Assembly: GCA_021018995.1 (NCBI GenBank)
Contig: CM037591.1
Coordinates: 69,653,901-69,717,900 of the forward strand
Source: Chloranthus sessilifolius
Lineage: Eukaryota; Streptophyta; Magnoliopsida; Chloranthales; Chloranthaceae
Direction: 5' to 3'
DNA length: 64,000 bases
Below are positions 1 to 64,000 of this stretch, piece after piece. Below the pieces are notes generated by a model, which was not told the DNA's origin, did not search any database, and was given only the letters and a program-made list of their open reading frames with translations. Made by a program: the position numbers and the translations under genes. Positions within the stretch are counted from its first letter, which is position 1. Each line of letters starts with the position of its first letter.

Positions 1-275
1 TTATGCACTTTAGATTAAGAAACCATTCTTTTATTCATATTTCTCCAGTAGATTAAATCTTAAAGATAATAGACATTTTTAAAATAAGGATTTAAGTAGA
101 AGATATAAATAAGAAGTAATTTGATAAATGAACTTCCTCATGGGAACGATCCTATGCTAGTACTATAATTTCCATTATGCACTTGCAATAGGTTAAGACT
201 TGAATTTAATATAATTTTAATATACATAATAAGCCGATCATGTTTTTGGTGCCGCTACCGGGGAATCTGAATTTA
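1..275 (-). repeat. common plant repeat, copy 1
   Basis: On the minus strand this begins with a CCCCGGTAGCGGCACC block (about 248-265), then a stretch containing AAGTCTTAACC, TGCAAGTGCA, CATAATGGAAATT and GTTCCCATGAGGAAG, ending with GAGAAATATGAATAAA. The second part recurs on the plus strand at about 32927-33110 and 33240-33430. From memory, CCCCGG-YARCGGCACCAAAAAC followed by a similar tail is widespread in plant genomes as part of a retroelement; I cannot assign the clade. The window edge cuts it. Confidence 0.6.
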
Positions 276-413
276 TATTTATTTCTATTTTTATATAATA
301 TTTTTATTCTTTTAGAAACCAATATTTATCTTGTGCTGGATAATAATCCAAATACTGTATCCAGTATTAACAGTATAACTATCCACTCTCTAACAAAAAT
401 CTAATAGGGCTAA

Positions 414-505
414 TTAAGGGAAGAACTCCTCGGGTTGTTCTTCCTCCTATGCTGGATAATAATCAGGATCCTCTTCTTGTTCTGGATCCTTTTCTAAGTC
501 TCCGC
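414..505 (-). other. acidic peptide-like frame in LTR A
   Basis: The minus strand reads an Asp/Glu-rich frame containing EEDPDYYPA, one TAG, then EEEQPEEFFP and a stop. Comparable frames lie in the LTRs of E1 (7850-7939), E2 (31603-31683) and E4 (54344-54531 and 62552-62754), each preceded by a conserved GAGCTTAGAT-like box and ACTCAYCC. The agreement is at peptide level (D-P/S-D-Y, acidic run, P-E/D-x-aromatic-P-stop) and is seen directly; function is unknown. Confidence 0.5.
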
Positions 506-1547
506 TTGCAGCTACGACGTATAGTCAAGGGATGAGCTACAGTCTAAGCTCAGTAGGGAGAATATAGTGCTAAATCACATCTTATCCTTCTATTGCATGG
601 TGTTGATGCATAAATAAAAACATTTCTAATTAACATAGTGTCAAATACATCGAAGTGAAACCATTAACTAAACCGTAAATATCAAAATAACTTATATCAT
701 GATGTAGATGATATGCGGAATAGGTACATAGTAAAGTAGGGAATCAAAACAGGAACCAGAGCATATATCTTTTAATAAGCATATGAGAAACAGGAGTATA
801 TATGTCAGAAAATCAAAAACATATCAACTCACATCACATCTTTGAAATTCAGAACATTAGTGTAAGTATCCCGTAGCGGGAACAAAGCAATCCGTAGCGG
901 ACACAAGGTTTGAAAAACCCCTGGGGACTCCACCCCTCTCTTAGAGACTCCACTCCCCTTACAACCAACATGGACTTAGCACATTGTGCACAAGTCTCGT
1001 GGCAAAGCATCCAGTAGTGCGAACAGGTTCGTAAACCCCAGGGACTCCACCCCTCTAATGGAGGCTCCACTCTTCTTTCCACATGATCTCATAATCGTTT
1101 GATACATGCCACGGATTGAGTTTTGAGAAATTGAAAGGAACGATTGATATGCATCAATATGACAAAGTTCTAATACCATGATCATGTGCAAAAAGTCAAA
1201 TCTTAATCATTCATTTAGTTTCAAATAGCATATATGTATATATATATCATGTTACTGAAAGTATCAATTCATTTAGTAATCACATCATTAGCCATGAATT
1301 GTGAAAACATATAATCGGGCATCGTGATTTTTCCCTACCTTAATATCGGAGTCATGTGAAATAAATAGCCTAAACTGAGATGGATATCTTATCTACGGTC
1401 TCCTACATTTATCATAGATCAAAATGTTCATATACTATATGTTAGTGACAAAACCTTGCATGAAACAGGGTCCCCTTGGCTTAAATAGACAAAAATTGTA
1501 TCCCTTTGAGAACAGGGGACCTCGCCACACCACGAACTCACAGGGTT

Positions 1548-1641
1548 GCTACAGTGAACCGTTTAAAATTCATCTCGCTATAGCGAGCATCATAGGTCTC
1601 TACAGCGAGCCTATGAGGTACCCTACTTCTCGCTACAATGA
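1548..1641 (-). promoter_or_regulatory. CTCGCTATAGCGAG palindrome cluster
   Basis: A perfect palindrome CTCGCTATAGCGAG lies at 1574-1587, with diverged copies CTACAGTGAA (about 1549), CTCTACAGCGAG (1598-1609) and CTCGCTACAATGAG (1628-1641). Downstream on the minus strand, near 1478-1492, is a TATA-like CTATTTAAGCC. The order palindromes then TATA-like box matches the arrays of the other elements in this window. Confidence 0.5.
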
Positions 1642-2637
1642 GTTTTCACAGAGTAGTTTTAGCCTAAAAATTCAAGTAGCACTTTTCGCTTCTGAGGAGG
1701 AGTTGAATTGACCCACAATGAGCTCCCACGACTTCTTCCTAGTCCGAAATCTTAAATCCCCTAACAAGTTTTCATTCTAAGCATCTAGTTTGACCTAATT
1801 TCATGCAATATGGTGGAATCTTGGATTTCTACCTCAGAATATTGCGCATGCAACATCCAAAAACATCGAAATCTAAGCAAATCGACGACTATACCTCTCA
1901 CGCGTCCGATCTTTGGAGTTTTTCTTGAATGAATTTCAGAACCGAAATAATTTGAATCTAAACTTATTAATTCGAGGTGTACGAAATTTGTTTATGGTTT
2001 ATACCTTCATAGATTCTTTGCATGCGAAGTCTCCGTCTTCGGCGTCGAAATTTATTGTCAGTTAAGCAATCTCTCGTCCGATTGTTTGATCAAAGAATTT
2101 TAGAGATCGTGTTCGTGTTGCGAGGATAGGAACAACGGAGATTCTCTCGCGGCAGATGATTGGCTGGAGTAGTGATCCAATGGTTGGTTTTCAAGGTGGT
2201 GAAAAGAGGTGATGGCTTCCATTCCTTAAGCAGGGTCGGTCCTTCTCTCCCAATCTAAAAATTGAAAACATGCAATGTGCGTGGGAAAGTTTGATATACA
2301 AAAGGGTACAAATTCTATGTGCAGCCTGCACATTGAGCACGGTGTACTGGTCTTAATTAAAAGAATAGAAATAAAAGAATACCAGTGAAGGTCTAATGCC
2401 CTTGACAGGTTTGAATACCAAGACCATACGTCCACATCCCAAGTGCTTTACCAGTGGTGTCCTCAAGGAGACTATGCACTAATTTCACAGTTTAATACAC
2501 ATATCCGATTATGAAGGCACTTATTTTAACCCGTTAAATAGAACGAGTGGCTCCAAGGTCTAAGGTGCAAACCACTTTTGGTCTCAAGTACGAGTACATA
2601 CCCAGCGTATTCGGGTTTGAATTTGGAGGGTGTTACA

Positions 2638-3639
2638 AGTATCGTTTTCTAAATGAGTTACAGGATAAAACCTTTGGTCAATGTTACTGTAACATGGAAA
2701 GAAATACACCTCTTCTGATAGCAAAAATTTCCACACAAATAACACTTATCCAGTTATCCTGACAACTAAGACTTAATTGTGTGAATAACAGTTGGTCGTG
2801 GGGCTAAGATATATCTGCCTAATGCAAGAAGTTTCAAATTTCAAAAACGTTGAGGATCTTCAATTAATATAAATCCTGACCTACGCCTTAGCAGCTCTTG
2901 GGTAATCTTTGAAATCACCATAATAAAAAATTCAATCCATTAAATCCATATTTTTAGGACTGGATTACCCTAAAACCTAAGAAAATCACTGATTTAAACC
3001 ATGCCCGCAGGTAAACTCAGTAAATGGGGTCTTGCTTTTTTGGAACAGTAAAGTTTGTCGTGTTAAAAATCACTTCAACTAAAAACAAGAACATCTCAGA
3101 ACAAATCTTCAAAATTTCCTACTAATTTTCACCTAACAGGAGAAAGTAAGCAAAGGGAAATTCATATATGTCTACTCTTATGCCTCTGCCTTATCATAAC
3201 TTGCAAAAGGGTCATACACATTATCAATTCCTAGATTTGACGCACAATCCAAAGCTTCTACAGTGCAGCATTGCCACTTCCTCTCTTCTATGAAACACAA
3301 AATCAGGTTTGCTCATGTTGGTCTTGGACAAAGTTCCTCTGCATTATACAAATAATACATAAATAGAGCACACATCTCAGAAACTACTCTTTTTTCCATT
3401 ACATGTGATTACATACAGTAATTATGCCTTAATCTTCTCAAACTTGCATATTGGAGCAAGGCATGGTAGTGTAAATCTCTGATTTATGCCACTTTCCACC
3501 TCCTAACCTAGCCTTTAATATACCTTTGAGCTAGTTAATAGTGAATTTTTAAGTGTGTTTTTGTAGACAGCAATAAACTGCAGCATAGGGAGCAATCAAT
3601 TTAATGAGAGCCAAGAAGAAAGAATCTAGAGACAAATAG
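2638..3639. other. unassigned, no gene seen
   Basis: AT-rich DNA with only short chance reading frames. I see no protein motif, tRNA, LTR end or tandem repeat. Confidence 0.5.
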
Positions 3640-5179
3640 TGGGGCTGATGGGAATTACAGTGAATGCACCATGGTGGTCCCCATCATGTGGGCCATTTAG
3701 CATGCCTTGGAGCCCTAGAAGTCCTGCAGATAGAGAAAAATGGGGCCCAGGCTTAGTGGAGTGCTGTTGTAGCAGACTATACAAATTGCAAAGAATCAGA
3801 GACTCAATATCGAGCAGCTCTGTCCCTTCAAATAGCAACCTCTCGAGCAGCTCGAGTAGACCAACAGCTTCAGCAATTCAAACTCGAGTGGTTCTCGAGC
3901 AATTAGGCACCTTCATAAGTAACCTATCGAGCAGCTTGAGTGGAACACAGCTTCAACAATATCATCTCAGATAGCTGTAGAGTACATTACACCTTCCGCA
4001 AAGCAAGCTTCAGTGGTTCTCGAGTGGATACATCTTCAGAAGCTTCAGGTCGGGAGGATCTCTGGCACATTATCGAGTGGAAGAAGTATTAAACTTGTCG
4101 AGCAGCTGAAAGAATGCTTCACACTAGAACCTGTCGTGCTGTTTATAGCTTCAATCCATCCACTCGATCAGTTCTGAGGCCATCCTCATGAGCTGCCTTA
4201 TGAAGTAAGCCATCTTGTCGAGTTGTATGCCTGAAGTAATCAATCCTATCAAGCAGCAATGCCTAAAGCACTCCAGCCACTCAAGCACTCTTCAAATAAC
4301 ACTCCATCCACTTGACTCTTCACCATCAAACCTTCAGAGATCATTTAACCTGTCGAGTACCTCTTGAATTATACATTCTGAACCCCAACCACTCGAAGCT
4401 CGAGTTCCAGTAATTCTATTGGAACTCCACAGCACCTGAGGCACATGCCCCAATGTACTGAGCTATTCCCCACATCTCGAGGCAACACTAGATTGAGAAT
4501 GAGCCACGATAGCAGCTCCAAAAGTTTTGATTTTTCCCTTTTTCTGATTGGCCCAAGCATTTCATTGCTTTATGGATTGTATATATAGTTGTAATCTACT
4601 TTGTAAAAACCAGCTAGGAATACTCTTAGCCTGTGATCATTTTAGGATTAGGGTTAGGGTTTAGTTACCTTTCTTTTTCATTTTCTTTTTTTCATTCCTT
4701 AGCTCAGTAATGTTGGGCTAAATCTTTATAGCAGATAGGGTTATTTTGGATGTTGTAATCTATTTTGTAATAACATTATGAGCAATCTTGGAATCTTGCA
4801 GCATAGAGGGCAAAGTCATTATAAGTCCTTTTTAGTAATAAACAACCATTTTTAATCCTCCATTTAATCTATATTTTTCTTATGCTTATCATTTAGATCT
4901 ATATGGGTTTTATGCACTTATGGATGCATGTGCTTGTAGCCTTGCAAACATAGTGGCTGCAGTAGTTTTCCTATTATAGTTTAATCCCTTGACTGGATAA
5001 CATCTATGGGATATTCTGTGATGATTTAAGTGGACAGAATATAACCTTAGGATTAGTCTAGATCTAAGGATTGAGCTGGATTCTTTTTCCTTGCACTTGT
5101 GCTTGTAGCCAAGTGAGGGACTGCTACAGATCCAGCTCCTCCTCTGTTTTACAATACTATTTTCAGTGAATAGATTTGG
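3640..5179 (+). mobile_element. LTR-like promoter fragment with TCGAG array
   Basis: From about 3808 to 4405 there are roughly fifteen TCGAG-containing motifs, including two paired forms: CTCGAG-CAG-CTCGAG near 3842 and CTCGAG-TGGTT-CTCGAG near 3883. A TATA-like TGTATATATAG follows at about 4569-4579 with T-rich transcript-like sequence after it. This looks like the U3-R part of a retroelement LTR, but I find no primer site, polypurine tract or coding region, so the clade is open. A short telobox-like TTAGGGTTAGGGTTTAG lies at 4650-4666; it is too short to be an interstitial telomere. Sequence from 4680 to 5179 is AT-rich and unassigned. Confidence 0.4.
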
Positions 5180-6201
5180 TGTAACACCCCATAAAACCAC
5201 ACGTGTAAAGTCCAGATCAACAGTGTGTCACGGACCATGGACTCTAGAACGGGAAGAATCCTTGTGGGCACTGACCACTCGATACCCACAGGGACCAACT
5301 TGGATTGAAGGCGTACCTGGACCTCAACCATGAGCCTTTTAAACCAAACAAGTTGGGGGCCTGTTTTGGAACTAGATCCCTATTTGGGGCACCCTCAATG
5401 CTTTAGTTAAGGGAAACTAGCTATTAAGACCCCATTGAGACCATATTTGCGAAGGCCCATAAGAAAGAAGGACCTGGACATTTAGGCCCATGAGCTAGGA
5501 GATGAGTGATGCATTGTGTATACCTTAGGAATCATGTACAAGTTGTACACTCAATTAGTGCCCCCCTGTTTTAGTACACATGCACGTAACCATGCAAATC
5601 ATTATTTGCATTGGGCATTGTCGGCTGTAAATGGAGAGGAGAAGCTGGAGTGAAGAAGAGAAGCCATCTCTTTCTTCTTCTTGATTTGATTCAAACTCAT
5701 TGCAAACCAAACCTTGAATTCATCCCGAAAGCTCTTCCGGTTCAAATAGAAAACGAATCCTATAACCTCGGAGCACCTCGAGCTCTATAACTTGTTCAAC
5801 CAAGAGGATACAAATCTGGGAATCAACATTGCGAAGGAATTGATCTAACACCGGTGGATCGTAGAGCTTCGCATGTGAGGAAAGTGCAGAGAGGTAACCC
5901 TCGTCTCTCGTGCGTCATGCTTTAGTATTCGAACATCCTGCTAAGTAGTAATACTCGAAGACACATGCAAGGATTTCAAGGATCGAACGTGTCTGAAGCA
6001 CAAAAAAGGGATTCTTTGAGGTTAATCATTGAAACCCTTGCTTGAGCTCTGATTTGGGGATAAATCGTGGGTTAGACTCCTTAATGTGAACTGTAGGTTG
6101 TGCAATTTATTTTGTTTCAAATAGAGGTCTCTAAGTGAATGATAGCTCATCTTGAGCATGTTGATTGTGTTGTAGAACCATCTCGGGAGGCCATAAAGGC
6201 C

Positions 6202-6790
6202 GGCTCGAGTTCTTGGTGTGAACTATTAAAAAAGCAGTTCTATGTGGTACGCTCAAGGGTGAATCGCACCGCTCGAGCAAGAACCCACATGAAGCCATAT
6301 GCTCGAGCAAGAATTATAGGCTTAAATCACTCGGGAAGAAACCGATCGAGCATAAATTGTGGGTTTACATTGAGAACATTCTCAAGCATGAATTGGGTCG
6401 CTCGAGTAGGAAAAGACCTGAAGGGGTACGCTCGAGCGAGAATTTGAAGCTATTTTAGCTCGGGTCAAAACCGCTCGAGCGGGACCTAGGATTTGTATGG
6501 GAAATACGCTTGAGCGTGTGTTGGATCACTCGAGCGAGAAACTTTCTAAAGCGTACGCTCGAGCGGGAATTTTAGGTTTATTTTTGCTCTGGTTAAAACC
6601 GCTTGAGCGAAACTTAGGATTTATACTAGGAACACACTCGAGCGAGAATAGTACCACTCTAGCAGGATATCACCTAAAGCCTATGCTTGGGCATGATTTG
6701 TAGGCTTATTTTGCTCGGGTTAAAAGCACTTGAGAGTGAAGCATAGGTGCCACTGGGAATCGCTTAAGCGGGATTGAGCCACGCTCGAGC
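6202..6790 (+). promoter_or_regulatory. CGCTCGAGCG palindrome array in E1 LTR
   Basis: More than twenty variants of CGCTCGAGCG are scattered here, with good matches near 6432, 6472, 6555 and 6783 and diverged forms such as CGCTTAAGCG (about 6763) and CGCTTGAGCG. The same palindrome occurs again at 13741-13814 directly upstream of the E1 additional ORF. Confidence 0.8.
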
Positions 6791-7849
6791 CTGAACCTCT
6801 AATTTTGACTATCTTCAATGTATGTACTTGGGACTTGGCTAGCATGCTTGTGAGTTATATGTGTGGAATAAGACATGTAATGGACAACGTAATTCAGGAT
6901 AAACTCATAGTGGACCAAGGTTTTCGTCTGACCGTGAATCTTTGCACGTGTGTTCGACACGAATACAAGTAGGGAAATCACCTTGCCAACTTATAAGTTC
7001 TCTCGAAGTCATGTTTTATGATGCTATATTCAAATGAATTAAATTTTTTCCATGGACATCATTTACATACTCTCGCGATGATTTATCTTTATGTCTCTTA
7101 AAACTTGTGAACATGAATAATTGTTGGTACATTTGCAGTCACGTCTCGCATGATCTCTTACATCCATCTCTCAATTTTTATGTGTATTCGTATTGTAGTG
7201 TGATCGCTCGTAAAACTCGTTCTTGACCATGTGTACTCGATCTATGTTTGCGTGTTATGAATTTGTGAGCATGTGCAATGAGGAGTGGAGCCTCCATGAG
7301 AGGGGTGGAGTCCCCGGGGTTGCGGCCCTGTGTCCACTACAGACTGCTCAGTTCCCTAACACTGGATGCCTTGCCATGTGACTTGATTCGAGTGTATTAT
7401 ATGTAAGGGGAGTGGAGTCTCTGTGAGAGGGGTGGAATCCCCGAGGTTACAACCCTGTGTCCGCTATGGACTTCTCAGTTCCCTAATACGGGATTCTTAC
7501 TATAATGCTATATGATATGCTTTGTCTCGACCCTATGAATCCTTGCCATGTATCGTGAATTATCTTAGATCTCAATTATATGCATTTTTCTTGCTCGTTC
7601 CATTCATATGTTTCGATTGTGTCTCAACTAACTTGTCTCGTTGTGCATAGTGTAAGCATGTCTTATTCGCCTTCATGATTTGACCAGCTAAGATTTTCGT
7701 GAATGTTTTACTTGAATTTGATATATTTTGAATGCACAAGCAAGCTTTGACAGGTTTTAAATATGCATCAAGAATATGAATATGAATGATAAGGTGTGAT
7801 TTAGCATGGTAATTTTCTCTACTAAGCTTGGATGAAGTTCACCCGCAGT

Positions 7850-7939
7850 GAGGACGGGGAGCGTGATTCGAAAACGGAGGAAGATCCGGATTATAATCCC
7901 GGGGATGAGGAGGATTTGCCTGAAGAGAATTATCCTTAG
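7850..7939 (+). other. acidic peptide-like frame in E1 LTR
   Basis: An uninterrupted frame of 29 codons reads from EDGERD through EEDPDYNPGDEEDLPEENYP to TAG. It matches the frames in the LTRs of family A, E2 and E4. Upstream is AAGCTTGGATGAAGTTCACCC (about 7824-7844), the equivalent of the box preceding the other copies. No ATG sits at its start, so if translated it would need an upstream exon or start. Confidence 0.5.
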
Positions 7940-8370
7940 TTTATAGCAGTTTTCATTTTAGGAGAGTTTCGTTTTGAGAGAATTTTGATAAAAAGGTAAA
8001 GAGAATATGTAATTAAATCAGATGATATGTTTTGATCCATTGTTTAGATGAAGGTCGGCCTTCATCGGTGGATGTTTATATTTTAGATATATATATATAT
8101 ATGCATGCAGTAGTTTATCGTGTGAGTTCTTTGTTGGCCATTATATCCATGCTTAGCTCTGTCACACTTTTGATTGTTGCGCACTTTGCTTCCACTTATG
8201 TTAGCTTACCATTATGCGATGGCTTGATCCTTCCTATTGTTTAACGTGAGGAAAGGTTGAGCTGTCAGGAAGTGATGTTGTTCGTGGTGCCATAACATCA
8301 TTGTTTTTTAAGTCTTGCATGTGATCTGACGGCACAGGTTTTATGGTAAGGAAACCTGGACCGTCGCAGG

Positions 8371-8384
8371 TGTTATCAAGGCCA
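8371..8384 (+). other. E1 primer binding site
   Basis: TGTTATCAAGGCCA matches the initiator-Met tRNA complement TGGTATCAGAGCCA at 11 of 14 positions and sits between LTR end and gag, as expected for a minus-strand primer site. E4 keeps an exact match to the first 13 bases (62131 down to 62119). Confidence 0.65.
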
Positions 8385-8525
8385 CTTTTTGTAGTCTTAC
8401 AGGCATACAGAGCCATGGTGTAGGATAAGAACAATAGCATTAGGCTTAGCTATTAGGTTCAGACATTAAGACCAATGGTCTTAACATGACCTGACTTGTG
8501 GTTTGCTTGGTCATGGCAAGAAAAA

Positions 8526-9751
8526 ATGCCTCCTAGGCATGGTAGACCAAGGAACGTGAACGTAGGAGATGCCCCTACTAGGGAGGGATTCATTTCAAGA
8601 GTAAATTTTATTCCGGTGAATAGCAATAGCAATACACTAAGAGGTAATGAGACCCTGTGAAGAATAACGCATCTGGATTAGGAGATCATGTTGCGAATGC
8701 TCCGGGAGGTAATAGTAATCAACAATTGCTTGAGACCATGGTGAACACCATGGCGGTGATGGCTGAGAGAAGGCAACCATCAGGTTTTCCAAGACTTCCA
8801 GAGACTATGGCCTTCGAGCTTCAATGGACAAGCCGACTCAATGGAAGTTGAAAAATGGTTAAACCAGAATGAGAAACTGTTACAATGAGTCCACTGTACA
8901 AAAGAAGAGAAGGTCAGTTGGGCTTCTTTCCAATTTGAGGGTGAAGTGGACCCGTGGTGGAAATCGGTTGAGAGGACTCGAGCACTGGGAATACCATGGA
9001 CTTGGGGTGAATTTACCAATGTCTTCAACCGAAAGTATTTCTCAACAACAGAAAGATGCCAATTAGAAATTCAATTTGCAAATCTAGTTCAAGGGAAAAT
9101 TAGTGTCTAGGAATATGAGACTGAGTTTATGCGATTGTCCCGATTTGCACCAGCATTGGAGGCCACTTAGTTAATGAAGACTCAAAATTTTGAGTACGGA
9201 CTCAAGCCCGCTATCAAGGGAATAATTTCATTGTTTGAAGCAACAACCTATGTCAGGGTAGTGAGATTGGCCCTCATAGCTGAAAGGGACCTTGAGGTGT
9301 TATATTAAGCGGGGATGAGCAAGCGAAGAGCCGAAAGGCACAATACCAAGCAACAAGTGCAGAACAGGCTCACAAGAGGCCTAAATATTTGATGCTGCCA
9401 CCATCAAAACTAGTTCCTTCAGCTTCGGCGAGGTCTTTAGATAAGGCAGCTCTATTGCCTCTGCCACCAAGACCACCAAGGCCTTTCAACACAACAGACC
9501 AGACAAATTCGACGGTATCAAAGGTGCAATCGACAGTTTCGCATACTACTTCCTCCGCCCCGATAATGATATGTGCAAAGTGTGGGAAGCCCCACAAAAT
9601 CGATAAATGTTGTAAAGCGGCAGGAGCTTGCTTCAAATGTGGGCACATAGGGCACCACATTAGGGATTGCCCAGAGATGAAAGGTGTTACAAACACTGTC
9701 ACGCTAGGTCTGAAATCCTTAAGGCCTACGGTACAAGGCAGAGCCTATCTG
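8526..9751 (+). pseudogene. gag: E1 gag remnant
   Basis: Gag would form the particle and package the RNA. The start at 8526 (MPPRHGRPRN) is chosen because it follows the primer site and resembles other Tekay gag starts. Around 8930-9340, in shifting frames, the capsid-type retrotransposon gag domain is visible: PWW near 8950, then a stretch with YFSTTERCQ, FANLVQGKISV, EYETEF and LSRFAP. At 9390-9751 one open frame gives a Pro-rich linker and two zinc knuckles: CAKCGKPHKIDKC (CX2CX3HX4C) and CFKCGHIGHHIRDC (CX2CX4HX4C). Several stops and frameshifts make it non-functional. It is followed directly by protease. Confidence 0.8.
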
Positions 9752-9979
9752 TGACAATGACAGAAGCTCAAGCTAGCAACAACTTCATCCAAGGTATAAG
9801 ATTCTCGTACATTAGTCAAGCATGAAATCTCATATTTTAGATAGATAAGGTGCATCCATAGAATAATCTCTGCAGTCATATTAATTAGGTCATGTCATAT
9901 CTACAACTAAGTTGATAGTACTTATTGAGCCTAGGTGTGATTAGTTTGAGTAAAGAGTGTGACATATACGGCCACAGAG

Positions 9980-12900
9980 CTTCCGTTATGATAGACCCAG
10001 GGTCTACACATTCTTTGATTAAGCCAAGTTTTTCTATGAAAATAGGCTTCACACCAAAACCTCTAGACTTCGTTCTCGCTATCTTGACCCCAACGTGAAG
10101 TCCAATCAACATCGGCACCTAATGCCGATCAGTAATCGTCCCGATGGAACATCGCCAAACAAAGGCTGATTTCATTCTGCTTTAAATGAAAGGGTTCGAC
10201 GCAATCCTCGGTATGTATTGGCTGACTAAATTATGAGCTAAGGTAGATTGCCTAGCGAAGATAGTCACTCTCTACCCCAAGAGAGAAATGACATTCAAAT
10301 TCATTGGCATTTGACCAAATGGAGTACCTTTTATATCTGTAATTCGAGCTGAACGATTGATCCGTAAGGGTTGCCAAGGATACCTCACGGTCATTCAAGG
10401 ACAAGAGGACAAGAAAGTTGACATAACTGACATTCTGATAGCCTGTGAATTTCACGACGTCTTTCCTGAAGAATTGCCAGGCCTACCATCTAATAGCGGG
10501 TCAAGTTGACGATAGACTTGACCCCAGGCATGGAACCCGTATCGAAGGCCCCGTATCAAATGGGACCGGCCGAGTTAAAGGAATTGAAGGAACAGTTGCA
10601 AGAACTGTTGGATAAGGGATTCATTAGGCCCAGTGTGTCTCCATGGGGAGCACCAGTGTTGTTTGTTAGGAAGAACAATGGGTCAATGCACTTGTGTATC
10701 GACTACCAATAATTGAATAAGCTGACTATAAAAAATTGGTACCCGTTACCAAGAATTGATGACTTATTTGATCATTTGCAAGGGGTGAAGTTTTTCTCCA
10801 AGATAGACTTACGATCCGGTTACCATCAGATGAAGGTGAAAATTGAAGATGTTCCAAAAATAGCTTTTTACACGAGGTACTGTCATTACGAGTTTCTCAT
10901 AATGCCATTTGGGCTGATGAATGCGCCTGCATCATTTATGGATCTTATGAACCGTATCTTCAAGCCATATCTGGACCGGTTTATGGTTATCTTCATTGAT
11001 GACATTCTCGTATACTCAAAGACGCGAGAAGAACATGAACAACACTTACAGCTAGCATTTTTAACACAACAAGATTCTTAATTGTATGTGAAACTCGACA
11101 AATGTGAATTCTGGTTGCAACAAGTAAGCTTCTTGGGACACATCATCTTGGAGTCGGGTGTAGCTGTTGACCCATCAAGGATAGAGGTCTTGGTAAAATG
11201 GGAACAGCCCAGGACGGTTACTGAAGTTCATAGTTTTCTGACTTTCGCCGGTCTCTACCCTAAATTCGTAGAAGGATTCTCAAAAATAGCTAGACTGCTC
11301 ATGCAGCTCACTCGAAAGAACACCAAATTTGAGTGGACCGACGCGTGTGAGAAGAGCTTCCAAGAGCTCAAGAAAAGACTGACCTCCGCACCCATGCTTA
11401 TACTACCATCTAGCACTGGAGGGCGTTGTATTTACCGATGCATCTCACACTAGCTTGGTTTGTGTATTGAATCAGCATCAGCGACTTGTCGCTTATGGCT
11501 CGAGGCAATTGAAAGATCACGAGAAAAATTATCCCACACATGACCTAGAGCTTACAACGATCATATTTGCTTTGAAGATATGGAGGCATTACCCCCTATG
11601 GTGAGACCTTCAAAATTTTTACCAACCACAAGAGCCTCAAATACTTGTTCACATAGAGAGATCTGAATCTAAGGTAGAGAAGGTGGATGGAATTCTTGAA
11701 AGACTATGACCACATCATCCAGTATCACCTGGGGAGAGCAAACATGGTAGTAGATGCGCTCAGCCGAAAATCGATTCCTCAATTATCACACCTTGTAACC
11801 CGAATACAGAAATGGAAATTGCTTGAGGAATTGACCTCTGGTCTCTCGACATTCGAAGTGAAGAAATCGGGAGAACTTTTGGCTAATATCAAGATTAATT
11901 CAACTCTATTCAAAACGATCAGAGAAAGCTAGTTGAATGATTAAGAAATGATGACCATCAGTCTGAGTGTAGCCACTGGAAATCATCCGGGATTTTCGGT
12001 TAAGAACGACGGTTCCTAGTTGTTTAATGGTCAATTGTGTGTACCGGCTAACAGTGAATTAAGATAGGAAATACTGGAAGAAGCCTATAAATCAACATAT
12101 GTTATTCATCCGGGTAGCACCAAGATGTATCATGATTTGAAGAAGAACTTTTGGTGGAAAGGAATGAAGAAGGATGTTGCAGAACAGGTAGTAAGATGCC
12201 TAGTGTGCCACCAGGTCAAGTCTGACCACAGACACCTTAATGGATTACTAGAGCCCCTACCAGTCCCTGAATAGATATGGGAGGATATTTCGATGAACTT
12301 CATATTAGGTTTGCCCAGAACGTAGAAGGGACACAATGCCATCTGGGTAGTTATTGACCGACTGACCAAATCAGCGCACTTCCTTCCATACAACACGCAC
12401 TATACTGTGAGCAAACTTGCAGAATTGTGTTTGAAGGAGATCGTAAGGCTACACGGCATACCTTCTAGCATCATCTTAGACCGGGACCCACTCTATACAT
12501 CCTAGTTTTGGCACCATTTCCAAGAAGGAATGGGTTCTAAACTTGAGTTCAGCTCAACTTTTTACCCACAAACTTATGGAAAAACCGAACAGGTGAATCA
12601 AGTAATAGAAGACATGCTCAAGGCATGTATGCTAGATCTCCAAGGGTCATGGGATAATCACCTGTTATTAGTTGAATTTGCCTACAACAACAGTTACCAG
12701 GCGAGTATCGGCATGGCTCTGTTTGAAGCGCTATTTGGTCGCCGGTGTCAATCTCCGCTAAATTGGGAAGAAGTTGGAGAGCATGTTCTACTGGGCCCGA
12801 AATTCATTGAGAGCACAAACGAGACAGTTCGACTCATTCTGGAATGTTTAAAGGTTACACAAAGTAGTCAGAAGAGTTATGCCAACCATAAAAGATAAAA

Positions 12901-13462
12901 CGTGGAGTTTCAGGTGCTTGTTGCACACAAGAATCTGTTATATAGATATTAGTTTATTGTGAAAATGTGCTAAAAGTTGTATCCCTTTCAGGTTGGGGAT
13001 CACGTCTTCATAAAGATATCACCGACCAAGGGCGTGATGAGGTTTGGCAAGCGAGGAAAGCTAAGCCCACGGTACATTGGCCCTTTTGAAGTGTTAGGCC
13101 ACGTTGGCTACGTAGCCCATCGTGTTGCCCTACCACCCCAGCTGTCGAGCATTCACAGCGTGTTCCACGTGTCAATGCTAAGAAAGTACATCAAAGATGC
13201 GTCACACGTGGTAGACTACTAGCCTATCGAGGTACCAGAAGATTTGACGCTGATAGAGGAACCTGTAAGGGTATTGGATCGTAAGGAGTAGAGTCGAAGA
13301 ACTAAAAGAATTCCTCTCATCCTAATTCAGTGGTGCAACCATCTTGTCGAAGAAGCGACTGGGAACGAGAGGCAGAGATTCGTGATCAATACCCGAATCT
13401 ATTTTCCTGAGGTTATTACGCCTTTTGTTGCTACCAAGTACGAAAACCATGTTTCACTATAG
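9980..13462 (+). pseudogene. pol: E1 pol remnant (PR-RT-RH-INT-chromodomain)
   Basis: Protease motif IDPGSTHSLI is near 9992. Reverse transcriptase covers about 10506-11100, including [41 protein letters not shown] and the catalytic [11 protein letters not shown] near 10993. RNase H remnants are at 11430-11790 (DALSRK at its end). Integrase spans about 12060-13220: zinc-binding H-H and CLVC near 12200, catalytic Asp residues in DISMNF and LDRDPLY, and Glu in GKTEQVNQ. A chromodomain-like tail follows to 13462. The polyprotein is broken by in-frame stops (for example at about 10710 and 11080) and frameshifts. A 78-bp intron-like segment interrupts integrase at 12914-12991. Confidence 0.9.
12914..12991 (+). 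other. intron-like segment in E1 integrase
   Basis: The coding sequence ...VEFQ ends with CAG, then a 78-bp segment starts GTGCTTG and ends TATCCCTTTCAG, after which coding resumes with VGDHVFIKISP. Removal restores the usual chromovirus join between these two blocks. E2 has a different 84-bp segment at the same codon (26514-26597). GT/AG borders and the pyrimidine-rich 3' end are seen directly; splicing is inference. The length is a multiple of three but it contains an in-frame TAG. Confidence 0.6.
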
Positions 13463-13740
13463 GGGGACCCACATGTATGAACGATGTATACCCTTATGTT
13501 CAAATAATATATAATAGTCTTACGAACACTCCATTTTGATGCAAGTTCTACGTATTTTAAATTGATGCGAGAACATGTGCAACATCAACGCAATTATTTT
13601 CATAATAGTTTACTCACACTTATCATGAGATCGGGCTACGACTTTGAAGAAATACTATGCTATATACAGCTAAAGCAACAATTAATGAAACCAAGACACC
13701 GGAAAACACTCAACCTTAAGCCCTTGTACCTAAAGCTAGC
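13463..13740 (+). other. E1 spacer between pol and additional ORF
   Basis: After the pol stop there is a short purine run (AGGGGGACCC near 13461) and AT-rich sequence. Short open frames here (13562 onward) show no recognisable domain. Confidence 0.4.
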
Positions 13741-13833
13741 CCGCTTAAGCGTCAAAATCATGCTCGAGCATCCACATAAAACACGCTCGAGCGTAACCCG
13801 TACCGCTCGAGCGGCTATCGAATCTAAAAATAG
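13741..13833 (+). promoter_or_regulatory. palindrome cluster and TATA-like box, E1 additional ORF
   Basis: Four clean palindromes: CGCTTAAGCG (13742-13751), TGCTCGAGCA (13761-13770), ACGCTCGAGCGT (13783-13794) and CCGCTCGAGCGG (13803-13814), then TATA-like CTAAAAATAG (13824-13833), about 230 bases before the ORF start at 14064. Downstream CGCGAAGTTT (about 13860) is shared with the E2 additional-ORF leader (about 27431). The same CTCGAG palindrome fills the E1 LTR. Confidence 0.7.
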
Positions 13834-14063
13834 GGCTCGAAGCCTATTTGTTCACTCCCGCGAAGTTTTAAAACACTCCGACGCTTTGTTTTCTTCCTTC
13901 CTCCGCTAGAAGAAGCTCAAACCCACTCCAAGGGACTTCATTCCATCGTGCTCATGCAAGATCTCTTCGAATTTCAACCCTAACTCTTGTGCATACCTCC
14001 ATTTTGAGCGGTAAAACCCTAGAAACCTATCTCTTTGGAATTTTCTTATTTTTCCTTCAATCC

Positions 14064-14690
14064 ATGGCTTCAAAGAAGATAGCGGTTTTGAAGCCCTCTA
14101 AATCTCAATCTTTGAAGAAATCAAAGAGTGTCTCGAAACCAACCCTGGAACTGGCTCTCGTGCAATCCGCCGCATGGTGGGCTAACAAGACCCTAGCACC
14201 TGCATGGTCTTTTAGCCAGGACTACATTATGGACAAGGACACTACCTCGTGGGCGATCAATTATATTCGTCGGCACAGGTGACCCTGTTGAAGCATTCAC
14301 CACCAAAATCGATGATAGAATCCTTCACTTTGACGCCCGCGATGTCACTGACACCAAAGGCTATCATATGAACTTCTGTGATAGCTTGGGGCTCTACCAG
14401 CCACACACCAAAAGTATCCCAATTCAGGTCATTGCCATAAAAATTATGGATGACGGCCTAGTAGGTAATGGGGCTATCCACAGAGCCCAATTGCCACCCG
14501 AAATGTGGCCGCTTGATGATATTTTTGGAAAGAATCTGTACTCACTCCAACATTAGCAAGAACGGAGAGGACCCCTACTGCATGCCCTGTACTCAGGTTT
14601 TGGTGAGTGCTGGTTTAATGCGGCTAAATTAATTTTCGACGGCATTGTATATGCCCATGACCACTTGCTGAGTACAGCAACCTGATCAGT
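14064..14690 (+). pseudogene. E1 additional ORF, plant transposon-protein type
   Basis: The start MASKKIAVLKP has a basic Lys/Ser-rich N-terminus. It is followed by a globular part recognisable by comparison with E2 and E4: AWWANKT (E2 TEWWESRK), KIDDRILHFDARDV (E2 EIDGYIFHFDFDDI), RAQLPPEMWPLDDIFGKNLY (E2 RVQLPAHMLPLDIIFRKNLF) and QERRGPLLHALYS (E2 QERRDALL-TLYS). The layout resembles the domain annotated as putative plant transposon protein, a family of unknown biochemistry; that match is from memory. A stop at 14281 and one at 14554 break it, and the C-terminus is missing. It lies in sense orientation between pol and the lost 3' LTR. Confidence 0.7.
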
Positions 14691-14972
14691 CACATAATTT
14701 ACTATTTTATCACCCTTAACTTAGTGATGATAGGACTTAGTTTGCTACTAACAAGTTAACGATGTGCAGACATTAAGGAAAAATAGTGAAAGAGAGCCAA
14801 AGTGTTAATATTCGTCAAAATGAACTGAAAAAAGTAGTAAGAAAGATAATTGAGCGAAAAAGATGATTTCTCGCCTACCAAAAGCCAGAAAATTGTCATT
14901 TTCGATTCTACAAAAGAGACAAAAGAAGAAAAGCAAAAAATTATAATCCAGAGAATTGTTCGAATAGGAAAC
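14691..14972. other. unassigned junction DNA
   Basis: AT-rich sequence between the last recognisable codons of the E1 additional ORF and the Tat-type LTR. I see no gene; it may be E1 3' sequence or an older insertion. Confidence 0.4.
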
Positions 14973-16487
14973 TGTGCAACCACAGATCTTTGAGGATCCC
15001 GTCGCAACAATGCTCACTCCCGAAATGTTTAGAGTCGCCACCCGGAGCTTTTGGTGTCTCGGGGAACCTAAATCAATTTTATAAACACCAAAGTGCCAAA
15101 AATGTGACTCTGATTTACCGGTCTATGCCAAAGGCTCTTGGGTTGGGGATTCAGTTATCGATTAGGAAGGTGTTAAACACCCGATCAACCCGCTCAAAAG
15201 TGGTCTCTACTTATGGCCAAAATAAAAAGAAAAGTGCACTTCCTCTTGCCCAAGGGCACTTGGATCCTATATGTGCCCCTCCGCAATTACCGAGATTTTG
15301 GTGGCGTAATGGCACAAATTCAAGGATAAAGGAAAAGCGGAGAAGGTAGAGGTGTAGAGGGGAGAGCCGGAGCTCTCAGGCCCTTGTAGCACAATTGTAG
15401 ACCTTTGCGTAGGTGCGCTTGACGAGCTTCCAGTAGCTTGAGTGGATGAAGAATGAGTTCTAACATCTAAGGCTTGATAACTAAGGGGTAGAGGAAGAAG
15501 GCTAAGGAGTAGCTCTCTCCTAGACTCAAAGGTATTTAATGGGGGAGAGGGTTTCTAAGGAGGTTTGGAATTCTGGAATTTATATGGGTATTTGGTGTAC
15601 CAAAGGGGAGGAGGGGATTGCTTAATATCTTTCTCTCTCTTGGAAAAAATTCAAGCCATTTGCAAGGAGGGTGCCTCTCTATTTAGAGGAAAAGAGAGGG
15701 TTAGGGGGGTGCGTAGAGGCTAATTAGGATTAGCAATTAGATAATCCTAACATCTAAGGTTTCCTAGGATTTTAGGGTCATGGATATGTGTGAGGATAAG
15801 ATCAGTGGTAGATGATAGGGTGAGGTTTCAAATGACTAGAGGGTTGCAAATAGGGTAAACAAGGGTGCAACAATCCTAATGAAATGCACCCTAAACATTG
15901 GGATGGTCAACAAGTCAAACCCTAAAAGTAAAATTCAAGCAAAAACTAGAGGTTACTGTAGCTAATCTTGGCGTGTGTATTACACACGCCAAGCATAGCT
16001 ATAGTGTCCTGGAAGTCAGAGCTTATGGGGGGATCCACCTATACTTGGCTTGTGTAATAGACATGCCAAGCCATTTCTGGGAAAAATAAATGGTTGGGCA
16101 TGTGTAATATACACGCCATGCATGCCTTCTGCTAGGTGCACTTGGTCGCTTTTTTAGATCGTCATAACTTTTGATGTATAACTCGGATTGAGGTGATTCT
16201 TAGCTTGTTGGAAAGCTGGGAATCTCTACTTTTCAATGGTATAAGATTTGGTCTCAATAGAGGTCCCTACCATCCCTGGTACATCTGACTCTATCCACAG
16301 CTCTAGAGGGCTAACTAAGGGTTCGAGGAGGTTTCTAAAGGTTGGGGGTGATTCCTACGGGTTTGGGTAAGTTTATAAGGATTTAAGAATATTCCTAAGG
16401 ATACGAGAGGTGCTATCTGAAGCTCGGGGGTGCACCTCTCTCGAAGTATGTCTCGATCGGGCCTTGGGCCAATTTTGGGTGTCTACA
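14973..16487 (-). mobile_element. Tat-family LTR, copy T1
   Basis: Plus-strand ends are TGTGCAACC (14973) and GGTGTCTACA (16487). It is homologous over its length to the LTRs at 33454-35128, 37971-39577 and 52809-53924. Next to 16487 is GATGCCCCTCTTT, whose complement is a polypurine tract, so this is the 3' LTR of a minus-strand element. It contains the conserved U5 block with AGAGTCGCCACC (about 15031), a decayed TATA box (CTCTATTTAGAG near 15686), three palindromes (15968-16118) and the ATAACTTTTGATGTATAACTC module near 16165. Confidence 0.8.
15968..16118 (-). promoter_or_regulatory. TGTG-type palindromes in T1 LTR
   Basis: Three 25-bp palindromes start at 15968, 16045 and 16094. The first is perfect: outer arms TTGGCG/CGCCAA, inner arms TGTG/CACA, centre TATTA. 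Flanks of the second and third match those of the CAAC-type palindromes in the E3 LTR (39083, 39131), but the inner arms differ. Confidence 0.8.
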
Positions 16488-16910
16488 GATGCCCCTCTTT
16501 GGTATTTGATCACTAATGATCGCATGCCAAAGAAAGAGACATTAGAAGAGGCCAAAGGCAACACTGACGGGTCAACTATATTCAGAACAAACCTCAAATA
16601 TCAGGTGGGCAACATGGTGAGTAAACAGAAGCCTTGTATATCAGGAAAAACATCCGATCCTCAAGGTTATCAGTCCCCAAGTGCTTAGCGACATTACTAG
16701 GCATAACGAAGATGGAGCGAGTTGCGAAAGCCCAATATGTTGGGAAAAACATCTGGTTCTCAAGATGGTTGAAGATGTTTAATGTTCAAGTTTCATTATG
16801 AATAAAATAGCTCCGTAAGTGAGGTGGTGATCGACCCATACTCAAAGATAGGCGCGAAGTAAATATGCGATGATTCACAGCTTGTGTCCAATCATACGAG
16901 GTATTGATTG
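16488..16910 (-). mobile_element. T1 polypurine tract and 3' internal segment
   Basis: The minus strand carries the polypurine tract CCAAAGAGGGGCATC beside the LTR. The following sequence (ATCACTAATGATCG, AGAAGAGGCC, GCGCTTAGCG-like, CCAATCATACGAGG) aligns with 35129-35550 and 39578-40000. Similarity stops near 16910, where cargo-gene promoter sequence begins. Confidence 0.75.
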
Positions 16911-16940
16911 CACCATTTCGTGTCCGAGGGGGATCAAACT

Positions 16941-17131
16941 CGGTGTGTAAAATATACATGTAAAGCCAAAATTAGCCATGAAGAGCCTAGCGTGTGTATT
17001 ATACACCCAAGCCAAATTGGGCCTGGTTTGGCTTGGCATGTGCATTACACATTCCAGGCCACATTGGGGTCAAAATTTGCCTGGTGTGTATGTTATACAT
17101 GCCAAGACAAAATAGGGAGGGTTTTTAAACC
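16941..17131 (+). promoter_or_regulatory. palindrome array upstream of PMD cargo gene
   Basis: Four decayed TGTG-type palindromes start at about 16941, 16987, 17031 and 17079, 44-48 bp apart. They are followed by TATA-like GGTTTTTAAACC (about 17120-17131) and a CT-rich leader. The same motif class is in the T1 LTR and upstream of the DUF7745-like gene (21844-22042). Confidence 0.65.
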
Positions 17132-17791
17132 ATCAAGCTCAAGCCATCATTTTCAAAATCTATTCCTCTCCCCATCTCCAAACCGAAAAGGAACTTCCTC
17201 CTAGCATTCATTTGAGTTGATTTGATCCTTGCTTTATCGTCGGAGTTTGCTCCCGCCGTTCAAATTCACATTCCACACCAGATCAAGGGTCCATTTTTCT
17301 TGAAGGTTATCAAAGTTTCCTCATTCTTTCTTTATTTTTTCTTGAATAATTTACAATGTGGTTAGGATTTTTTCTTTTTTGGATGATGAATGGGTGATTT
17401 TTCTTGCAAGTATAATTATGTATGACTCATTTGATTTTTTTACATGTGCATTGGCCTTGATTTTGGGTAAAAATATGATTTTTTGTGATGCCGTACTCTT
17501 TTTCTTCACTTGTTAATGTGAGTAGGGGCCTCTCCCTCTCTTTTTAGTGCGGATCTAGACGGCTCTCTTTTTTTTTGTGTGCAATGCAAGATGATTTATT
17601 ATTGTTTGTTTTATTCTGTATTTTTATTGTGTAAGCCTTTATTATTATTTTACATTTTTATTATTGTTTGTTTGGAAAAGAAGGACTCTCTTTTGTGTAT
17701 GTTTATACATGTTTTTTTTTCTTTTTTTTTCTCTCTTCTTCTTCTTTTTTTTCGATTTTTTTTTTTTGAATTTATTGTCTATGCATGTTAA

Positions 17792-17822
<31 letters not shown>

Positions 17823-17925
17823 ATTATTATATATATATATATTAATTATTATATATATATTTTTTTTATTTGTGTGTTGGGAAAGAAAAAGAACGACCCT
17901 CCCTTTTTTGGATTTTCTGTTACAT
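17132..17925. repeat. leader/intron-like T-rich tract with (TA)n
   Basis: CT-rich leader-like sequence (17132-17310) grades into a T-rich tract with poly-T runs (17700-17770) and (TA)n blocks near 17793-17860. It lies between the promoter-like array and the first coding exon of the PMD gene, so it could be the first intron; that is inference. Confidence 0.5.
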
Positions 17926-18372
17926 AACTGTATACACATTTTTTGTTTTCTTTTTTGGTTTTATTTTTTTGGTTACATAAATGTACACACATTTTTTTTC
18001 TTGTTTTCTTTTTTGGAATTTTTGGTTGCATAAATGCACACACGCACACCATTAGTTTGTTTTAGTTTTTTGATTTTTTGGTTGCATAAATTCACCTACA
18101 TATATATTTTTTGTTTTCTTTTTTTGGATTTTTTTTTGGTTGCATAAATGCACACACATATGTATATTTTTCGTTTTCTTTTTGGATTTTTTTTAATTGC
18201 ATACATGTACACACATATATATTTTTTTTGTTTTCTTTTTGGATTTTTTTGGTTGCATAAATGCACACACATGTATATTTTTCGTTTTCTTTTTGGATTT
18301 TTTTGGTTGCATACATGTACACACATATATATTTTTTTTGTTTTCTTTTTGGATTTTTTTGGTTGCATAAAT

Positions 18373-18430
<58 letters not shown>

Positions 18431-18573
18431 TTTTTGGTTTTCTTTTTTTGGTTGCATAAATGCACACACACACATATATATATATATTTTGGTTTTCTTT
18501 TTTCAGTTGCATAAATGCACACACACATATATTTTTTTTGTTTTCTTTTTGGATTTTTTTGGTTGCATAAATG

Positions 18574-18645
<72 letters not shown>

Positions 18646-18829
18646 CTCTTCTTTTTTTTGGATTTTTTTGGTTGCATAAATGCACACACATGTATATTTT
18701 TTTGTTTTCTTTTTGGATTTTTTTGGTTGCATTAATGCAGACACATATATATTTTTTTTGTTTTCATTTTTGGTTGTTTTTTTCGGTTACACATGTGCAC
18801 ACATTTTTTGCTTGTTTTTATCATTGTTA

Positions 18830-18860
<31 letters not shown>

Positions 18861-18870
18861 TTTCTGCTTT
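17926..18870. repeat. minisatellite with (CA)n and (TA)n blocks
   Basis: About fourteen units share the core TTGGTTGCATAAATGCACAC followed by variable (CA)n(TA)n and TTTTTTTGTTTTCTTTTTGGA. Unit length varies from about 50 to 110 bp because of the embedded microsatellites, the longest (TA)n being near 18592-18641. Every reading frame gives low-complexity ORFs on both strands; these are not genes. The tract sits in what looks like the first intron of the PMD gene. Confidence 0.9.
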
Positions 18871-19054
18871 CTCTGTTTTGAAATGTGGGGGGGGGTGGTT
18901 TGGGCCTCCCCCTCTTCTGATGTATTTCTTTTTAGAAGTGACGACGATTATTGATGGAAAAAATGAGAGGGGCATACTTACCCCCGTTTTGGCTTGCGGC
19001 AATCAGTTTCTTGCTACTGACATGTTTTGATACTGTTGTTTGTTTCCATCTCAG

Positions 19055-21390
19055 GATGTCGAGTGAAGAACACGGGCAGGAGGAAGGGCAACAAGAGGGA
19101 CCGAAGGTGGTCTATGGTCCACAGGGGGAGCAGCTTTTGGGGGTACAACGCTTTTCCTAGCCTTGGTACAAAATGCAGGGCAAGGCAGCCCGTACTAGCC
19201 TGCTCAATCAACAGTACGTCCATATTTCAAACTTTGGGATTGTTAGCAAGGTAATGAAATAAGTTTTATTTTGCCGCCTGGTCCTTTCTTTATGAAAGCA
19301 TTCTTTGCCTGTAGGATCTGACACCTCTTCATCTTGACGCAGGACTTGCCACCCATTATGTTCCAGGGAGGTTTGCTTGACCTTCAGCACTTTTACCATT
19401 ATCTCCCTCTGTTGGTGAAGTTTCTCCTTGCCCCGGCCGGCTTTGGAGATTTCCTTTCATCCCCTACCACGAGGGGTTACTCGGCCTATGTGAAGGCCCT
19501 GATTGAACGTTTTTGGTCTGAGACCATGACCTTTCACATGGCTATGGTAGAGATGGCTATTACCCCCGTCGATTGGTCGATGATTACGGGGATAAGGATT
19601 GGGGGTACGCTGGTGACCAACCTTCATCTACCAGGCCGGGATGAGGTGGTGCAATTAATCGAGGATTACCCCTCCGCCCAAAACAAGCATGGCTTTAAGG
19701 TCAAATTATCTTGGTTGGCTGAGTTGTTCGGTGAGAATGAGTTGGTGGATCTGGGCTAGCCAGATGCAAATATCTTCCTTGAGCCAGGGGGTGCACTGAT
19801 GTTGGCTCGCATTTCGCTCCTCTTCATTTAGGCAAGACCCTTTTAGCAAATGCTAGCGGAGGCTGGGTTTCGATGTATTTGCTCAGCCTTACCAGGAATT
19901 GGGACAACATGCATCGGTATGACTAGGGTGGGGCTGGATATGCCGGGCAGATGTCTAGCTTGGCCCGTTCCTCAGTTGTGAGTATGGCTTCTGTCGTCCA
20001 TTTCTGGCTCGTGATTGAGGTAACCTCTGACTTTTCCACTTTCCTTAATTCATTGGCTAGTCATTTATCTTACATCTGACACATCTTCTACCTTGACTGT
20101 TGCTTTTATTTTCAGATCTAGGGTACTTGCACTTTCAGCCTGGCCACCCACTTCTTTTTTCGGATGTCTATACATATTCGCTCATGTGTAATTGGCACAA
20201 AAACCATAGCCGGGACGTTGGGATGAAGCATTTGGAGATGGGCCTGAGGTCTCGATTTGACTTGTTGATCCCGGAGCAGGTATGGCCATTTCTCTCTTTT
20301 CTCTCTCAACATTTCTTTTTATGCTTCCTATTTGGCTGATGGGATATTTTTCTATCTAGGCAGGTCATCCATGACCCTTACGTTGTTCTCCCTTCTGAGA
20401 TCGAGCCGTCGTGGGTCCGTCTCACTTCTTTGTTGACCGTCGCATAGTCTTCTTCTACGGGGCTAGGGCGTATTACCTGAGAGAGAGGGGTACATAAGTA
20501 GCGAGATGACTTTGCCATGTCGCAGGCTCCTCCGATGGACGTTATGGCTCCTGTGGGTACTATTGAGGAGCTCTCTGCCAGGTTTCTTCATCATGGGATC
20601 CCCATTGATGATCTTCTCATGCCTGGGGGGTACCAGATGTGGTATGAGTCCCTGCCCTATCAGTCCATTCTACCATATTTTGTGCCTGGTGCCAACTTCC
20701 TGGCATTTGGTGGCACAGGAGATCAGGTAGTTCTCCTTTTTAGGCAAGTTCCAATGGTTTTGATTCAGTTTTTATTTCTACTGACTGAGACCATGCTTGT
20801 TTTCACAATTTGAGTAGGAAGACGATTCTGATGATGATGATGCGACGACGGTAGGTCCTGCAGAGGCTACGAGGGTTGGTCCTTCAGCCCCCTCTGGCAC
20901 GGGTGCTTTAGGTAGTTCTACAGCTGAGGTTCAAGGAGCATTTAGATGAGCGGGCCTGCCTATCCGCCGAAGCGGTCCGAGTCCCCCCTCCTCAGTTGGT
21001 TCCTGGGGTAAGTTTTTTTTCTTTTTATATTTTTGCTTTCTAGAGGAATGCCTATGTTTGTGCCTGTGGCTCTTGTGACTAATACCTCTCTTTTCTTTTA
21101 TGCAGAACTATGAATCAGCCGTGAATCAGGCCGAGTACTACCGCAATATTGTCGGCCTCCGGGACGTGGAGATGGTGAGTGTCATACTGATTTGTTCCGA
21201 TCATTGCCCTGTTATTTTTCCTTTCAACCGATCTTGATGGCTTTGGATATGACTTGCAGCATGCTCATGAAAAGGAATCGCGCTCCTTACTTAGTCGGCT
21301 TTCCTAGGCGTGGTCCCGAGTGGGGAGGTACGGATGTACCATAGCACCTCGCGCCATCACAAGAAGTCGAAGGGTGCTGCTAAGGATTGA
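19055..21390 (+). pseudogene. plant mobile domain (MAIN-like) gene, with introns, decayed
   Basis: PMD proteins (MAIN/MAIL family) occur as host nuclear proteins and as transposon cargo. Coding starts at ATG 19056 after acceptor CCATCTCAG. Plausible exons: 19055-19250; 19343-20019; 20116-20279; 20364-about 20727; about 20818-21007; about 21106-21174; from 21261. Exon 2 carries the clearest PMD signature, ALIERFWSETMTFHMAMVEM followed by AITPVDWSMITGIRIGG, and in another frame LGKTLLAN...GGWVSMYLLSL...NMHRYD, then SMASVVHFWLVIE. Exon 3 gives GYLHFQPGHPLLF and exon 4 FFYGARAYYLRERG. Exon 5 is an acidic DDSDDDD linker, followed by a helical C-terminus (QAEYYRNIVGLRDVEM). Stops at about 19158, 19757 and 20119 and frame changes show decay. 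It is antisense to the flanking Tat LTR, and its upstream array matches that LTR's palindromes. Confidence 0.75.
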
Positions 21391-21843
21391 GCTCTTAAAC
21401 TGATTTGATTTAGACACACTTGAACTATTGGAATCTTTCTATTTTTATTTTGGGATGATGTTATCGGAGACCATTTTTTGGATGGCTTTTATTATTTTGG
21501 ATGAATGCCATTGTTTTTCCCTCTTTATTGCCTACTCCACTTCTTTCTTCTTTCTCTTTCAGTGGTATGTTGGCTTTCTTCTACAGGATGAGCCTAATTT
21601 AGAAAAGAATGACCTTGGGGCCATGCCCTTGGTTGACATTTTGCCACCATTTCATGTCTGTGTGGATTTTTCCTACATAGGAAATCATGTGTTAGTTGGA
21701 CATGACCCAAAAATTTTGTATCTCTGAACGTGGGCAAGTGCCTTTTAAGCAAATGACAGGAAACGCAGGTGGGCTGCCTAAGGGATCAGCCAAATGACCT
21801 CCCCAATACTCACTTTTCCTCCTTTGGATGGCAGAAAATGGTG
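21391..21843. other. intergenic spacer between cargo genes
   Basis: Contains an open 99-codon frame at 21428-21727 rich in aromatic residues with no recognisable domain; it may be 3' untranslated sequence of the PMD gene. Nothing else is recognised. Confidence 0.4.
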
Positions 21844-22042
21844 TGGCGTGTGTAATACACACGCCAAAGTAACTCTGGGAGAAAGTGGCTTGGCGTGTGC
21901 AATACACACGCCAAAGCAAATCTGGACAAAGGTGGCTTGGCGTGTGTAATACACATGTCAAAGCAATTCTGGGAAAATTTTCTCTGGCGTGTTTATTACA
22001 CATGCCAAGTGCCATCAGGGGAAAGTGGGGCCTTTTAAGCCC
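21844..22042 (+). promoter_or_regulatory. palindrome array and TATA-like box, DUF7745-like gene
   Basis: Four palindromes start at 21844, 21890, 21938 and 21984 (46-48 bp apart). The first has arms TGGCGTGTG/CACACGCCA around TAATA. TATA-like CCTTTTAAGCCC follows at 22031-22042, and the first coding ATG is about 234 bases further on. Motif and spacing agree with the T1 LTR. Confidence 0.8.
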
Positions 22043-22275
22043 AAGAATGCATTCTTTTCTCCCTCTTTTGACTTTGACTTGGTATATTTTTGCTCCTATT
22101 TTTTCTTTTCTTACCCCAAGGTGGGTCCATCATCCTACATTGAATTGTATCTTGGGAACATCTTTGTACGACCACGGACCCACTTTCCGGCCCCGCCTCC
22201 CTTGAAGGGTCTAGGACCACAATACTTTCCTCTTTGGGAGTAGGGCCCAGTTTTCTAGGAAAGTGGCTTCAGAGC

Positions 22276-23453
22276 ATGAATGAGAGTGAGCTCGTGGATT
22301 TGGATCGGCTCGGCTTGTCCCATCTCTCAACTTTCCTTGAAGTTCCTCTGCTTTGGGATTTCAATTATGTCGTGGCTTCATCTTGGGAAGTTAACACCCA
22401 TGTCTTCCATTTTGGGAATCGTGGGTTAATCCCTACTCTCGAGGAGCTTTCCAATCTATCGGGTCTAAAGTTGCATAGAGAACTTGCCAGAGTACTGCCA
22501 AAATTGCATTATTCCAAAGCCACCCAGATCACCTTGGGCTTGAAGAAAAATGATTATGAGAAAAGTCTCATCGGCGGGCCCACTAAGTGTCTGTGAAATT
22601 CCTGAGAGAACTTTTCAGAGAGGAAAGCTTGCGAAAATTGCCAATCAAAAATCCTCATAATGTGAAGGCCTTTGCCCTTTGCCTCATCTCTGAGGTTCTC
22701 TTCTACACTAGGGGAGAGAGTTTCTCACTTGCACTCTGCAAACTCTTGACGGAATTAGAGGGAGGTCGCTCTGTAATGCATATGGTGCTGGCAGAGCTTT
22801 AATGCTACCTTGATGCCTTTGCTCTGGGCAAGGTGGAGAACCTTCGAGGATGTCCTATCTTGCTCCAAGTGTTGCTTGGGGAGCATCTTGCTATCTTGGG
22901 ACTCATGCCCCGCTTCTATGTTGCTTGTGGTGAGGTGCCCCGTTGCTTTTTGGGTAGATGCCCCATGCTTCCTCGAGGGGATATACAAGGGCTTAAACTT
23001 TGGCTGGCTGAAGCTGAGTTGGTGTGGAGGCTTCCTTGGTCAGACAAGACTTTCCCAATGGTTCGCTCCAGAGATCATTAGGGCATCACCCTCCTTGGTT
23101 TGACCGACAACACTTACTATTTCCCATTTCGAGTGTTGCGTTAGTTTGGTTGCCCTCAGCAGGTGCCCTGTGTGACAAAGTTGCCCCAATGTGAGTTAGT
23201 TTTCTCTCGGGGGTCATTCAGGGACATTGATAGGATAGCTGCCCTCTGGGAGACGCGTCAGTCGATACTTATGTGCGATCTAGAGCAGGGGAATTTGGTC
23301 CTGTCCTACCCGGAGTATGAGGCTTGGCTATTATCTAAGATGTTTCCTGCTTATCATCAGGATCAGACAAAGAGCAGTGATGTAAGGGGGCCTTGGCTGA
23401 GGAAGGAGACGATGCTTCAGAGCCATATTGAGCTATTGATGGATGAGAAGTGA
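22276..23453 (+). pseudogene. DUF7745-like cargo gene, near full length but broken
   Basis: About 390 codons. N-terminal part: LDRLGLSHLSTFLEVPLLWD, then NTHVFHFGNRGLIPTLEELS, which resembles the FTFPD-x-LVPTLEEYS signature I recall for plant DUF7745 proteins. The middle has AFALCLISEVLFYTRGE and GCPILLQVLLGEHLAI. The later part has LVWRLPW, GLTDNTYYFPFRVLR and FGCPQQVPC, again matching the family's order. One frameshift near 22590 and in-frame stops near 22801, 23079 and 23142 interrupt it. No introns are needed. Biochemical function of the family is not known to me. It lies on the plus strand, antisense to the T1 LTR, 3' of the PMD gene, with its own palindrome-TATA promoter. Confidence 0.7.
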
Positions 23454-23584
23454 ATCCTGCATGAAGCAGACGGTTAGAGCAGAGGTGGCAGAATGGAAAT
23501 TTTTTTGTTACTATGTTGCCACCTATGTTTAATTAATTGTGTATAAAAAGGGCAACTACCTTTGCTACAAAGCACGAGTTCGAA
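23454..23584. other. junction of T1 cargo region and E2
   Basis: Short AT-rich stretch after the DUF7745-like gene. E2 protease begins just after it with no LTR, primer site or gag, so the join is a truncation or recombination breakpoint. Confidence 0.5.
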
Positions 23585-26500
23585 TAGACCTAGGGTCTAC
23601 ACATTCTTTCGTGACCTGAATTCGTAGTAAGGGTGAAAGACATTCCCGAGCCCTTAGACTACATTTTAGATGTGTCAATCTGGACGGGGAGTGCAGTTAA
23701 AACCGATACCTTCTTTTGATCTGTGATGGTAAACATCAGGGGATATATAGACTACGAATTACAAGTAAAATTGATACTATTAAATATGCAAGGATTCGAT
23801 GTAATCCTTAGCATGGATTGGTTATCCATTCATGGTGGAAGTGTGGATTGTTGGAGGAAGATTGTTACAGTTCGCTCAGATAAGGGTAGATCATTCAATT
23901 TCCTCAGCATGCGATCGACTTTTGTACCACTCATTTCTGCAGTCCATGCACAGAAGATGATGAGGAATGGGTGTAGTGGATATCTGGAATTTTTGCAAGA
24001 AAATAAGGAAGGGAAGAAAGAGATAATGGACATTTCGGTAGCGTGTGACTTTGAAGATGTTTTTCTTGAAGAGTTGTCGGGATTACCACCTGATAGAGAA
24101 GTTGAGTTTCCTATAGACTTAGCCGTAGGTACGGAACTAGTGTCTAAAGCGTCGTACAGAATGGCCCCAGCTGAATTAAAAGAGTTGAAGAATCAACTAC
24201 AAGAGTTGTTAGACAAGGGTTTTATAAGACCGAGCGTGTCTCCTTGGGGAGCACTGGTCTTGTTCGGAAAGAAAAAGGATGGGTAGATGAGACTATGCAT
24301 CGACTAGCGCCAACTCAACAAACTGACAATTAAGAACCGATACCCACTTCTAAGGATCGATGATCTATTTGATCAATTACAGGGTGCCAGATTCTTTTCA
24401 AAGATTAATTTGAGACCCGGGTATCACCAATTGAAGGTCAAGGCCGAAGATATTCAGAAGACGACATTCAGGACTAGATATGGGCATTATGAATTTCTAG
24501 TGATGCCTTTTGGCTTGACAAATGCAGTTGCATCCTTCATGGATATCATGAATAGGGTGTTCAAGCCACATCTTGACACGTGTGTCGTAGTATTTGTGGA
24601 TGACATACTTATATACTCAAGAACAAAAGAAGAGCATGAGCAGCATCTACAAATCTCATTGCAGACATTACGAGAGCAGCAACTATATGTGAAGCTTAAC
24701 AAATGTGAATTTTGGTTCGAGTAGGTGAGCTTTTTGGGACATGTTGTCTTCGAAGCAGGAATCAAAGTGGATCCAGCTAAGATAGAGGTCATGGTACAAT
24801 GGGAACAACCTAAGATGGTCACCGAAGTGAGAAGTTTTCTAGGTTTGGCTAGATACTACCGAAGGTTTGTGGAAGGGTTTTCAAGCTTTCTGGTTCGCTT
24901 ACACAATTAACAAGGAAGAATACAAATTTGAATTGACCGAAGCATGCGAGAACAATTTTCAGTAATTGAAGAGAAGGCTTACTTCAGCACCAGTGCTTGC
25001 TATCCCAACCGGCACTGGCAAATTTATAGTGTTCAGTGATGCGTCGCACAGTGGCTTGGGTTGTGTACTCAACCAAGACAAGAAGGTTATTGCTTATGGA
25101 TCCAGACAACTTAAGGATTATGAGAAGAAATATCTTATGCATGACCTTGAGTTAGCAGCCATGATTTTTGCACTGAAGATATAGAGACATTATTTATATG
25201 GTGAAACCTTTGAGATCTTCACGGACCACAAGAGTCTCAAGTATTTATTCACACGGGAAGACTTGAACATGAGACAAAGAAAGTGGATTGAATTTCTTAA
25301 AGACTATTATTGTTCCATACAGTATCATCCAGGCAAGGCGAACATCGTTGTCGATGCTTTGAGTCGTAAGACTTTGGCCCAATTGTCAAATTTGATTTTG
25401 GGGCTTCATCGATGGAAGTTGTTAGAACACTTATCTTTATGTGATGCACGGCTTGAGGTGAAAGCTTCAGGAGCTTTTCAAGCAAATGTCGTGATCAGAC
25501 CAGTGATCTTTGACCAGGTTGGTGAATTACAGATGAAAGATGCCATGCTATTGAAAATTCGACAAGGAGTGCTAGACGGTACTAATCGAGAATTCTCTAT
25601 AAAGAGTGATGGATCACTATTGTACAAGGGAAGATTATGCATTCCTACGGATGTCGATCTGTAGCAAACTATTTTGGATGAGGCACATAAGTCATCATAT
25701 GCTATCCACTCGGGAAGCACTAAGATGTATTAGGATTTGAAGAAAGGATTTTGGTGGAGAGGCTTGAAAAAGGACATCGCGGAGTATGTTTCAAGGTGCC
25801 TGATATGTCAATAGGTGAAAGTGGATCACCGATACCCATCCGAGTTACTACAACCATTACCTATACTAGAGTAGAAGTGGGAATCAATGTCAATGGATTT
25901 CATATTAGGATTGCCAAAAACTCTAAAGACGCACAATGTGATTTGGGTGATTGTTGATAGGCTCACAAAATCAGCCCATTTCTTACCTTATAACACCATC
26001 TATACTGTAAGTAAACTCGCAGACATGTACAAGAAAGAGATCGTCCATTTGTAAGACATTCCCAAAAGTATTATTTCAGATAGAGACCCGTTGTATACTT
26101 CTCAATTTTGACAAAAATTTTAAGAAGGGATGGGCACTAGACTAGACTTCAGTTCAGCATTTCATCTACAAACAGATGGCTAGACTGAGAGGGTAAATCG
26201 GATCATAGAAGATATGTTACGAGCCTGCATGCTTGATTTTTAGGGGTCATGGGATCAATATTTGCCATTGATTGAGTTTGCATATAATAATAGCTTCCAG
26301 ATGAGTATCGGCATGACTCCCTATGAAGCATTGTATTGTCGAAGATGTCGATCTCCGATTAATTGGAAAGAGACGGGAGAGAAGTTCATATTGGGGCCTG
26401 AGATTCTAGAACGTACCACCAAGACGGTACGCTTTATTAGAGAACGATTGAAGGTCGCATAAAGTAGACAAAAGAGCTACGTGAACCTCAAGAGGGCAAA

Positions 26501-27017
26501 CGTGGAGTTTCAGGTAAACTTAATCCTATATTTCGATGAGTTATATGTTTATAGGCATATGTACATTATAAATGTTGACATGGTATCATACTTTCAGTTG
26601 GGAGACAATGTCTTCATTAGAATTTCGCCGACTAAGGGCGTTATGCATTTTGGAAAACGTGGCAAGTTGAGTCCGCGATACATTGGACCATTTGAAGTCT
26701 TGGGACGTGTTGGAGAAGTCCCTTACTGAGTTACACTACCACCGCAACTCTCCAGCATGCATGATGTATTTCATGTCTCAATGCTATGACAGTACGTCAA
26801 GGACCCAACGCACGTATTAGATTACCAACTGATTGAGATTTAAGAAGACTTGATCGTCAAGGAAGAATCGGTGCAAATTCTTGATTGGAGGGAACAAGTA
26901 CTATACACAAAGAAAATTCCACTGGTACTTGTCATATGGCGGAACCATTCACAAGAGGAAGCCACATGGGAACGCGAGTCAAATATCCGTGACTCGTATC
27001 CACAACTTTTTGGGTAA
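23585..27017 (+). pseudogene. pol: E2 pol remnant (PR-RT-RH-INT-chromodomain)
   Basis: The protease active-site block IDLGSTHSFV is near 23586, followed by the later GFDVILSMDWL. RT is well preserved at 24050-24900: [40 protein letters not shown] and catalytic [11 protein letters not shown] near 24595. RNase H (ECO-type) covers 24966-25370, with [11 protein letters not shown] and DALSRKT. Integrase runs 25660-26730 with CLIC, ISDRDPLYTS and G-TERVNR, but several stops. The chromodomain-like tail with NHSQEEATWERES ends at 27017. Stops lie near 24284, 24308, 24723 and 26116. An 84-bp intron-like segment lies at 26514-26597. Confidence 0.9.
26514..26597 (+). other. intron-like segment in E2 integrase
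   Basis: GTAAACT begins the segment after ...NVEFQ and CATACTTTCAG ends it before LGDNVFIRISPTKG. Position is identical to the E1 segment but the sequence is unrelated and the length differs (84 versus 78 bp). Here the segment is fully open, so an in-frame insertion cannot be excluded for this copy alone. Confidence 0.6.
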
Positions 27018-27264
27018 ATTGAGGTAAATGATACTATAAGTTAAACAGAAATGCAACACAATGTGTAAGAACATATATTCCAGTATACTGTAACCATTTA
27101 ACACAAAAAAGAATGTGTGATGATGTGTTTAAGGGATTAGATGTAAATCAATAATAAAATTAGTTATAGGGTATGAATGAGGTAAGAAGTGAGTGAAAGA
27201 ACTAATGGAAAAGGAACAGAGCAGAAAAATAAACGAAATAAGCCAAAGTGCTGAAATCACATGC
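27018..27264 (+). other. E2 spacer between pol and additional ORF
   Basis: AT-rich sequence of about 250 bases without a coding signal. Confidence 0.4.
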
Positions 27265-27274
27265 ACGAGATTTG

Positions 27275-27398
27275 AGTCACTCGCACGGCTGTCTCAAAGG
27301 GTCATGCGAGAGAACTGATCTTATCAGTTGCTCGCACGACTCTCATAAGGGTTTAGATTTCTGAAAGGTCGCTCGCGTGACTGTCAATCTATTTAAAG
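27275..27398 (+). promoter_or_regulatory. TCGCTCGCGCGA-type sites and TATA-like box, E2 additional ORF
   Basis: Three sites related to AGTCGC-N4-GCGACT lie at 27275-27290, 27327-27342 and 27367-27385, then TATA-like TCTATTTAAAG (27388-27398). The ORF starts at 27642. A perfect copy of the same motif opens the array in the E2 LTR (30335-30350). Confidence 0.65.
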
Positions 27399-27641
27399 CC
27401 TATGGACTCCATTTCTTTCAAATTTTTAGGCGCGAAGTTTCCCAAAGCTAGGGTATTTGTTCCCCAACCTTCCAAATTACATCCTCACGTCGTTTCTGGG
27501 TCGATTCACTTCAGATTTTCTTTGGATTCTCCACCATCAAGCATCATCCGAGGTTTTTCTTTCACGCGTGGGGTAAAACTCTATCGTTTAACCTAAATTT
27601 TTCTAAATCTTATTTTTTTTTTTTTTTTAAATCCTTAGAAG

Positions 27642-28921
27642 ATGGGACCAAAGAAGGTTTCCTCTTCAAAACCCCCACCATATAAGAAAGATAAGGTTGC
27701 TCCTCCACCCGTTGTGAGGGAACAACCTACAGAGTGGTGGGAATCAAGAAAATTTGTAATGGGTTGGGTAAACCATTGTAGCTTATTCGAGGATCGTGAT
27801 TCAACCAAATGGACCCTCAAATATATGACCGATGCCGACCTAAAATTTCTTATCAAACCGTCCCACACGCACTACTGCCCTAGACTTGTACGCCTATTTT
27901 AGCAAAAGCTCCGAATGAACAATGATCAAACGAAATTCACAGTCGAGATTGACGGCTACATATTTCACTTTGATTTTGATGACATCTCCATTGCGATGGG
28001 CTGCCCATCATCTTATGTTGAGGGTGGACCCTTGCAACCGTTAAACCAAGCTAAAATACCCTTTCTAGAGATTGTCGCTGATATGACCAAAGGGTTGACC
28101 AGGTCTGGGATATCGGTCAAACGTGTCCAGTTGCCGGCCCACATGTTACCTCTAGACATAATATTTAGGAAGAATCTTTTCCCAATGGGGCATGAGCAGG
28201 AGAGGAGGGACGCACTTCTATAGACCTTGTATTCAGCTTACCAACAGAAGTATTCTCCGCTCTTGCGGTTGTAACAAATGGCATGGTATATGCCAGGAAC
28301 AATGCAAGGCAAGGTTCCCAGAAGCATCCCCTTACGAGGCTACCATATGCCCGACTGATTACCTATATGATTGAAACTCATGTCAATGAGAATGGGGAGA
28401 AGTTCCCAATATTATCTAAAGAACCACGTATGACTAGAAATGTCAAAGTTTATAAATATGAGGACTTAAAAGGGAGGCTCAGTAGTCTAGAGAATAGCAT
28501 CAAATGCCATAAGACTAAAGAGCTAGCCCGCCAGGCCCAGCAACAACAACAACAACAGCAACCACCTCAGCAACGTTATGTCGAGTCAGACCAATGGGCT
28601 CAGTATCTGAAGCCACCACATCAAGCCCACGGACAGCCACCGATTCCTCCATATGGTGGTGCCGATTTTACAGCTAAGTTATTCTGGCGAATGGACCTCC
28701 AGGACCTTGCACTCCAACAAATACAATAGCTGAACGAGTTGCATACACGTTAGCTCTACTACCACGAGGAAATGATATGTGACATGATGTGATTTGCATA
28801 TCCGTCAGACTACCTCCAGCGTATGGCTGCAGCACGAGCCTACGTGCCTGAGGTGTCGAGTTCAGGAGCCGGAGGAGCAGCTCATGATGACGAGGACCAG
28901 CTAGGTGGTGAGGAGGATTAG
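27642..28921 (+). pseudogene. E2 additional ORF, longest copy
   Basis: MGPKKVSSSKPPP starts a basic N-terminus, then TEWWESRKFVMGWVNHCSLF, CPRLVRLF (stop at 27899), KFTVEIDGYIFHFDFDDISI, RVQLPAHMLPLDIIFRKNLF and QERRDALL. After a frame change come ARLITYMIETHV and PRMTRNVKVYKYEDLKGRLS, then a Gln-rich tract (CAA/CAG repeats, about 28538-28575) and an acidic tail ending HDDEDQLGGEED at 28921. The CPRLVRLF and F-x-FDDIS-x-AMGCP order resembles the plant transposon-protein domain as I recall it. E1 and E4 carry homologues in the same place. Four or more stops and at least one frameshift make it inactive. No reverse transcriptase or integrase motif is present, so this is cargo, not pol. Confidence 0.75.
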
Positions 28922-29543
28922 CCAAGAGGCTATAGTTATGGGATATTTTCTTACTGTTATGTTTTATATTGCACTGTTTGAAATTTTGAGGATATTTAGA
29001 AATTTGAACAATGGTGGAATGAGTTTTCGATAGTTTATGCATCGTCGCATGGGTGTCATGCTGAAAAAGAAACAAATTGTAACTTTTCGTAACTTTTTGA
29101 ATAGTAATCAGTTGTAAGTAGTTTGTATAAATTTTGGTTCATGTGGACATGTTTTGTGAAAGGATTTTATTTTGAATGAGTTTCTCTATGATTTGTAATA
29201 GATGTGTGAATGGTCGGATAATTCATGTATGATTTAATGGTTTGATTGCTAATGGTTGATTGTAAAGAATGATGAGATGTGTATGACTTTTATGGTTAGA
29301 ATGGATGTGAGTAATGATGTGAGTGTGCAGGTGTCACGTACGCAATTACGTGTGTGTTTGCAGGAAATGTTAATAGTTGTGGTCGATGTGATAGGATACA
29401 AAAATGTATGCATTTTGTCTAAAATGGCGGTATGCCGGTACATGAACAGGTGTCTCTTTGGAATAAGTATATGATTAATTGCATGAATGAGTTACACGCA
29501 AATGGTGTATGTGTGGTTAATTTTCAAGGATGAAAATTTTATA
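28922..29543 (+). other. E2 3' untranslated region
   Basis: AT-rich sequence between the additional ORF and polypurine tract, with no coding signal. Confidence 0.5.
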
Positions 29544-29555
29544 AGTTGGGGAGAA
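29544..29555 (+). other. E2 polypurine tract
   Basis: AGTTGGGGAGAA immediately precedes TGTAACGACCCC, the 3' LTR start; this is the expected plus-strand primer position. Confidence 0.8.
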
Positions 29556-30334
29556 TGTAACGACCCCAAAACTTAGGAAAATGTGTCAACCAACTCGGTA
29601 CGTGTGTCGGTACGGCGTAGTGTACAGTGCCGGGTTTGAACTTAGTGTGAGTGAGAATACTCGAACGCCTAAGTCAGGTGTGAGTGGGTAACAAGTGAAC
29701 TACGTTATGTGTGATACACCCAAGGTGTGGTGTTTATGTTTCACAAGGGAACCACCTAGGTTATAAGAAAAGAGTAAGACCATTGGGTTACTTTTGCCTT
29801 GCAAATTCTAAAGACAGAGAGAGGGTGGGTTTGAGAAAGAGGAGAGAAGGAAGGCAGGGAGCTTAAGGAAATTGTGTGAGTTGAGATCGAGATCGTAGAT
29901 GACCTAGCGAGTTATTGCTCTTTCATCTTGATCATTGACTCAAGAGATGATCTAAGGAGTGTCTGTGTTAAAAATTTTTGAAGAGATTTGAGATGAGGAA
30001 CATTCCTCAAGCATAGATTATTGATCTCCCTCTCTATCTGCATTAGGAGCTTCAAATATCATAAAGAAATTGAGAAGAAGGATCGCGGTAGTGATCGTGG
30101 GAGCGCGGACTCCGAAACCTTCAATGGCATTGATGGATACATTCATTTGACCTCAAATCCATGCCAAATAAATGAGGTAAGATCTTGTATTTTGAGTAGA
30201 TCGGTTAGAGATTAAATGTCATAAATGGGGGGGCAATGAATGCCCTAAATGTATTATAATTAATGTATGAGAGTTTGGTAAAAGGAGAAAGAGAAAGACA
30301 ATCCAATTTGAAGAAGAAACCCCAAAACCTCGAA

Positions 30335-30560
30335 AGTCGCTCGCGCGACTTTGAGACTCGCTCGCGCAACTTAGATTTGCTTGCGTGAGAGAGGCTTTAG
30401 AATAGGTGTGAAATGGTGTTTGATCAGTCGCTCGCATGACTGAGATGGAATCGGAGAAGTTGCTTGCGCGACATCAACCTCGCTCACAAGACTGATGCAG
30501 GCCATGAGCTCATGAAATACAAACAAGCCACAGTCGCTCGAGCGAGCTCGCGAGACTGTG
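30335..30560 (+). promoter_or_regulatory. AGTCGC-N4-GCGACT array in E2 LTR
   Basis: AGTCGCTCGCGCGACT at 30335-30350 is followed by about six diverged copies. The last unit (about 30534-30557) contains CGCTCGAGCG, the E1 motif, inside the E2-type arms. Confidence 0.7.
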
Positions 30561-31602
30561 AGGTGCCATATGATTTCGCCATGACCTCGAGCTCATGCCG
30601 ACGATCGAGCAAGTTAAGGCAGTTTTTTATTTTTCTTTGAGAACTCTCCAAATCTTTTGTTTGTGTATTCTTTTAAGCTTCAGATAATGGTAATTGAGTA
30701 CCTTAAAAATATAGGTTGGATGTTGACTATCGCATAAGGATTCTCGCTCCATTTTGTATGATTTAACGTGAACTTCATAAGAGGTAGGGGAATTCATTAC
30801 CATGCCTTCCGATACAATTGTATGGATGACTTGTAAATGAGACAAGCATATGTGTGTACATGTGTAAATAAGATAAATGTGTGTTAAGCGTGATAAGTGT
30901 GACAAGTAAATGGATAATTGAATGCGATAAGTGAATGTGAATTATGTCATAAGTGAATGTGAAACAAATGATAAGTGTGTGTGTGTGTGAACAAAATGAG
31001 CAAGCATGTGAAACTCCAACTATAGTTGTAATTAAATCACACTGATTCAATTACACGGTGAATAACTACAAGTTAGTTTGCACTATGATTTCAGGTTTCC
31101 TTGAAACGAATCTCAATCATGTTACATTTTGTGGACTGGCTACGGTCATCGTGGTTCAAGTGGCCCTATTAACTAAGCTCAGGGGCTTGTAGTCGTGGTT
31201 CAAGTGACCCTATTAACTAAGCTCAAGGGCTTGGCAGTCTGTAAATTGTTTAGTGAACGACGGTGGTTCTGGGATTCCCATCGATATTACTTGGGCTCCC
31301 AATGCTATACATGCTTGGGAGGTGATTTAAGTTAAGCTTTTAAGTTAATTCTGAGACCTGTGAAACATAAGAAAAGAAGTTAAATAAGAACTTGAGAAAC
31401 TAGTATATGTGTGTGCACTACATATCAGTTATATCATTGCATATGTCTAAAAGATTCAATTGCGATATATGTGCTTTAAATTTCAGTCATATGATCTATG
31501 CTTTATGATATGCTATGCATGCTTGTGATATTCCTCTATTGAGCTTAGATATAACTCACCCTTCGACTATACATCACTAGTGCAAATACGGAGATAAGCC
31601 TT

Positions 31603-31683
31603 GAGGATTCTGGCTGTGAGGAAGATTCCGACTATATACTGGAGGAGGAGTGAGATCTTCTACCAGAGGACTATTTCCCTTAA
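31603..31683 (+). other. acidic peptide-like frame in E2 LTR
   Basis: Reads EDSGCEEDSDYILEEE, one TGA, DLLPEDYFP, stop. It follows GAGCTTAGATATAACTCACCC (about 31540-31560). Same position and layout as in family A, E1 and E4. Confidence 0.5.
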
Positions 31684-32083
31684 AGGATCGTTTGAGAGAT
31701 AGATTTTGTGAGACAATTGTGTAAGGCTCAGTATGTCCAGCCTTCTTATTTTTTAGAACAACGAATTATGGATTTGTATATGGTCATTTGAACCACTGTT
31801 TGGATGATGATTATCATCGGTGGTTCGTTTCAGTTATGTCAAGTTTATGGGTTGCATAAGGACAGAACCGTTATTTGGTACTACTTTGGGTTAATTGTTT
31901 TATTAAATAGAATGGAATTATCTTTCGGCCATGGTTTGGATGACTCCATCGGTGTGATTATGGTTGATTGCTTTGTTCTACACTATGTGGATGTGCCAAG
32001 TGTTCTATATGATATGATAAGGGATCACCTTAACGGGTGATCTGACGGTCCGGGTTTCGGGTTAGGAAATTCGAGCTGTCACA

Positions 32084-32926
32084 TTTCTAGAGAAGAGTCT
32101 ACACCCACCCAGAGTGCAGCTCAAGTCCTTTCTTTGAAAACCTCAAAGTGAACCTTGAATTTTCAAAAGGAACAAGCTTGAGTGAAGAGAATTAGTGAAG
32201 AGAATTGGTGAGTTTGGGCATGGAAGGGGGTCTTTTTATGGGTATCAGGTTAATTACGTGATTGGGAGTATGTGCACAATTGAACAATTGCGCGCATGAA
32301 GTCATGAGTGCAATTGAATCCTATGCGCTTAATCCAATTTTGAGTCGGTCACTAACTCGAGAGTGACCGGGTGATTGGCTCAGTTGCGTTTCCTAGTTCC
32401 ACTGTGCTTGGAACAAATTACGTGCATGAACTCATGCGCATAATCCAATTATGCGCTTGATGCCATGCGCGTGATCGAGGAATTTAGGCGGTCTTGGGAT
32501 TTGGAGACCCAATCCAACTCTGGACCAATTGCGGCCCAGGGTGGTGTGCGCAATCAATTGCGCGTTTGAAGCCAAACGCGTAATCAGGTCTAAGGGTGGT
32601 CCACGGGATTGAATAATCTGATCCAAATTGGACAAATTACGTGCATCTGTCCCTGTGTGCAATCGAATTGCGCGCCTATGTTCAGGCGCATAATTTGGGA
32701 TCCTCCTAGGCCAAATCGGGTCCGAGTCAATGGATTGAGGTTTCAACCCGTATCTTCCCATATACTTTTTGTATGGAGTATGAGTCTCGAATGTTGGGTT
32801 TTAGGATCTTCGGAGAGGGTCAGTTCCTTTTCGGAGATCCTGGGCAAGGTCAAAGGTTGATGGAACAGGTTTGTATATTCTAAGAGGGAAAAAATGGGGT
32901 GTTGTTTCAGCTTTTATTCGTACTAA
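32084..32926 (-). mobile_element. LTR-like fragment with hairpin array
   Basis: Follows the E2 LTR end directly. The array at 32285-32695 is followed on the minus strand by TATA-like CCATAAAAAGACCCC (near 32230) and leader-like sequence, so I read it as the U3-R part of an unassigned minus-strand LTR. No coding region or defined ends are visible. Confidence 0.4.
32285..32695 (-). promoter_or_regulatory. ATTRYGCGC hairpin array with covarying arms
   Basis: About six imperfect palindromes of 28-31 bp, near 32285, 32418, 32449, 32557, 32636 and 32666. Outer half-sites are variants of ATTACGCGC/GCGCATAAT; inner arms differ between units but stay complementary in several (CATGA/TCATG, TTTG/CAAA, CCT/AGG). 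Confidence 0.65.
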
Positions 32927-33453
32927 GTCTTAACCTATTGCAAGCGCACAATGGAAATTGTAGCACTAGTATAGGATTGTTCCCACGAAGAAGGTGATTA
33001 TTCTTATATGTTCGTATTTTTAAAAACTTTTTTTTGTCTTCTAAGAACCAAAACTACTGGAGAAATATAAATAAAAGAATGAGTTATTTAAACTAATTAC
33101 AGAAAATAAATCTAAATCCTCCTCCTTCTAGATTATAATCGTCAATCACAATCCTTCATAACTCGATTGTTTACAAAATAAAGTACCATTACACCATATC
33201 TCAGTCCTCTAGAATTTGGGCGTTGATGTGCTCTAAATTTGTACTAAAGTCTTAACCTTTTGAAAGCGCACAATGGAAGTTACAGGACTACTATAGGATT
33301 GTTCTTACGAGGAAGTGATTCTCTCATATGTTCTCTTTCTTCTAAAAACTTATATTTGTCTTATAAGATTCTAAATTACGAGAGAAATATGAATAAATGA
33401 ATGGTTTGTTTATACTAATTACAGAAAATAAATCTAAATCCTCCTCCTTCCTA
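32927..33453 (+). repeat. common plant repeat, copies 2 and 3
   Basis: Two diverged direct copies, about 32927-33120 and 33240-33430, each with AGTCTTAACC, GCGCACAATGGAA, CTATAGGATTGTTC or similar and GAGAAATATRAATAAA, then ACAGAAAATAAATCTAAATCC. They match the repeat at 1-240 on the other strand. Confidence 0.65.
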
Positions 33454-35128
33454 TGCAACTGTGAGATTTTTTACGATCCCGTCATAACGATGCGCTCTCT
33501 TGAAAAATATAGAGTCACCACCAGGAGCTTTTGGTGTCCCGGGAAACATAAATCAATTTTATAAGCATCGAAGTGTCACAAATATGACTCTGATTCTGGT
33601 CTACGCCAAAGGCTCTTGGGTAGGGGCTTCGGTTATTGATCAGGAAGGTGTTAGGCACCCGACCAACCCACTCGTAAGCAGTCTCCACTATTGCTATTTT
33701 GATATGTATAATATATATATATATATAATTATATATATATAAAAGAAAAAAAAATGAGCGGCACTTCCCTATGCCCAAAGGCACACCGATCATATTGAGC
33801 CCTTCTCGCTTGCCAAAATTTGGGCAGCGTAACGGCTCAATTCTAGAATAGAGGAAAAATAAAGAAGGTAGAGGAATAGAGGGTAGAGTCGGAGCTCTCG
33901 GGCCCTTGTAGCACCGATGTGGATCCTTGCGCAAGAGCGTCTTTGATGAGCTTCTGAAAGCAAACGGGTAGCGGGGTGGGTTCTAATCTCTAAGGCTATA
34001 GAGCTAAGATATAGGATAAGAAGTCTAGGGGCTAGATCTAGCTAAATCTCAAGGATTTATGATAGAAAATAGGGTGTCAAGGATGAACTAGGGTGCTGGA
34101 ATTATATGGGTTTAGTGGGGGCCAATGGGAGGGGAGCTCACTAAAATTTTCTCTCTTTGAAAATTTTCCAACCCTTAAGCAAGAGGGGTGACTCTCTATT
34201 TATAGAGAAAGGGAGGATTAGTGAGGGGTTAAAGTCCTAATTGGGTTAGCAATTAGGTAATAAGCAATCTAAGATTTTTGTGGTTTTCTAGAGTTTGAAG
34301 AAGAGGGATTTGAGTTTAATGGTAGATGATAGGGTAGTGACTTGAATGGCAAAAGGGTGATAACTTAAGCTAATAGGGTCACTAGGGTTCTAAAGAAACA
34401 CACCCCAAACTTTGGGATGGTCCACAATTCAAACCCCCAATGCCAATTTTGGCCATTTTTAAAAGGAATATCAGGCCCAAACTGTTGGAAGTTGAAGACC
34501 CGTAGGGGCCCAGCCCGATTTTGCAATTTCCTGCACAAATCTGTGATTTTCATTTCGCCATAACTTTAGATGTATAACTCTGATTGAGGTGATTTTTAGC
34601 TTGTTGGAAAACTGGGAAAGTCCTCTTTCCAACGGTATATAACCAAGCTTCAAAAAGGGTTTGCATAAATTTTGGCACTGCTCTCTTTAACCATTGCTCA
34701 GGAGGGTTTAAAATTGGCTCTATGGGTCCGGTTTTATAATTTCCTACATAAATCTGTGATCTTCATTTTACCATAACTTTTTATGTACTGCTCAAAATTA
34801 GATAATTCTTATCTCAGTGGAAAAATGGGAAGCTCTAATTTCCAATGGTATATGTCTTAGGTTGGGAAACTATTTAAAAAAAATTTGGTACTCCTCTTTC
34901 TAACCGTTGTTCAGGGAGGTTCAAATCTGGCCCGAGAAGGATTCTAATAGGTCTAGGAAGGCTATGGTTGATTCCTAAGGATTTGAAATAATTCCTAAGG
35001 GTTTGAAATGATTCCTAAGAGTTTTAAGATGATTCCTAAGGGTTTGGGAATTACTTTTGAAAGCTCAAGAGTACGCTTTTCTCGAAGTATGTGTCAATCG
35101 GGCCTTAGGCTAAATTTGGGTGTCTACA
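33454..35128 (-). mobile_element. Tat-family LTR, copy T2 (3' LTR)
   Basis: Plus-strand ends TGCAACTGTG (33454) and GGTGTCTACA (35128), with GATGCCCCTCTTT adjacent on the right. The minus strand has a clean TATA box CTATAAATAGAG near 34195-34206. A (TA)n block at 33708-33742 has expanded here and not in the other copies. The palindromes found in T1 and E3 are not recognisable. The ATAACTTT module is present twice (34555 and 34768). Confidence 0.8.
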
Positions 35129-37970
35129 GATGCCCCTCTTTAGTATCCGATCACTAATGATCGAATGTTAAAGACAAGAGACATTCGAAGAGGCCCAAGG
35201 CATTACTGACGAGTCTGTTATATTCAGAACGAACTTCAAATATCAGATGAGTATCATGGTAAGAAAATGAAAGCCCTATATGTAGGGAAAAATGGTAATT
35301 TCTCAAGGTAATCGGTCTCCAAGCGCTTAGCGACATTACTGGACATAACCGAGGTGAAATGAGTTGTGAAAGCCCAATAGCTAAGAAAAATGGTCGCTTC
35401 TCGAGATGATTTGAAGGAATTTGATGTTTAAGATTCATTCTGAATACAATAGTTTCGTAAGTAAGGAGGGTGATCGACCCGCATCGAAGATAGGCGCAAA
35501 GCAAGTACGCAAGGTTCAATAGTTTGTGTCCAACCATATGAGGCATTGACCGCCTCATCTGACTGGTCATGGGTGCCCCTGCTTGAAGCAGGGTTCAAGG
35601 TCTTTGGGTGAACCCATTGATCCTGAAGTTTATTTAGCACGACTACCCGAGCGGAGCAAATATGAAATGAGTTGTGAAAGCCCAATAGCTAAGAAAAATG
35701 GTCGCTTCTCGAGATGATTTGAAGGAATTTGATGTTTAAGATTCATTCTGAATACAACAGTTTTGTAAGTAAGGAGCGTGATCGACCCGCATCGAAGATA
35801 GGCGCAAAGCAAGTACGCAAGGTTCAATAGTTTGTATCCAATCATATGAGGCATTGACCGCCTCATCTGACTGGTCATGGGTGCCCCTGCTTGAAGCAGG
35901 GTTCAAGGTCTTTGGGTGAACCCATTTATCCTAAAGTTTATTTAGCACGACTACCCGAGCGGAGCAAATAGATGTCGCAACGCTTTTTGGGAGTACGTGT
36001 TATTTTTTAAAAATGGGCCCCGAATCAACATGACCTAGAGCATCCAACCTCAAATAACACTGAACAAATCCATCCAAAATTGAGTGTCTACCGAAGGAGA
36101 CATCCAATCCTTGTCTCTGCCGACAATGATCTTACAAATCATTTAACTATGCACAAACATGCACCCATTAGGGATGATAAGCAACAAAGGTGATGGATGT
36201 CTTGACCCAGATCCCGTCTGAATATAATTTACGAGAACAAATGACCATCCTACGAATAACCAGATGCATGGTGTACACTTTACAGGGATACCATGCCAAT
36301 ATAGTTTTTTAAGTCTATGGAAATAAGGGAAATGAGCCCTTCTGCATGCATGTTTACACATAGTTTGATTGACATGTAGTTTTATTTTCAATAGGTTGGT
36401 TTCAACCAACATTGACCTTTTTCATAACGGAGTTACCCGAACCTCAAACCCCATAGGGCGCACGCCCAAATAGCATAGACTAAGAGTCCACACCTCTAAA
36501 ATAGCTCATGATGAATCTCAAGTTAGAAACCCACGTTCCTATGAATCCATAAACAGAGCGCTCATCGCAAGATTTAACAATGGATTCGGCCTGATCAAAA
36601 CACTGACCGTTTGACTAGGATTGATACCGTTGCTCCTACTTCAAAGTAGGATCCAAAAATCCAAGGCAAATTTTAGACTTAGGACATTGATATAGCACAG
36701 CTGCGTTGCCGATAAAATATTTGACATTTTACGGCATTGGAACACGCATATGCATAGGTGTGCGTGGCATGAAGACACAAGTTTCTTCTTCTTTCTTCTT
36801 TTTTTTTCAAATGATTACTTTTTCCATTTTTTTTTTCACAACAAGAACTATCCGGACCTCGAACCCAAGGAGCACACATCCAGACAGCGCATACCAAGAG
36901 CTTGTGCCCCCGAAATAGTTTGCGATGAAATCGAAGCCAACGTACTCAAGTCCCATGTGATATCAAAAGGATCGAGTCAGAATCGGGTGTCCACAGAAGG
37001 AGACACTTAATCTTGGCCTCTGCCATCAATGAAGTTACAAACGAATAACTATGCATAAACATGCACCCATTAGAGGCAATAAATAACAAGGAGATAAAAG
37101 TCCCAACCCAGATTCCGTCTAGGTACTATTTACAGGAACAAACGACCATCCAACGGATACCCAGACGCATGGCATACACTTCATAGGGATACCGTACAGG
37201 TTTTAAGCATACGCCCTAAAATGGGCCCTTCTGCATGTATATTTGCACATAGTTGTCTGACATAGTTTCATATCTTACAGGTTGGAATTAATCCAACAAT
37301 GGATCTTTTCGAAGACGGAGTTATCCGAACCTCAAACCCCGTAGGGTGCTCGCCCGGACAGTGTAGAACAAGAGTCTACACCTCTAAAAATATCACGTGA
37401 CAAACTTGAAGTTCAAGGCACTCAAGTTCACCTGAAACAAAAAATGGAGCGATCAGCACAAAGATTTAGTGGTGGAATCAATCCGATCGAAACATTGACT
37501 GTTTGATTGAGATTGACACCATTGCTCCTACTTTGAAGTAGGATCCATAGATCCAAGGCGAACCTTTGACTTGGAATATTAATTAGCACAACTATGTTGC
37601 TAATAAAATATTGACATTTTATCGCATACTGTGTTGCTGATAAAATATTGACATTTTATCACATTGAAATTCGCATGAGCGTAGCAAAAAGTACCATAAA
37701 AACTCATCTATCTTTTTTATTCTTAAAATGATTGCTTTTTCTCATTTTTTTTTCATAGATCGATCATCTGTGGAGAGATGCTTTATTTGATCTATCTATC
37801 ACCGAGAGGTTGCCTGCCTCGAGGTTCTGGGCCATTTGATGTTCCTGCACATTTCTCAAGAAAACATCAGTCCTATTTTTATTTATATGGGTAATATATA
37901 TGCATCCTAAGTAACAGAATGAGCAACAAACATTCACCTACACTTTTTTATTTTTCAAAATTTATATTTT
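35129..37970 (-). mobile_element. T2 3' internal region, interrupted by E3
   Basis: Homologous to the E3 segment 39578-41110: polypurine tract, CCCCTGCTTGAAGCAGGG hairpin (about 35575), CACCCATTAGGG, GTGATGTTCCTGCA-like and other shared blocks. A 308-bp unit is tandemly duplicated (35355-35662 and 35663-35970). No coding sequence is seen. Similarity to the E3 internal region runs up to the E3 LTR at 37971 and should continue beyond the window. Confidence 0.75.
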
Positions 37971-39577
37971 TGTGCAACCGTGGGATTTGTGACAATCCTG
38001 ACGTGGCGATGCACTCGCTAACAAAAATATAGAGTCGCCACCATGAGCTTTTGGTGTCTCGAGAAACCTAGTTCATTTTACGAGCACCGAAGTGCTAAAA
38101 ATATGACTCTGAATCTAGTCTACACCAAAGTTTCTTCGATAGGGGCTTCGGTTATCGATTGGTAAGGTGTTAGGCACACAATCAACCCGCAAAATGCGAT
38201 CTCTACTTAAGTCCAAAACAAGAAATAATAAAAAAGAAAGAAAAAGGCCTCCTTATGCCCAAATGGGTCTTAGAATCCTATTTGTGCCCCTCTGTTTCTA
38301 CCAAAAATTTGACGGCGTAATGGCACAAATGGGAGGATTGAGGAGAAACCAAGAAGGTAGAGGAAGAGAGGAGAGAGCCGGAGCTCTCTGGCCCTTGTTG
38401 CACCATTGGGGAGCCTTGCGTCGGCTTGCTTCAATGAGCTTTTGAAGGCTTGTATGGTATGGAATGGGGTTCTAACTCCTAAGGCTTGAAGCTAAGAGGT
38501 AGAGAGGGAAGGCTAAGGGATTACACACACCTAACCTAAAGGCTTTTAGTGAAATGCTAAGGTCTAAGGGAGCTTTTTGAAATTTGGAATTTGTATGGGA
38601 AGTGTGCACCAAAGGGAGAAAGATCTTCTCACTTTAAGCTCTTTCTCTCTTAGGCCAAAATTCTCAACCCTTAAACCAAAGGGAAGGGGGCTCTATTTAT
38701 AGGAAAAGGGTGGACTAGGAGAGTGTTTAGATGCTAATCAAGATTAGAAATTAGGTAATCTAGCATTTAAAGTTTCCTAGGGTTTCAAGGGTTTAGAGAA
38801 GTGTGAAGATGGGCTTTAATGGTGGATGATGGGTTAATGGATTAGATCACTTATGGGTTGCAAATAGGTGTTAAAAAGGTGCCACAAAGTTATCAAAATA
38901 CACCCCAAGGACTGAGGAGGTCAACAAGTCAAACCCTAGCTTCAAAATTCGAGGTAAAAATCATAGGTCATTGTTCATATGCCTAGCCCAACTATTAGTT
39001 GCGTCAAGCAAATATACAGTAAAATAGTTCTGTACAGTAGCCTAGAAGTTGGCTTCGCGAGGGGTGGGGGGATCCATTTATACCTGGCACAACTATTAGT
39101 TGTGCCAGGCCATTTCTGGGGTAAAAAGGTTTGGCAGAACTATTAGTTGCGCCAAGCAAATTTTGGGGGAAAATGGCTTGGCGCAACTATTAGTTGCGTC
39201 AGGCAAAAATTCCTCCAAAATGACTCGATTTTCAAATGGTAATAACGTTTGATATGTAACTCTGATTGAGGTAATTTTTAGCTTGTTAGAAATCTGGAGA
39301 AGTCCTCTTTCTAATGGTGTATAACTCAGCTCTTGAAGAGGCCTGTATAAGTTTTGGCACTCCTCTTTCCAACCACTACTCGGGAGGGTTTGACACTGGT
39401 CTAGGAAAGGGTTCTAATGGGTTTGGGAAGGATAGGGTTGATTCCTAAGAGTTAGAGAATGTTCCTAAGGGTTTGGAAAGATTTCTAAGGGTTTCATACA
39501 TGCCATCAAAAGCTCGAAAGTGCACCTCTCTCGAAATGTGTTTCGATTGGGCCTTGGGCCAAATTTGGGTGTCTACA
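37971..39577 (-). mobile_element. E3 3' LTR
   Basis: Plus-strand ends TGTGCAACCG and GGTGTCTACA, about 1.6 kb. The minus-strand TATA box CCTATAAATAGAG is near 38692-38704. It contains AGAGTCGCCACC (about 38033), four CAAC-type palindromes (38982-39203) and the ATAAC module (about 39240). A 92-codon open frame at 38167 recurs at 53030 only because the LTR is repeated. Confidence 0.85.
38982..39203 (-). promoter_or_regulatory. CAAC-type palindromes in E3 3' LTR
   Basis: Palindromes start at 38982, 39083, 39131 and 39178; the last three are 47-48 bp apart. Outer arms TTGGCG/CGCCAA-like, inner arms CAAC/GTTG, centre TATTA. The same positions in T1 have inner arms TGTG/CACA. Confidence 0.85.
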
Positions 39578-39592
39578 GATGCCCCTCTTTGG
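39578..39592 (-). other. E3 polypurine tract
   Basis: The minus strand reads CCAAAGAGGGGCATC directly before the LTR start TGTAGACACCC. It is identical in T1 and one base different in T2. Confidence 0.8.
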
Positions 39593-42395
39593 TTCAGATC
39601 ACTAATGATCGAATGCCAAAGAAAAGAGACATCCGAAGAGGCCCAAGGCATTACTGATGGGTCTGCTACATTCAGAATAAACTTTAAACATCAGATGAGT
39701 AACATGGTGAGGAAACGAAATCCCTGGATGCCAGGCTAAACATTCGTTTCTCAAGATAATCGGTCTCCAAGCGCTTAGCGACATTACTAGGCATAATCGA
39801 GGTGGAACGAGTTGCGAAAGCCCTATATGCCAGGCCAAGCATTCACTTCTCGAGATGATTTGAAGGTATTTAATATTTAAGATTCTTTCTTAATACAACA
39901 GCTTCGTAAGTAAGAGGGGTGATGGACCCACATTCAAAGATAGGCGTTAAGCAAAAATACGCAAGGCTCCATAGTTTGCATCCAATCCTATAAGGCATTT
40001 GATTACCCCATTTGACTGGTCGCGGGTGCCCCTGCATGAAGCAGGGTTTGAAATCTCTGGGTGTACCCAACGATCTTGAAGTTTATTTAGCATGACTTTC
40101 CGAGCGAAGTGAATAGAAGTCATAACGCTTTTTGGGAGGACGTGCCATTTTCGAAAATGTGCCCCGGATCAACATGACCTAGAGCATCCAGCTTCAAGTA
40201 CTACTAAATAGATCAAACCAATCATTGGGTGTCTCCCAAAAAGGGACATCCAATCTTGGCTTCCACCAACAATGATCATAAACATCAATTAACTATGCAT
40301 AAACATGCACCCATCAGGGGCGATAAGCAACAACAAAGGAGATGGAAGCCCCGACCCGGACCTGCCCGAATACAATTTACGAGAACAAATGACCATCATA
40401 TAGATACCCAGACGCATGGCGTACACTTTATAGGGATACCGCTGCCCATACAGGTTTTAAGCCTACAAAAAAATAAAAGGGAAATGAACCCTTCTGAATG
40501 CATGGTTGCACATAGTTTGATTGATATGTAATCTCATTCTCAACAATTTGTCTCAACCAGCGATTGACCTTTTCCAGTGGAGAATCTGAAGCTTAAGACA
40601 CTTCAGTTCATATGAATCTAAAATAGAGCGCTCATCGTTAAGATTTAGCAGTGGAGTCGACTCGATCGAAACATTAACTATTTGACTAGGACTGACACCG
40701 TTGCTCCTTCCTTGAAGTAGGATCTAGAATCCAAGGCGTGCCTCAGACTTAGGACATTACTATAGAACGGTGGTGTTGCTGATAAAATATCAACATTTTA
40801 CCGCATCAGAACACGCATGTGCATAGCTCTGTGGGGAAGCACAAATTTATTATTTCTTTTTTAAAATGATTTTCTCTCTTTTATTTGAATAGACCTAACG
40901 TCAGTGGTGAGATGCTTCATCTGATTTGTCCATCACTGAGAAGTTGCCCGCTTCAAGGCTTTGTACCGTGTGATGTTCCTGCATATTCTCAAGGAAAGGT
41001 CAGTTCCTTTTTTGTTTATACATATAAAGAAAATGCATCCTAAACAACAGAAGGAAAAGTAGATTTCTACCTACATTTTTTTATTTTCAAGATATTTTTT
41101 TAGATTTTTGTTTTCGGAGATTTTTTGTTATTTTTCTTCATTTTTGAGATTGAAATATGATGCTAGAAATATGAGTAGAAATATATGCACATTTTTTGGT
41201 ATTTAGATTTTTCTTGATTTTTTGTTTTTGGCTCTCTCTCTTTTTTTTTTTGATGCCTTGACAGTGAGACAGAGTAACGGGTCCCATTTTTAGCGTAGTC
41301 GAACTCTTTCATGCAGTCGAACCTGAGTGAGTTTCTGAATTTTACCAAGGCCGAAACATTGATCCCTTTGGATTGAGTTAAACCTTTCTCCTTGCCTTGG
41401 GTCATACGTTTGACGATGCGGTTTCACAAAGAAAATTCTGGTCGGGACCCGATTCAAACTAGAATGAGCAGCCTAGTCGGACAAGAGGGTACAAGAAGAG
41501 TAATAAAAGGGTTCCTCAAACATCAATCTTCTCAATCAGTCCAAACCTTTCTTTTTCAATTTTTTCTCTTTTCTTTTATTTTTTTATTTATCTCTTTTTT
41601 TTACCCGTGGCGCCCTGTCGATTTTGCACCACGTCCATGGGTTTAGCTCTGTTATCCCAAGCGCCCTTTCAGGTTTTCACCTGCTCCGCACAAGCTCGTT
41701 GTTTTTACTCCTAATGCCCTTTAGGGTTTTTACCACATTCATCTTGCTTTGAGCTTATATTTTTATTTTATTATTTTTTATTCTTTTTATTTCTTTCATC
41801 ATTATTTTTTCAACAACCACGACATAGACGTCGATTCCGTCATAGCCGGCTGGACGGGGTTTTGGTGTCATCTCACAACTCGGCTTGTGTTGACTTAACA
41901 GATATTATGACTACTTGTGAACCTAAAAGAGGGCTTTCTTCAGGGTGTAGCTTGGCCATGGGTTAGGTTAGGATTTGAAGGTATGTTGGGCTAAAAGGGT
42001 TTCCTTGATATGGCTCAGCGTTCTCAACATACTTTCTTCCTTGGGGGTTTTACTATACATGCCCCGTGATTCTTCTACATTGTTTATTTTCTTTTTGCTC
42101 TATTTCAGACAATCTCTTTTTGAGGTTTTACTTTTATGATTTTTTTGGATTTTGATGGTAACTTTACTTCCTCCTTTTTGTATATGTACACACAGACAAT
42201 TTTTTGGGGGAGGGTTCTTTTTTTTTAAAGAAAGGCCCAGGCTCAAATGGGGTAGCAAGGGATATCATCATTTTTAGGGATGCTTCCTAGCTACTGTGTT
42301 TGGAATGATGGCCTCTTTTGGGTGGTTCTTAAGCAGTCACGTATCCGTTTCACCAATACTCACCTTGTCATGATAGACTAAGAGTAGAACCGTCA
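39593..42395 (-). other. E3 3' untranslated region
   Basis: About 2.8 kb between the integrase end and polypurine tract. It holds repeat-rich noncoding sequence shared with T2 up to about 41110, then T-rich DNA. No additional ORF is recognised, in contrast to T1, where this position is occupied by PMD and DUF7745-like genes. Confidence 0.55.
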
Positions 42396-45300
42396 GACAT
42401 ATCCAGCATTGATGGGCTCAGAAAGATAATCTTCATCCATGGGGACAAGGCAGATGGCGTATCCCAGTAGCACTTCTCGAACGACGTAAGGTCCTTCCCA
42501 GTTTGGCTTGAACTTGCCTCTTTGATCGACATGGAAGGATGGGAAGATCTTCTTCAACACAGTGTCTCTTACCTTTAGATATTGACCACGGACACGTTGA
42601 TTGTAAGCACGCGTGATTCGTCACTAGTAAACTTGAGTGTGACATAAGGCTAGGAGTCTCTTCTCGTCTAGTAGGTTCAATTGTTTAAAGCGGGATCTCT
42701 CTCTCTCTGCTTCAGGTAAGCCTGATTCCATAAGAATTCGGAGCAAGGGTACTTCAACCGTAAATGGTAGGACAGCTTCAATTCCATACACAAGAGAGAA
42801 TGGTGTTGCCCCTATAGTGGTACAGATTGACGTTCTATAAGCCCACAAAGCAAATGGCAGCATTTCGCTCCAATCTCGGTAAGTGACAACCATTTTCTGA
42901 AGGATGTGGATGATCGTCTTATTTGCAGCTTCCATGGCTCCATTAGTTTGAGGCCGATAGGGTGACGAGTGATGGTGCTTGATCTTCTATTACTCACAGA
43001 AGGCTCGGATGCGTTTATTCCCAAAGTTTGTGCCATTATCTATGATGATATCCTTGGGTACTCCAAATCGGCACATAATATTACTCTTGAGAAACTTCTC
43101 GACATAACTGGCCATGATGTTGGCATATGACGCCACTTCTACCCACTTGGCAAAGTATTTCATGGCGACGAGGATGAACCGATGTCCGTTTGATGCTTTC
43201 GGATGAATCATTCTGACGACGTCAAGGCCCCACGTGGCAAATGGCCAAGGAGTGGTCATGCACTGTAGATCGATGGCAGGTGCGTATATCAGACTAGAGT
43301 GTTCCTGACACTTGTAGTATTTATGAATATGTTTGTAGCAATCTGATTCCATGGTGGTCCAAAAGTATCCTTGCCGCATAATTTTTTTGGCGAGCATGTG
43401 ACCACTGACGTGGGCTCCGCATACTCCCTCGTGGATCTCCATAATATTGATCGCTTCACTTTCTGTAAGGCACCTTAGAAAAACATTATTGTAGGATCGC
43501 TTGTAAAGGCATTCCCCGTAAATGACGTAGCCTGCTGCTAGGCGTTGAATGGTTCATCGATCTGTCTTGGACGTACCCTCAGGGAAAGTTAGTGTCTCGA
43601 GGAAATTGTTAATATCTGAGAACCAAGGTGGCTCATTATCAGGCTTTGTTGGTTCCTCAATCTAGAGGCAGATGGCTGGCTCATTCCTCAATCAATCAGC
43701 TTCATATGAGCACCATACGGGATTTCTATCATTGATGCTAAAGTGGCTAGTGCATCGGCAAAGCGATTCCTTATCCGGGGTACATATGAGAATGTCACGT
43801 CTTGGAAGCAAGCTATCAGATCCTCAAGGTGTTCATGATAGGGGATCAGTTTCTCATCTTTCGTCTTCCAGTCACCATTTGTCTGGCATATAATTAACTG
43901 CAAATCACCAAACAATCGAAGGTGAGTTACATTCAGATCGAGAGCTGCCTACAGACCAGTAGCACAAGCTTTGTATTCAGCCATGTTGTTAGTGCAAGGG
44001 AAGTTGAGATTGATAGAGACGGTTACGTGGGATCCGTTTGGTGAAATTAGGATGGCGCCAACTCCTTAGCCCTCGACATTTTCTGCCCCATCGAAGTGCA
44101 TTACCCATGATTCTTCTGCTTCTTTGGCATCGTCTTCCATCATGAAAAGGATGTCCTCATCAGGGAATTCAGTTCTCAAAGGCTCATAATCTGGCAAAGG
44201 ATTGTCGGCAAGATGATCGGTGAGTTCCTGCCCCTTAATTGACTTTTGAGTGACGTACGTGATGTCGAACTTGGATAACCAAAGCTGCCATCATGCGGTT
44301 CACCCAGTGAGAGCTGGCATTTCAAACAAGTATTTCAACGAATCCATTCAGGCCAAAAGTAGAATGGCTTGAGTTAATAAGTAATGGCGGAGCCTTTGAG
44401 TGGCCCAGACAAGAGCCAAGCATGCTTTCTTTGGATGAGAATGGCGAGTCTCATAATCAGTAAACTTCTTGCTCATATAGTAGATGGCCGGTTCTCTTCT
44501 TCTCGTCGTGGAGAGATACATCAAGAGTCATCTTCCTGGCTTGGGTGGTAGCAACACAGGTAGGATAAGGAGGTAGCTTAAAGATCAGCGTCATTCCATT
44601 CAACAGGCGAGTTCTTCCTTAGTAGCTTGAAGATCAGCGTACAAATTAGAGTTAGTTATGTAATGAACCGACTGATATATTATATTCTGCCCAAGAACCC
44701 TCTAACTTCTTTCTCAGTAGAATGGTGGCATTTCTGTGATAACTTTGACTTTGACTGGGTCGACCTCGATTCCTCTCCTACTGACGATGAACCCCAACAG
44801 TTTCGCGAACATAGCACCAAATGTGCACTTCTATGGATTTAGACATAACCTATATTTTCTCAGCGTCTCAAACAATTTCTGGAGGTTTACCAGATGGTCG
44901 CCTCGCTCCGGTGACTTGGCGATCATGTCATCGACGTACACTTCAACCTCTCGATGCATCATGTCGTGAAACAATACAGTCATAGCTCTTTGGTATGTTT
45001 CACCTGCTTTCTTCAGCCCAAATAGCATGACTCTATAGCAAAAGGTTCCCCACAGAGTGATGAACGCTATCTTCTCTCTATCTGCCTCTTCCATCTTTAT
45101 CTGATTGTATCCTGAGAATCCGCCCACAAAAGAAAGCATCCCGTGCTTAGCAGTATTATCAACCAAGATGTCTAAGTGCGACAGTGGGAAATCGTCCTTC
45201 GGGCTTGCCCTATTCAAATTGCAAAAATTGATGCACATGCAGACCTTTTCATCTTTCTTTGGCACCGGCACAATATTAGCTAGCCAATGCGGGTACTTGG

Positions 45301-47170
45301 ATATCATGAGAATCCCTGCATCATACTGCTTGATGAGCTCGTCCTTGACCTTCAACGTCCACTCGGGTCAGAGACGTCTCAGCTTCTATTTAACCGGTTT
45401 CACATCAGGTTAGAGAGGCAACTCATGCTCAACCAAATCCATGTTCAGACCAGGCATGTCCTCATATGACCAGGCAAAAATGTCTTAGTATGTCTGAAGG
45501 AAATCGATCATGTTGTTTCTTTCCTCGGGAAACAGTGACGTTTTGATTTTCGTAATTCGATGAATCTCCTCAGTCCCTAGATTAACGTCCTCAGTTTCGT
45601 CGACAATGGGGGTAGGGCCACACTCAAATTCAGCAAACCGGTGGAGGAGCTCATTAGGGAGCTCCTCCAAAGGACTATCCTCATCCAGACTCGCAACTCC
45701 TACCTCTTCTTATATTTCTACCGGAAAGGGGTCGATTTTACGTGGGATGGGTATTTCGGTTAAGGCATCCTTTTATGGAATTTTATCTGGAATTTTAAAT
45801 GACAATATTTTTGGACTTTGAATTTTTTTATGTTTTTGGAATTTTGTATATTTTCAATGTTTTTGAGATTTTTATTTTCTTCGGAGACAGACTCTTGGCA
45901 AAGCGGGTTGCTATATATACAAGGTATTGCCTGCCAAGGACTTATCTCACTTTTTATAGGTTTTTTTTGGGGAAACAGGTGCCAAATTGTAGGCCACTCC
46001 CTTCTTCCAGAGATTGGGATAAAGATGCCCCATTGCATACCTGACTTGCTGCCCCTTTAGCTTTTTGGATGTAGGAGGCTGGAGAATGTGACTCATCTGG
46101 ATCGGCCTCCATCATATAGACCATAGGTTCGTCTGAGATTTCATCCTCAAATGTCAGCAAACTCCTGTGGTGGTTTACTATCGGAGGAGTTTGTTCAGTT
46201 ATGGAATACTGCTCCTGAAATAGGGATAGGGAAGCAAGATCTATTTCAAGATTGGAAAGGGAGATGTGGGGATTGGTGGGATGGACAGGGGCTATGGGTT
46301 TGTGTGGGGTCAAATCAGTTACCCCATTTGTATCGATCTTTATGACCCCAACGCTGACAAAGGATTCCCTTATGTGCGGCCTAGGGTGAGGTTTATCTTC
46401 TATGTTGATTCCTCGAGCTCTTACAGCTGCAGTGACCCCGACTTTCTCTTTGGGCTCTCGGACCTCTTCCTCTGCGGGCTTGTAACCTAACCCGAATTGG
46501 ACTTTTTGCCCTTTGGCAACAACTGGCTCTCTTCTACCTTACAGCCTAGCCTCGAGTCCTCTTCCCTTTTGATAGCCTTATTTCTGGAGCATGGCCACCG
46601 CTACTTCCATTTCGCCGTCGGTTGTAGAAGTGATGTTTCTCGGGGGTTCTGAGCCTACTGCCGATACCTCATACTCGAAACTGTGGAAGTCGGTGTCTTC
46701 CTTAGTATGTGGCACATCCATTACTTTAGAATTTTCAATGTTGTGAGTGGCCTTGTCTTTCTCATCGTGCCCTTCACAAATGATGGTGATCACCTTCTGC
46801 CTGGATATGAATTTTAGCTTCTGATGGAGGGTAGAAGGTATCGCCCCGACCTCATGTAACCACGGGCATCCTATTAGTAAATTGAAATAAGATTTAATAT
46901 CCATCACTTGAAAAGGTATAGAGAAGGTCATGGGCCCAATTACTAATTCCAGATCGACCTCTCCCATTACTTCTCTTCTTGTATTATCAAATCCCTGAGC
47001 GCTAGACCTTGTCGGCCTTAGCATACAGGGGTCCACGCCGATCTTGGTGGCAGTCCTCAACGGGCAGGCATTTAGAGCCGACACGTTATCAATTAGAACC
47101 AAGGGAATTATCATGTTCTCAGATTCGACAGTAATGTTGTGGGATTTAGCATGACTGTTTCCCTCCTCCG
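42396..47170 (-). pseudogene. pol: E3 pol remnant (PR-RT-RH-aRH-INT)
   Basis: Protease (46578-47114): LVLIDNVSALNACPLRT, where the family normally has Gly after DN, then NLLIGCPWLHEVGAIPSTLH. RT (about 44830-45360): VPVPKKDEKVCMCINFCNLN, HGMLSFVGGFSGYNQI, MLFGLKKAGETYQRAM and catalytic VEVYVDDMIAKS near 44926. RNase H follows. A second, archaeal-type RNase H (about 43690-44110) gives SWVMHFDGA, CTNNMAEYKA and FADALATLASM; this domain marks the Tat group. Integrase (42433-43500): CGAHVSGHMLAKK, HKYYKCQEHSS, TWGLDVV, IIDNGTNFGNK and GAMEAANK (D, D, E). Frame breaks occur between blocks, for example near 42989. Confidence 0.9.
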
Positions 47171-47194
47171 GCAGATCTACGTCCTAAAATGAAA

Positions 47195-50100
47195 TGGTAT
47201 TGGGTGCCATCACTTGTCTAATTATTTGCCCAACCTCGACTGGGCTCACCTGTTGGGACACATGCGCATTCTTTAACGCCCCATTAATGCTTGGAAATGG
47301 AGTGGGAATGTCATCAACAAATCTCTTACAGTTATATGGGCAGGCATTCTTCTCAGCTGAGTCTCTAGTATATGCTCTCGACTTATTTTCTTGAATGGGT
47401 TCACTGTACTGTCCTTCTTTCCCTCTGGCTGTGCTAGTGCTGGTGATGTTGCTGTTGCTATTGCTATTGCAGTTATTGCTGCTGTTGCCTCAGGTTGTTT
47501 CGAGATTCTTTCCAATTTGGTAATGAATTCCACTGCCCCCTCCCTATAGCTGCTACCGGTGTTAGCATTGGTTTGCTCATAGCTCAGCGAGACCTGATGT
47601 GGAACATAGGTTGATCCTGAGAGCTGGAATGGTATGGCTGTCAGCACCTGAAGTGCATGTACTGATGGCTCTAGGAGGGTAGGTAAGACCTGGCTTATCT
47701 CAGTGATGGATGGGAGGGTGGCAAAATTAGGCCGAATGGGGGTGGTGAAGCTTGAGGATGGTGATACTGGGGAAAGGGGGTAAAAGTAGGCCATTGATAG
47801 TTGACAGGTGCTGGCGGGGATCGAGGGTTTGATGGGCCATTAGGTAATTGATGGGGGTGGCAGAGTTTGCCGGTGGTTGAACCAGGGGTAATGGGGTGGG
47901 CGCAGGCCATTGGTAGTTTGTTGGTGGTGGAGGATTTGGGGCCTGTTGGTTTATTAGGTAATTGATGGGGGTGGTAGAATATGGTTGATACACATTTATT
48001 TGTACATAATTTATGAGAGTGGATGGTAGAAAATAGGCCCTAAGATCTAGGAGTTCTATTTGTGGTGTAGGAGTGGGAAAGTAATCCGCCAAATTCAAGG
48101 GTTCAATCACCCCAATGGTTCTTTCTTCTCGGTTTTGCTGCCTTGGGACCACAAAATTTTCTCTGTTACTAATGTAATCAGTGGGACTAAACTCATACTC
48201 TTCATCAATTTCCTCTACCAAACCTATGGTGGGTCTAGAACCTGCTATTCCGATAGGGTGTGGTGGCAAAGGCACCTGGTGAATATTCGCATGCTGGTTT
48301 GCTTGGGTGGGTGCAGGGGGAATGATCTGCCCAGCATCGATTAAATCTTGGATCACTTGTTTCAATAGGAAGCAGCGATCAGTCGGGTGACTTGGGCCCT
48401 GGTGGAAATTATAATGAGTATTCGGGTCAAAGTTATATGGAATAGGATTGGGAGGAGGTCGTGGTTAAAGCACAATTACTAATCCCTTTTTAATTAATAA
48501 AGGTAAAAGTACACTTAAAGATTGCCCCAAGGGCATAAAAATATGATCATAACAGGCTCTCCTTTCCAGGGTCATTTACATTCCCTGCCCATTCCCGACT
48601 CTTTGTACTGGCCCTGTCCTGACGGGACCTGGTTGCGCTGCTTTAAATTAGAAGGGGGCTACATTATTATTGTTGGGCCAGGTGTTTGCAATATTCAGTA
48701 TCTCTGCCCCTGTTCTTCTATCATTTCTCTGCTCGGAAAACCTCCTAACCCTGCTAGGTCCCCCTGAAGCATTCTTGCTGAGCCGTCTTTCCCTGATGGC
48801 ATCCTCAGCGGTTGGCGTTTATTACCAAATCAGTAAAACTGGACTGCTATTGGTAGACAAGAAAATCAAAAATCACTGGTAAAGTGTTCTTTGAAATCAT
48901 CTCTATCTGCTCATCGTCTGGTATTCTATTTCTGACTTAAGCTGCCAGTGCTCTCTAACACCCTAAATAGTCGTCGAAGGTCTCATTGGGATTCTGTTTC
49001 AAATGGGACAAATCAGACTTGCGCGGTTCAATATCAGTATTGTAGACATACTGTTCCTGGAACAAATGTATTAATCCTTCCATGTCTTCATCATGGATGG
49101 TTCAAGAGACGTGAACCACCTCGGAGCCAGACTGGTCAAACTCTTCTGAAAGACTTTTTATTAGCAGTCTCTCGTCCCCCCCTTACTGGCACATGTCCCC
49201 ACAATGGGACTTAAGGTGTGCAATCGGGTTACCCGTGCCATTGTACTTGTCGAATACTGGCCTTTTAAATTTGGGAGGCAGGGGGACCTCGACAAACAGG
49301 CATAAATCCGTGAAGTCTATGGTGTGGATTTCAGCACCACCCATCTTCTGTAATTGCTTCTGGATTTTATCCAACTATTCTTTCAGTTGTTCCGACTCCT
49401 TGTACATGGGGGTCGTCTTCTCAATTATTAGCCTGAACTCACTTTGGGCTGCCAGGGGTGGGGTAATTGTAGGTGGAGGATTGACATTGGTCACTGCCCG
49501 GCATAGGCCCCACTGTTTCTGATCTCGTCCTCCTCATACTGCTGGTCTACATAGAGTGCAGTGAGGACGAGATTTTCATGTTGATATATGAATTGGATGT
49601 GGGTTGGGTGAGCCCCTTGAATATAAGGGAAGTGTTGTGGGGCGATGGGTTACTGGTAGTTTGGTTTAGGGGTGGGGCCTGATGAGACCATTGGACATGG
49701 GGGAAGGTTTGGAGATGGTCTTAGGGTATGGAGCCATGGGAAAATTGGGTTTGAGGTAGGGCATGGGTTTGACCCTATTGTGAAGGTTGGGGGTCGGTGA
49801 AATTTTGGGGGTATTGTGGAGGGTATGAGGCTTGGGCCTGGGTCATGGGCCCTAGGTAGGTTTGGGCCATAAGGCCTTGATCAGGTTGGGTTTGGGTAAA
49901 GGGCATGGAATTTGGGGGATCTTGGCCTATTAGGCCTTGATGGGTATGGCCCATTGGGTTTTGGAGGGCTTGGGCCATGGGCCATTGGTCGATATGGGCC
50001 TAGGTTGTGGGCCCTCGGGGTATGTGGGCCTGGCCCACTAGGTTTTGAGTGGTATGGGCCATGGGCCATTGGTGGGTATGGGCCATAGACCCTTGGAGGG

Positions 50101-51431
50101 TTTGGGCTTGGGCAAAGAGGTTTGGGCTATGGGCCCTAGATGGGTTTGGGCCATGGACCCTTGGGGTAAGGGTTTGGGTAATGGACCCTTGGGGTAAGTG
50201 GGCTTGGCCCACTAGGTTTTGAGGGGTATGGACCATTGTTGGGTATGGGCCATGGGCCCTTGGTGGGTTTGGGCTTAGGCCAAATGGGTTTGGGCCATGG
50301 GCCCTTGGATAAGGGTTTGGGAAATGGGCCCTTAGGGTATGTGGGCCTGGCCCATTGGGTTTTGAGGGGTATGGGCCATTGGTGAGTATGGGCCATTGGC
50401 CCTTGGAGGGTTTGGGTTGGGGCCAAATGGGTTTGCGCCATGGGCCCTTGCGGTATGTGGGCCTGGCCTACTAGGTTTCGAGGGGTATGGGTCATGGGCC
50501 ATTGGTGGGTTTGGGCCATGGGCCCTTGGGTATGGGTGATGGGGTGTTAGGCCATTGGGCCTTGGAGATCATGGGTGGTGGGGTTGGGCCAATGGGCCTT
50601 GGAGATCATGGGTGGTGGGGTTTTGGGCCAATGGGCTTTGGGGTATATGGGAGATGGGGGTTTGGCTGGTGTGAATTATGAGGAGTTGATGGGGATCATG
50701 GGAGAGTGAAGCATGGAGATTGGCTAGGGTATGGGATGGGTCCATGGATGTGGGGTGTGGATGATGGGTGGTGTTTTGAGAAGCCTTTCATAAGGAGTAG
50801 GCTTGGAACATCTCATCCATCATGGTGATGGAAGGAGGATCGGATGTGGGTGATGGATTTAAGGGATGATTGGGTATAGATGGGGTGGATGTGGAGGGAA
50901 AATTAGGCATGGCCATGGTAAGTGATGGGATATGGGATGGATTGAAGGAATGGGGTGGGGCATTAGCAAAGGGGGATGATGAAGGGTAAAGTGTGGGTGT
51001 TTAAGAAAAACCGGGTATGGCTCTAGTAAAAATGAGAATTGCCCGGGTAGATGGGGGGACTTGTGGGGGGTTGGATAAGGCGAAAGTGGTATATGTGAAT
51101 GTGGGTGGATCGGACCTATAGGGGGAAGATGGGAAATGGGGCATGGATGTGGATGGGGAATGTATAGGATTTGGCACGGAAGTGGATGGAAAATGTGTTG
51201 GATTTGGCATGGGCATGGTTTGGGCAAGAGATGGAGAATTGGGGGTTGGACTTTGGATGTTTTGGGTTGTAGCGATTGGGAAAATGGGCCGCCAAATAGG
51301 CCGATAACGGAAAAGGGCGATTGGGTAAGGGGGATGGATGTGGAAATGTCTCTCGAATGGGAGTGGGTTGGTGAATGTAGTGGGGATGAGTCGGGATCGG
51401 CGTAAGCTGGGTCCACTACCCACGACATCAT
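47195..51431 (-). pseudogene. gag: E3 gag remnant with expanded Pro-rich region
   Basis: The proposed start MMSWVVDPAYADPDSSPLHS (51431) opens a Pro/His/Ser-rich segment. Then comes a minisatellite-coded GPWPKP-type region (49780-50690). The capsid-like core begins near 49374 with RPVFDKYNGTGNPIAHLKSH and continues in shifted frames with FQKSLTSLAPRWFT, QEQYVYNTDIEP, KSDLSHLKQNPNETFDDYL. Later come LKQVIQDLIDAGQI (48365), a Pro-rich linker and a block ETQLRRMPAHITVRDLLMT (about 47330) typical of Tat polyproteins just before protease. Stops and frameshifts are numerous. The start is tentative. Confidence 0.7.
49780..50690 (-). repeat. GGGCCATGGGCCC-rich minisatellite in E3 gag
   Basis: Higher-order tandem units of roughly 90-130 bp built from TTTGGGCCATGGGCCCTTGG, GTATGTGGGCCTGGCCCA and TTTTGAGGGGTATGGGCCA. 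On the minus strand all frames stay open over long stretches and encode Pro/Gly/His-rich repeats, which explains several overlapping ORFs here. Confidence 0.85.
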
Positions 51432-52787
51432 TCGTTGGGATGTTTGGTATGGGTGCCTTGGAAATTTCCTCCTTCCCCTATGGGAGGATGGAGGGCAAGA
51501 TGATATCGTCGTGTCGATACCATAAAGACTATCTTTAGATTTTTTTATTTTTAATTTTTTGGAATTTTTTTTTTGAAAACAAATGTTCCAAGGCTTTGGA
51601 ATTCCCTTCTCGGGTGGCTTTTGTACCCTAATTTAAGTTCCGCGGCAACGATTCTGAAGCACTTCGAAAGAATCAAAGGAAGGCCTTCAATTTATTGAAG
51701 GCACGAAAATCGAGGCAAACAGCCCGATCTCTCAAAATGAGTCAAAAAGAAGTTACCTTCTTTTGATTGGCGAGGGCATATTGGATGTCAGAGATGGCAG
51801 GGCTCAAACAGAGGCACTAAACACACTAATCAGGGGACTCGAGATATGAAAAAAGGCCACAGATCCAAACTAGGCTGCTCTGAATTGCACTGGCACAACT
51901 AATACATGCACCAGGCCAAAAGTGCCTAATTTAAAGCTGACACAACTAATAGTTGCGCCAGTGTACTGTTGGGACAATTAGTTGCACCAGAGCAATTTAG
52001 CTCTCCAGCTTGCTTGGCTACAGCCACTTCAGTCTATGGTTGGTCTCCAAACTAGTTTTTTGTGGAAGCTAGGCTTCTGGGAACTGGCTTATTTTATATA
52101 ATCAATCCTCTCCTTACCGAATCCTAAAGGTTTGAGTCTGGTATAACTCGCTAGCGCGCTCCCCAAGGGTTTTAAGCTTTGGAATGGGAACCCACCCGAT
52201 ATACCTCTGGCACAAGCGCCTTCTCAGATACTAGGTGGGCTGGGACTTTACTGGATCATCACCACTAGGGGCTGCTGCCATACTAAGACTCGGGTGGTTG
52301 TATGCGTGCCTAAACCAAACCCTTTTAAAATCTACACCATAAAAATAAGTTAATCAAGGTCCCTATTCTTGGTTTAATTTTAAATTTTTTCAAAGCCTTT
52401 TTTTTATGAAAGTTTTCTTTAGTTCAAAGACCCGGGGTGATGACCCCATGCCGCCACTACGGGCCGACGTCCATTGTTAGGATATGTTTAGACAAGTAGG
52501 CCCGCCAAATGGCTAAGGCACTTTAAATGACGAGAAAGTAAAAAAATTAAAAGACAATGCTCAAGTAGGCCCGCCAATCGGCTAAGGCACCAAAAATGAT
52601 GGAAATATAAAGAAAATAAGGACGATGCGCAAGTAGGCCCGCCAATCGGCTAAGGCACGTAAATGATGTAAAAGTAAATGACGTAATCAGAGGGGTGAGT
52701 AAAAAAAATAAATAAATAACAGCAATAAAGAGGTTAGTAAAATAAAAAAATAAATGGGCCAAGTTCAAGGGGAAGCTCTACTAGCTA
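51432..52787 (-). other. E3 leader (5' untranslated region)
   Basis: Between gag and primer site. It contains three CAAC-type palindromes at 51890-51990 (inner arms CAAC/GTTG, centre TAATA) and a tandem repeat of about 63-69 bp, three units from about 52493 to 52660, built on CAAGTAGGCCCGCCAAWYGGCT. No coding signal. Confidence 0.6.
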
Positions 52788-52806
52788 CTCCCTAGCAGAG
52801 TCGCCA
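52788..52806 (-). other. E3 primer binding site
   Basis: The minus strand reads TGGCGACTCTGCTAGGGAG two bases after the LTR end. From memory TGGCGACTC... sites of Tat/Ogre elements are attributed to an Arg tRNA; the exact tRNA is not verified here. Confidence 0.7.
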
Positions 52807-52808
52807 TC

Positions 52809-53924
52809 TGTGCAACTGTTGGATTTGTGACGATCCTGTCACGGCGATGCGCTCACTAACAAAAATATAGAGTCGCCACCCGGAGCTTTTGGTGTCCCAA
52901 GAAACCTAGTTCATTTTACGCGCACCGAAGTGCTAAAAATATGACTCTGAATCTGGTCCACACCAAAAGTTCTTGGGTAGGGGCATCGGTTATCAATTGG
53001 GAAGGTGTTAGGCACCCAATCAACCCAAAATGCGGTCTCTACTTAAGGCCAAAACAAGAAATAATAAAAAAGAAAGAAAAAGGCCTACTCATGCCCAAAT
53101 GGGTCTTAAAATCGTATTTGTGACCCTCCGTTCCTACCAAAAATTCGGTGGCGTAACAGCACAAATGGGAGGATTGAGGAGAAACCAAGAAGGTAGAGGA
53201 AGAGAGGGGAGAGCCGGAACTCTCGGGCCCTTGTTGCACCGTTGGGGAGCCTTACATTGGCTTGCTTTGGTGAGCTTTTGAAGGCTTGTTGGTATGGAAT
53301 GGGGTTCTAACTCCTAAGGCTTGAAGCTAAAAGGTAGAGAGGGAAGGCAAAGGGATTACACGCACCTAACCTAAGGGCTTTTAGTGAAATGCTAAGGTCT
53401 AAGAGAGCTTTTTGAAATCTGGAATTCGTATGGGAAGTGTGTACCAAAGGGAGAAAGATCTTCTCACTTTAACCTCTTTCTCTCTTAGGCCAAAATTCTC
53501 AACCCTTAAACAAAAGGGATGGGGGCCCTATTTATAGGAAAAGGATAGATTAGGAGAGTGTTTAGATGCTAATCAAGGTTATAAATTAGTTAATCAAGCA
53601 TTTAAGGTTTCCTAGAGTTTCAAGGGTTTAGAGAAGTGGGAAGATGGGCTTTAATGGTGGATGATGGGTTAATAGTTTAGATCACTTATGAGTTGCAAAT
53701 AGGTGTTAAAAGGGCGCAATAAAGTTATCAAAACACAAGGACTAAGGTGGTCAACAAGTCAAACCCAAACTTCGAAATTTGAGGCAAAAACTAGAGGTCA
53801 TTGTTCATATACCTGGCGCAACTATTAGTTGCGCCAGGCAAATATACAGTAAAATAGTTCCGTACAGTAGCCTGGAAGTTGGCTTTGCGAGGGGTGGGGG
53901 GACCCATTTATACCAGGAACAACT
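52809..53924 (-). mobile_element. E3 5' LTR, interrupted by E4
   Basis: Starts on the plus strand with TGTGCAACTG and follows the 3' LTR closely, including TATA box (about 53528) and a perfect CAAC palindrome at 53812-53838. It breaks at 53924 inside the second palindrome, where E4 begins; the rest lies beyond 64000. Confidence 0.85.
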
Positions 53925-54343
53925 TGTGACAGGCCAGATTTTTGCGCCTAGAAATTCGTGCCATCAGGATCATACTCAGGATGATCCCCAAGACAAATCA
54001 CGAAGTGTCTGCTCGTATAGCGGAAACCAACCAGACACTATCCAGCAGTGGTAGATCGAGTCATCACAAGGCATTTAAAATAGAAAGAAGCAATAAAATA
54101 AACATGTATCTAAATACATAAAAATATACATTCCCCAAAAAGGAATCAAGAAGAACCAATGGTGATGGACATCCATCACCCAAAACAATGGTTCCTAGTA
54201 ATGGTTCCAATAGAATGTATGGTAATACTATAAAAGGAAGAAAATATCTACAGAAAGTAAATAGAGAAGTGGCCACCAGGCGCACAATAATCCAAAAGTT
54301 TAAACAAAATTCCAAAAATAGCAGACTCGTATACCCAGACTAA

Positions 54344-54531
54344 GGATAAAAGTCGTCCGCCTGGACGTCAGTCTCCTCGTCCTCAGCCTCAGCCTCTAGA
54401 TCAGGCTGGTAGTCAGGGTCGCACCCAGTGCCAGGAACTCTAGTCTCAGAACCTAAAATGTTAATGGAAACAGGGTGAGCTACATCATAGCTCAATAGAA
54501 GAATACCAACTAAAGTGCGATGAATATGCAA
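54344..54531 (-). other. acidic peptide-like frame in E4 3' LTR
   Basis: A 63-codon open frame starting MHIHRTLVGILLLSYDVAHP and ending DEETDVQADDFYP. The C-terminal half (DPDYQPDLEAEAEDEE) corresponds to the acidic frames of family A, E1 and E2. In E4 it is uninterrupted and has an ATG. Confidence 0.5.
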
Positions 54532-55647
54532 GACATGATATTTTAAAGCAAGAAATCAAATCAGAATGTACAAACAGGCAAAATCAGAGTAAATACTGAG
54601 TTTGTAAACAAGAAACAGCTGTGATGCAGATATATAATCAGTGACTTAAATTGTATTTGTTTTCTAACTTAAGAAACTCCCGTGAATATATAACACGGAG
54701 TAAACAGGAATTTACTGATAGGAAACCCCAACCAATCGTCGTTCATATGAACAATCTTAGTTTGCAACAATGCCTCATCTATGGAGTGCAATTGTGCCGA
54801 GAGAATACAAGCAGATGCACAAGTGTGCCAGGCATCAGATATACCGCCGGGTCGGTGGGGATCATCTGGTTAAACCATCAAATCACATACACACATATAC
54901 CTCACAGATCAGATAGCAGAAATCAGGAGCAGGTTTCAGAAATAAATCAAAAAACAGAAATCAGAGATAGCAGGAATTTATGATATGCTTACATGCTTGT
55001 TAAAAATAGAAATCAGGGCACAGATATGAAATAAACATGAAATCATACTCAAAACAGTTTAGGTTGGTTTTCCCCTACCTCAGATTAGACCTTTTTCTAA
55101 GCAAATCCAATGCTTTTTCCAAGCAATCGGAAAGTTCTTATTCACAGCCTCCACTCTTAGTCTACATCACACACATGATGATGTATAAAATTTTTATCCC
55201 AATTATTAATAATATTGACGTATTTAAGTGTTTTCTCAAAACCGAGACGGAAATGGGTAATTTCGTGTTGACTTGAAACTTGACCCAACTTCCCACTTTA
55301 TTTTAACTTTCAAAACATTTGATTAAAGATTTGGTTAATCCTAAAAAAGTTATATCTCGTCGTACTCTTTCCAACGTATCAAGAATCGCGTCAATCGGAG
55401 TTCGGGACAAAGAGTTATGGCCAAAATACCGAAGCTATATCGATACTTCAGTCAAAACGTGCTAACTTAGAACTTGACCAAACTTCCAGCTCAATTTTGA
55501 TCATCAAACAATTTATTCATAATTTAGTTGATTCATAAAAGTTGTAGATTTAGTTGTCCTCTTTCCAATGCCGCAAGAATTGCATCAATCGGAGTTCGGA
55601 GTAAACAATTATGGCCAAAACACTGAAGCAGTGTCGGCACAGTCAAA

Positions 55648-55932
55648 TTGATCGATCAACACATCATATTGATCGATCAATACCACATTGATCGATCAAT
55701 TTCACCATTGATCGATCAACCATCTTATTGATCAATCAATTTCACCATTGATCGATCAATGCTATCGGGAATGAACCTCCAGTAACCTAACTTGTTTTTC
55801 CAATTGTATATATAATTTGATCGATCAATCACTCAAATTGATCGATCAATACCAAATTTGATCGATCAATCACCTAGATTGATCGATCAATACCCAATTT
55901 TGATCGATCAATCACCCCATTTATCGATAAAA
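55648..55932 (-). promoter_or_regulatory. TTGATCGATCAA array in E4 3' LTR
   Basis: About eleven copies of TTGATCGATCAA in two groups (55648-55760 and 55817-55915), mostly about 20 bp apart. A TATATATAATTTG stretch lies between the groups (near 55806). Confidence 0.85.
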
Positions 55933-56779
55933 AACCTTCAGAAATGCACTGCCATACGGTTTTATCATTTTTGATCTATTTTCATCCAAATCTTCTACGA
56001 TCTTCATCGAATCACACACACATCCACACCAAACTAAAACAATGATTTATTCTATAATCTAAACCATTAAAATCAAAGAAAACTAACCTTTCTTCAATCG
56101 ACTTCGCGGCTTTAAGGATCGTTGCCGAAGAGGGTTTCGAAATGAAACTTTCGGATTTCCACGGTGAATCCACAGAGATTGATCACAAGGACTTGAAGAT
56201 GATGTCGTTCATCCTTACGCGTCGATCTTAACCTCTTCCAAGCGCGGGGGACGATTCCAAAGTGACCGGCTCTTTGAAAATGGGGTTTTTAAAGAAACAG
56301 GGGTTTCTAATGAAAAGGGGTTTGAACTGTCAAAATTTACAAATGGCACAATGCCATTGATACCGACGTCATGAGCTTTGCGAAGAGTGTGGAGTTTTCT
56401 ACGCAATGGCGATCTCGCGGTCGGAATCTCACGAGAAGGGGTTTGAAGGTTGACGGGAGCTCTCTCTCTCTCTCTCTAGCTTTCAAATTTGTAAGGCTAA
56501 ACTTAGCCTTCAAGCAACCAAAAAAACCCAAAATATCTAAGATATTCTCAATCTAAGTTCTATCCCTTTAACTTAGGCTTGGCTTCGGTGTTGAGCGGCA
56601 CACGGTGCGTCAGTGCACGGCTTTCATACTAAAGGCCCAAATGCACATTTAAATCTTAATCCGTCTGCACAAAGTTATTCTAATATTATTTTAATATTTA
56701 TTATTATATAAAAATCTATGATGACATCGGTTTTCGTGTTGACCACACATACGAGGTCAGTCGAGTTCAGGTTTGATTT

Positions 56780-57190
56780 TTTGGGTTATTACATTCTTCC
56801 CACCTTAAAGAATTTTCGTCCTCGAAAATTGACATGCCAGTTTCAAAAAGGTATGAATATATTTCAATATGCCCAAAAATTAGGGTCATTATATTTACCT
56901 CTCCTCAAGGAATTTTCGCCTTCGAAACTGCATAACATACCTGAGCAGGTCTACTATCCACACAGGTTTAAACAAAGCAGTGATAATTATGTCACAAAAT
57001 TCTATTGTATTATAGTAATAGATAAAAATAGAATAGCTAAGTTCTAAATTATTATTGCTAATAATATTATTATAAAATTTAATTTATTTCGATTTTTATG
57101 CCAGGCACGTATATCAAAGTAGTCGAGTTTTGTATAGAATTTTAGGGTCATTACATTATCCCCCCCTTAGGAATTTTAGTCCCCGAAAAT
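56780..57190 (-). other. three tandem PPT/LTR-start junctions of E4
   Basis: On the minus strand, a block of type TTTCGRGGACKAAAATTC, a purine tract, then TGTAATRACCC occurs three times, with LTR-start bases at 57155, 56893 and 56793. The outermost has AAGGGGGGATAA before TGTAATGACCC, the second GAGGAGAGGTAAA before TATAATGACCC, the third AAGGTGGGAAGAA before TGTAATAACCC. A weaker fourth copy is near 59325-59375. The true LTR start is taken as 57155, but the 5' LTR end that would decide it is outside the window. Confidence 0.6.
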
Positions 57191-57255
57191 GTCTAACGGA
57201 TACTAACAGTTTGAACCCTAGCAAATGTGCACAGAACATCAAAATGAATATTTGG

Positions 57256-58098
57256 TTACAGGGACAACAGATGCATCCCCCTCAAGTGCAACGTTAGGCT
57301 ATGCTCCCCATCATCTTGTGCTTGCCCGTCAGGCACCTCCTCAACTGAAGCTGGTGGTATATCCCTCTCCTCAGGTAACCTCTTGACCAATAGATTATAG
57401 CTCTTAGTCCAGTCCTTGAGCTTGAAAACTTTAATGTTCTTGGTCAAGCGAGGCTCGCCAGGAGCCAGGCTATACTCCTCTCTCAATGCGATATACTGCT
57501 CGACCATTCTTGTTATCAATTGAGCATATGGCAGCTCTTTCTTTGAAGCAGTCTTCTACTTCTCAAACAGTAAATCTCTGTCATTGATCTCGTAGACTTG
57601 TGCCAAAAATGGGGTTATGGCACACTTGATAAAAGTATCAAGCATCCATAGTCTATCAGGGAATTGGGCCCAGTAAGAGCTTGACCTGAACTATACTGAC
57701 CACAAGTCTAGCATGGCATGGGACATCTTTGACATATGGTGGCAACAACAAGTCTCCACATACCGTGAAGAACACTGTAAAGCAACGACGACATAAAATT
57801 GGTTAAATTTATAGTCAAAACCGTCAATTTTGGTGACCAATTGGGGATGGTTGTCACCCCGGCGAAAATGTTGATAAAAGAGCCTCACTATACGAGGACA
57901 AAAATGGACGTAAAATGACTCATGCAATGTTCTCAACCCTAGCGTAGTAATATAGTCGATCCCCCATTCCATTTCGATCCAATCCTTGAATAGCTTAGAG
58001 TTGAAAGCACATTCAAGCAACAATGTTTTAGAAGCCCACCACTCTTTTGGAAGTTCTTGTTGAATTAGTGGTGGGTGTGGGTTTTGAACGGGTGGCAC
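57256..58098 (-). pseudogene. E4 additional ORF
   Basis: MPPVQNPHPP starts at 58098. Then KEWWASKTLLLECAFNSKLF, FCPRIVRLFYQHFRRGD and KIDGFDYKFNQFYVVVALQC match the E2 copy (TEWWESRK, CPRLVRLF, EIDGYIFHFDFDD). After a frame break at about 57690, the C-terminal part ELPYAQLITRMVEQYI and PRLTKNIKVFKLKDW matches E2 RLPYARLITYMIE and PRMTRNVKVYKYEDL. The middle section is degenerate and no Gln tract is present. It lies in sense orientation between the pol remnant and the 3' LTR. Confidence 0.7.
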
Positions 58099-58283
58099 AT
58101 CTTGTTCGATTGGTGTTTACCACAATAGCCGAGCAAAATGCGATCCAACGAATCAAAGCAAGAAGCTCCGATAGCCGAAAATATCCCTTGAATGCAAAAG
58201 AATCAAACTCTCTCGAACGATTGATGATCTTAATCGTGCGAGTGAAAATTAAAAAACCCAAAATATAACTTAAATCTATAAAA

Positions 58284-58425
58284 TTGATCGATCAATGCTC
58301 AATTTGATCGATCAGACAGTACATTTTCACAGAACATAGTATAAACTGGTTTGATCGATCAACCTTCTTATTTGATCGATCAGATGTGTAGTTGATCGAT
58401 CAATTCACCAAATTGATCGATCAAT
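58284..58425 (-). promoter_or_regulatory. TTGATCGATCAA cluster upstream of E4 additional ORF
   Basis: Six copies of TTGATCGATCAA or one-base variants, mostly 20 bp apart, end at 58284. TATA-like TTATAGATTTAAG follows on the minus strand (about 58270-58282). The ORF starts at 58098. Same motif as both E4 LTRs. Confidence 0.8.
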
Positions 58426-58609
58426 CATTACAATCAAGTTGTTTCTTTAAACACACCTCATTAATTGCGGCATTACCCAGTCCCTATTTCACCACATATA
58501 GGGTATCAATATATGCTATCTAGACAACTCCAACTGTATGGAATTGTAATTGCCACGTACATAAAGCAATAATGGGTTAAAATTTAAAATCGTAAAAATT
58601 TCCTCTCTC

Positions 58610-58705
58610 ATTAGGTGAACAAATGCGGGTATTACTCATGAATTTCGGCTTCGCGTTCCCAGTTTGCCTCTGTAGATGAGTGATTTACTCGCAAATTCCA
58701 TGGTT
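58610..58705 (-). pseudogene. E4 pol end (chromodomain remnant)
   Basis: The minus strand reads NHSSTEANWEREAEIHE, a stop, then YPHLFT. This matches the C-terminal chromodomain tail in E2 (NHSQEEATWERES...SYPQLFG). It shows that E4 derives from a full chromovirus that lost nearly all of pol. Confidence 0.7.
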
Positions 58706-61200
58706 TAGGGTTCTATTCTCCATCCCATCTCATGATTTTCACACCATTGAATATCTTACCTTGGGTCAGCCGATTTCTCAGCCCATGAGCTCGACAAGCT
58801 CCAGGTTTCCAATGGTTTAACAATCTCCAAAACTAGTGGCGATCCTTGCTAGCTTCGACACAATCGCATGGCGTCCATGCTCCACATTCACGAGCAATAA
58901 CGCCCTCACCAAATCTCTTTCTCTTTCTTCTTAAATTCCACCACTCAACATAATTACAAGAGTTAAAGCAAAAGCAATAATCCCCATTCCTAGCCAAGCC
59001 TTTAAACTTCTAACCACTAGTATGTAAAGCATACACACCCCCCATAGGTGTGCAAGATCACATCAATGGTCCACACCCTACACACATGTGCACTGTACAC
59101 CCATACGTAATCTAACGTACCTTACTACATTTTACTTCCACATAGCCGAAGCAGTTACCAGACGAGCACGTCTCCCTAAGTAGTAACATGTGGGTAAAGA
59201 AGATGCATCAAGAGTCCTTCCACCATCCACACTTACGCACATCTATAATCCGCAAATTGGCAATTTACTTGCAGGAAGCCATACAATTTAGAAGTCCCCA
59301 TCATAATTTCAACGTCCTCCAAATTAGGGTTATCATAATCTCCCCATCTGGGAAGAATTTTCCTCCTCGAAAATATTCTAAAGATATCCCGAGTAAAATT
59401 CAATTGCTCGTAGCGTCAATGTACACACGCAGAGGTATTATGTGTGAAATAGTCACAATCATACAGTTGCTACTCATATATGCGCAACCCCTCTCTTTGA
59501 GTCCACACATCCACAATGGACTCGCATGCATCCAGAGTCGAAATAGTTTCTCCCAAAATCAGTGTATCGAGTTAATGTACAGGTCGCTAAGCTCATCCCA
59601 AATCTACTGGAAAAGTGTGACAGTCTTCTCATGCACCAGGTATCTCATATCACACCTCCATAAGCAATTATATGTAGTAGTATGTCACCATCATGTTAAC
59701 CATTAGTCAAAAGAAAATGACCATAATGCCCGCAAAATTCATACATAGGCAAAAACTAGTTGTTGGGCTTTTCATTAAGGACACTCTCCCTTATTTACTT
59801 GGCTCGTGTTCATTCCGCAAAGAATTGTGTATTGATCATGAGATTAAGACTACTTAACCAGAATGTATCTATAAATAAGATCAACCAAACCTTGCAGGAC
59901 ATATAATGTGTTGTCCATTCAACAGATCTTCACTTCAATGATGTTAATCATTAGGGATCATATATCATTTCCATTGTATTAATCACAGTGACCCCTTGCG
60001 ATTGTAAAAATACTCATGGAGCACAGTGGACCAATTTTGAAACATACCATTCATCCGAAAAATCTGATTCACCACATTGATGCTATCGTTATCAGAATAA
60101 ATCAACTCATGACTCGAAATAGGTCTCATCTGTCTACGAACAAATGTTCACACTCACCCACTTTCTGATACGCAACGGTGGTAAGAGATATCACCAAAAT
60201 GATATAAAGCCATCACCAAGATGAGATAAAGCCATCACCAAGATGAGATAAAGCCATCACCAACATGAGGTACAGCCATCACCAAAATGAGATAAAGCCA
60301 TTACCAAAATGAGGTAAAGCCATCAGCAAAATGAGATAAAGCCATCGCCAACATGAGATAAACCCATCAGCAAAATGAGATAATGCTATCACCAATATGA
60401 GAACCTCTAAAATCTACCACAACGATCGTAAAATCTTCAAACTTTATGCCCTTAACCAATCTTATGATACGCGAATAGAGTTTCGATCATACAGGAAGGG
60501 CAAACGAGTGTGACACATCTAGCCTTTCAAATCAAGGAGATGATGCAAATGATTGCTCTCAATGTCATACATAAATACTTAGGCATGATTAATCGACTCT
60601 TTATGTGCACAACTCTCAACACACTCCCTATACTAACTAAATCTCCATATATTCCTTAAAAGTCTATAGTCATTTATCATGGCTTAGGTGAAAACAGCGG
60701 AATCTACCATAGCGACATCCAATTCTGCTCTCTCATGATATCTGTAATTAAAATTTTCCTATCCTCTATCAATTACCGACATGATTGTCTTAAACTTTTC
60801 CAATTCTCAGAAAACTTCCAGAGTAAACTACAGCGATTAATAACCGAACTCACGTTTAGAAGGAACGTATTTAAATACACCATAATTATGACTCATTAGT
60901 TAGGAAGAAGAACACTAGGATTAAGTCTGCTAATTCATCTTCATTTCTCATAAGTATTAAGAAAATTTCAAATTCAATAAACAATTGTCCTTAAAAAATT
61001 TTATTGTAACTGTCAAGATTTATTAAGTCTGCCAATATAACTATCACTTACGTAGTTAATCTTCTGAATTTAGAATTCGTTTGTCATGCAAGTGATTTAT
61101 GTTGATACACAAGCGATAATGTTATGATATTCTGCACGTGTCAAAACCAACAAAATTCCTAAATCATCTGAACATTAAAACAAAATCTTGACAATTGATA
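58706..61200 (-). other. E4 internal filler, pol absent
   Basis: No protease, RT, RNase H or integrase motif on either strand. A PPT/LTR-start-like block near 59325-59375 suggests remnants of another LTR. A 172-codon frame on the plus strand (59188-59706) has no domain and is probably chance. The tandem repeat at 60187-60405 is listed separately. Confidence 0.55.
60187..60405. repeat. 22-bp tandem repeat
   Basis: About ten units of ATAAAGCCATCACCAARATGAG with few substitutions. It lies in the pol-less part of E4. Confidence 0.9.
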
Positions 61201-61214
61201 TTGAACTTATACCT

Positions 61215-61780
61215 TGGGCATCTTGAGTCGCAGGAAGAATCGGCTTGTAAGTAGACGTCGAGGTCTCCTGCTTCTGTTGCTTATCTGGGCAGTTCTTGAC
61301 TCAGTGTCCTTGCTCACCACATCTAAAACAAGCACCCGAGAGAAGCCTACAAGCCTCCGTTCTATGAGATTTCCCACACCACGCACATATTACAAATGGT
61401 GTAGATGAGGAGAGAGGTAAGGCCTGCCGTATCGGAGTAACTCTAGTCGTCGCCGGATGTAAAGAGCGAGAACTACCTTGAGTAGTTGTTGAGGCCATCG
61501 CTTCTTTTTTCAAAGCAGGACAATGTCTTATCAAGTGTCCCATTCGTCCACACCTAAAACAAGCCCCAGTAGATCTTCTACAGTCTCTCGCTAGGTGTCG
61601 CCCGTCACACCTAGAACATGATTCATTTAATGTCGATGGAGAGGTGTGAGTTGTCTGTCTCAACATTGCCGTATGTAACACAGCCTGCTGAGTCATAGTG
61701 CTAAGCATCACTTCAAGCAACTGCCAATTCGGCTCGCCTCCTCCAGTGTGTACAATCTTAGCCTTCTTTCGTGGTGCCAT
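61215..61780 (-). pseudogene. gag: E4 short gag with four zinc knuckles
   Basis: MAPRKKAKIVHTGGGEPNWQ starts a gag N-terminus that passes after about 55 residues directly into zinc knuckles, with no capsid domain. The knuckles are two pairs: CSRCDGRHLARDC and CFRCGRMGHLIRHC, then CAWCGKSHRTEAC and CFRCGEQGH with VKNC after one in-frame stop at 61301. Each pair is CX2CX3HX4C plus CX2CX4HX4C, as in E1, so the pair has been duplicated. The frame continues to about 61215, the usual gag/protease border, where recognisable pol should begin but does not. Confidence 0.7.
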
Positions 61781-62113
61781 TTCGATCTGTTAACATGACA
61801 CAAAATTCCCATCAATAATTGTCATAGTCACAATGGCCCAAAGTTCCAACAACAACTTAAAACATATTTTATCCAATAGCCGTATATTTATCAAATCATC
61901 CAATATTTCCCTTAAAAGTGATTATGAGATCCACAATTTAAGTCTTAAATCGAATCCCAAGTTCTAAATCTCCAGCCATAGCTGTGAGTTCCCTATAAAA
62001 GCTAAAACCAAAACTTCACTAACTTTGCTAAAGTCCTAATTGGGTCATAGAAAACTCACTTCCCAACCATACCTACATCCATAGCCTAGTCTGAAGTCCT
62101 AACACGACCTAAA

Positions 62114-62131
62114 GCCTAGGCTCTGATACCA
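62114..62131 (-). other. E4 primer binding site
   Basis: The minus strand reads TGGTATCAGAGCCTAGGC two bases after the LTR end; the first 13 bases match the complement of initiator-Met tRNA exactly as I recall it. Confidence 0.85.
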
Positions 62132-62551
62132 ACTGTGACAGGCCAGATTTTCATGCCTGGAAATCCGTGCCATCAGGATCATACTCTGGATGATCCCAGG
62201 ACAAATCACGAAGTGTCTACTCGTATAACGGAAACCAAGTAGACACTGTCCAGCAGTGGTAGATCGAGTCATCACAAGGCATTTAAAATAGAAAGAAGCA
62301 ATAAAACAAACATGTATCTAAATATATAAAAATATACATTCCCCAAAAAGGAACTAAGAAGAACCAATAGTGATGGACATCCATCACCCAAAACAATGGT
62401 TCCTAATAATGGTTCCAATAGAATGTATGGAAATACTATAAAAGGAAGAAAATATTTACAGAAAGTAAGTACAGAAGTGGCCACCAGGCGCACAATAATC
62501 CAAAGGTTTACAAAAAATCTCAAAAATAGCAGACTCGTATACCCAGACTAA

Positions 62552-62754
62552 GGATAAAAGTCGTCCACCTGGACGTCAGTCTCCTCGTCCTCAGCCTCAG
62601 CCTCTAGATCAAGTTGGTAGTCAGGGTCGCTCCTAGTGCCAGGAACTCTAGTCTCAGAACCTAAAATGTTAATGGAAACAGGGTGAGCTACATCATAGCT
62701 CAATAGAAGAATACCAACTAAAGTGCGATGAATATGCAAGACATGATATTTCAA
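62552..62754 (-). other. acidic peptide-like frame in E4 5' LTR
   Basis: A 68-codon open frame ending DEETDVQVDDFYP, five codons longer at its start than the 3' LTR copy and with a handful of substitutions, none creating a stop. Confidence 0.5.
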
Positions 62755-63854
62755 AGCAGGAAATCAAATCAGAATGTATAAACAGGCAAAATCAGAGTAA
62801 ATACTGAGTTTGTAAATAAGAAACAGTTGTGATGCAGATATATAATCAGTGACTTAAATTATATTTGTTTTCTAACTTAAGAAACTCCCGTGAATATATA
62901 ACACGGAGTAACAGGAATTTACCGATAGGAAACCCCAACCAATCGTCGTTCATATGAACAATTTTAGTTTGCAACAATGTCTCATCTATGGAGTGCAATT
63001 GTGCCGAGGGATTACAAGTAGATGCACAAGTGTGTCAGGCATCGGATATACCGCCGGGTCGGTGGGGATCATCTGGTTAAATCATCAAATCACATACACA
63101 CATAGGCCTCACAGATCAGATAGTAGAAATCAGGAGCAGGTTTCAGAAACAAATCAAAAAACAGAAATCAGAGATAGCAGGAATTTATGATATGCTTACA
63201 TGCTTGTTAAAAGTAGAAATCAGGGCACAGATATGAAATAAACATGAAATCATACTCAAAACAGTTTAGGTTGGTTTTCCCCTACCTCAGATTAGACCTT
63301 TTTCTAAGCAAATCCAATGCTTTTTCCAAGCAATCGGAAAGTTCTTATCCACAGCCTCCACTCTTAGTCTACATCACACACATGATGATGTATAAAATTT
63401 TTATCCCAATTATTAATAATATTGACGTATTTAAGTGTTTTCTCAAAACCGAGACGGAAATGGGTAATTTCGTGTTGACTTGAAACTTGACCCAACTTCC
63501 CACTTTATTTTAACTTTCAAAACATTTGATTAAAGATTTGGTTAATCCTAAAAAAGTTAGATCTCGTCGTACTCTTTCCAACGTATCAAGAATCGCGTCA
63601 ATCGGAGTTCGGGACAAAGAGTTATGGCCAAAATACCGAAGCTATATCGATACTTCAGTCAAAACGTGCTAACTTAGAACTTGACCAAACTTCCAGCTCA
63701 ATTTTGATCATCAAACAATTTATTCATAATTTAGTTGATTCATAAAAGTTGTAGATTTAGTTGTCCTCTTTCCAATGCCGCAAGAATTGCATCAATCGGA
63801 GTTCGGAGTAAACAATTATGGCCAAAACACTGAAGCAGTGTCGGCACAGTCAAA

Positions 63855-63967
63855 TTGATCGATCAACACATCATATTGATCGATCAATACCACATTGATC
63901 GATCAATTTCACCATTGATCGATCAACCATCTTATTGATCAATCAATTTCACCATTGATCGATCAAT
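63855..63967 (-). promoter_or_regulatory. TTGATCGATCAA array in E4 5' LTR
   Basis: Six copies about 20 bp apart, identical in order and spacing to 55648-55760. Confidence 0.85.
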
Positions 63968-64000
63968 GCTGTCGGGAATGAACCTCCAGTAACCTAACTT

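Follow-up and report, generated by a model that had tools for sequence, protein, structure and literature searches.

Matched palindrome arrays in the LTRs and internal regions of Ty3/gypsy elements of Chloranthus sessilifolius

The role of the extra open reading frames (ORFs) of plant LTR elements is presented as an open question in parts of PMC11963269 and PMC11728184. We analysed a window of 64 kb (64,000 nucleotides) from Chloranthus sessilifolius in which LTR elements carry arrays of a short palindrome in the LTR and again in the internal region. The question is what reads these sites and whether the element itself encodes the reader.

Palindrome arrays in the window

The window contains chromodomain-type elements (E1, E2, E4 and E5) and Tat-type elements (T1 and T2), whose parts are listed in Table 1. 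E2 encodes a chromodomain (PF00385) that scores above cut-off at E 4.2e-6 and is by this domain a chromovirus (chromodomain Ty3/gypsy element); the submitted pieces of E1 and E4 gave no chromodomain match. E1 is placed with the chromodomain elements by the alignment of its pol to that of E2; for E4 the placement relies on the homologous extra ORF. We presume these elements to be of the Tekay lineage and use the name as a label only. A scan of viral contigs with the E2 RT as query returned no relative. The T1 cargo is probably antisense, judging by the T2 pol on the minus strand.

By sequence comparison the extra ORF is a remote relative of Transposase_32 (PF20167) and, by score, no member of that family. 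The four open stretches come from fetched copies, and all four align to the greater part of the domain (E 1.4e-8 to 0.0071) with 16.7-35.3 bits, below the gathering cut-off of 45; the broken ORF pieces of the window have no PF20167 match in Pfam. One full-length extra ORF has no PDB relative below E 0.3, and the predicted structures of ORF pieces have mean pLDDT of 41 and 37. The E4 ORF piece found no candidate in a protein database that includes plants, which is weak evidence as the search reached only 0.55-1.75 times 141 aa. Cargo A of T1 scores 33.9 bits against the plant mobile domain (PMD, PF10536; gathering cut-off 34.9), and the T1 PMD piece gave 20 candidates in a protein database, none at E 0.001.

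Table 1. Coordinates of elements, palindrome arrays and extra ORFs in the window
Feature	Position	Strand	Remarks
E5 LTR, kin to E1 LTR	260..2634	-	no internal region within window
E5 LTR array	1521..1642	-	around CTCGCTATAGCGAG; 1 perfect site, 4 loose
E1 5' LTR	5180..8000	+	start TGTAACACCCC, end approximate; by eye
E1 LTR array	6250..6791	+	14 sites of CGCTCGAGCG, <=2 mismatches
E1 pre-ORF array	13742..13813	+	4 sites, spacing 19, 23, 20 bp
E1 extra ORF	14064..14553	+	frameshifted; pieces 14064-14279, 14197-14553
T1 (Tat-type) LTR	14972..16488	-	TG..CA and polypurine-like tract, by eye
T1 LTR palindromes	15967..16120		3 sites, core GTGTGTAATACACAC
T1 array before cargo A	16939..17106		4 sites, spacing 46-48 bp
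T1 cargo A	19322..19756	+	PMD (PF10536) at E 2.6e-8
T1 array before cargo B	21842..22009		4 sites, spacing 47 bp
T1 cargo B	22144..22593	+	weak DUF7745-like match only, E 0.12
E2 pol pieces	23720..27014	+	PF08284 protease, PF00078 RT, PF17917 RNase H, Chromo PF00385 at 26844-27014
E2 pre-ORF array	27275..27382	+	AGTCGCTCGCGCGACT type
E2 extra ORF	27642..28729	+	broken; pieces 27642-27899, 27903-28220, 28196-28726
E2 3' LTR	29556..32087	+	TGTAACGACCCC ... CTGTCACA; bounds by eye
E2 LTR array	30335..30560	+	exact counts, PWM
T2 3' LTR	37971..39577	-	bounds by eye
T2 LTR palindromes	38982..39203		4 sites, core GCAACTATTAGTTGC; 3 orthologous in position to T1 sites
T2 internal array	51889..51991		3 sites, ~0.8 kb inside 5' LTR
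E4 3' LTR	53924..56793	-	bounds by eye and self-comparison
E4 3' LTR arrays	55647..55912	-	11 sites, two sub-arrays (19-21 bp steps), TATATATA between
E4 extra ORF, first open piece	57691..58116	-	broken further on
E4 pre-ORF array	58283..58425	-	6 sites, spacing 20, 47, 21, 20, 21 bp
E4 5' LTR	62134..64000	-	cut by window end; then primer-site-like TGGTATCAGAGC
E4 5' LTR array	63854..63967	-	exact counts

The original prediction held that each element carries the same palindrome in its LTR and in an array before its extra ORF. Position weight matrices (PWM) trained on the LTR only confirm this for five elements, the top sites outside the LTR being those of the element's own internal array (ranks 1-4 for E1, 1-3 for E2, 1-6 for E4, 1-7 for T1 and 1-3 for T2). 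E5, with no internal region in the window, lies outside this test; the E5 LTR word recurs in a fetched relative (L066), both ahead of the ORF and within the LTR. The E1 word CGCTCGAGCG occurs exactly three times in the LTR (6429, 6472 and 6556), twice before the ORF (13784 and 13804) and once in the remaining window, at 30535 inside the E2 LTR. Exact copies of the E4 word TTGATCGATCAA number 10 and 5 in the two LTRs, 4 before the ORF and 0 in the remaining window. For T1 the PWM finds 3 sites in the LTR and 4 before each of the two cargo ORFs, as claimed. The AGTCGC-N4-GCGACT palindrome, reported on both sides of E2, is exact at 30335 only, and its pre-ORF sites (27275, 27326 and 27367) are imperfect matches. 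Sites are regularly spaced, at 19-21 bp inside the E4 LTR sub-arrays and, in T1, at 46-48 bp in the arrays before the cargo ORFs.

Over the window, 103 palindrome centres score at least 8 compared to 4.2 in shuffled sequence, an excess for which (AT)n accounts in part. Blind ranking of palindromic 10-mers puts the reported E1 word at rank 1 and returns overlapping one-mismatch words for E4, and it misses the motif in E2, T1, T2 and E5. In a blind test of shared 8-mers against 2211 non-LTR windows, the own internal array is best for E1, E4, T1 (ranks 1 and 2) and T2, and E2 fails. Only E4 and T1 pass the 7-mer version; the best E1 window is elsewhere and that of T2 adjoins the T1 array. The half-site CGC-N4-GCG is found 14 times in E1 versus 4.4 in shuffles (maximum 12) and 9 times in E2 versus 2.5 (maximum 7), suggestive of a half-site common to both; E5, with 5 versus 2.0 and a shuffle maximum of 7, gives no such hint, and we make no claim of a common half-site. 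Each ORF-side cluster had also been said to be followed by a TATA-like box. Scored against a consensus, this is supported in part: the best score after the array is in the top 4 % of windows for E1 and E2 and in the top 20 % for E4, and the two T1 arrays show no TATA signal (54 % and 73 %).

Motif type among copies in the genome

Genome-wide, we found 52,187 sites of CGCTCGAGCG compared to 918 of the reversed word; the corresponding numbers are 233 and 0 for AGTCGCTCGCGCGACT and 321 and 0 for GGCGTGTGTAATACACACGCC. We compiled a set of 35 elements consisting of 3 from the window plus 32 copies of the same genome, hand-picked (20, 6 and 6 out of 150 scored hits each) so as to be spread out and diverse and to have long open frames. 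One M5 seed word used in the motif calling of this set was added post hoc, from L066. Both sides could be called in 26 of the 35 elements, and LTR and pre-ORF motif agree in all 26, extending the match beyond the window. The remaining nine have one call or none: L037, L054, L055 and L058 lack an LTR call, L060, L062 and L063 a pre-ORF call and L065 both, and L059 is tied on the LTR side. The M1 and M2 motifs are akin, and it is between these two that L059 is tied. L054 was considered as a counterexample for its other palindrome downstream and rejected as such, for it carries TTCGATTAATCGAA, which L039 and L047 have as well, there next to a normal array; the stretch in L054 is most likely a nested element.

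The exact 16-mer is present between -10 and +8 kb at 16 of 49 E2-like ORF hits; these 49, out of 150, are the hits in the region covered by the first 100 of the 233 motif positions. This count excludes one further hit at the edge of that region (C5:70613179), whose two sites lie at the distance of an LTR. The 21 sites at those 16 ORFs fall at -264 to -381 (10 sites), +2674 to +2983 (5) and -5.7 to -9.6 kb (6), and all 21 share the orientation of the gene.

Motif type covaries with the tree of the extra ORF: 4 changes suffice for 5 groups, which is the minimum, compared to a mean of 11.6 in shuffles, with 0 of 200 as low. The tree comprises 22 of the 35 rows, 13 E4-like ones being omitted, and a row with a call on just one side took its label from that side. 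M1 and M2 form single clades with only modest support (72/64 and 67/42). The motif had been predicted to agree within and differ between elements. It does so between lineages, but within a clade it stays the same for ORFs as little as ~55-58 % identical, which makes it clade-specific rather than element-specific. TCGAG/CTCGA words are as frequent in the E0 stretch beside E1 (3801-4500) as in the LTR of E1 (22 versus 21 per 700 bp), which weakens strict specificity further. Same-clade copies are non-independent, which leaves about four clades of chromodomain elements, along with T1 and T2, as independent cases. In the orthologous LTRs of T1 and T2, identity is 0.41 for the palindrome core and 0.73 for the flank; LTR-to-internal site agreement within each element is 0.84-0.92.

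What may read the sites

We hypothesize that the arrays of one dyad-symmetric site, placed per family in the LTR promoter and upstream of the extra gene, are candidate binding sites for one dimeric DNA-binding factor that would control both promoters jointly. The factor would most likely be element-encoded, the extra ORF being the first candidate: the PF20167-like ORF in E1, E2, E4 and the E5 relative and the PMD-type cargo in T1. The element would then run an autoregulatory loop with a site specificity private to its clade. Protein binding, co-control and the ORF as source of the factor are what we infer from the arrays, and we give this reading a probability of roughly 0.45. Such a factor could act by transactivation, and an anti-silencing role is possible too. 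Several observations count against the loop, namely the low confidence of the predicted models and the full-length ORF without PDB relative, the kinship of M1 and M2, the perfect E1 word inside the E2 LTR, and the matched arrays of T2, whose internal array is followed by no convincing ORF.

It is quite conceivable that host transcription factors bind the palindromes, a different one per clade, and that selection for joint expression put the same sites before the ORF. Sirevirus palindromes are described mainly as stress-factor sites, with different nuclear factors suggested, in the part of Bousios 2010 (PMC2829016) devoted to them. The CTCGAG core common to the E0 stretch and E1 fits host factors, as does T2, which retains matched arrays without an evident ORF. 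However, host binding by itself does not predict the minimum-change fit of motif to ORF phylogeny, and it needs a separate factor per clade for both promoters.

Another explanation, which we consider improbable, is that the arrays are functionless by-products of tandem duplication and of LTR sequence copied into the internal region. Regular spacing is in keeping with such an origin. So are the spacers between T1 cargo-B sites, which resemble those of the T2 LTR (1/1000 shuffles, in 9 uncorrected comparisons); T1 cargo-A versus T2 LTR gives 23/1000, T1 cargo-B versus T1 LTR is weak (41/1000), and shuffles are as good in 55/1000 for E1 and 107/1000 for E4. The T1 and E arrays may thus share old ancestry with LTR units. 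Recent copying fails to account for the match because motif-masked pre-ORF and LTR sequences are unrelated in 22 of 24 pairs; there are two exceptions among these fetched copies (p 0.02 and 0.015), where about one in 24 would be expected at p 0.05. All six masked pairs of the window do no better than 39/300 shuffles, while control pairs from E4-like copies (three pre-pre and three LTR-LTR) score 152-226 versus 13-15 shuffled. The motif is kept even though these masked zones are unrelated, and the array holds the same position before the ORF in the clades examined.

We consider it very unlikely that the palindromes take part in host silencing, by forming hairpins or giving rise to small RNAs, in place of being protein sites. 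In maize transposons small RNAs and local RNA structure are correlated, according to a part of PMC10760457, but CGCTCGAGCG and TTGATCGATCAA are short and loop-free, which makes an RNA hairpin unlikely for the E1 and E4 sites, and one word stands at two promoters of a single element.

Known systems and meaning of the pairing

The layout had been proposed as undescribed, and in this respect the proposal fails, as palindromes in the LTR and before ENV are already reported for copia Sireviruses (Bousios 2010, PMC2829016). The sections on these palindromes describe many copies, of element-specific sequence, lying ahead of the ENV-like gene and, within the LTR, upstream of TATA, and no linker copies in the four Sireviruses without that gene. 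They present the layout as Sirevirus-specific, with a CGG-CCG core in all but one of 13, and contain no covariation test with an additional ORF. Sireviruses are Ty1/copia, whereas the elements here are Ty3/gypsy, E2 having a gypsy-type RNase H along with its chromodomain, and show several motif types with cores other than CGG-CCG and a core difference at orthologous sites. New here are the gypsy lineages and the covariation of motif with extra ORF.

VANDAL transposons carry short motif arrays in their own non-coding regions, the VANC protein and the motif diversify jointly, and the motif can occur in an unrelated element, as parts of Hosaka 2017 (PMC5735166) and Sasaki 2023 (PMC10398659) report. 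In our elements, too, own non-coding motif arrays diversify with the protein, over few independent clades. VANDAL is a DNA transposon, and those parts give VANC binding and demethylation as shown, whereas the sites here are palindromes and candidate binding sites, and the ORF is PF20167-like. Tentatively, the PF20167-like and PMD-type proteins could bind palindromes private to their clade, both in the LTR of their element and in their own promoter, and co-diversify with them over many copies as a retrotransposon counterpart of VANC. On our best reading, the loop would resemble that of foamy viruses, where one element-encoded factor, Tas, acts on the LTR and an internal promoter (passages of PMC8670036 and PMC4929722). 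Those passages concern a vertebrate retrovirus with experimentally established function, and the likeness is one of layout with no sequence kinship implied.

Retand elements have antisense ORFs with TRP28 between pol and 3' LTR, predicted to be DNA-binding and proposed to be regulatory (Vicient 2025, PMC11963269). The portion treating them reports no matched promoter motifs, and the T1 cargo differs in being a PMD plus a DUF7745-like ORF. Sunflower Tekay and Athila carry extra ORFs, one of Athila resembling PF20167; the Tekay ORF lies at a 5' position without known domain, and no matched promoter motifs appear in the corresponding part of PMC11728184. PMD is the commonest extra domain in surveyed plant gypsy elements (PMC9289625); the passages on it mention no promoter palindromes, and 'palindrom' is absent from the text as a whole.

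Each ORF clade is now paired with a candidate target sequence, so that function becomes assayable clade by clade. Should the ORF be what reads them, sites private to each clade would account for the coexistence of related families without cross-activation. Self-recognition, if true, would provide a function for this class of plant extra ORFs.

Matched palindromes in the LTR and before the internal ORF

The window (G000:C8:69653901-69717900) consists of piled-up, nested LTR retrotransposons, whose plant origin is indicated by a plant mobile domain and by close plant relatives of the reverse transcriptase. E1, E2 and E4 are mutually related gypsy elements: pol of E1 and E2 aligns at 64 % over 3.5 kb, E2 has a chromodomain and the extra ORFs are homologous (36 % identity for E4-E2 and 37 % for E2-E1, the latter with E 4e-6 at the N-terminus). 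E5, a further LTR, is akin to that of E1 (65 % over 0.6 kb). The LTRs of T1, T2 and T3, assigned to the Tat type by their layout, are about 68-71 % alike. Within E4, three LTR-start-like words in succession precede the 3' LTR and resemble partial duplications. At G000:C8:79.68-79.70 Mb, 10 Mb from the window, relatives of the E2 (98 %) and E1 (96 %) extra ORFs lie on the same strand, 16 kb apart, in reversed order relative to the window.

The original prediction that each LTR shares its palindrome with the segment preceding its own ORF holds, the motif-by-segment matrix being essentially diagonal. For the E4 motif there are 11 sites in the LTR and 6 before the ORF, with no match in segments of other elements, and 10/10 window matches of the T1 word fall in T1. 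Off the diagonal, the E1 word has 4 matches in the E2 LTR and one each in the E2 and E4 pre-ORF segments, and the E2 word has 2 in the E1 LTR, 1 in the E1 pre-ORF and 2 in the E4 pre-ORF segment; isolated matches beyond all segments number 8, 11 and 8 for the E1, E2 and E4 words (E4 5' LTR not counted). In a motif-free test, we ranked 160-bp non-LTR windows (n = 2211) by the 8-mers in common with the element's own LTR. In E1, E4, T1 and T2 the top window is the element's own array, either pre-ORF or internal, and in E2 it is not; E5 has no internal region and T3 no array. Only E4 and T1 pass the 7-mer version, in which the best T2 window adjoins the T1 array. When weight matrices are built from LTR sites only, the top-ranked array is the element's own in each of the five elements that allow the test.

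Outside E1, the nearby stretch E0 carries 22 TCGAG/CTCGA words upstream of TATATATA, with the E1 core in common. E0 may represent a non-autonomous element that relies on the putative factor of E1.

Motif type among genomic copies

The genome that holds the window has 2,168,743,587 bases in 32 contigs. E4-like ORFs gave 26,579 first-look candidates genome-wide (150 scored, 20 copies fetched); TGATCGATCA is the highest-ranked pre-ORF palindromic 10-mer in all 20, and an exact copy stands on the LTR side in 18. E2-like ORFs gave 20,434 candidates (150 scored, 6 fetched), with E2-type pre-ORF arrays in five copies (ORF identity 58-71 %) and a degenerate one in the sixth, at 52 %. Near E2-like ORFs the exact 16-mer stands at two sharp distances, with six more sites at a distance fitting the 5' LTR, and its orientation is that of the gene in 21/21 sites. 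Among the 14,804 E1-like candidates (150 scored), CGCTCGAGCG is found on both sides in L061 and L064 (ORF identity 80 % and 55 %) and on the LTR side only in L062 and L063. L065 (44 %) yields no motif call. In L066 (38 %) both sides show the E5-type word, and by eye the L066 LTR has long stretches in common with the window E5 LTR.

The two sides agree in 26 of 26 callable elements (23 of 23 minus three window elements, with one tie besides), and the motif label follows a tree built from the N-terminal pieces of 22 ORFs, needing 4 changes for 5 groups with L065 treated as separate. Near-copies inflate such counts; there are four independent motif types among the chromodomain-type elements and two among the Tat elements. 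Support is 100/100 for the E4 clade, 72/64 for E1 and 67/42 for E2. A further motif type, TTCGATTAATCGAA, forms arrays with many sites 19-21 bp apart, apparently within nested elements.

Coordinates of arrays and related features (window positions unless stated)
Feature	Position	Remark
E0 words	3801-4500	TATATATA at about 4578
E4 LTR-start-like words	about 57155, 56893, 56793	in 53900-57200
T1 LTR palindromes	15967/16044/16094	orthologous to T2 sites
T2 LTR palindromes	38982/39083/39130	orthologous to T1 sites
T2 internal array	51889-51991	0.8 kb inside 5' LTR
T3 LTR	33451-35131	
Tat array	16939-17106	46-48 bp spacing
Tat array	21842-22009	46-48 bp spacing
Tat array	39083-39203	46-48 bp spacing
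Tat array	51889-51962	46-48 bp spacing
TTCGATTAATCGAA array, L054	+2.8 to +3.4 kb	from ORF hit
TTCGATTAATCGAA array, L039	+3.9 to +4.3 kb	from ORF hit
TTCGATTAATCGAA array, L047	+1.3 to +1.7 kb	from ORF hit

Origin of the arrays

Three LTR palindromes of T1 and T2 are orthologous, with flanks in common (alignment, paired by eye). Identity between these sites is 0.41 in the 13-base core and 0.73 in the flanks; LTR and internal arrays of the same element compare at 0.84 and 0.92 in T1 and 0.87 in T2. Under permutation of the labels, 11/2000 trials attain the observed value, with a floor of about 1 in 165 owing to the few sites. The T2 internal array, absent from the original prediction, has the T2 core, and no convincing ORF was found behind it. 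A search of the T3 LTR, homologous to those of T1 and T2, found no palindrome array. Spacing in the Tat arrays is 46-48 bp in 9/13 intervals, despite differing cores and most spacers.

The arrays do not appear to be recent copies of LTR sequence, since motif-masked window pairs are not clearly above shuffles. Of 300 shuffles, 299, 90 and 88 reach the LTR versus pre-ORF score for E1, E2 and E4, and 241, 39 and 209 that of LTR versus own array for T1-A and T1-B (before T1 cargo A and cargo B) and T2; the masked T1 and T2 LTRs are clearly homologous (0/300). Among fetched copies, masked pre-ORF and LTR zones are unrelated in 22 of 24 pairs (exceptions L056, p 0.02, and L066, p 0.015; no LTR zone was obtained for L037 and L054), and pre-pre and LTR-LTR controls among E4-like copies give 152-226 vs 13-15. 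A finer spacer test (nine comparisons, uncorrected) indicates that T1-B is anciently related to Tat LTR units, with weaker hints for T1-A and E1. The arrays may thus derive from ancient copying, with the motif as the part retained.

A predicted dimeric factor and its precedents

The arrays are best read as predicted sites of a dimeric DNA-binding factor, because the dyad sites are loop-free (E1, E4), the arrays regular, the promoters two per element and the motif constant per ORF clade. The extra ORF is a candidate source of this factor, covariation being the sole argument for that step. Open copies in fetched DNA reach 436 aa; read directly, the protein is basic at its N-terminus and ends in a Q-rich tail, and its middle gives a remote PF20167 match in 4/4 stretches tested. 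No DNA-binding domain is recognisable in the extra ORF. In T1, a plant mobile domain (PMD) ORF stands after an array. Among host proteins with a PMD, MAIN and MAIL1 are described as acting in gene regulation, with dependent genes enriched for a promoter motif (PMC7156037); for the T1 ORF this precedent would be a lead only.

The original prediction called such a system undescribed in LTR elements, but the layout has a precedent. In Bousios 2010, the LTRs of 13 Sireviruses carry motifs, and the 9 with an ENV gene have extra copies upstream of it, a layout identical to that found here (PMC2829016). Titles and abstract openings of the open literature gave no counterparts in the plant gypsy, chromovirus, PMD or anti-silencing fields. 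The proposed factor would be functionally like foamy-virus Tas, whose targets are the LTR and an internal promoter (PMC8670036, PMC4929722), while the proposed ORF-motif pair would find an evolutionary likeness in VANC and its arrays (PMC5735166).
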